A stretch of DNA of 32,047 nucleotides, taken from assembly GCA_028284285.1 (NCBI GenBank), contig JANQSA010000071.1:1-32047 (forward strand), given 5' to 3'. The notes below the pieces were generated by a model that did not search any database, had not been told where the DNA came from, and saw only the letters and a list, made by a program, of their open reading frames with translations. Within the stretch, counting starts at the first letter, position 1; each line of letters opens with the position of its first letter. This document shows, one piece after another, positions 1 to 32,047 of this stretch. This stretch comes from Croceivirga sp. (lineage in GTDB: Bacteria > Bacteroidota > Bacteroidia > Flavobacteriales > Flavobacteriaceae). The position numbers and the translations under genes were made by a program.

Positions 1-1
1 C

Positions 2-1138
2 TTTACTAAATCCTTAGTTACGTTTCAGTTTGTTTTGTCGATTGCTCTTGGTGTTTCCACGTATATCATCCTTCAGCAATTGAATTTTATGCAATCGAAA
101 GACCTTGGCTTTGAAAAAGAAAACGTTTTGGTAGTCGACGCAACCGGAACCGATGCCAGACGTATTTACCCGTTATTAAAACAAGAGTTGGCAACCGCTA
201 ATTACATTAAAGGAATTACCGCTTCCGAAATGGGAATGGGTGCGCAACAGGGTATAATGCGTTTGTTCTTCGAATATGGTGATAAAAGTGGGCCTGTTGT
301 GACTTATCCTATTGATACGGATTTTGTAGACGTATTGGGTATGCAAATGGTCTCGGGTAGAAGTTTCAATCCACGATTTGCGTCCGACTCCCTTAATTCT
401 GTTATTGTAAATGAGGCATTTTTAAGGGAATATAATATCCCTCCGCAAGAGGCTATTGGAAAACTGGTTCTGGATAGAGTTCCGATTCCGAATGGGGAAA
501 TTAAGACACGTGCTATTATTGGGGTCATTAAGGATTTCAACTTTGGGGCATTGAGCAAAGGGGTGGAACCACAGATTTTTATCCAGCCGGCATCTTTAAA
601 TGCCCGGAAAATATATATCAGGTTGAATTCCAAGAATATTTCAGAATCAATTTCATTGATTGGCTCAAAATGGAGAGACGTTTCTGGTAATTTACCTTTT
701 CAATACGCTTTTCTTGATAAGAATTTTGACAGTTTTTATAAAAACGAAGAACGGTGGGGTCGAATTTCGGGTAGTGCCGGATTAATTGCAATTTTTCTAG
801 CATGCCTTGGCTTGTTTGGTCTTGCTGCTCTTTCCGCGGTAAAACGGACAAAGGAAATCGGAATACGAAAAGTGTTGGGAGCCTCGTCATCGTCTGTCGC
901 AAAATTATTATCCAAAGAATTCACAAAACTGGTGCTATTTGCAATAGTAATTGCTTCGCCCATCGTCTGGTATGTCATGGATAAATGGCTTCAGGATTAC
1001 GCCTACAGGATTATCATAGATTGGTGGGTGTTTATTGGGGCGGGTGCTTTAGCGATTGGCATAGCATTATTTACAGTAAGCTTTCAGGCAATTAAAGCTG
1101 CTAATACCAGCCCTATAAAAAGTTTAATGTCTGAGTAG
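2..1138 (+). CDS. FtsX/MacB-type ABC transporter permease, 3' part only
   Basis: The reading frame is open from base 2, so the gene enters from outside the window and the first in-frame TTG at 35 is not a real start. The visible part holds a periplasmic MacB_PCD-like domain (roughly the first 240 residues, opening with a hydrophobic stretch followed by the usual 'DLGFEKENVLVV' type sequence) and a C-terminal FtsX domain with three hydrophobic segments around 'RTKEIGIRKVLGAS', a signature of Bacteroidetes MacB-like permeases. These proteins are normally about 800 residues with two such halves; this would be the second half. Known members couple a cytoplasmic ATPase to export or to periplasmic mechanotransmission; the substrate cannot be told here. 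It ends in TAG at 1136. It lies outside the repeat-bounded units to its right and probably belongs to an unrelated neighbourhood. Confidence 0.9.
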   Translation, partial: FTKSLVTFQFVLSIALGVSTYIILQQLNFMQSKDLGFEKENVLVVDATGTDARRIYPLLKQELATANYIKGITASEMGMGAQQGIMRLFFEYGDKSGPVVTYPIDTDFVDVLGMQMVSGRSFNPRFASDSLNSVIVNEAFLREYNIPPQEAIGKLVLDRVPIPNGEIKTRAIIGVIKDFNFGALSKGVEPQIFIQPASLNARKIYIRLNSKNISESISLIGSKWRDVSGNLPFQYAFLDKNFDSFYKNEERWGRISGSAGLIAIFLACLGLFGLAALSAVKRTKEIGIRKVLGASSSSVAKLLSKEFTKLVLFAIVIASPIVWYVMDKWLQDYAYRIIIDWWVFIGAGALAIGIALFTVSFQAIKAANTSPIKSLMSE

Positions 1139-1530
1139 TACCATAAAAAGGCCGAATTAAAGAACAGAATTGACAAAACTTTTTCCATTTTCCGAAGTGT
1201 CTCATTGAATAGTTTCGTAAATAGACGTTTTAAGAGATAGAATGTATAAAAAGTCTAGTGAATGCTTTGTTTGTAATAGTGAGATAATCGCTTCCGCATT
1301 TCGAAAATGGTTTGGTTGAGCAAGAGGACAACATGCTAAAGCGGTGTTGTGAATTTATTTTATTGTTAATCAGTTAATTGTGTGAATTCCTAAAAGAGTT
1401 TACTAGGACGGTAAGGGCTTGGGAAGCCCTATAAACACTGGATTCCATTATCATAACACTAGGCGGTGGATGAAAATTAATGTTCTATGATTATTTTAAG
1501 TCGAACGCTGTAGAAGTCATTCAAAAAACA

Positions 1531-1562
1531 AAAGCCCGATTTTCTGCTGAAAATCGAGCTTT
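1531..1562 (-). terminator. Rho-independent terminator-like hairpin inside repeat copy 1
   Basis: A 14-base arm (1531-1544) pairs with 1549-1562 around a TGCT loop, with one mismatch. Read on the minus strand the hairpin is followed by a T-rich run (complement of 1520-1530). A minus-strand tRNA-Ser whose 3' end lay at 1570 would need exactly such a terminator here. This suggests that the repeat is a former 3' flank of the tRNA gene. Confidence 0.6.
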
Positions 1563-1569
1563 GCTCTAA

Positions 1570-1583
1570 GCGGAGGAAGAGGG
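1570..1583. repeat. tRNA-Ser 3'-end direct repeat A (attachment-site-like)
   Basis: The sequence gcggaggaagaggg is identical to the 3' end of the tRNA-Ser gene at 31949-31962. The same 14 bases recur at 5316 and 31785. Copies A and B are further identical through the following 'tctt'. Duplicated tRNA 3' ends are the usual footprint of site-specific integration by tyrosine recombinases; that reading here is inference. Confidence 0.7.
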
Positions 1584-1725
1584 TCTTATTGAAATAGGAT
1601 GAATGGGCTGTTTTTAGGGCTTCTAAGAAGCTCAAAATTTGGGTGACTCCGAAAGGGACACCTATCTAACTATACTTTGACACTTCTGCCTTCTTTGACT
1701 TTCATTTGATAGCAAATCAAAGCAG
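1570..1725. repeat. Left-end repeat family, copy 1 (about 150 bp)
   Basis: Starting with the tRNA-like 14-mer, this segment aligns with 5316-5463. Shared blocks include 'tgtttttagggctt', 'ccgaaagggacacc' and 'acacttctgcctt'. On the minus strand both copies read a short lysine-rich peptide tail (KSKKAEV) before a stop; here the frame has an internal stop. The tail might be the end of a lost gene such as an integrase, but it is too short to identify. Confidence 0.7.
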
Positions 1726-1913
1726 TATACATAAAACTATATCTAGAAGTTCTGTAAATGGTTCCATTTAAGACACTAAGAAATATCAGAATTGTTACAT
1801 TTAATCGAACATATATTTTAATGATTCTTGTTTTGCTTTAGGACAGAATATTGTTCAAAATGCCTTTTTTGAATGGATAAGTTTAAAAGAGTAAATTTTG
1901 TTACTAACCATAA

Positions 1914-2576
1914 TTACGCTAAACCGAAGTAAAAACTCAGTAGGCCAAGCGTGTTAAAAAATCCGTGTACCATGATATTAAACCACAAATCGTATTTACG
2001 CAAGTAGAATATGATTGATAAAAGTGCACCGGTAGTTCCAGCAACAATTTGTCCAGTAATTCCTTGTTGCATATGCATGTAACCAAAAAAGCCACAAAAA
2101 ATGAGAATGTTAACTATGAGACTGATTTTGCCGTCTCCAAAAAATTTGACAAATTGTCTCATAAAATACCCTCGAAAAATAATTTCTTCTCCAAATCCCG
2201 CGGTTATCCATACAATTAATAACCATATAATAGTAGTTGAAAGGTTTCCTCTCAAATGGGTCATACTTGAATAATCAATAGGAATTCCCGTTAACTTCTC
2301 TATTCCAGGAACTATAGCAACTACATACAGAACAAAAAGTCCGAATGCTACTAGTGGGGCGAAGACTAATATGTTTTTCGCAGTAAGTTTATCACGATAA
2401 AATCCAAGTGCTGAAAATGGTTTTCCCTTGTATTCAAAATAATTAGCTAGGACTATGATTATAGAGATAATTATATTTTCAAAAACTGTTCTGGTGATTG
2501 GCCCAAAGTACATGAAAAGAATAATGGCTAAGGTTACCAGTGGAATTACAATTTGACGTAAGGTAGGTTTGGTCAT
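1914..2576 (-). CDS. CPBP-family intramembrane glutamic-type protease
   Basis: The 220-residue protein is almost entirely hydrophobic, with six or more predicted membrane segments. It has the three CPBP (Abi/RCE1-like) motifs: E130-E131-xxx-R135 ('EEIIFRG'), H168 in 'FGYMHMQQ', and H204-xxx-N208 ('HGFFN'). Family members act in the inner membrane as proteases, including eukaryotic prenyl-protein peptidases and bacterial bacteriocin self-immunity proteins. The ATG at 2576 follows an A-rich leader typical of Bacteroidetes. It lies 124 bases downstream of a LytTR regulator in the same direction, so the two may be co-transcribed, and its neighbour could control it. A bacteriocin-immunity role is only a guess; the small secreted protein at 4772 is nearby. 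Confidence 0.88.
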   Translation of the reverse strand: MTKPTLRQIVIPLVTLAIILFMYFGPITRTVFENIIISIIIVLANYFEYKGKPFSALGFYRDKLTAKNILVFAPLVAFGLFVLYVVAIVPGIEKLTGIPIDYSSMTHLRGNLSTTIIWLLIVWITAGFGEEIIFRGYFMRQFVKFFGDGKISLIVNILIFCGFFGYMHMQQGITGQIVAGTTGALLSIIFYLRKYDLWFNIMVHGFFNTLGLLSFYFGLA

Positions 2577-2700
2577 TTTTATTTGTTTTTAGTTCTCCAC
2601 GAATTAATGACCAAAATCTCTTCAAACCCCTTGAAAATTTGATGTTTTTACTGAATGGTATAAAATTCATTACTGAATAGTCGGAAATGTTTGGCCACGT

Positions 2701-3537
2701 TTATTGATACCAGGCCATAAACGCTTTTCGCTTGTATCGACTTATGTTTATTTCAGCAATCACATCATTTTCGACCGGAACTTTTAAACAAATACGCAAC
2801 TTGCCATTTTCAATCTTTTCAATTTGGTCAACCGCATCTTTGTGAATGATGATTTGACGATTGGCCCTAAAAAATAATTGGTCGTTTATTTTTTTTTCGA
2901 GATCATTTAATGTAAAATCAGTGGGAATTGTTGTGCCATCATTTTGAACCGCGTATACAATTTTATTTTCGCTATAAAAGCATGCAATATTTTTGTAGGT
3001 AAGCTTCCTCATTTTCGCACCGCTTTCAACAGCAATTTCCGCATCTTTTATGGATAGCCTATATAAATAATACATGTCTTTCGAGTATAATAAACCTATG
3101 AGAACAAAACTTAATAATAAGGTAATTAGCAAACCAATCAATAAATAATAAAAATCTGTCTGACCGCCTACCACAACGTTTCCAATAATATTTAAAGGGA
3201 TATACATAATTGTAACGTACCCTAGGGTAGAAGTCATAAACCACATGATTTTGGCGATTTCTATCTTTTTGGAAAAATATTTCTTCTTGTAATATTTAAA
3301 ATTGAGATGTGCGATGGTTCCTATGAGAATGCATAAAGTAATGGACGAAAGAAAACCTTCTATGGGAAATCGATACGATTCACCATCTGGAAAACTCTCT
3401 CGCGTTGCCAAATGATTCACAACCAAAGAGAAGATGGTCAATAAAATTGCTTTCTGAAACCAATGCCATGCAGAACTGTTAGCAAATGTGTGCCATACTT
3501 TTTTTACTGGATTCTTAATTGGCTGTCTGGCATTCAT
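2701..3537 (-). CDS. Membrane-anchored LytTR-domain transcriptional regulator
   Basis: This 278-residue protein has an N-terminal half with four hydrophobic segments (about residues 27-45, 63-80, 96-120 and 130-152). A LytTR DNA-binding domain follows from about 175 to 278, recognisable by 'FFRANRQIIIHKDAVDQIEK'. There is no response-regulator receiver domain, so the signal is probably sensed in the membrane. This membrane-LytTR arrangement is common in Bacteroidetes, often next to small membrane proteins that they control. The start ATG (3535-3537) gives the whole first segment. The downstream CPBP protease is the obvious candidate target. Codon and base use are AT-richer than in the PUL genes to the right. 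Confidence 0.85.
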   Translation of the reverse strand: MNARQPIKNPVKKVWHTFANSSAWHWFQKAILLTIFSLVVNHLATRESFPDGESYRFPIEGFLSSITLCILIGTIAHLNFKYYKKKYFSKKIEIAKIMWFMTSTLGYVTIMYIPLNIIGNVVVGGQTDFYYLLIGLLITLLLSFVLIGLLYSKDMYYLYRLSIKDAEIAVESGAKMRKLTYKNIACFYSENKIVYAVQNDGTTIPTDFTLNDLEKKINDQLFFRANRQIIIHKDAVDQIEKIENGKLRICLKVPVENDVIAEINISRYKRKAFMAWYQ

Positions 3538-3902
3538 GAATTAGCAGCTGTTGTTTTGTCAGATTCCAAATTAAAGAATAATTTCCACAGCGGAGTCCTG
3601 TCAAGAATAATGCCCATCATCCATAAAATCCATTCAGATTTCGGTGCAAAATTTGAAAAGGGTAATACTTGATAGGGCAAAAATTGCTATGGACAACATC
3701 CCTCAAGCATTTTAAGAAACAAATGAATCCGGGTTATTGCATTAATTTAGGAGTAGATAGCAATTAAACGTGTCAAACTTCCACAAATCACGGTCTCCAT
3801 TTGACATTCCTTTATTATAACCCAAACAAAATCAGGTATTAAACTGCATTAAAAAATTCGAAATGCAGTGATATAGTTTTGAAAAATATTGTCCCTTTAG
3901 CC
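3538..3902. other. Intergenic stretch without recognised gene
   Basis: This is the divergent flank of the LytTR gene and presumably holds its promoter. I see no convincing coding frame: a short plus-strand frame over 3463-3672 overlaps the LytTR gene and has no recognisable features. The stretch is AT-rich and runs into repeat copy 2. Confidence 0.4.
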
Positions 3903-4213
3903 GGCCGATTTAAAGGACAGAATTGATAAAACTTTTTCTATTTTCTGAAGTGTCTTATTTCTGGTCTCATTTAATAGTTTCGTAAATAGACGTTTTACGG
4001 GATAGAGTGTATATCAAGTTTAGTGAATTCTTTGTTTATAATAGTGAGATAATCGCTTTCGCATTTCGAAAATGGTTTGGTTGAGCAAGAGGACAACAAG
4101 CTAAAGCCGTGTTGTGAAATTATTTTATTGTCAATCAGTCAGTTGTGTGAATTCCAGTAAGCAATCACTAGGACAGTCAGTGCTGGAAAGGCCTATAAAC
4201 AGCGGATTTTACT
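3903..4213. repeat. Right-end repeat family, copy 2 (truncated)
   Basis: Homologous to the first two-thirds of 1150-1583 and of 31345-31798. It contains the identical 39-base core at 4060-4098 and the hairpin ACAACA (4093-4098) / TGTTGT (4110-4115). The match fades after about 4213. The terminator hairpin and the tRNA-like border of the other two copies are absent, so the right third has been lost or replaced. Confidence 0.82.
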
Positions 4214-4352
4214 GTCCTAGTCAACATATTTGGTGATACCGAAATAGAACCAACAGCCTATTTAAAAATGAAGCGAGCGAAATAAGATTTCGCGCTGCAA
4301 GCGTCCCAAAACTTACCCTTAACTAATACTACTGAGCGAGGTGAATTTTCAC

Positions 4353-4428
4353 TTTTCCGTGATTTTTTAGTAAAAAAATCCCCATAAATAGGGGCTTCCC
4401 AGAGTTTTTTAGTAAAAATCATGGAAAA
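4353..4428. repeat. Nested inverted/direct repeat structure
   Basis: Outer arms 4353-4367 and 4414-4428 are a 15-base inverted repeat with one mismatch. Inside are two direct copies of ttttttagtaaaaa (4363-4376 and 4405-4418) and a central hairpin CCCC (4380-4383) / GGGG (4391-4394). The symmetry suggests a small mobile-element end, a regulatory RNA or a decayed miniature element. No coding frame spans it. Confidence 0.55.
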
Positions 4429-4446
4429 ACAGTCAGGCTCTATTAT

Positions 4447-4475
4447 TTTAAATATTTGATTATCAAATATTTAAA
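4447..4475. repeat. 29-bp near-perfect palindrome
   Basis: The arms 4447-4460 and 4462-4475 are perfect 14-base reverse complements around a single base at 4461. It is fully AT-rich apart from one G/C pair. It could be a binding site for a dimeric protein or a recombination target. There is no T run that would make it an obvious terminator. Confidence 0.6.
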
Positions 4476-4480
4476 CAATC

Positions 4481-4502
4481 ATAACGTGGCGTAGCCCGTT
4501 AT
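4481..4502. repeat. Short hairpin, ATAACG-T-GGC / GCC-C-GTTAT
   Basis: The arms pair perfectly except for one T/C mismatch around a GTA loop. It lies only six bases right of the 29-bp palindrome, so the two form a structured block upstream of the small secreted gene. The remaining 4503-4771 has no recognised gene; it includes further short inverted repeats such as GAACAC (4638) / GTGTTC (4665). Confidence 0.5.
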
Positions 4503-4771
4503 CCTCTTGCTTCTCTTCCATTCTTTTGCGGAGCAAAACAATTCTAGAGAACAACGTTTCAAATTTTTGCAGAGTAGAATGCGCCCTATTTCGATTTTAT
4601 TTACCCGCCTTTGGCAGGCTTACGCTTATCTGTCGGAACACTACAAAATCCCGACGGAATCCATGTGTTCTAGCCATTTTCGAAATTTAAAAGAGATGTG
4701 TGCCAGCGAACTATATCTGACCCAAAAATATTTCTATATTGTAGGAAAATTATTAACTAAAAAATCAAACC

Positions 4772-5212
4772 ATGATGAAAAAAATTCTGTTCTTATTTTT
4801 TACGATCACAGCTCTGATAACTTTTCAAAATCAAGCGTATTCTCAAGTATTAGCCGAAGCAGGATCCGAAACTGGTTATGGTGGCGGAGGAAGTGGAGGT
4901 GGAGGTTGTTTAATATGTGAGTTAGAAAAGTATTTTGCTAAATACATGGGTTGGGGCTCGTCAAGTGCCAAAGGTTCCTGGACGAAGGAAAAAGATTCAA
5001 GAACCGTGTATTCAGGTGGTGGTTGGTATACGCGAGCAATCGATGCAAAAGGAAATCAAGTTGCTTTCGGAAGAGATACTCATGGACGACCCACTGTTTC
5101 AAAAGCGTATCTAGACAATTTAAAAGACACAAACCGATCGGAATATTATAGGATAAAGGACGGAATAAAAAAGGAAGAGCAAAAATGTAATTGTATCCTT
5201 ATTTTATATTAA
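4772..5212 (+). CDS. Small secreted glycine-rich protein of unknown function
   Basis: I do not recognise this 146-residue protein. It begins with a clear Sec signal peptide (MMKKILFLFFTITALITFQ, cleavage probably after the SQ/VLA region near residue 25-28). A glycine/serine linker follows (GGGGSGGGG near residues 38-46), then a Cys-x-x-Cys pair (CLIC) and a basic, aromatic-rich domain with 'GWYTRAIDAKGNQVAFGRDTHGRP'. It ends with another Cys-x-Cys. The layout of leader, glycine linker and compact polar domain is compatible with a secreted toxin, peptide or adhesin, but nothing proves any of these. ATG at 4772 or 4775 would both serve. It stands alone between the palindromes and a strong terminator, a cassette-like setting. 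Confidence 0.65.
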   Translation: MMKKILFLFFTITALITFQNQAYSQVLAEAGSETGYGGGGSGGGGCLICELEKYFAKYMGWGSSSAKGSWTKEKDSRTVYSGGGWYTRAIDAKGNQVAFGRDTHGRPTVSKAYLDNLKDTNRSEYYRIKDGIKKEEQKCNCILILY

Positions 5213-5265
5213 AAAGTATTTTTTGACAATTATTTCCAAAGGTTTTTCTTTCCACACATAAGTAG

Positions 5266-5299
5266 AATAAGGTCAGACTATTAAATATCTGACCTTATT
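5266..5299. terminator. Strong bidirectional terminator hairpin
   Basis: Twelve perfectly paired bases (5266-5277 with 5288-5299) enclose a 10-base AT loop. The stem ends are A/T-rich on both sides. It lies 54 bases after the small secreted gene and just before the left-end repeat. Confidence 0.7.
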
Positions 5300-5315
5300 C
5301 AATGAAAGCTACTCA

Positions 5316-5463
5316 GCGGAGGAAGAGGGTCTTTTTTAGATTGGAAAAATCCAATGTTTTTAGGGCTTTTTTTAAGGTGAAAATGTAAGTGACACCGAAA
5401 GGGACACCGTATTAACTAAACTTTAACACTTCTGCCTTTTTTGACTTTCCTTTGATAGCGAAC
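5316..5463. repeat. Left-end repeat family, copy 2, with tRNA-Ser 3'-end direct repeat B
   Basis: Its first 14 bases (5316-5329) equal the tRNA-Ser 3' end; the rest aligns with 1584-1725 at about three-quarters identity by eye. The homology ends about 40 bases before the first sulfatase stop codon. It therefore marks the left boundary of the unit that carries the PUL. In the minus frame it reads a lysine-rich tail ending in a stop at 5412-5414; this happens to be in frame with, and after the stop of, the sulfatase. Confidence 0.75.
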
Positions 5464-5504
5464 TCATTTAAACTTTTTGGAATGAATTCTATATAATTTT
5501 CACA

Positions 5505-6980
5505 TTACCAAAGCGCATACGGGTGCTCCATCGAAGTATTGGAATCCCTGAACACCCAAGGCTTGAATCCCTCTAAATGGGTTTCCCATTCTTCAAGTGT
5601 ACGGGTGGGATAATCCGCAGACCAGCCTCCTTTTCTGAACGCTTCGCTTACCCCTTGGTCATTTATGGCTGACCGCCATTTCTGTAATTCATTGAACAAT
5701 ACATTCTTTATGGAATCATAGGCTTGGTTTTTTGCAAGGTTGTTGACCTCCCACGGGTCTGCGGTCAAATCATAGAGTTCAAGTTCAGGTTTGGTAGCGC
5801 CCATAAACTGGCTTTGATCCCTATTGAGCTCGCCATTCAGGTATTTGACATTCAATTCTGCCAAAACAGGATAGTAAGCCTCCTTATATTTATTGTACTG
5901 GCAATAGGGTCGCTCTGACATTAAATTTTGGATGAGCTTAAACTTTTTTGAACGAACGGTGCGCATGGCATCGTAAGTACTGTCCATCTTGTCACGGGCG
6001 GCAAAGATGTACTGCCGCTCTTTGATCGCATTGTTGAAAAGGTTTCTCCCATGAAGGGGTAGCGAGCTTTTGGCCCCCGACACCTCCAAAATGGTCTTGG
6101 TAATGTCCAAGGTGGTGATAAGGTCCTCCTTCACTTGGGCCGGTTTAATTTTTTGTGGCCATCGAACGATAAGGGGTACATGAATGCCACCATCGTACAA
6201 AAACTGTTTTCCCCTAGGCATGCAGCGACCGTTGTCGCCCATAATGAACACCAAGGTATTGTCATACAAATTTTCCGCTTTCAATCTATTAAGAACGGTC
6301 TTAACCTGGCGATCAACTATTTGCATGGCCTCCAGCCCGTTTGCCCAATCACGTTTGGCCAAATCGCTCTGTGGATAATATGGTGGCAGCCTTACCTCAT
6401 CGATTTCTATGGGATTGATGGAATCGCGCGACCATGGGCGGTGGGTCTTTTGAAAGGTAATCTGCGCAAAAAAGGGCTGGTCTTTGCCCCTTTGGTTCCA
6501 ATCGGTCCCCTCGAACAAATCTCCTTCATATAAAAAATTGAGGTCTGTTTTTTTATCTACCATCAAACAGGTAAAATAGCCCTTTTCGGACAAAAGCTGG
6601 GTAATGGGCCTGATGCCATTGGGCAGTGGTCGCTTGGCAAAACCAAACTTTTCATCGGTTCTGTGTTGTTCGGCTCCGATAAAGTTCTGGTGAAAACCGG
6701 TCATCATGGCCGATCTTGAGGGCGAGCATACCGGAGCGGTGGTAAAACAATGGGTGTAACGAATACCCTCGCTGGCGACTTGGTCGATATGTGGCGTTTC
6801 GATACCGGGTTCGCCATAGCAGGAAAGTTGTGGCCCCCAGTCTTCAAGCATAATCCAAACAATGTTGGGCGGGGACACTTGAGTGGATTGCTTCTTTGTT
6901 TCCGTACAGGAAAGCATAAAAATGCACGAAAGAATACAGGCTGTACTTATGTAAAAGGCGGTTGGTCTTTTTGTTACCAT
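5505..6980 (-). CDS. Lipoprotein sulfatase (S1 family, formylglycine type) no. 1
   Basis: Hydrolyses sulfate esters from sugars, probably attached to the periplasmic or outer membrane. The 491-residue protein has a lipoprotein signal with lipobox FMLSC (Cys25). The family motif C-x-P-x-R appears as CSPSR at 85-89; Cys85 must be converted to formylglycine by a maturation enzyme that is not in this window. A second conserved block, 'GDNGRCMPRGK', and C-terminal 'LYDLTADPWEVNNLA' are typical of family S1. The early 'MLEDWGPQLSCYG' and the 'KTHRPWSRD' segment recall sulfamidase-like S1 subfamilies, but I cannot assign one. It lies 147 bases downstream of the sigma factor on the same strand and could be read from the same promoter. 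It is the only catalytic gene on the minus side of the PUL. Confidence 0.93.
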   Translation of the reverse strand: MVTKRPTAFYISTACILSCIFMLSCTETKKQSTQVSPPNIVWIMLEDWGPQLSCYGEPGIETPHIDQVASEGIRYTHCFTTAPVCSPSRSAMMTGFHQNFIGAEQHRTDEKFGFAKRPLPNGIRPITQLLSEKGYFTCLMVDKKTDLNFLYEGDLFEGTDWNQRGKDQPFFAQITFQKTHRPWSRDSINPIEIDEVRLPPYYPQSDLAKRDWANGLEAMQIVDRQVKTVLNRLKAENLYDNTLVFIMGDNGRCMPRGKQFLYDGGIHVPLIVRWPQKIKPAQVKEDLITTLDITKTILEVSGAKSSLPLHGRNLFNNAIKERQYIFAARDKMDSTYDAMRTVRSKKFKLIQNLMSERPYCQYNKYKEAYYPVLAELNVKYLNGELNRDQSQFMGATKPELELYDLTADPWEVNNLAKNQAYDSIKNVLFNELQKWRSAINDQGVSEAFRKGGWSADYPTRTLEEWETHLEGFKPWVFRDSNTSMEHPYALW

Positions 6981-7127
6981 AAAAAATTTGTTTTCAATCT
7001 TGTAATGACTTTGAGCGCAATCTGCCCATGCCCATAAAATGATATTGAATATTCCTTACTATGACACCACTAATTAGGGCACCCCCTACATTTTTATCAT
7101 GAAAAGATTAGTAGAGACCCAAGTAAC

Positions 7128-7709
7128 TTAACGTTCGGAGAATAACTTTTGAACGAGGACCATAAAAATATGGGGAGTCTCTTCAAAAACTTCTTTTAGG
7201 CGTTTGATGGCACGGCTTATGTGCTTCTCGACCGCTTTTTCAGAAATATCGAGCTGAGTGGCAATTTCACGGTACTTATAGCCCTGCTTTTTACTCAATA
7301 AGAACACTCTCTTACATTTTTTTGGCAATTGTTCAATGGCGGCATCCAACAATCGTATCTTTTTTTCCAAAAGCTCTCTGTCCATTTCCACCATTTGGTT
7401 GAGCACTTGCGCCTTAAACTCCAATAGGGCTTTTTCCTTTCGCTTCTTTCGATGGTGTTCTTTGGAAAAGTCGTTGAAAACGCTCCGGTAGAGGTAACTT
7501 TTCAACGAAGTGGTGATGACAAGGTTCTTTCTGTTCGACCAAATCTTAACGAAGACGTTCTGCACAATATCTTCGGCCGGGGCAAGGTCTTTGGTAAGGG
7601 TATGGCAATACTGCACCAAGCTTTCATAGTAAACCTCATAGAGCGCTGCATAGGCATTTTCTTCGCCATTTCGCAATTCTTCTACCGATATTTTGCCCTT
7701 TTCCAACAT
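7128..7709 (-). CDS. ECF RNA polymerase sigma factor (FecI-like)
   Basis: Directs RNA polymerase to PUL promoters after release from the neighbouring FecR anti-sigma factor. At 193 residues it has the usual ECF length. Region 2 lies at about 12-80 (with 'DIVQNVFVKIW'), and region 4 at about 125-175 ('LPKKCKRVFLLSK' then the helix-turn-helix 'YREIATQLDISEKAVEKHISRA'). These sequences match the Bacteroidetes family of sigma factors paired with FecR and SusC. It is divergent from fecR, with about 119 bases between the start codons, so both promoters lie there. A divergent arrangement is less common than the usual co-directional sigma-fecR-susC order. The frame starts at the ATG ending at 7709. 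Confidence 0.95.
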   Translation of the reverse strand: MLEKGKISVEELRNGEENAYAALYEVYYESLVQYCHTLTKDLAPAEDIVQNVFVKIWSNRKNLVITTSLKSYLYRSVFNDFSKEHHRKKRKEKALLEFKAQVLNQMVEMDRELLEKKIRLLDAAIEQLPKKCKRVFLLSKKQGYKYREIATQLDISEKAVEKHISRAIKRLKEVFEETPHIFMVLVQKLFSER

Positions 7710-7726
7710 TTTTCCCCTTTCATTTG

Positions 7727-7743
7727 CGATATTGAAAATATCG
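7727..7743. promoter_or_regulatory. Perfect 7-bp inverted repeat in the sigma/fecR divergent region
   Basis: CGATATT (7727-7733) and AATATCG (7737-7743) flank GAA. It sits 18 bases upstream of the sigma factor start codon, within its leader or promoter. It could be an operator or a hairpin in the 5' leader. No experimental promoter consensus is clear enough to call. Confidence 0.4.
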
Positions 7744-7828
7744 AAATCTAAACAAAGATTAAAAAAAGTTTAAAACAATGTAGGGTTTGGGTAAACTTCG
7801 GGGTCATATAAATATAACCCAAGGTCAA

Positions 7829-8992
7829 ATGACATCCAACAAATTAGAAATCATCATCCAAAAGTACAATAGGGGTACACTGACTACGGATGAATTGGAT
7901 ATGCTCTTCGAGGCCCTTTCAGAAGACTGGTCAAGAAAACAGATTGAAAAATCAATTGAAATAGAGTACCTGCTTTCGTTAAAGTACCAAAAGGTAAATG
8001 CCGAAGAAGCCTACGAAGCATTTCTTTCCAAAACACGGCAAGACCGTAACCGAAACATCGTAAAAAAGAAGAAAAAGTACGTTGCCTTTTACCGGTATGC
8101 GGCCGTTTTCGTGGGACTTTTTGCCCTTTCGTACTATTTTTTGACACGTGAGTCGGTAGAACCACCCTTATTGAAAATCGAGGATAAGAACATTACGTTG
8201 CAATTGGGCGATGGCAAGATAAGAGTTGTTGATGCCGAAGGCAATGCCCAGGTACTAGATAAGAATGGGAAAGCCATTGCCACACAGACCGGTGATAAAA
8301 TCACATACACAAGCAAAGAAGATGACAATGAGCTTGTCTACAACGAACTGAACATTCCCTACGGGAAAAAATTCCAACTTGAACTGTCTGACGGTACCGT
8401 TGTACACTTGAATTCCGGTTCTTCCCTGAGATACCCCGTCAATTTCTTGGAAGGAAAAAACAGGAAGGTCTTTCTGAACGGCGAGGCCTATTTTAAGGTT
8501 ACCGAAGATGAGGCTCACCCATTTATCATTAACACGCAACAAGTGAATGTAAGGGTTTTGGGCACCGAGTTCAACGTCTCTTCATACAATGATGACGAAC
8601 ACGTAAATACCGTGTTGGTATCGGGCAGTGTGGAACTCTATGAAGACAGTGAAGCCAATATTGACAATGCATTACAACTGGCCCCCACCCAAAAAGGCAC
8701 TTGGAACAAAGCTGAAAAGACTTTTGGGGTCGAACAAGTCGATACGAACCTCTACACCGCATGGGTCGATGGTAGGCTTGTCTTTAGGGATACCCCCTTC
8801 AAGACCATTCGAAAAAAATTGGAAAGAAACTACAATGTTACCATCAACAACAACAATAAGCTTTTGGATGAGAATACCTTCAATGCCGTTTTTGACATTG
8901 AGACCATAGAAGAGGTGCTAGAGGTTTTTGACCGAAACTTTGGCATCAAGTACAGAATAGAAGACAATCAAATCATCATATATCAACAATAA
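7829..8992 (+). CDS. FecR-family anti-sigma factor
   Basis: Inner-membrane protein that holds the ECF sigma factor and releases it when SusC signals substrate. The chosen ATG at 7829 gives 387 residues; an in-frame TTG at 7787 would add 14 residues and is less likely. The cytoplasmic sigma-binding part covers residues 1-86, one membrane segment lies at about 87-105 (AVFVGLFALSYYFL), and the FecR domain is at about 175-270 ('PYGKKFQLELSDGTVVHLNS', 'VLGTEFNVSSY'). A DUF4974/STN-like C-terminal domain lies at about 316-385, where the SusC STN domain is expected to bind. All domains are intact. It is followed by SusC after 120 bases, and divergent from its sigma factor. Confidence 0.95.
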   Translation: MTSNKLEIIIQKYNRGTLTTDELDMLFEALSEDWSRKQIEKSIEIEYLLSLKYQKVNAEEAYEAFLSKTRQDRNRNIVKKKKKYVAFYRYAAVFVGLFALSYYFLTRESVEPPLLKIEDKNITLQLGDGKIRVVDAEGNAQVLDKNGKAIATQTGDKITYTSKEDDNELVYNELNIPYGKKFQLELSDGTVVHLNSGSSLRYPVNFLEGKNRKVFLNGEAYFKVTEDEAHPFIINTQQVNVRVLGTEFNVSSYNDDEHVNTVLVSGSVELYEDSEANIDNALQLAPTQKGTWNKAEKTFGVEQVDTNLYTAWVDGRLVFRDTPFKTIRKKLERNYNVTINNNNKLLDENTFNAVFDIETIEEVLEVFDRNFGIKYRIEDNQIIIYQQ

Positions 8993-9040
8993 AAGTTTGC
9001 CTATGAATGACCGATAATTGAGAGCCAAAACACCAAAAAA

Positions 9041-9073
9041 CGGGAAGTGCTCGCAACACCTCCCGTCAGGTGT
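9041..9073 (+). promoter_or_regulatory. Two mutually exclusive leader hairpins upstream of susC
   Basis: CGGGA (9041-9045) pairs with TCCCG (9061-9065), extended by GTG/CAC. The 3' arm also takes part in an alternative hairpin, ACACCT (9056-9061) with AGGTGT (9068-9073). The two cannot form together, as in attenuators or leader switches. Neither is followed by a good T run, so this is not a simple terminator. It may set the level of susCD against fecR. Confidence 0.45.
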
Positions 9074-9112
9074 GATTAAAATTAATTAACCACTTGAAAA
9101 CTTTACAAAATT

Positions 9113-12100
9113 ATGAAAAAACCAAACAAGCTTTGGCGCATTTCAATTTCGACAAAGTTCGATTTAAAGATGAAACTGACGACCTTATTACTTCTGGCGG
9201 TTTTGATACAGTTGAATGCGAACACTACGTATTCACAGAACACGAGAATCACGTTGAACATGACCGGGGCCACTGTGGAAGATGTGCTCACGGAAATAGA
9301 ATCTATGACCGAATTCAAATTCTTTGTTGACACAAAACGAATAGATGTCAAACGAAGGGTCAGCATCAATGAAAAACGGAAACGCGTTTCAAAAATATTG
9401 GAGAAGATGTTCTCAGGTACTGCTGTGACCTACGAAGTGTTCAAAAAACAAATCATACTAAAAAAGGAAACGGTCAACAACGTTACACCTGTTCCCACAA
9501 AAAAAGTTCCCAAAGAAGAACCGGAAATGGTGCAACAGACCATTTCGGGTACGGTAACCGATACCGAAGGCGTTCCCTTACCGGGAGCGACGGTCCTTGA
9601 AAAAGGTACCACTAACGGTACGGTGGCCGATTTTGATGGTAACTTCAGCCTAACCACGGTGAGCGACGAGCCTGTGTTGGTAGTTTCGTATGTTGGGTTC
9701 ACTTCCACTGAAGTGACCGTGGGTGATCAAACCACCTTAAACATTCAACTGAGACCGGATATAGCCTCATTGGATGAGGTGGTCATATTGGGGTATGCTG
9801 AGCAAAAGAAAGCCAACCTCACCGGGGCGGTCAGTACCATATCAAACGAATTAATACAAGAACGTCCCGCATCAAATACAGCTGACCTCTTGTCCGGTCT
9901 GGCAGCAGGTCTTTCAGTGAACCAGGCTTCGGGTGGTAACGCAGGCGGCGACGATCCTGTGATCAGGATAAGGGGGTTGGGGACCTTGAACAACTCAAAC
10001 CCATTGATATTGGTAGACGGTACCCCTGCATCCATCAGTGATATCAATCCGGCCGATATTGAGAACATCTCTGTTTTAAAAGATGCGGCGGCGGCGGCAA
10101 TCTACGGTTCCAGGGCAGCTAACGGTGTTATTTTGGTAACTACCAAAAGAGCCAAAGATGGTTTGCAGGTACAGTATGAGTCGTTTGTTGGCTTTCAGCA
10201 AGTAGGTACAAGACCTGACCTTATCACCGATCCCATATTATGGATGGAACTAAAGAACGAAGGGCTGACCAACGGAGGCCAATCAGTGATATTCAGCGAA
10301 TCGGCCATTGAGGATTATCGGCAGGGTTTGGGAACAGACCCCTATCTCTACCCGGCAACTGACTGGTTTGACGAATTAGTTGGCGGGGCGGCACTGATGA
10401 CATCGCACACCTTTACCGTAAACAGTGGCAATGAAAAAAGCAGGTTCCGAACTTCATTGAATTATTTGGACCAGGACGGTATTGGACTCAACAACGAGTT
10501 CAAACGATACAGCATAAGAATCAACCAAGAGAATAACTTGACGGACAACCTCACTTTTGGTGTCAATTTCTTTGGAGCATGGTCGGATATTACCCCAATA
10601 GTGGACGGCCGCCCAGGCCTATCCAACGCGCAAAGGGAGTTTTTGCACATGGGCATGCAAGAAGCACCCATCATTCCTTTTGAACAAGCTCCTGACGGCC
10701 GCTGGGGTGGGGCACAGGTTGACGGTGCTGGAACGGTAACAAATTGGAATGCCCTGGCCTCTGTAACCCAGGACAATGTGACCCGACAGCGGGTACAAGG
10801 CCAGTTATATGCCGCTTGGAATATCTTTGATGATTTAAGATTTGATGCCAGAGCCGCCATCAATTATGAAAACATCCAGCAAGACCAGTTTATAGGGTTG
10901 ATTCCCACTGGTACCCTCTGGAATTTTAATGATGAGACCGGATCCCCAACAGATAGGGGAGAATCGGCATTCGCCAGCCACAACACCTCATTGTTGTACA
11001 CGCAATATTTTACCCTCACTTATGATAAAACCTTTGGTGATGCCCACCGATTTACCCTTTTGGCCGGTAACCAGTTGGACGATTTTAGGCGTGAGACCTC
11101 AGAGGCCTCTCGATTGGAATTTCCCAGCAATGCAACTACAGCGGTAAGTGCTGGACAAGAAAACCCAGGGGCATCGGGCGACTTGACCGAATGGGCACTG
11201 CTCTCCTACTTTGGACGTTTCAACTACAATTTCAAAGAAAGGTATCTTTTGGAAGCTAATGTAAGGGTCGATGGCTCGTCGCGTTTCAGTGATGGAAACA
11301 AATACGGTACTTTCCCCTCTTTCTCTGCAGGTTGGCGTGTTTCCGAAGAACCTTTCATGAAAGACAAGACCTTTATAGACAATTTGAAGTTTAGGGGCTC
11401 ATGGGGTGTTTTGGGTAACCAGCAGATAAACGCTTATCCCTACCAAGCGGTCTATTCCGTGAACGAAAGCTACAGTTTTGGGGGAGATGTCGCTACCGGC
11501 ATCGCCCAAAACGAATTGGCCAATAACGATATTCAATGGGAAGAAACCACCACTTGGAACATCGGTATGGATTTGACGGCCTTTAAAGGAAAACTTAGCG
11601 TAAACGCAGAATATTTCAATAGGGAAACCGACGGTATTCTGGTGAGGCAGGAGATTCCTGACTATTTAGGAGGAAAAAGTGCCCCATTTGAAAACTTGGC
11701 CGTAGTGGTCAACGAGGGCTTTGAATTCAATGTCCTACACCGGAACAGAATTGGTGGTTTTGGATACAATGTGGGTTTCAACCTTACGGTACAGGAAAAT
11801 GAGCTCACCGATTATTTGAGCGACCTGCCATTCTTTGATGTGGAGAATACCGTATCCTTTGTGCTACAAGAAGGACAGCCCATAAATGCGTTTTATGGGT
11901 TCCAGAATACGGGCATATTCCAATCGGAAGAAGAAATAGCCAATGCACCTACCTATCCGAACACACCATCACCAGGAGACCTAAGGTTCGCCGATGTCAA
12001 TGGAAGGGATGAAGAGGGCAACCTTACAGGACAACCAGATGGGATGATCGATGAAGACGATAGAACGGTGATTGGCAACCAAATTCCCAAATATTTGTTC

Positions 12101-12580
12101 GGAGCCAATCTAGGGTTCGATTATAAAGGTTTTGACCTCTCATTTGTTTTACAAGGGGTATTTGATGTGGATACCTGGACAGGGGTTTCATCAGCTTTCT
12201 GGCCCAACGACAAAGATGACAGGGGTCAGATACATTCCTTATGGGTAAATAGATGGACTCCGGAAAATCCCAGTACCACCTTACCCAGGATCGTATCTGC
12301 AGGAGCTTATGATCAAAATGTCCTGCCCAACTCCTACTTTGTTGAGGACAACTCGTTCCTTAGAGTAAAGAACATGACCTTCGGGTACAATTTTGGCACT
12401 GAAGTACTTGATGCCATTAAATTGGATAGGCTTCGTTTATACATCAGTGTTGACAACCTAATCACCTTTTCAAAGTTTCAGGATAAATGGGGCTGGGACC
12501 CTGAACGTAGCTTCGGTCAGTTTGATGTGAGGATTCCAAATGTGCGTACTGCCGTTCTTGGCATTAATGTTACTTTTTAA
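9113..12580 (+). CDS. SusC-like TonB-dependent transporter with STN signalling domain
   Basis: Outer-membrane pore that imports oligosaccharides together with SusD, powered by TonB. The 1155-residue protein has a long N-terminus ending in a signal peptide (about residues 20-41). An STN domain (about 45-117) receives or passes signal to FecR, a carboxypeptidase-regulatory-like domain (about 142-213) follows, then a TonB-box/plug segment starting 'LDEVVILGYAEQ' at 220 and the 22-strand barrel to the final 'VLGINVTF'. The STN domain matches the sigma/FecR pair upstream. SusC proteins without such regulation lack it. The ATG at 9113 is the first in frame after the leader hairpins. The gene is full length and no lesion is seen. 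Confidence 0.97.
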   Translation: MKKPNKLWRISISTKFDLKMKLTTLLLLAVLIQLNANTTYSQNTRITLNMTGATVEDVLTEIESMTEFKFFVDTKRIDVKRRVSINEKRKRVSKILEKMFSGTAVTYEVFKKQIILKKETVNNVTPVPTKKVPKEEPEMVQQTISGTVTDTEGVPLPGATVLEKGTTNGTVADFDGNFSLTTVSDEPVLVVSYVGFTSTEVTVGDQTTLNIQLRPDIASLDEVVILGYAEQKKANLTGAVSTISNELIQERPASNTADLLSGLAAGLSVNQASGGNAGGDDPVIRIRGLGTLNNSNPLILVDGTPASISDINPADIENISVLKDAAAAAIYGSRAANGVILVTTKRAKDGLQVQYESFVGFQQVGTRPDLITDPILWMELKNEGLTNGGQSVIFSESAIEDYRQGLGTDPYLYPATDWFDELVGGAALMTSHTFTVNSGNEKSRFRTSLNYLDQDGIGLNNEFKRYSIRINQENNLTDNLTFGVNFFGAWSDITPIVDGRPGLSNAQREFLHMGMQEAPIIPFEQAPDGRWGGAQVDGAGTVTNWNALASVTQDNVTRQRVQGQLYAAWNIFDDLRFDARAAINYENIQQDQFIGLIPTGTLWNFNDETGSPTDRGESAFASHNTSLLYTQYFTLTYDKTFGDAHRFTLLAGNQLDDFRRETSEASRLEFPSNATTAVSAGQENPGASGDLTEWALLSYFGRFNYNFKERYLLEANVRVDGSSRFSDGNKYGTFPSFSAGWRVSEEPFMKDKTFIDNLKFRGSWGVLGNQQINAYPYQAVYSVNESYSFGGDVATGIAQNELANNDIQWEETTTWNIGMDLTAFKGKLSVNAEYFNRETDGILVRQEIPDYLGGKSAPFENLAVVVNEGFEFNVLHRNRIGGFGYNVGFNLTVQENELTDYLSDLPFFDVENTVSFVLQEGQPINAFYGFQNTGIFQSEEEIANAPTYPNTPSPGDLRFADVNGRDEEGNLTGQPDGMIDEDDRTVIGNQIPKYLFGANLGFDYKGFDLSFVLQGVFDVDTWTGVSSAFWPNDKDDRGQIHSLWVNRWTPENPSTTLPRIVSAGAYDQNVLPNSYFVEDNSFLRVKNMTFGYNFGTEVLDAIKLDRLRLYISVDNLITFSKFQDKWGWDPERSFGQFDVRIPNVRTAVLGINVTF

Positions 12581-12599
12581 ACCAGTAAATACAAAGAAA

Positions 12600-14207
12600 A
12601 TGAAAACAAGAATATATATAACGATACTGGGATTGTTTGTAGGTCTGGTTTCATGTGAAGATGTACTAGACAAACAGCCCACCGATGTAGTTGCTGAAAC
12701 CAATTTTTGGGTGACAGAGGGAGATGCCGAAGCAGGCCTTGTTGCCTGTTATGATGCCATGCGGATTCCAGAGGATAGGTCGGCCTTTTCTTGGGAAAGA
12801 TGGGGTTCCTTTGATATGATGTGTCAGGTAGGGGTACACCGCAATGGTGGGCTCAGGGCCATTTCAACCAGTACCCAGAATCCTACATGGAGGGATTTTG
12901 AACGTGCATGGCGCGGCCATTATCGAGGTTTGGTTAGAACCAATGATTTTTTGACCAATGTGGAGGACATTCCTTTCACAGATGAGGGCCGCAAGCAACG
13001 GGCCATTGGCGAAGCAAGATTTTTAAGGGCTCTGTACTCCTATGCGCTGACCATGATTTGGAGGGACGTTCCTTATTTTGAAAACGTACCGACTTTGGAA
13101 GACATTGGGCCGGATAAAACGCCACAGTCAGAAATTATTGCTGCTATAAAGGCAGATTTGAATGATGCGATCACTTTATTGCCAGATACCCCCGATGAGA
13201 TTGGCCGGGCCGGTAAAGGGGCGGCCTACATGCTACGGCTCAAACTGGCACTCTTTGAAGAAGATTGGGATGCCGCAGTGACTGCCGCAGAAGATGTCAT
13301 GAACTTGGGTATTTACTCGTTGGAACCCAATTTTGCTGAAGTTTTTTCCTTGGATAACGAAAACAACCCTGAAGTCATATTCGATGTCCAGGGCATTGCC
13401 GACAGCGATATTGAACCTGGCAACAGTTTTGAGGACATGTACTCGGGCAGATTCTCCTCCAACAGGGGGTTGTCCTGGGTAGGGCCAAGCCTATGGTTGG
13501 TGGATAAATATGAGGTGGTTGATGATAATCCTGTCTACACCCAAGAAGATGAGCGCATTCCAACAGAGATTTATGATTATTTTGAGGGCAGGGATCCGCG
13601 TTTGGATGCCACCATTGTACGTCCCGGAGCGCGTTTTTTCGGTATAGGAAACACCGATTTCCTATATCCTTTTGTACCCAATTACACCCACTCTAGAAGC
13701 GGTCTACATTCCCGAAAATATGTAGTGCCCGGCGAGGGCAGCAGGGATGGCAGTGGTGCGTCGCCGCTGAATTTTATTATTTTCCGTTACGCCGATGCCA
13801 TTTTACATTATGCGGAGGCTAGGGCAAGACAAAATCCGGGAGGCGCAACAAATGATGCACTCGTTATAGATGCCTTAAACCAAATACGCTCAAGAGCCTC
13901 GGATCAATTGCCATTATATACCACAAGCTCTTTCGGTTCCTCTGACGAATTACTCAACGCCATCTACGATGAGCGCATCAGGGAGATGGCATTGGAGGGT
14001 TGGCTGTATTGGGATTTTAAGCGATGGGGCTTAATTGAACAGCGTAATGGTTTTGAATCTATGGGTATGTTCATAGATAATGATGTGGTAGCTTTTGACC
14101 CCAACCCCAAAGTTATTATGGCCTGGACACCAAACAAGGATGAGTACTTCCCCATACCCCAAGCAGAAATTGACTTGACGGGTATGGAACAGAACCCAGG
14201 GTGGTAA
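12600..14207 (+). CDS. SusD-like surface glycan-binding lipoprotein
   Basis: Cell-surface lid of the SusC pore that captures the oligosaccharide. With the ATG at 12600 the protein has 535 residues and a lipoprotein signal MKTRIYITILGLFVGLVSC (Cys19), followed by acidic residues. Upstream in-frame codons inside the susC end are not needed. SusD-like N-terminal domain covers about 40-230 (TPR-like helices, 'RAIGEARFLRALYSYALTM'), and the RagB/SusD C-terminal region ends with 'YFPIPQAEIDLTGMEQNPGW', the usual family ending. It starts 19 bases after susC and is surely co-transcribed. A clear terminator follows at 14240. Confidence 0.97.
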   Translation: MKTRIYITILGLFVGLVSCEDVLDKQPTDVVAETNFWVTEGDAEAGLVACYDAMRIPEDRSAFSWERWGSFDMMCQVGVHRNGGLRAISTSTQNPTWRDFERAWRGHYRGLVRTNDFLTNVEDIPFTDEGRKQRAIGEARFLRALYSYALTMIWRDVPYFENVPTLEDIGPDKTPQSEIIAAIKADLNDAITLLPDTPDEIGRAGKGAAYMLRLKLALFEEDWDAAVTAAEDVMNLGIYSLEPNFAEVFSLDNENNPEVIFDVQGIADSDIEPGNSFEDMYSGRFSSNRGLSWVGPSLWLVDKYEVVDDNPVYTQEDERIPTEIYDYFEGRDPRLDATIVRPGARFFGIGNTDFLYPFVPNYTHSRSGLHSRKYVVPGEGSRDGSGASPLNFIIFRYADAILHYAEARARQNPGGATNDALVIDALNQIRSRASDQLPLYTTSSFGSSDELLNAIYDERIREMALEGWLYWDFKRWGLIEQRNGFESMGMFIDNDVVAFDPNPKVIMAWTPNKDEYFPIPQAEIDLTGMEQNPGW

Positions 14208-14239
14208 AGATTAAGTCAAGTTAGTTTGAGTTAGTTTGA

Positions 14240-14287
14240 AAAGGGCTGTTTGCCGTAGTAGGAACAACAAACAGCCCTTTCTTTTTT
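14240..14287 (+). terminator. Rho-independent terminator after susCD
   Basis: A 13-base perfect stem (14240-14252 with 14268-14280) is followed directly by CTTTTTT. It lies 32 bases after the susD stop. It should separate or dampen transcription between susCD and the enzyme genes, which therefore need readthrough or a promoter in 14288-14457. Confidence 0.9.
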
Positions 14288-14394
14288 AATGAGTGCATAA
14301 GCAACATAGGAGATTTTTATGTCTGGAACAGCAATACACTTGAATTATACTTTAATCGTAAGGTACAAAAGGATGTGCCAGTTTTAATATTTAA

Positions 14395-17682
<3,288 letters not shown>

Positions 17683-17689
17683 CGCACCA

Positions 17690-19267
17690 ATGAGCATACA
17701 TAAAACATCAACCTGTTCTATTTCATACTACTTTATGCCCTTTGCTTCATTATTCTTTTTTTCGTGTGCTGAGATCAACAATGAGCATGTGGCAGAAAAA
17801 CCCAACATCATCATCATCTATGCCGATGATTTAGGCTATGGAGATTTGGGAAGCTATGGTGCCATAGGGGTCAACACCCCGGCATTGGACAGTTTGGCAC
17901 AACATGGCATCAAATTTACCGATGCCCATTGTACGGCGGCCACCTGTACGCCATCACGATATTCATTGCTTACGGGCAGTTATGCCTTCAGGAACAATGC
18001 CGAGGTGTTGCCTGGCAACTCCCCTTTGCTCATAGACCCGGATAAGGGCACCTTGCCTGCCATGCTGAAAGAAGCAGGCTACAAAACGGCCGTGGTCGGC
18101 AAATGGCATCTGGGGCTCGGCAACAGAGAATTGGACTGGAACGAGGCCATTAAACCAGGCCCCTTGGAAGTAGGTTTTGATTACTCCTTCATCATCCCCG
18201 CTACGGGCGATAGGGTACCCTGTGTTTTTGTCGAAAATTACCACGTGGTAAGCCTATCGAAAGATGATCCCATTCAGGTAAGTTATGACGGACCCATTGG
18301 GGATGGCCCCACGGGCACCTCGAACCCTGAACTCTTGAAACAGCAGGCAGACCCCCAGCACAGTGAAACCATTATCAATGGGGTAAGCCGTATCGGATAT
18401 ATGACAGGCGGGCATTCAGCATGGTGGAAAGATGAGGATTTTGCCGACATCCTGACCGAAAAAGCAGAAAGCTTTATTGCCGGAAACAAAGACAATCCTT
18501 TTTTTCTGTTTTTTTCCTTTCACGATATACACGTGCCCAGAATTCCACATGAGCGATTTGTGGGCCAGAGCAAAATGGGGCCAAGGGGCGATGCCATAGT
18601 ACAAATGGATTGGTGTGTTAAACAGATAATGAAATCGCTGGATACCTTTAAGTTAAGTAGCAACACTTTAGTAATCTTCACCAGTGATAACGGCCCGGTG
18701 CTCGATGATGGGTATGCAGACCGATCGGTAGAGTTGCTGGGCCAACACCAACCTGGAGGGCCTTTTCGTGGGGGCAAATACAGTGCTTTTGAGGCCGGAA
18801 CCCGTGTGCCGACCATCGTTCATTGGCCGGAAAAAGTCAAGGCCAAGGTCAGCGATGCCCTGTTGAGCCAAGTGGACCTCTATGCTAGCATTGCTTCCAT
18901 AGTGGATGGAAAAATTGGTGCCGAAGATGCGCCCGACAGCTTTGATTTTTCAAAAGCTTGGTTGGGAAAGAGCGATACAGGGCGTAGCACTATGTTGGAA
19001 GAATCAGTGGCCACATTGGCCTTACGGGATGGCCAATGGAAGTACATTCGAGAAGTGCCCAATGTGGAAAATTATCCCGTATGGGTAAAAGATATCAAGG
19101 CTATTGAACATGGGGTAAGCACCGAGGCACAACTGTACAATCTGACCAACGATCCCCATGAACAGCATAACCTGGCCGAAAAATATCCCGAAAGGGCAAA
19201 AGAAATGCGGGCAACGATTCAAGAAATCGAAAAAAGAGCCACCAGACCGGGGTGGGCCAATGAGTGA
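17690..19267 (+). CDS. Lipoprotein sulfatase (S1 family) no. 2
   Basis: Removes sulfate from sugar residues of the PUL substrate. It has 525 residues, a lipoprotein signal with FFFSC (Cys26), and the active-site motif CTPSR with Cys86 as formylglycine precursor. The metal-binding start 'IIIYADDLGYGDLGSYG', the 'KWHLGLGN' lysine/histidine block and 'FTSDNGPVLDDG' metal ligands are all present. A 'PATGDRVPCVFVEN' stretch and the 'GGPFRGGKYSAFEAGTRVP' block are typical of arylsulfatase-A-like exo-sulfatases that act on galactose or N-acetylgalactosamine derivatives; the subfamily is not certain. It starts 7 bases after the GH2 stop, so the two are translationally close and likely work on the same chain end. 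Confidence 0.94.
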   Translation: MSIHKTSTCSISYYFMPFASLFFFSCAEINNEHVAEKPNIIIIYADDLGYGDLGSYGAIGVNTPALDSLAQHGIKFTDAHCTAATCTPSRYSLLTGSYAFRNNAEVLPGNSPLLIDPDKGTLPAMLKEAGYKTAVVGKWHLGLGNRELDWNEAIKPGPLEVGFDYSFIIPATGDRVPCVFVENYHVVSLSKDDPIQVSYDGPIGDGPTGTSNPELLKQQADPQHSETIINGVSRIGYMTGGHSAWWKDEDFADILTEKAESFIAGNKDNPFFLFFSFHDIHVPRIPHERFVGQSKMGPRGDAIVQMDWCVKQIMKSLDTFKLSSNTLVIFTSDNGPVLDDGYADRSVELLGQHQPGGPFRGGKYSAFEAGTRVPTIVHWPEKVKAKVSDALLSQVDLYASIASIVDGKIGAEDAPDSFDFSKAWLGKSDTGRSTMLEESVATLALRDGQWKYIREVPNVENYPVWVKDIKAIEHGVSTEAQLYNLTNDPHEQHNLAEKYPERAKEMRATIQEIEKRATRPGWANE

Positions 19268-19302
19268 AACATCCCAAGACGTATTGTGAAATATAAGTAT
19301 TA

Positions 19303-20394
19303 ATGACAACGAAATTGAAAGAACACTGCATTAAGAATATCACTTTTTACCAAACGAGCACTGATTTGAAGAAGCCCATTTCAGACGCTACGCATACGTT
19401 GACCGAAATATCTTTCTTGGTCATGCGGATACAGCTTGAAAACGGTGTTGTCGGAGAGTCATACCTTTTGGCCTTTCAGTATTCGCGCAATGCCATCATC
19501 GGCGCATTAAGAGATGTCAAAGAAGCGGTTATCGGCCATACGGCCAATGAAATGGGCGTAATCCATAAAAAATTGAATGGCCTCTTCGAATACTTTGGCA
19601 ATCAAGGCCTGTTACGATGGGCCCAGGCCGCCGTTAATATTGCCATGTGGGATGCATGGGGCAAATGCTTGGGCTTTCCAGTACACAAAATTTTGGGGGT
19701 GCACCAAAACAAAGTGCCGATTTATGGCAGTGGAGGCTGGCTTTCGTACACGATGGATGAGCTGTTGCAAGAAGTGACCGATTACGCGCAAAGGGGATTT
19801 AAAGCGGTCAAAATCAAGGTGGGGTCACAAAAAATCAGCACCGACATCGAACGCTTGAAAAATGTTAGGGAAGTCGTAGGCGACGATGTGGATATTATGA
19901 TGGATGCCAACCAAGGTATGGATTTGCCATCGGCAATGAAGTTGGCAATGGCGGCCAGGGAGCTGAACATACAATGGTTTGAAGAGCCCGTGGACCACCA
20001 ATACTTTCAGGCCTACGAATTGCTCAAAAAAACGGGGGTCGCTTTAGCCATGGGAGAACGTGAATTTGGCACCATGCCCTTAAAAATACTGGCCGCACAT
20101 AATGCCCTGGATATTTGGCAACCTGACATACTCCGAATAGGTGGCGTAGAGGCTTGGAGGGAAAGTGCTGCATTGGCCAAAAGTTTTCATTTGCCGGTAT
20201 TGCCGCATTATTACAAAGACTATGACGTACCCCTGCTCTGCACAATTTCCAATGGTGCGGGTGCAGAGTCCTTTGATTGGATCGACCCCTTGATTGACAA
20301 TCCCATGACTGTAAAGAATGGGTATGCCATGCCCCATGACCGACCTGGTTGGGGTTTCAATTTTTTGGATGAACACCTAACAGAAATTAAATAA
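19303..20394 (+). CDS. Enolase-superfamily sugar-acid dehydratase (mandelate racemase subgroup)
   Basis: Cytoplasmic enzyme that abstracts the proton next to a carboxylate, normally dehydrating an aldonate or aldarate to a 2-keto-3-deoxy acid. The 363-residue protein has the full mandelate-racemase residue set at nearly the original spacing: K170-x-K172 ('VKIKVG'), metal ligands D201, E227 and E252, the D275/H302 dyad, and E322 ('GAESF'). The C-terminal segment resembles L-talarate/galactarate dehydratases. An anhydro-galactonate cycloisomerase, used for agar and carrageenan sugars, belongs to the same superfamily and is an alternative. Start ATG 19303 follows the sulfatase by 35 bases, and the SDR starts 2 bases after its stop. 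No signal peptide. Confidence 0.9.
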   Translation: MTTKLKEHCIKNITFYQTSTDLKKPISDATHTLTEISFLVMRIQLENGVVGESYLLAFQYSRNAIIGALRDVKEAVIGHTANEMGVIHKKLNGLFEYFGNQGLLRWAQAAVNIAMWDAWGKCLGFPVHKILGVHQNKVPIYGSGGWLSYTMDELLQEVTDYAQRGFKAVKIKVGSQKISTDIERLKNVREVVGDDVDIMMDANQGMDLPSAMKLAMAARELNIQWFEEPVDHQYFQAYELLKKTGVALAMGEREFGTMPLKILAAHNALDIWQPDILRIGGVEAWRESAALAKSFHLPVLPHYYKDYDVPLLCTISNGAGAESFDWIDPLIDNPMTVKNGYAMPHDRPGWGFNFLDEHLTEIK

Positions 20395-20396
20395 CC

Positions 20397-21158
20397 ATGG
20401 AAGAAAAAACATTTTCATTACAAAACAAACATGCACTCATCACTGGTGGGGGAACAGGTATCGGTTTTGGTATCGCCGAGGCTTTTGTAAGGGCAGGAGC
20501 AAAAGTGGTCATTACCGGCAGGCGTGAAGAAGTATTGAAATCCGCCACGGCGACTCTCGGTAACCATTCTCAATATGTCGTGAATGATATCAGTGAATTG
20601 GAAACACTCCCAGGGCTTATCCAGTACATTGAAAATAGCATGGGGCCACTGGATGTTTTGGTGAACAATGCGGGCATCCACCACAAGGCGTGGGCTGAAG
20701 ATACCACCGACGCCGCTTTTGAGCGTATTCTGCAGACCAACCTAATGAGCGTGTTCTCAATCACCCGTGAGTGCATCAAATACATGAAACCACGCCAAGA
20801 AGGGGTCATACTCATGATAAGTTCAATGGCCGCCCTGTTCGGTCTTGACAGGGTGATAGCCTACAGTGCTTCGAAGACCGCACTGACAGGTTTGGTGAAT
20901 TCCCTGACCACCGAATATGCAAAACACGGTATAAGAACCAATGCCATTGCTCCAGGATGGATTGCTTCGGAAATGTTTCACAAAGCCGTGGAAAAGGACT
21001 TGAATCGAAAACAACAAATTGAGAATCGAATTGCCATGGATCATTTTGGCGAACCAAAGGACATTGGCAATGCGGCCGTTTTTCTGGCCTCAGATGCAGC
21101 CCGATACATTTCGGGAGTTGTACTGCCAGTGGATGGGGGTGCCACCGTGAATTTTTAA
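20397..21158 (+). CDS. Classical short-chain dehydrogenase/reductase (sugar or keto-acid oxidoreductase)
   Basis: NAD(P)-dependent cytoplasmic oxidoreductase of 253 residues. The nucleotide-binding TGGGTGIG lies at 16-23, NNAG at 90-93, and the catalytic N115, S142/S143, Y156-xxx-K160 are intact. The end 'LASDAARYISGVVLPVDGG' is standard. Length and sequence style match gluconate 5-dehydrogenase and 2-keto-3-deoxygluconate 5-dehydrogenase (KduD) relatives, which fits the neighbouring sugar-acid dehydratase. It could oxidise a sugar to its lactone, supplying the lactonase-like protein, or act on the keto acid after dehydration. The 2-base gap to the dehydratase suggests translational coupling. 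Confidence 0.9.
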   Translation: MEEKTFSLQNKHALITGGGTGIGFGIAEAFVRAGAKVVITGRREEVLKSATATLGNHSQYVVNDISELETLPGLIQYIENSMGPLDVLVNNAGIHHKAWAEDTTDAAFERILQTNLMSVFSITRECIKYMKPRQEGVILMISSMAALFGLDRVIAYSASKTALTGLVNSLTTEYAKHGIRTNAIAPGWIASEMFHKAVEKDLNRKQQIENRIAMDHFGEPKDIGNAAVFLASDAARYISGVVLPVDGGATVNF

Positions 21159-21175
21159 ACTTAAAGGACAAAGGA

Positions 21176-22735
21176 ATGCGAACACCACTTTACATGATTT
21201 TGATGCTCTGCTTTTTAAGCGTTGCCGCCAAAGATGTCGTGATAACCGACTATGGTGCTGTTGGGGATGGAACGACCCTGAACACCCAAGCCATACAAAA
21301 GGCCATCGATGCCTGTTTTGAAACAGGGGGCGGTAGGGTTACGGTACCCATCGGGAGGTTTCTGACAGGCACCATCGTATTGAAAGACAATATAGAACTC
21401 CACCTTGTGCACAATGCCGTTTTGTTGGGCACTACCAACAATCCTGATGGGTATGACGGTCCCGCATTGGTTCTCATCGATGGGGTTGAAAACGTATCCG
21501 TCAGTGGCACAGGTACCATCGACGGGCAAGGTTGGCACCAAAACTTCAACAACCGCGGGCGGGAAGTCAAAGTGAGTCGCCCCCAAGAGATTTTCGTCAA
21601 TGACTCAAAGTTCGTGCGCATAACCGGCATAAAACTGCGCAATGCGCCACAATGGGTCATTCGCCTGAAAAAATCGGAATGGATCATCATCGATAACATC
21701 GATATCTATTCCCACGCCAACACGAACAACGATGGAATCGATATTGATGCCAGTAATGTGGTGATCAGTAACTGTACTATCGATACGGATGACGATGCCA
21801 TTGTCTTTAAAAGTTGGACGGAGGATTTTGTAGTCGAGAACGTGGCCATTAGCAATTGCCGTATCGCTTCCAACTGTAATGCCATCAAATTTGGTACCTG
21901 GAGTGCCGTTGGCTTTCGAAACATTTCTATTTCCAATTGTACCATCACTTCCGCAGGGGAAGATAACGTGAGAACACCATGGTATGAACAATATGACGGA
22001 ATTTCCAAACAGCCCACGGTCATATCGGGCTTGGCACTCGAAGTGGTCGATGGTGGATTTATGGACCAAGTGGCCATTTCAAACATAACCATGCAGGGCG
22101 TACAGACACCCATATTCATACGATTGGGAGACCGTGATGGTGTTGGAAGCCTAAAAAATGTACTCATCAACAATATCATCGCCACCAACGAGAGCCGAAT
22201 CACAAGCTCCATTACGGGCATCCCGGGCAGTTATGTAGAAAACGTGACCATCAGGGACATTATTTTTAACAGCAAGGGCACGGGCACCCTTGAGCATACT
22301 GACAAGAACGTACCGGAAAAGAACAAGAGCTATCCCGAAAACAGAATGTACGGAGCAAGCCTGCCCGCCCATGGTTTTTATGTACGGCATGCCAAAGGCA
22401 TACAGTTCGAGAATTTCCGTCTGAACCTGTTGAATCCTGATGCGCGGGCGGCCATCATTTTTGACGATGTATTGAACTCCTCCCTAAAGAACATACAAGC
22501 GGATGTGCCCACAAACGACCAGCCCCTTTTTCGGGTCATCGAGTCGCAGAACATCAGGTTTTCCAATTATCACAGCACAAAAGAATCGGTCGGTACGTTG
22601 CTGTCCGTGGAGGGCGAAAATACCCAGAGAATCATCATGGACAACAACGATTTGTCAAAGGTCAAATCCACTTTTGTCGCCAAAGATGGCGCATCAGAAA
22701 GTGAAGTTTTAATGTTGAACAATCTAAAGGACTAG
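21176..22735 (+). CDS. GH28-like right-handed beta-helix glycosidase (divergent active site)
   Basis: Secreted beta-helix protein of 519 residues with a short Sec signal (MRTPLYMILMLCFLSVAA). The N-terminal 'DYGAVGDGTTLNTQAIQKAI' and later 'GTGTIDGQGW' are pectate-lyase-superfamily hallmarks. The GH28 catalytic positions are partly kept: NNDGID (Asp186, Asp190) stands for the usual NTDG, and DTDDDAIVFKS (Asp205-207) for the GDD motif. The motif usually written GHGISIGS is here CNAIKFGT, putting Asn235 where polygalacturonases have His. The substrate may therefore not be plain polygalacturonate; an unusual uronate-, rhamnose- or sulfate-bearing linkage is possible. It is the only candidate here for cutting inside a chain. 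It sits 17 bases after the SDR and 4 before a sulfatase. Confidence 0.85.
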   Translation: MRTPLYMILMLCFLSVAAKDVVITDYGAVGDGTTLNTQAIQKAIDACFETGGGRVTVPIGRFLTGTIVLKDNIELHLVHNAVLLGTTNNPDGYDGPALVLIDGVENVSVSGTGTIDGQGWHQNFNNRGREVKVSRPQEIFVNDSKFVRITGIKLRNAPQWVIRLKKSEWIIIDNIDIYSHANTNNDGIDIDASNVVISNCTIDTDDDAIVFKSWTEDFVVENVAISNCRIASNCNAIKFGTWSAVGFRNISISNCTITSAGEDNVRTPWYEQYDGISKQPTVISGLALEVVDGGFMDQVAISNITMQGVQTPIFIRLGDRDGVGSLKNVLINNIIATNESRITSSITGIPGSYVENVTIRDIIFNSKGTGTLEHTDKNVPEKNKSYPENRMYGASLPAHGFYVRHAKGIQFENFRLNLLNPDARAAIIFDDVLNSSLKNIQADVPTNDQPLFRVIESQNIRFSNYHSTKESVGTLLSVEGENTQRIIMDNNDLSKVKSTFVAKDGASESEVLMLNNLKD

Positions 22736-22739
22736 ATAC

Positions 22740-24221
22740 ATGAAGAAACAATTGTTGATAGGAAGCATACTATTGGGCCTACTCATTTTGGGAAGCTGCA
22801 ATGAGGTGGAAAAAAAGGAGGAAACATCCAAAAAATCGCCCAATCTGTTGGTCATCATGACCGACGAGCACAATTTTCGAACGTTGGGCTGTTACCGAGA
22901 TTTGTTGTCCGCTGAACAGGCATTTGTTTGGGGTGATAGGCTCGCTGTAAAAACCCCGAACATCGATTTTCTGGCCGATAATGGCACGCTTTTTTCAAAG
23001 TTCTATGCCGTGGCCCCGTTGTGCTCCCCAGCCAGGAGTTCGTTCGTCTCCGGTCTGTACCCACAGCACACGGGCGTAACCGAAAATGACCTACCCATGC
23101 GCGATACCGTTGTGACCTTTGCCGAAATCTTGAAAGAAAATGGGTATGCAACGGGCTTTGCCGGCAAATGGCATCTGGACGGGATGGGCAAACCGCAATG
23201 GGCGCCCGAACGGCGATTCGGTTTTTCCGACAACAGGTACATGTTCAATCGGGGCCACTGGAAAAAGATCATCGATAGCCCTGATGGTCCCTTGATTGAT
23301 GCAGTGAATGCCAAGGGCGATTTCACCTATGCCCTCAACGGTGCGGATGAGACCTCGTATATGACCGATTTTCTAACGGACAAGACCTTGGAATTTATCA
23401 AGGAAAACAAGGAAGCACCCTTTTGCTATATGGTCAGTTATCCTGACCCGCATGGGCCCGATGAGGTTCGTGCGCCCTACGACACCCTGTACAACCACAT
23501 GGCGTTCGCTCCTCCGAAGACCTCTTTGAAAGAGGGTAATAATATTCCTTCTTGGGCCAGCAAGCAAGAACCAGAGGTTGACCAATCGCAATATTTCGGT
23601 ATGGTCAAATGCATTGATGACAATGTCGGTAGGCTTATTGATTATCTGAAGGAAAGTGAGTTGCTACAAAATACCATCATTGTCTTTACCGCAGACCATG
23701 GCGACCTCAGGGGCGAACACCAACGGCGCAACAAGGGTGTTCCCATGGAAGGTTCCGCAAAGGTTCCCTTTATTGTTTATTCCCAAGACTTGGTACAAAA
23801 AGGAGCGACCATAAAGAATGTGTTCAATTCCGTTGACTTTGCCCCCAGCATATTAAACATGATGGGTTTTTCTTCGGATGAGGACATGCAGGGCATTGAT
23901 TTTTCATCACTTTTGACAGCTCCCGATTTGGAAGAAGGCTTTGAGGATTTTACGGTCACCAGAAGTTCCAGCAAAAAAGAAAAATGGATTTCGGGAATGA
24001 CCAGTCGTTATAAATTGGTGCTTTCAGAGCTAGACCCGCCCTGGTTATTGGATTTGGAGGTAAATCCCGACGAGACCATCAACTATATTGAAATGCCCGA
24101 AAAAGAGGAAATCGTCAAGAATCTGGCCGTGATGCTGTCCGATTACGGGCACCAATTTGAAGACCCATATCTAAAGCATCCCAAAATCGCCGAAGACCTT
24201 TCCATACTGCACAACCAATAA
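22740..24221 (+). CDS. Lipoprotein sulfatase (S1 family) no. 3
   Basis: Third sulfatase of the locus. It has 493 residues, lipobox ILGSC (Cys20), and motif CSPAR with Cys95 as formylglycine precursor. The first metal block reads 'VIMTDEHNFRTLGCY', with TDEH instead of the more usual ADD. The later 'FTADHGDLRGEHQRRNKG' block carries the second set of ligands. TDEH and DHG variants are found in S1 groups related to choline-, iduronate- and heparan-type sulfatases; no subfamily is assigned. It differs clearly from the other two, so the three probably attack different sulfate positions. It follows the GH28-like gene by 4 bases and is followed by the hydrolase after 1 base. Confidence 0.93.
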   Translation: MKKQLLIGSILLGLLILGSCNEVEKKEETSKKSPNLLVIMTDEHNFRTLGCYRDLLSAEQAFVWGDRLAVKTPNIDFLADNGTLFSKFYAVAPLCSPARSSFVSGLYPQHTGVTENDLPMRDTVVTFAEILKENGYATGFAGKWHLDGMGKPQWAPERRFGFSDNRYMFNRGHWKKIIDSPDGPLIDAVNAKGDFTYALNGADETSYMTDFLTDKTLEFIKENKEAPFCYMVSYPDPHGPDEVRAPYDTLYNHMAFAPPKTSLKEGNNIPSWASKQEPEVDQSQYFGMVKCIDDNVGRLIDYLKESELLQNTIIVFTADHGDLRGEHQRRNKGVPMEGSAKVPFIVYSQDLVQKGATIKNVFNSVDFAPSILNMMGFSSDEDMQGIDFSSLLTAPDLEEGFEDFTVTRSSSKKEKWISGMTSRYKLVLSELDPPWLLDLEVNPDETINYIEMPEKEEIVKNLAVMLSDYGHQFEDPYLKHPKIAEDLSILHNQ

Positions 24222-24222
24222 A

Positions 24223-25566
24223 ATGACCATGAAGAATTTTACAAGTACCCTATTCCTGATGGCCCTCTTATGGGGTTGCCAACCGAAGGCACAAAATGAT
24301 GGCATTTTGCAGGTTATCCCACCAAAACAAGTGGGCATGTCCGCAGAAAAGCTTTCCTATATCGACTCCCTTGTAGAAAGGTACAGTACGGAAAGAAAAT
24401 TTCCGGGAGGCGTGTTTTTGGTTTCCCGAAAGGGAAAATTGGTCTATTACAAAAACTTGGGCAACAAGACGTTGGAAGCTGATAAACCTTATCAAAAAGA
24501 CGATATTTTTAGGATAGCCTCGATGACCAAAGCGATAACCACCGTGGCTATCATGCAATTATATGAGCGGGGCATGCTTGGGCTGGATGACCCAATATCG
24601 AAATACCTGCCTGCTTTTGAAAATCCTGAGGTGTTGGGGCATTTCAACGAAAAAGATTCCAGTTACACCACGGTTCCCGCAAAAAACAGCATTACCATAC
24701 GCCGCCTTTTGACCCATACCTCGGGTATCGGCAGCATCCGTTCAAAAACCCGAAACCTATCGGCGATTTATGGCAAGCACTACGCAAATATCAGCAGCAT
24801 GAGTGCAGAACCACCGCTTTGGAACACCGAACAGCTTGTTGATAATTTGGCCAAATTGCCCCTTGCCTTTGAGCCGGGTGAGCAGTACCTCTACGGGTAC
24901 AGCATGGATGTGCTCGGAAGGATCATCGAAGTGGTGTCCGGCAAACCGCTTGATGCATATCTGAACGAAAACATATTTGACTCTTTGGGGATGGTCGATA
25001 CGCATTTTTATCCCCCCGAAGAAAAATCGGACAGGCTCGTGCCCATTCATGATTATAAAGATGGAAAAATGGTTATGCGGGAAGGAATGGATCCCTTGGC
25101 GGCCAAAATTGCCGACCCGAACCATAAAATTCCCACCTACCATCGTGGTGGGGGTGGACTCACATCCACAACCATTGATTACGCAAGATTTCTTCAAGCC
25201 CTGCTAAAAGCAAGCCACGGTGTGGAAAATGGGTATAGCAATGCAGCTGAAGATTATCGCATCTTGGGGCGAAAGACCATCGAACTCATGACCTCTGACC
25301 AGTTTGAAAAATTGAACGAAAAGGGCAAGGGCCGCAACAACAATATCGGATTGTCCCACTGCTTGGGCTTTGCCCTGACCACAGCAACTGCCATGGACTC
25401 CCGAAGTCCGGGAACCTACGAATGGGGCGGTTCGGTAAGTACAAAATTTATCGTTGACCCTAAAGAAGAACTGGTTTTTGTCGGGATGTCACAGGCAGTA
25501 CCCGTTTACCACCAAGAGTTCTACGGAAAAATGATTTCGATAATCTATGGTGCCATCGTTGAGTAG
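24223..25566 (+). CDS. Beta-lactamase-fold serine hydrolase (class C/esterase VIII type), lipoprotein
   Basis: A 447-residue protein with lipoprotein signal (FLMALLWGC, Cys19) and the S-x-x-K motif SMTK at Ser100/Lys103. Further blocks are 'RRLLTHTSGI' and 'YGYSMDVLGRIIEVVSGKPL', and the motif near the end is 'WGGSVSTKFIVDP'. Members act as beta-lactamases, D-peptidases or carboxyl esterases. In a PUL, removal of acyl groups such as acetate from the glycan is more plausible than antibiotic resistance, but this is inference. ATG 24223 or 24229 both work. The gene is fused by tight spacing to the upstream sulfatase, so it belongs to the same operon. Confidence 0.88.
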   Translation: MTMKNFTSTLFLMALLWGCQPKAQNDGILQVIPPKQVGMSAEKLSYIDSLVERYSTERKFPGGVFLVSRKGKLVYYKNLGNKTLEADKPYQKDDIFRIASMTKAITTVAIMQLYERGMLGLDDPISKYLPAFENPEVLGHFNEKDSSYTTVPAKNSITIRRLLTHTSGIGSIRSKTRNLSAIYGKHYANISSMSAEPPLWNTEQLVDNLAKLPLAFEPGEQYLYGYSMDVLGRIIEVVSGKPLDAYLNENIFDSLGMVDTHFYPPEEKSDRLVPIHDYKDGKMVMREGMDPLAAKIADPNHKIPTYHRGGGGLTSTTIDYARFLQALLKASHGVENGYSNAAEDYRILGRKTIELMTSDQFEKLNEKGKGRNNNIGLSHCLGFALTTATAMDSRSPGTYEWGGSVSTKFIVDPKEELVFVGMSQAVPVYHQEFYGKMISIIYGAIVE

Positions 25567-25632
25567 AACCCCATTTTTTCATAAAACCTACAATGGCACA
25601 TCTTTTATGGTTTTATCTGCAAAACATCCATT

Positions 25633-27234
25633 ATGGACTTTTTGACCGAACATTGGATTGAGTTTGGCTTTGTCATTGTTTATCTCGTTATCTTGGCGCA
25701 CCATGCTTGGGCGAACAAGGGAACGCGGTTTGATGCCGCCAGCAATCCCTATTGGATTATCGCCATCTCGTTTTTTGCAACCTTTGTCAGCACCAATACC
25801 TTTATAGGCCATGCGGGCAAAAGTTGGGATGCGGGTCTTTTATGGTACCTAAAACTGGCCGCCTACATCTTGTTCACTTGCCTCAGTTGGTTTGTGATTG
25901 CCCCAAAGTTCTTTGCCATGGGCAAGAAATACGGCTCTCGAACCATCGCCGATTTTTTGGGGTATCATTATCGTTCTACGTTGGTAAGAAGGGTAGCCGC
26001 CATAATCATTGTATTGGCGACCTCTCTGTATTTGGTGGCCGTGTATAAAGCGGCATCGCTTGGCCTTCAAGAATTTTTCAATATTGATTATGTGACCTCA
26101 TTGGTCATCATCTTCGTCATCGTCACGATTTACACCAGTACCGGTGGTTTCAGTGCCGTGGTAAAGACCGATGCTTGGCAGGGCGTTTTTTTGGCCATAG
26201 GTGCCGTTGCCGTTTTTACGGCCTTAACGGTTGAAGGCGGTGGACTACCGAACATCATTGGCAAGCTGCGCATTGCAAATCCTGAAATGGTTTCATGGAA
26301 AGGGGGCATACCCATTGCCGAAATCATCGGCCTTTCCTTGGCCGGGGGCATCAAGATGATGGTTGACCCCAGGCAGGTTTCCCGTTTTTACGGCTTGGAC
26401 GACCAAAAACACATTTTAAAAGCGGGATTGATAGCCACTTCGCTCTTCATCATGATTTACGTGCTCATGTTGCCCATAGGCGCATTTGCCCGAACGGTAA
26501 TCCCTGCCGAAGCCATTACCGATTCTGACCAAGTAATGCCCTATCTGCTGGGCGAAGCAAAGATTTTGGGCATCTTTGGGTCGTTGTTGCTTTTGGTGTT
26601 GATTTCAGCCGCCATGTCAACACTTGATTCCGCCCTACTTGTGGCGGCATCGGCAGCAGACCAAGATTTGTTCATGAAAGGGGAAAGCTTAAAAACAAAG
26701 GCCCTTAAAAAATGGACCCAATCAAAACGGAAACCCCACATTCCTGATACCGTGGTGAAAAAAGTAGCCGAATGCCTTGATGCGAAGCACAAAAATCTTT
26801 TGGAAATTGAAAACCGGTTGAAGAAAAGGTTGACCGATGAAGAATGGAACCATCACAAAGATTCGCTCATGGCTGTCGTGAACAGTTCGGCAACGGCCAG
26901 GCAACGGCCATGGTTGACTGTTATTTCGCTGTTGAGCATGCTGTTGGCCCTGAATCCCATTGCGGGCATTGTGGAGATGACGGCTTTTGCAGGCTCCATT
27001 TATGCCGCCTGCTTTTTGCCCACATTGGTCATTGGTATTTTTTGGCGTGGCTCCACTTTTGCAACAATGGCAAGCCTTGTTCTGGGGGCAATAAGCGTAT
27101 TGTTCTGGTTTTTTCTAAAAAAGCAGGGATTGGTGGAAATACATGAGATATATGTGGGAGCCGTGGTCGGAATCGCCATTTACATCCTATTTTCACTCCA
27201 ATCAAAATTGAAAAATTCAAATGGGGTTTACTAG
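25633..27234 (+). CDS. Sodium:solute symporter (SSS family)
   Basis: Inner-membrane transporter that uses the sodium gradient to import a sugar, sugar acid or similar solute. The 533-residue protein has about 13 hydrophobic segments and the family core 'IYTSTGGFSAVVKTDAWQG' and 'SAAMSTLDSALLVAASAADQDLF'. A hydrophilic cytoplasmic insert of about 90 residues follows that motif, rich in Lys/Glu and predicted helical, before the last membrane segments resume at 'RQRPWLTVISLL'. Such an insert is longer than in many SSS members and may regulate or bind a partner. It begins 66 bases after the hydrolase. It overlaps the next gene by 14 bases, so translation is likely coupled to it. Confidence 0.92.
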   Translation: MDFLTEHWIEFGFVIVYLVILAHHAWANKGTRFDAASNPYWIIAISFFATFVSTNTFIGHAGKSWDAGLLWYLKLAAYILFTCLSWFVIAPKFFAMGKKYGSRTIADFLGYHYRSTLVRRVAAIIIVLATSLYLVAVYKAASLGLQEFFNIDYVTSLVIIFVIVTIYTSTGGFSAVVKTDAWQGVFLAIGAVAVFTALTVEGGGLPNIIGKLRIANPEMVSWKGGIPIAEIIGLSLAGGIKMMVDPRQVSRFYGLDDQKHILKAGLIATSLFIMIYVLMLPIGAFARTVIPAEAITDSDQVMPYLLGEAKILGIFGSLLLLVLISAAMSTLDSALLVAASAADQDLFMKGESLKTKALKKWTQSKRKPHIPDTVVKKVAECLDAKHKNLLEIENRLKKRLTDEEWNHHKDSLMAVVNSSATARQRPWLTVISLLSMLLALNPIAGIVEMTAFAGSIYAACFLPTLVIGIFWRGSTFATMASLVLGAISVLFWFFLKKQGLVEIHEIYVGAVVGIAIYILFSLQSKLKNSNGVY

Positions 27235-28252
27235 AAGAAATTTTATAAAGACGACAACGGCAGCATCTTTCTCCTTGGTGATGATGCCCAATACCCTAGT
27301 TTCCAAAAAAGCCAAAAAGAGATATATCATGACCGTAAACGGAAAGATGGAGCCTTCAAAAATGGGACTGTCCCTGACCCATGAACATATTTTGGTCGAT
27401 ATGGAAAAAGGGGCCACCGGAGAAATATGGTGGGAAAGGGAAACAGTAAAAAAAGTGGTGCTTCCTTATCTAAAGGAGATAAAATCGCATGGATGTAAGA
27501 CTTTCTTTGATTTTACACCCAGCTATATCGGAAAGGACGTTAGGTTACTAAAGGAATTGGCTGATGAAACCGGACTGCATATCATCACCAACACAGGTTA
27601 TTACGGAGCCAATAATAACAGACACATTCCTGAACATGTGTACAGGGAATCCCCAGTAGAACTGGCGGGACGTTATATCAGGGATTTCAAAAAAGGCATG
27701 CAGGGCACCAAGATAAAACCGGGTTTTATCAAGACAGCGGTAAACAGGGGGCCGTTGTCCAATCTTCATCAAAAACTGATTAAGGCGGCAGCTTTGGCCC
27801 ACCTCAAGACTGGCTTGACCATTGCCTCACATACCGGGCCGGCAGAACCTGCATTGGAACAAATAGCATTGTTAAAGGAAAATGGGGTTAGTCCCACAGC
27901 TTTCATTTGGACCCATGCGCAGGCAGAAAAGAATCTTTCGATGCACCTAAAAGCTGCAAAAGAGGGGGCTTGGATCAGCTTGGACGGTATCCGTGAAAAA
28001 AATAGTAACCGCTATGTTTCGATGATACGATTTCTAAAAAAGCAAGGTTACTTGAACAAGATATTGTTATCGCATGATGCAGGATGGTACACTCCGGGCG
28101 AGAAAAACGGTGGAAGATTCAGGGGCTATACTGCCCTATTTACCCACTTGCTTCCAGAGTTGAGAAAAAACGGGTTTATCCAAAAAGATATCGACACCAT
28201 GCTGATTCAAAATCCTATGGACGCCTTTGTGATAAAAACTAGAATGATTTGA
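27221..28252 (+). CDS. Phosphotriesterase-family amidohydrolase, Tat-exported; probable lactonase
   Basis: Binuclear metallohydrolase of 343 residues with all PTE ligands: His54 and His56 (LTHEHILVD), the Lys171 expected to be carboxylated (FIKTAVN), His204 (ASHTG), His232 (WTHAQ) and Asp286 (SHDAGW). Natural activities in this family are mostly lactone hydrolysis, so a sugar lactone is a sensible substrate next to a dehydrogenase and a sugar-acid dehydratase. The N-terminus MGFTRRNFIKTTTAASFSL has a twin-arginine signal, so it probably folds in the cytoplasm and acts in the periplasm. That would place lactone opening outside the inner membrane, before uptake. It overlaps the symporter by 14 bases. 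It is the last gene before a 240-base gap. Confidence 0.88.
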   Translation: MGFTRRNFIKTTTAASFSLVMMPNTLVSKKAKKRYIMTVNGKMEPSKMGLSLTHEHILVDMEKGATGEIWWERETVKKVVLPYLKEIKSHGCKTFFDFTPSYIGKDVRLLKELADETGLHIITNTGYYGANNNRHIPEHVYRESPVELAGRYIRDFKKGMQGTKIKPGFIKTAVNRGPLSNLHQKLIKAAALAHLKTGLTIASHTGPAEPALEQIALLKENGVSPTAFIWTHAQAEKNLSMHLKAAKEGAWISLDGIREKNSNRYVSMIRFLKKQGYLNKILLSHDAGWYTPGEKNGGRFRGYTALFTHLLPELRKNGFIQKDIDTMLIQNPMDAFVIKTRMI

Positions 28253-28494
28253 CCAAAATGGCAATTTTTAATAAACGAAGTTAAGAGCATGCCTTGTAAG
28301 GTATATCCATTGTATTTGTGCTTAAGATTCGATAATCCAAGGGGGAATTGTAAAAGGATTGGTACAGCATATACTGTGATTTATAGGGTTAGATACATCA
28401 CTATTGAGGATGGTCCATGTCAAGGAATAAGTATTTCGGGGAGTGGAAGAAAGCAATTTGGATTTTTAAAGTTACACAGAACATGTGGGTAAAA
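28253..28494 (+). promoter_or_regulatory. Gap before the TRAP genes; probable separate promoter region
   Basis: After thirteen kilobases of tight spacing, about 240 bases carry no convincing gene. The TRAP genes may have their own promoter here. No terminator hairpin is clear after the PTE-like gene, so readthrough is also possible. Short frames here have no family features. Confidence 0.35.
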
Positions 28495-29469
28495 ATGAGG
28501 GTTTTCAGCATCTTTTTCATTGGGATTGCCTTTTTGTTGGGATGTAAGAATTCCGAAGGGGCCAAAACCATCCGGTTGGCACACACACTTGATGTGAACC
28601 ATTCGGTACATCAGGCAATGGTAAAAATGGGGGAGGACTTACGTGAGCTTTCCGATGATAGGCTGCACATTGAGATTTATGCCAACCAACAATTGGGAAC
28701 GGAACGTGAATGCCTGGAACTCTTACAGATCGGAAGTTTGGACATGGCCAAGGTTTCCGTAGGCATTTTGGAAAACTTTGCGCCCAAGATGAAAGTATTG
28801 GGGCTGCCATTTCTGTTTAGGAGCAAGGAGCATTCATTTAAGGTAATGGATGGCCCCATAGGACAGCAATTATTGGACAGTGGCCAAAAATATTGGCTAA
28901 AAGGTCTGGGATTCTACGACGCTGGCAGCCGTAGTTTTTATTCCAAAGAGCGACCGATCGAACACCCAGATGATTTGGAGGGATTAAAGATTCGTGTGAT
29001 GGAAAGCAAGACCGCCATGGATATGGTACGCAGTATGGGTGGTTCGCCAACGCCCATCTCTTGGGGCGAGTTGTATACCTCATTGCAACAGGGGGTGGTT
29101 GATGGAGCAGAGAACAATCCACCCAGTTTTTACCTTTCACGGCATTACGAAGTCTGTAAATATTACTCATTGAGTGAGCACACTTTTTTGCCCGATGTAC
29201 TGATTGCTGGAACCCATTTTTGGAATAGGCTTTCAGAACAGGAACGGGTTTGGTTGAAGGAAGCAGTAAAAAATTCAATGGTCTATCAACGAAAATTATG
29301 GACAGAGGCAGAGACCAAGGCCTTAAAAGAAGTACAGAAGGCAGGAGTAGCGGTTATTAGGCCCAACAAGCAACCATTTGAGCAAAGGGTGGAAAAGATT
29401 TATCGGCAATACGAGGATGAAGCCGAGTTATACGCAATAATCCAAGAAATAAAGGCAATGGAACAATGA
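28495..29469 (+). CDS. dctP: TRAP transporter substrate-binding protein (DctP family), lipoprotein
   Basis: Binds an organic acid outside the inner membrane for the DctQ/DctM permease. ATG 28495 gives 324 residues with a lipoprotein signal (MRVFSIFFIGIAFLLGC, Cys17); the longer frame from 28417 has no signal and is less likely. Family blocks are 'HSVHQAMVKMGEDLRELSDDRL', 'LKIRVMESK' with the conserved Arg that binds the substrate carboxylate, and 'VVDGAENNPPSF'. A lipid anchor is not the rule for TRAP binding proteins of Gram-negative bacteria, which are usually soluble. Context suggests uronates, aldonates or lactone-derived acids made by this PUL. The gene overlaps dctQ by four bases (ATGA). 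Confidence 0.93.
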   Translation: MRVFSIFFIGIAFLLGCKNSEGAKTIRLAHTLDVNHSVHQAMVKMGEDLRELSDDRLHIEIYANQQLGTERECLELLQIGSLDMAKVSVGILENFAPKMKVLGLPFLFRSKEHSFKVMDGPIGQQLLDSGQKYWLKGLGFYDAGSRSFYSKERPIEHPDDLEGLKIRVMESKTAMDMVRSMGGSPTPISWGELYTSLQQGVVDGAENNPPSFYLSRHYEVCKYYSLSEHTFLPDVLIAGTHFWNRLSEQERVWLKEAVKNSMVYQRKLWTEAETKALKEVQKAGVAVIRPNKQPFEQRVEKIYRQYEDEAELYAIIQEIKAMEQ

Positions 29470-29927
29470 GGCATTTTAGACAGGGACTGGATAAATTCTT
29501 GGGCCGTTCACTGGCTTTAATCATGGCCATTATGGCGCTCAATGTGCTTTGGCAGGTGTTTAGCCGATATGCATTGGGTGAACCAAGTTCTTTCACGGAT
29601 GAACTGGCCCGTTTCCTGATGATTTGGATAGGTGTTTTGGGTGCAGCATATGTTGAGGGTCAGCATGGTCACGTCGCCATAGATGTACTGGTGCGTCGTG
29701 CGGACAAACACAACCAAAAAAGGCTTAAGCAACTCGTGCGATTGGTAATCGTCCTGTTCTGCCTTTTTGCGATGGTGATGGGAGGTCTCAGGTTGGTTTA
29801 TATCACTTATTTGCTCGAACAGCATTCGCCCGCATTGGGATTGCCTTTGGCGGTGGTGTATATGGTCATACCCATTAGTGGACTGCTTATCATTTATTAT
29901 AAGATTTCCGATATGTTAAGCAATTAA
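29466..29927 (+). CDS. dctQ: TRAP transporter small permease (DctQ family)
   Basis: Four-helix inner-membrane subunit, 153 residues, that joins DctM to form the TRAP transporter. The family pattern 'WQVFSRYALGEPSSFTDELARFL' is present in the first half, and four hydrophobic segments span the rest. It starts inside the last codon of dctP and ends 4 bases before dctM, so the three are one transcription unit. No fusion with DctM, unlike some TRAP systems. Confidence 0.92.
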   Translation: MRHFRQGLDKFLGRSLALIMAIMALNVLWQVFSRYALGEPSSFTDELARFLMIWIGVLGAAYVEGQHGHVAIDVLVRRADKHNQKRLKQLVRLVIVLFCLFAMVMGGLRLVYITYLLEQHSPALGLPLAVVYMVIPISGLLIIYYKISDMLSN

Positions 29928-29931
29928 GCCT

Positions 29932-31230
29932 ATGGAATATGTACCAATACTTGTTTTGATCATCAGTTTTGTTGGATTGCTTGCTATCGGTACTCCTGTG
30001 GCCTGGAGTATAGCCATCTCATCGTTATTGACCATACTGGTGAGCATTCCCTTCCTACCGGCTTTCACTACTATTTCGCAGCGAATGGCAACAGGGTTGG
30101 ACAGTTTTGCGCTTCTTGCCATTCCGTTTTTCATTCTATCTGGGGAGTTGATGAACAATGGGGGCATTGCGCACCGCCTGATTGCCTTTGCCAAGACCTT
30201 GGTAGGGGCTTTGCCTGGTGGTTTGGCCCTAATCAATATCATATCGGCCATGCTGATGGGGGCCATTGCAGGTTCAGCGATGGCCTCGGCCTCTGCAATG
30301 GGTAGCATTCTTGCTCCAGAAATGGAAAGGGAGGGGTACGACAAGGAATTTGGTGCTGCTGTCAACATCACTTCGGCCACAACGGGTTTGGTTATCCCAC
30401 CCAGCAATATACTGATTGTGTATTCACTTGCGAGTGGTGGTGCGTCGGTTGCCGCGCTTTTTTTGGCAGGGTATTTACCTGGTATTCTGACAGGGCTCTT
30501 CCTGATAATCGTAGCATCGTTTTGGGCGAAGAAAAAGGCTTACCCATTAGGTAAAAAAAGCTCTTTGAAAGAAGTGCTCAAGACCTTTATCGATGCAATA
30601 CCTTCACTGTTTTTACTGGTATTGGTGATTGGAGGCATTATTGTTGGAATATTTACCGCTACTGAAGCTTCGGCCATTGCAGTATTGTATAGTTTAATAT
30701 GTGGATTCCTTTATAGGGAAATCAGCTTACAAAAGCTTCCAAAAGTTTTTCGGGATTCCGCTGTTACCACCGCCATAGTCATGCTTTTGATCGGGGCATC
30801 GATGGCAATGTCATGGGTGCTATCGTATGAACATATTCCACAGGAAATTAGCACAGGTTTGTTAAGTCTTACCAATAACAAGATTATAATCTTGTTGCTC
30901 ATCAATATCATTCTCTTAATGGTGGGAATTTTTATGGATATGACACCTGCAGTACTCATTTTCACTCCTATTTTTTTGCCAGTGGTAATTGAATTTGGCA
31001 TCGACCCTATCCACTTTGGAATTATGATGATATTGAACTTGTGTATTGGGTTGTGTACACCCCCAGTGGGATCTGTACTCTTCGTAGGTGTGGGTATTGC
31101 CAAAACATCCATCGAAAAAGTAGTTAAACCTTTATTGCCCCTGTTTGTTGCTATGATTGTGGCCTTGTTCATGATAACATATATACCCCAGTTGACATTA
31201 TGGTTGCCAAGATTGTTCAATCTACAATAG
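29932..31230 (+). CDS. dctM: TRAP transporter large permease (DctM family)
   Basis: Ion-coupled transport subunit of 432 residues, about 11-12 hydrophobic segments. Family blocks include 'GTPVAWSIAISSLLTIL', 'IPFFILSGELMNNGGIA', 'TTGLVIPPSNILIVYS' and 'NLCIGLCTPPVGSVLFVG'. Uses a sodium gradient to carry the substrate handed over by DctP. Its length is typical for an unfused DctM. It is the last gene of the PUL; the right-end repeat begins about 115 bases after its stop. Confidence 0.94.
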   Translation: MEYVPILVLIISFVGLLAIGTPVAWSIAISSLLTILVSIPFLPAFTTISQRMATGLDSFALLAIPFFILSGELMNNGGIAHRLIAFAKTLVGALPGGLALINIISAMLMGAIAGSAMASASAMGSILAPEMEREGYDKEFGAAVNITSATTGLVIPPSNILIVYSLASGGASVAALFLAGYLPGILTGLFLIIVASFWAKKKAYPLGKKSSLKEVLKTFIDAIPSLFLLVLVIGGIIVGIFTATEASAIAVLYSLICGFLYREISLQKLPKVFRDSAVTTAIVMLLIGASMAMSWVLSYEHIPQEISTGLLSLTNNKIIILLLINIILLMVGIFMDMTPAVLIFTPIFLPVVIEFGIDPIHFGIMMILNLCIGLCTPPVGSVLFVGVGIAKTSIEKVVKPLLPLFVAMIVALFMITYIPQLTLWLPRLFNLQ

Positions 31231-31335
31231 CAGATTATACAAGCACAGTTGTAGCTGGTTAAGGGGCACTTACACATAAGTTACCGATTTCCGAACACTT
31301 ATGGAAGCGAGAGCTGATGTAAATCAGAGTTGTAC

Positions 31336-31353
31336 AACAGCCACGGCTGTTTT
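31336..31353 (+). terminator. Weak terminator-like hairpin after dctM
   Basis: AACAGCC (31336-31342) pairs with GGCTGTT (31345-31351), followed by TT and then A. The loop is only two bases in the fully paired form, so a four-base loop is more likely. It is weak, but lies about 105 bases after dctM and at the border of the repeat. Confidence 0.4.
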
Positions 31354-31798
31354 AGGGCACAGAACTGACAAGACTTTTTTCCATTTGCTAGATTGTCCCA
31401 TTTCTGGTCTCATTTAATAGTTTCGTAAATAGACCTTTTATGGGATAGAATGCATATAATGTCCAATAAGTTCTTTGTTTGTATTAGCAGGTAATTGCTT
31501 CCGCATTTCGAAAATGGTTTGGTTGAGCAAGAGGACAACACGCTAAAGAGATGTTGTAATTTTAAATACCTGTAATTGAGGTTATTGTGATTTACAAAGG
31601 AAGAGGCACTAAGACAATTTTATTATAGAGGCCTTGGGGAACCCCATAAACACTGGATTCCATTATCATAACACTGGGCAGTGGATGAAAATTAAGGTTC
31701 TATGATTATTTTAAGTCGAAGACTGTAGAAGTCATTCAAAAAACAAAAGCCCGATTTTCTGCTGGAAATCGAGCTCTGCTTTAAGCGGAGGAAGAGGG
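31345..31798. repeat. Right-end repeat family, copy 3
   Basis: Full-length homologue of 1150-1583. The 39-base core is at 31502-31540 and the hairpin stem at 31535-31540 / 31552-31557. The terminator-like hairpin is repeated at 31746-31777. The right border is again the tRNA-Ser 3' end. It marks the right edge of the unit carrying the PUL. No gene is seen in 31231-31949. Confidence 0.85.
31746..31777 (-). terminator. Terminator-like hairpin inside repeat copy 3
   Basis: Same position and nearly the same sequence as 1531-1562, with the T-rich run on the minus strand. It would end a minus-strand transcript coming from a tRNA gene at 31785. Confidence 0.55.
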
Positions 31799-31802
31799 AT
31801 TC
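31785..31802. repeat. tRNA-Ser 3'-end direct repeat C
   Basis: The 18 bases gcggaggaagagggattc equal 31949-31966 in the tRNA gene. Sequence after them (31803 on) is unrelated to the tRNA body, so this is a partial copy of its 3' end, not a second tRNA. Confidence 0.75.
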
Positions 31803-31918
31803 ACAGCGCTTCGCTCGTGCGTCCCAAAAGGGGATCCAATACAAAGAAAAGCTACCAGAGGCAGCAATTTTTATTTCCTTCGCGAATCTTAAGCAAGCTT
31901 GTTCCGCTTTGGAAATGA

Positions 31919-31944
31919 AAAAGCTTCACATTTGTGAAGCTTTT
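31919..31944 (-). terminator. Rho-independent terminator of tRNA-Ser
   Basis: Arms 31919-31930 and 31933-31944 are perfect 12-base reverse complements. They lie directly after the tRNA 3' end on the minus strand, with a T-rich end. It differs from the hairpin found in the repeats. The 31803-31918 stretch between repeat C and this hairpin shows no gene. Confidence 0.8.
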
Positions 31945-31949
31945 CTTTG

Positions 31950-32034
31950 CGGAGGAAGAGGGATTCGAACCCCCGGAGGTGTGACCCTCAACAGTTTTCA
32001 AGACTGCCGCATTCGACCACTCTGCCATTCCTCC
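31950..32034 (-). tRNA. tRNA-Ser(UGA)
   Basis: An 85-base cloverleaf on the minus strand. The acceptor stem GGAGGAA pairs with TTCCTCC, followed by discriminator G; CCA is not encoded. The D arm has GCAGAGTGGTCGAATGC, and the anticodon loop CTTGAAA lies between GCAGT and ACTGT, giving anticodon TGA (serine codons UCN). The long variable arm, typical of serine tRNAs, precedes the T arm GGGGGTTCGAATCCCTC. Partial copies of its 3' end lie at 1570, 5316 and 31785, suggesting it is an integration hotspot. Confidence 0.97.
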
Positions 32035-32047
32035 AAAATCGACTTGA

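Follow-up and report, generated by a model that had tools for sequence, protein, structure and literature searches.

The PUL described here, a 26-kb set of genes for complex-sugar breakdown, lies between direct repeats of the 3′ end of a tRNA-Ser gene, which raises the question of how it reached this site and whether it moved together with the repeats that bound it. The window, that is, the whole stretch of DNA analyzed, is the entire Croceivirga sp. contig JANQSA010000071.1 (32,047 nt; assembly GCA_028284285.1, genome 4.82 Mb), which leaves the leftmost unit truncated. We consider it quite probable that the locus forms part of an accretion array at the tRNA-Ser(UGA) 3′ end, with the PUL as the cargo of a core-flanked, integrase-less unit (unit B) that spread via this hotspot and had its ends exchanged or lost.

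Units and cargo at the tRNA-Ser gene

A 14-mer core (GCGGAGGAAGAGGG) occurs on the + strand at 1570, 5316, 31785 and 31949, the last copy being the 3′ end of the tRNA-Ser(UGA) gene on the − strand (Table 1). The match to the tRNA is 18 bases long for the 31785 copy and 14 bases for the 1570 and 5316 copies, and unit B is bordered by this direct repeat on both sides. The repeats reported by the first-pass annotation are therefore real, and the search of the whole 4.82-Mb genome that it called for returned these four copies, every one on this contig, and none beyond them. By eye, about 63 of 397 family genomes were counted as holding at least two copies of GCGGAGRAAGAGGG.

Table 1 Features of the Croceivirga sp. 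window
Feature	Position	Strand	Remarks
Unit Z (cut by contig end)	1..1569	+	MacB/FtsX-type permease gene, then RE
Right end (RE) of unit Z	1150..1569	+	Inverted repeat 1531-1562 directly before core
Core between units Z and A	1570..1583	+	Copy of tRNA 3′ end
Left end (LE) of unit A	1584..1766	+	Arm-type pair 1643-1662
Cargo of unit A	1914..3537	-	CAAX (Rce1-like) protease and LytTR regulator
Right-end module and tail of unit A	3903..4665	+	Precedes integrase gene in G006/G007; no integrase after it here
146-aa Gly-rich ORF of unit A	4772..5212	+	At integrase position of relatives; no Pfam match
Core between unit A and PUL unit B	5316..5329	+	
LE of PUL unit B	5330..5462	+	Arm-type pair 5389-5408
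PUL cargo of unit B	5505..31230		Pfam-scanned ORFs
RE of PUL unit B	31345..31784	+	Hairpin-like sequence at its end, as in unit Z
RE1-52	31395..31446	+	Sharply bounded 52-bp conserved dyad in unit B RE
Core at right edge of PUL unit B	31785..31798	+	18-base tRNA match
tRNA-proximal remnant (~150 bp)	31799..31948		Hairpin adjoining tRNA; related to G004, G007 and G008 flanks
tRNA-Ser(UGA), intact attachment gene (attB side)	31949..32034	-	ARAGORN; Rfam RF00005

In unit Z, the permease frame is open to the contig start and ends at 1138. A block at the far left, common to G004, G005 and G007, was considered as the native flank on that side and rejected, because its homologue in the genome studied here sits mid-contig on C82. 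At the other edge, there is a 96-bp overlap between contig C78 and the window end, the same is seen in G008, and in G007 the contig overlap is 99 bp. The contig break at the tRNA was rejected as proof of junction heterogeneity; these overlaps suggest graph branching, but the other branch was not found.

Unit B is a PUL by definition, having a SusC/SusD pair, carbohydrate enzymes and a regulator. Its listed genes encode a sulfatase, ECF sigma, FecR, SusC, SusD, GH2, a sulfatase, an enolase-like protein, SDR, GH28, a sulfatase, a beta-lactamase-family hydrolase, SSF, PTE and TRAP DctP/Q/M. The ORF scan covered 23 distinct ORFs out of 61 mechanical ORFs of at least 80 aa, and all of the unit B ORFs with a Pfam match among them were of PUL, sulfatase, transporter or sugar-enzyme type, in keeping with the earlier description of the 26.5-kb unit as a PUL locus with nothing foreign to it. 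No recombinase was found among the 23 ORFs, and a PF00589 search of the genome found nothing on this contig. ICE or IME identity for unit B was likewise rejected, as the scanned ORFs contained no integrase of its own, relaxase or type IV secretion gene.

Shared unit ends and a tRNA-Ser-targeting integrase clade

The first-pass annotation had seen the repeated tRNA end and missed that the flanks of the cores repeat as well. Related unit ends recur around the cores and, within the genome, are found only on this contig: LE copies at 1566-1716 and 5312-5462 are 82% identical, RE copies at 1164-1583 and 31359-31798 are 81% identical, and an incomplete third RE copy at 3903-4208 is 84% identical to 1150-1444. 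These ends also link the array to other genomes. Window positions 1568-1763 (the LE region of unit A) are 90% identical to an LE in G004, and the right-end module and tail of unit A match sequence upstream of the integrase in G006 (3903-4602, 97%) and G007 (3903-4665, 93%).

The LE carries a tandem 20-bp arm-type motif, present in both window LEs at 20/20 and 19/20 letters. The arm pair occurs nowhere else in the window and is hence absent from the unit B RE. Close versions of the motif lie on both sides of the core of an element that bears an integrase in another genus (G392); this integrase shows 82% identity and contains an arm-binding domain. Judged from sequence, the LE of unit B keeps candidate arm-type sites that an integrase of this type would bind, and binding of the arm domain to the LE (GTGACACCGAAAGGGACACC) is predicted. 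Unit B may nevertheless be an incomplete integrase substrate, because its RE is without the arm pair found on that side in G392.

This integrase clade targets tRNA-Ser. Of the integrase loci fetched, 22 of the 23 with at least 56% identity adjoin a tRNA-Ser gene (two further rows in that range, one of them partial, were outside the fetched set), and none of the seven at 51-55% does. Three of 10 relatives in the genus have the integrase next to this tRNA, and it is present in related units of G006, G007, G008 and G392; in the assembly studied here no close integrase was found, the best match being 44% identical with one internal stop. In a viral contig, an integrase relative (L183) has an adjoining core, no tRNA in the 12.4 kb covered and no LE match beyond the core.

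Four cores confined to this site, shared ends and a tRNA-Ser-targeting integrase clade bear out the proposal of layered site-specific integration at tRNA-Ser. From this anatomy, we infer repeated insertion of islands encoding a tRNA-Ser-specific tyrosine integrase, each insertion presumably leaving a copy of the tRNA end together with the island's own ends. The integrase gene is missing from unit A, the tail of which otherwise aligns with integrase-bearing relatives, and from unit B, which could be mobilized only if an integrase acted in trans or came from a neighboring element. On this reading, the PUL passed between distant species of the genus via the hotspot, and one lineage at least exchanged or lost its ends.

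Passage of the PUL and competing explanations

Window positions 5460-31236 are 94.2% identical to G007, another species with the PUL at the same tRNA-Ser hotspot, whereas the chromosomal flanks of the two are 73-78% identical. No full-length match to the PUL probe was found in 9 of 11 genus genomes; G004 and G005 are 95-96% identical to G007 in the chromosomal flank, yet have no such match. Because of this contrast in identity and the genomes without a full-length match, spread of the PUL between distant species of the genus through the tRNA-Ser hotspot is strongly supported, and since a distantly related bacterium has a near-identical gene set at the same spot, the hotspot probably served as a landing place for exchanged feeding genes. 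The PUL boundaries in G007 are the same as in the window, but its LE is 58% identical to the window LE (85/147 positions), its left core is decayed and the RE is absent. SusC/SusD also shows an identity break of its own (75-90%, compared with 93-99%), which points to probable recombination within the island. The ends have been exchanged or lost in one lineage or more, and the cargo and the ends have separate histories. The proposal that the PUL moved as an att-bounded unit thus stands as regards horizontal spread and att-bounded cargo, and is not supported as regards travel as the present 5316-31798 unit.

The G007 comparison also bears on a possible, though doubtful, reading in which homologous or illegitimate recombination between LE and RE brought the PUL into an existing array, the cores stemming from an older element and the PUL never moving site-specifically. 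The homology to G007 begins at 5460, where the LE ends, and stops at 31236, before the RE, which this reading would accommodate along with the diverged LE, the absent RE and the SusC/SusD break. However, the diverged LE of G007 meets the PUL at the same border nucleotide, so the LE-PUL joint seems ancestral, and both PUL copies occupy the same hotspot in spite of their dissimilar chromosomal flanks. It is improbable, too, that the whole array is mobile as one composite island via its outermost att sites, with the PUL unit not separately mobile. No integrase was found in units A or B, and tandem islands may move together, as is known from accretion and from PMC3146451; but the islands of G004, G005 and G007 share only separate blocks in spite of their closely similar chromosomal flanks, and a 98-bp tRNA-proximal stretch (core included) is 86% identical against 94% for the PUL region.

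A very improbable account takes the 14-mers as leftovers of tandem tRNA-Ser gene duplication without integration. Core doublets 128-183 bp apart and ending in a tRNA-Ser gene occur in four other genera (L139, L140, L141 and L144, fetched stretches chosen for that spacing), two complete tRNA-Ser genes lie 229 bp from each other in G326, and in G377 a nearly identical hairpin precedes both cores. Duplication would fit the 0.16-kb segment next to the tRNA, which the first-pass annotation had taken for an integration unit and which, given similar doublets elsewhere, has the appearance of an old tRNA-end remnant. The cores at 1570 and 5316, however, lie 26-30 kb away and are followed by an integrase-type LE with arm sites, not by tRNA-like sequence. 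Origin of the 14-mer by chance or as a purine-rich compositional repeat has next to no probability and is refuted by the absence of any match in 100 shuffled versions of the window, by the confinement of all genomic copies to this site and by flanking repeats of ~150-440 bp. Accretion with exchange of the PUL through the hotspot is the reading we prefer, although the state of the PUL ends in G007, the missing arm pair in the unit B RE, the failure to find a close integrase in the assembly, and the G392 unit and 30 integrase loci that showed no RE and no 52-bp block, respectively, count against it.

The RE1-52 dyad and comparison with known islands

A search of 397 genomes located RE1-52 in 14 more flavobacterial genomes, representing 13 genera. 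We think it unlikely that units Z and B form a non-autonomous, integrase-less cargo family (LE arm pair, RE with RE1-52) that swaps cargo, whole PULs included, via resident tRNA-island integrases, with RE1-52 as a second recombinase, helper or transfer site for capture in trans. That reading is weakened because RE1 is missing from the integrase loci and the RE from related units: the 52-bp block was in 0 of 30 loci (L103-L132, ~4.2 kb each, E <=0.01), which also rejects the idea that RE1 accompanies the integrase clade, and the G392 and G358 units gave no RE match. L117 and L132 hold other short RE pieces. RE1 was rejected as an RNA or single-strand hairpin, because 83.8% of cells pair in an alignment of 23 sequences but 0 pairs change on both sides, which shows no more than a conserved dyad. 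At Rfam gathering scores, the tRNA was the sole match in the window; weak E-value matches in 31230-32047, the tRNA excepted, were below cut-offs and outside RE1. An insertion-sequence end was rejected as well, with no transposase among 10 neighboring ORFs in other genera, and there was no exact match to the RE1 pattern in viral contigs and no RE match in plasmids or phages. RE1 loci adjoined tRNAs in 5 of 16 cases vs 1 of 24 control loci (Fisher one-sided p 0.03; controls from one genome), and integrase-like sequence, sought with 17 integrase queries, accompanied 3 of 17 RE-match loci (L167, among the 17, is a hairpin match without RE1) vs 0 of 24 controls. A link of RE1 to tRNAs and integrase-like sequence is suggestive only.

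CIMEs and accreted islands are att-flanked units without an integrase that adjoin related units. Unit B resembles a CIME, with att sites on both sides, related neighbors and, as far as the scanned ORFs show, neither integrase nor transfer genes, and is a candidate for mobilization only; a difference is that its RE is without the arm pair present in the G392 element, which bears an integrase. Tycheposons offer a further comparison. As described in PMC10872708, they are tRNA-anchored islands associated with tyrosine recombinases and bearing metabolic cargo, and our locus is alike, by description, in its tRNA-anchored metabolic cargo. Tycheposons have their own tyrosine recombinase, whereas none was found on this contig. 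PMC3146451 names CIMEs and accreted islands and describes Dehalococcoides vcr-GIs, islands in tandem downstream of ssrA with direct repeats of the ssrA 3′ end at their borders; 15 have no integration module and are termed possible cis-mobilizable elements, and the cargo includes a catabolic trait. The present array is similar in having several islands downstream of one RNA gene, 3′-end direct repeats and integrase-less units, and differs from what is described there (serine recombinase, ssrA) in its tyrosine recombinase, tRNA-Ser, PUL cargo and ends. In gut Bacteroidetes, mobile elements are reported to hold 47 SusC/SusD loci (PMC6907783), a SusCD polysaccharide locus being mobile cargo there too; the present case is instead an array at tRNA-Ser, in a Croceivirga-type genus, and the scanned ORFs included no conjugation gene.

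Matching att repeats around a PUL are no proof of joint movement, because the cargo was kept here while the ends changed. RE1-52 is a conserved 52-bp dyad, in these islands and elsewhere, with an unexplained role. In our judgement, the transfer of a whole PUL among marine Bacteroidota is rarely observed down to its landing site; here the hotspot, the integrase clade, the candidate arm sites and the transferred PUL can all be named, which makes the route testable.

Repeats and units at the tRNA-Ser gene

The 14-base core, a copy of the tRNA-Ser 3' end, was placed by the first-pass annotation at three sites besides the intact tRNA gene; all four copies are present, and they are the only ones in the 4.82-Mb genome. 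The core did not occur in 100 shuffles of the window. Its match to the tRNA covers 18 bases at 31785, versus 14 bases at 1570 and at 5316. The repeats also reach beyond the 14-mers into longer left-end (LE) and right-end (RE) flanks, and because of where these copies fall, units A and B have the same beginnings and units Z and B the same endings. In a whole-genome search for more ends, RE occurred three times and LE twice, at the positions tabulated below; the best remaining hits were bare core or had E >= 0.08. No recombinase, relaxase or phage family was found in the 23 distinct ORFs scanned (61 mechanical ORFs in the window), and a search of the whole genome for PF00589 brought up nothing on this contig.

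Features of the tRNA-Ser array
Feature	Position	Strand	Content or remark
Core, GCGGAGGAAGAGGG	starts 1570, 5316, 31785, 31949	one strand throughout	14-mer
Unit Z	cut by contig end		MacB/FtsX-type permease at its end
Unit A	1570-5316		CAAX protease, LytTR regulator, 146-aa ORF without Pfam family
Unit B	5316-31785		sulfatase, ECF sigma, FecR, SusC, SusD, GH2, sulfatase, enolase-like, SDR, GH28, sulfatase, beta-lactamase-family hydrolase, SSF symporter, phosphotriesterase-family protein, TRAP DctP/Q/M
RE copy	1150-1583		
RE copy	3903-4208		84%, final portion absent
RE copy	31359-31798		81%
LE copies	1566-1716, 5312-5462		82% identical
Arm pair	1643-1662		one mismatch
Arm pair	5389-5408		exact
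RE1-52 dyad	31395-31446		GTCCCATTTCTGGTCTCTTTTAATAGTTTCGTTAATTGACCTTTTATGGGAC
tRNA-Ser(UGA)	31949-32034	minus	3' end is the core copy at 31949

Across the genus, the 14-mer was present in 8 of 11 genomes and multiple in 5 of 11; in the four relatives with multiple copies the additional ones lie on the tRNA-Ser contig, although the count of four in the relative G007 includes the same tRNA twice, on overlapping contigs. The tRNA-Ser gene is also an assembly break in three genomes (window 31949-32047 and contig C78 of the same genome; C13/C32 of G007; C3/C30 of G008), with overlaps of 96 or 99 bp; the window is itself one entire contig, and the end of C78 shares 96 bp with the window end on the tRNA side. 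Such breaks hint at alternative junctions within the sequenced populations.

The 0.16 kb between the last two cores had been counted as a further integration unit. Positions 31799-31948 are similar to tRNA-proximal stretches in G004, G007 and G008, and among 20 stretches sampled from 12 multi-core family genomes, in part picked for close spacing, four from other genera (L139, L140, L141 and L144) carry core doublets spaced 128-183 bp and ending in a tRNA-Ser gene. These doublets point to a remnant, and 31785-31948 is taken as an old tRNA-end remnant plus its hairpin, not a layer comparable to A or B. The four doublets resemble window 31785-31949 in combining a tRNA-end remnant with a hairpin. 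Elsewhere in the sample, a doublet was broken by N (L137), a doublet lacked a tRNA (L142), and two whole tRNA-Ser genes were present (L146).

The integrase clade and candidate arm sites

Three of the 10 relatives (G006, G007 and G008) have an integrase of 412-420 aa at a distance of 225-250 bp from tRNA-Ser. The sequence directly preceding this integrase equals window 3903-4602 in G006 (97%) and 3903-4665 in G007 (93%), which is direct sequence evidence for the derivation of unit A from an integrase-bearing element; in unit A this stretch is followed by no integrase. A cognate integrase was not found in the window's own genome, where the best match (44%) has one internal stop. The G007 integrase was used to query 299 family genomes, giving 89 matches at E <= 1e-90, and 30 loci were fetched (L103-L132); at 56% identity or more, G084:C11 (58%) and G234:C84 (66%, a partial match) were left unfetched. 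At 56-81% identity, tRNA-Ser adjoins 22 of the 23 fetched loci (21 UGA, 1 GGA) and tmRNA one, and at 51-55% (n=7) the neighbors are other tRNAs (4), tmRNA (1) or neither (2). A viral-collection contig (L183) carries an integrase relative (83%) with an adjoining core and a 411-aa ORF across it.

LE contains GTGACACCGAAAGGGACACC, a pair of 8-base repeats spaced 12 bases apart; even with up to 3 mismatches allowed, the window has no further copy (0 expected). In G392, from another genus, a 15.4-kb unit at tRNA-Ser runs core, LE, cargo, integrase, core; its LE is 80% identical to that of unit B across 115 aligned positions, and its integrase, 82% identical to that of G007, contains an arm DNA-binding domain. 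This unit has two near-matches of the pair, one within LE with 1 mismatch and one between integrase and core with 3 mismatches; more diverged versions occur in the right arms of G007 and G136. The G008 integrase (67%) is accompanied by a different motif at this place and by no LE match. We read LE as a candidate left attachment arm. Unit B may be a partial substrate, since its RE lacks the arm pair.

RE1-52 has sharp 52-bp limits inside RE and dyad ends GTCCCAT...ATGGGAC. Querying 397 family genomes with the RE of unit B, with 2 candidates scored in each, gave matches in 18, the window's own genome among them. Of the remaining 17, 14 genomes from 13 other flavobacterial genera have a match that spans RE1-52; in G215 and G404 the matching part is the hairpin, and in G135 it is a different part. 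The alignment holds 23 copies (7 own genus, 16 other genera), some lying no farther than 1.5 kb from a tRNA or from integrase sequence; none of the 30 fetched integrase loci contains RE1-52. Covariation support for a hairpin in RE1-52 was absent, and no Rfam family reached cut-off over RE1-52.

History of the PUL

G007 carries the PUL in the same tRNA-Ser island, matching window 5460-31236 at 94.2% across 25.8 kb, while the chromosomal flanks past the tRNA are just 73-78% identical. Among 11 genus genomes, a 6.5-kb PUL probe matched at full length only in its own and in G007 (97%), with partial matches (66-67%) in G005 and G007; G004 and G005, with flanks 95-96% identical to G007, have no full-length match. 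This disparity between PUL and flank, together with the lack of a full-length match in G004 and G005, argues strongly for horizontal spread. The GH28 gene has a 98% match in Croceivirga MAG contig JANQKR010000043.1; more distant GH28 relatives (69-79%; L098-L101) lie in rearranged loci of Aquimarina, Fulvivirga, Flammeovirgaceae MAG BBD 1991-12 and an Opitutaceae MAG.

The PUL had been proposed to move as the cargo of one unit, a reading that relatives with the PUL but without flanking 14-mers would contradict. G007 is partly such a case: the PUL starts at the identical nucleotide, after a diverged LE (58%, 85/147) with a decayed core, and RE is absent on the right. In 500-base steps, identity to G007 within the PUL is 92-99%, but 75-90% across 9501-14000, mainly SusC/SusD. 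Since the G007 ends are diverged or absent and SusC/SusD identity is lower than the rest, cargo, ends and SusCD pair have, on sequence comparison, separate histories; the evidence points to ends and cargo that do not strictly travel together, and modular exchange inside the island fits best. For SusC/SusD, the pair that takes up the substrate, the pattern suggests either exchange or separate diversification.

PULs on mobile elements are already known from gut Bacteroidetes (PMC6907783), as are layered RNA-gene islands of Dehalococcoides (PMC3146451), which resemble this array in their layering at an RNA gene and in having members without an integrase. No report of this hotspot was found among titles and abstract openings on PUL, tRNA and integrase in Flavobacteria, PULs on ICEs, CIMEs, or Croceivirga, a coverage that mostly excludes subscription papers. 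The array is an accretion array of an ordinary kind, and its detail is instructive: one tRNA-Ser hotspot can be seen together with its integrase clade, with candidate arm sites, and with a PUL for whose horizontal spread the evidence is strong.
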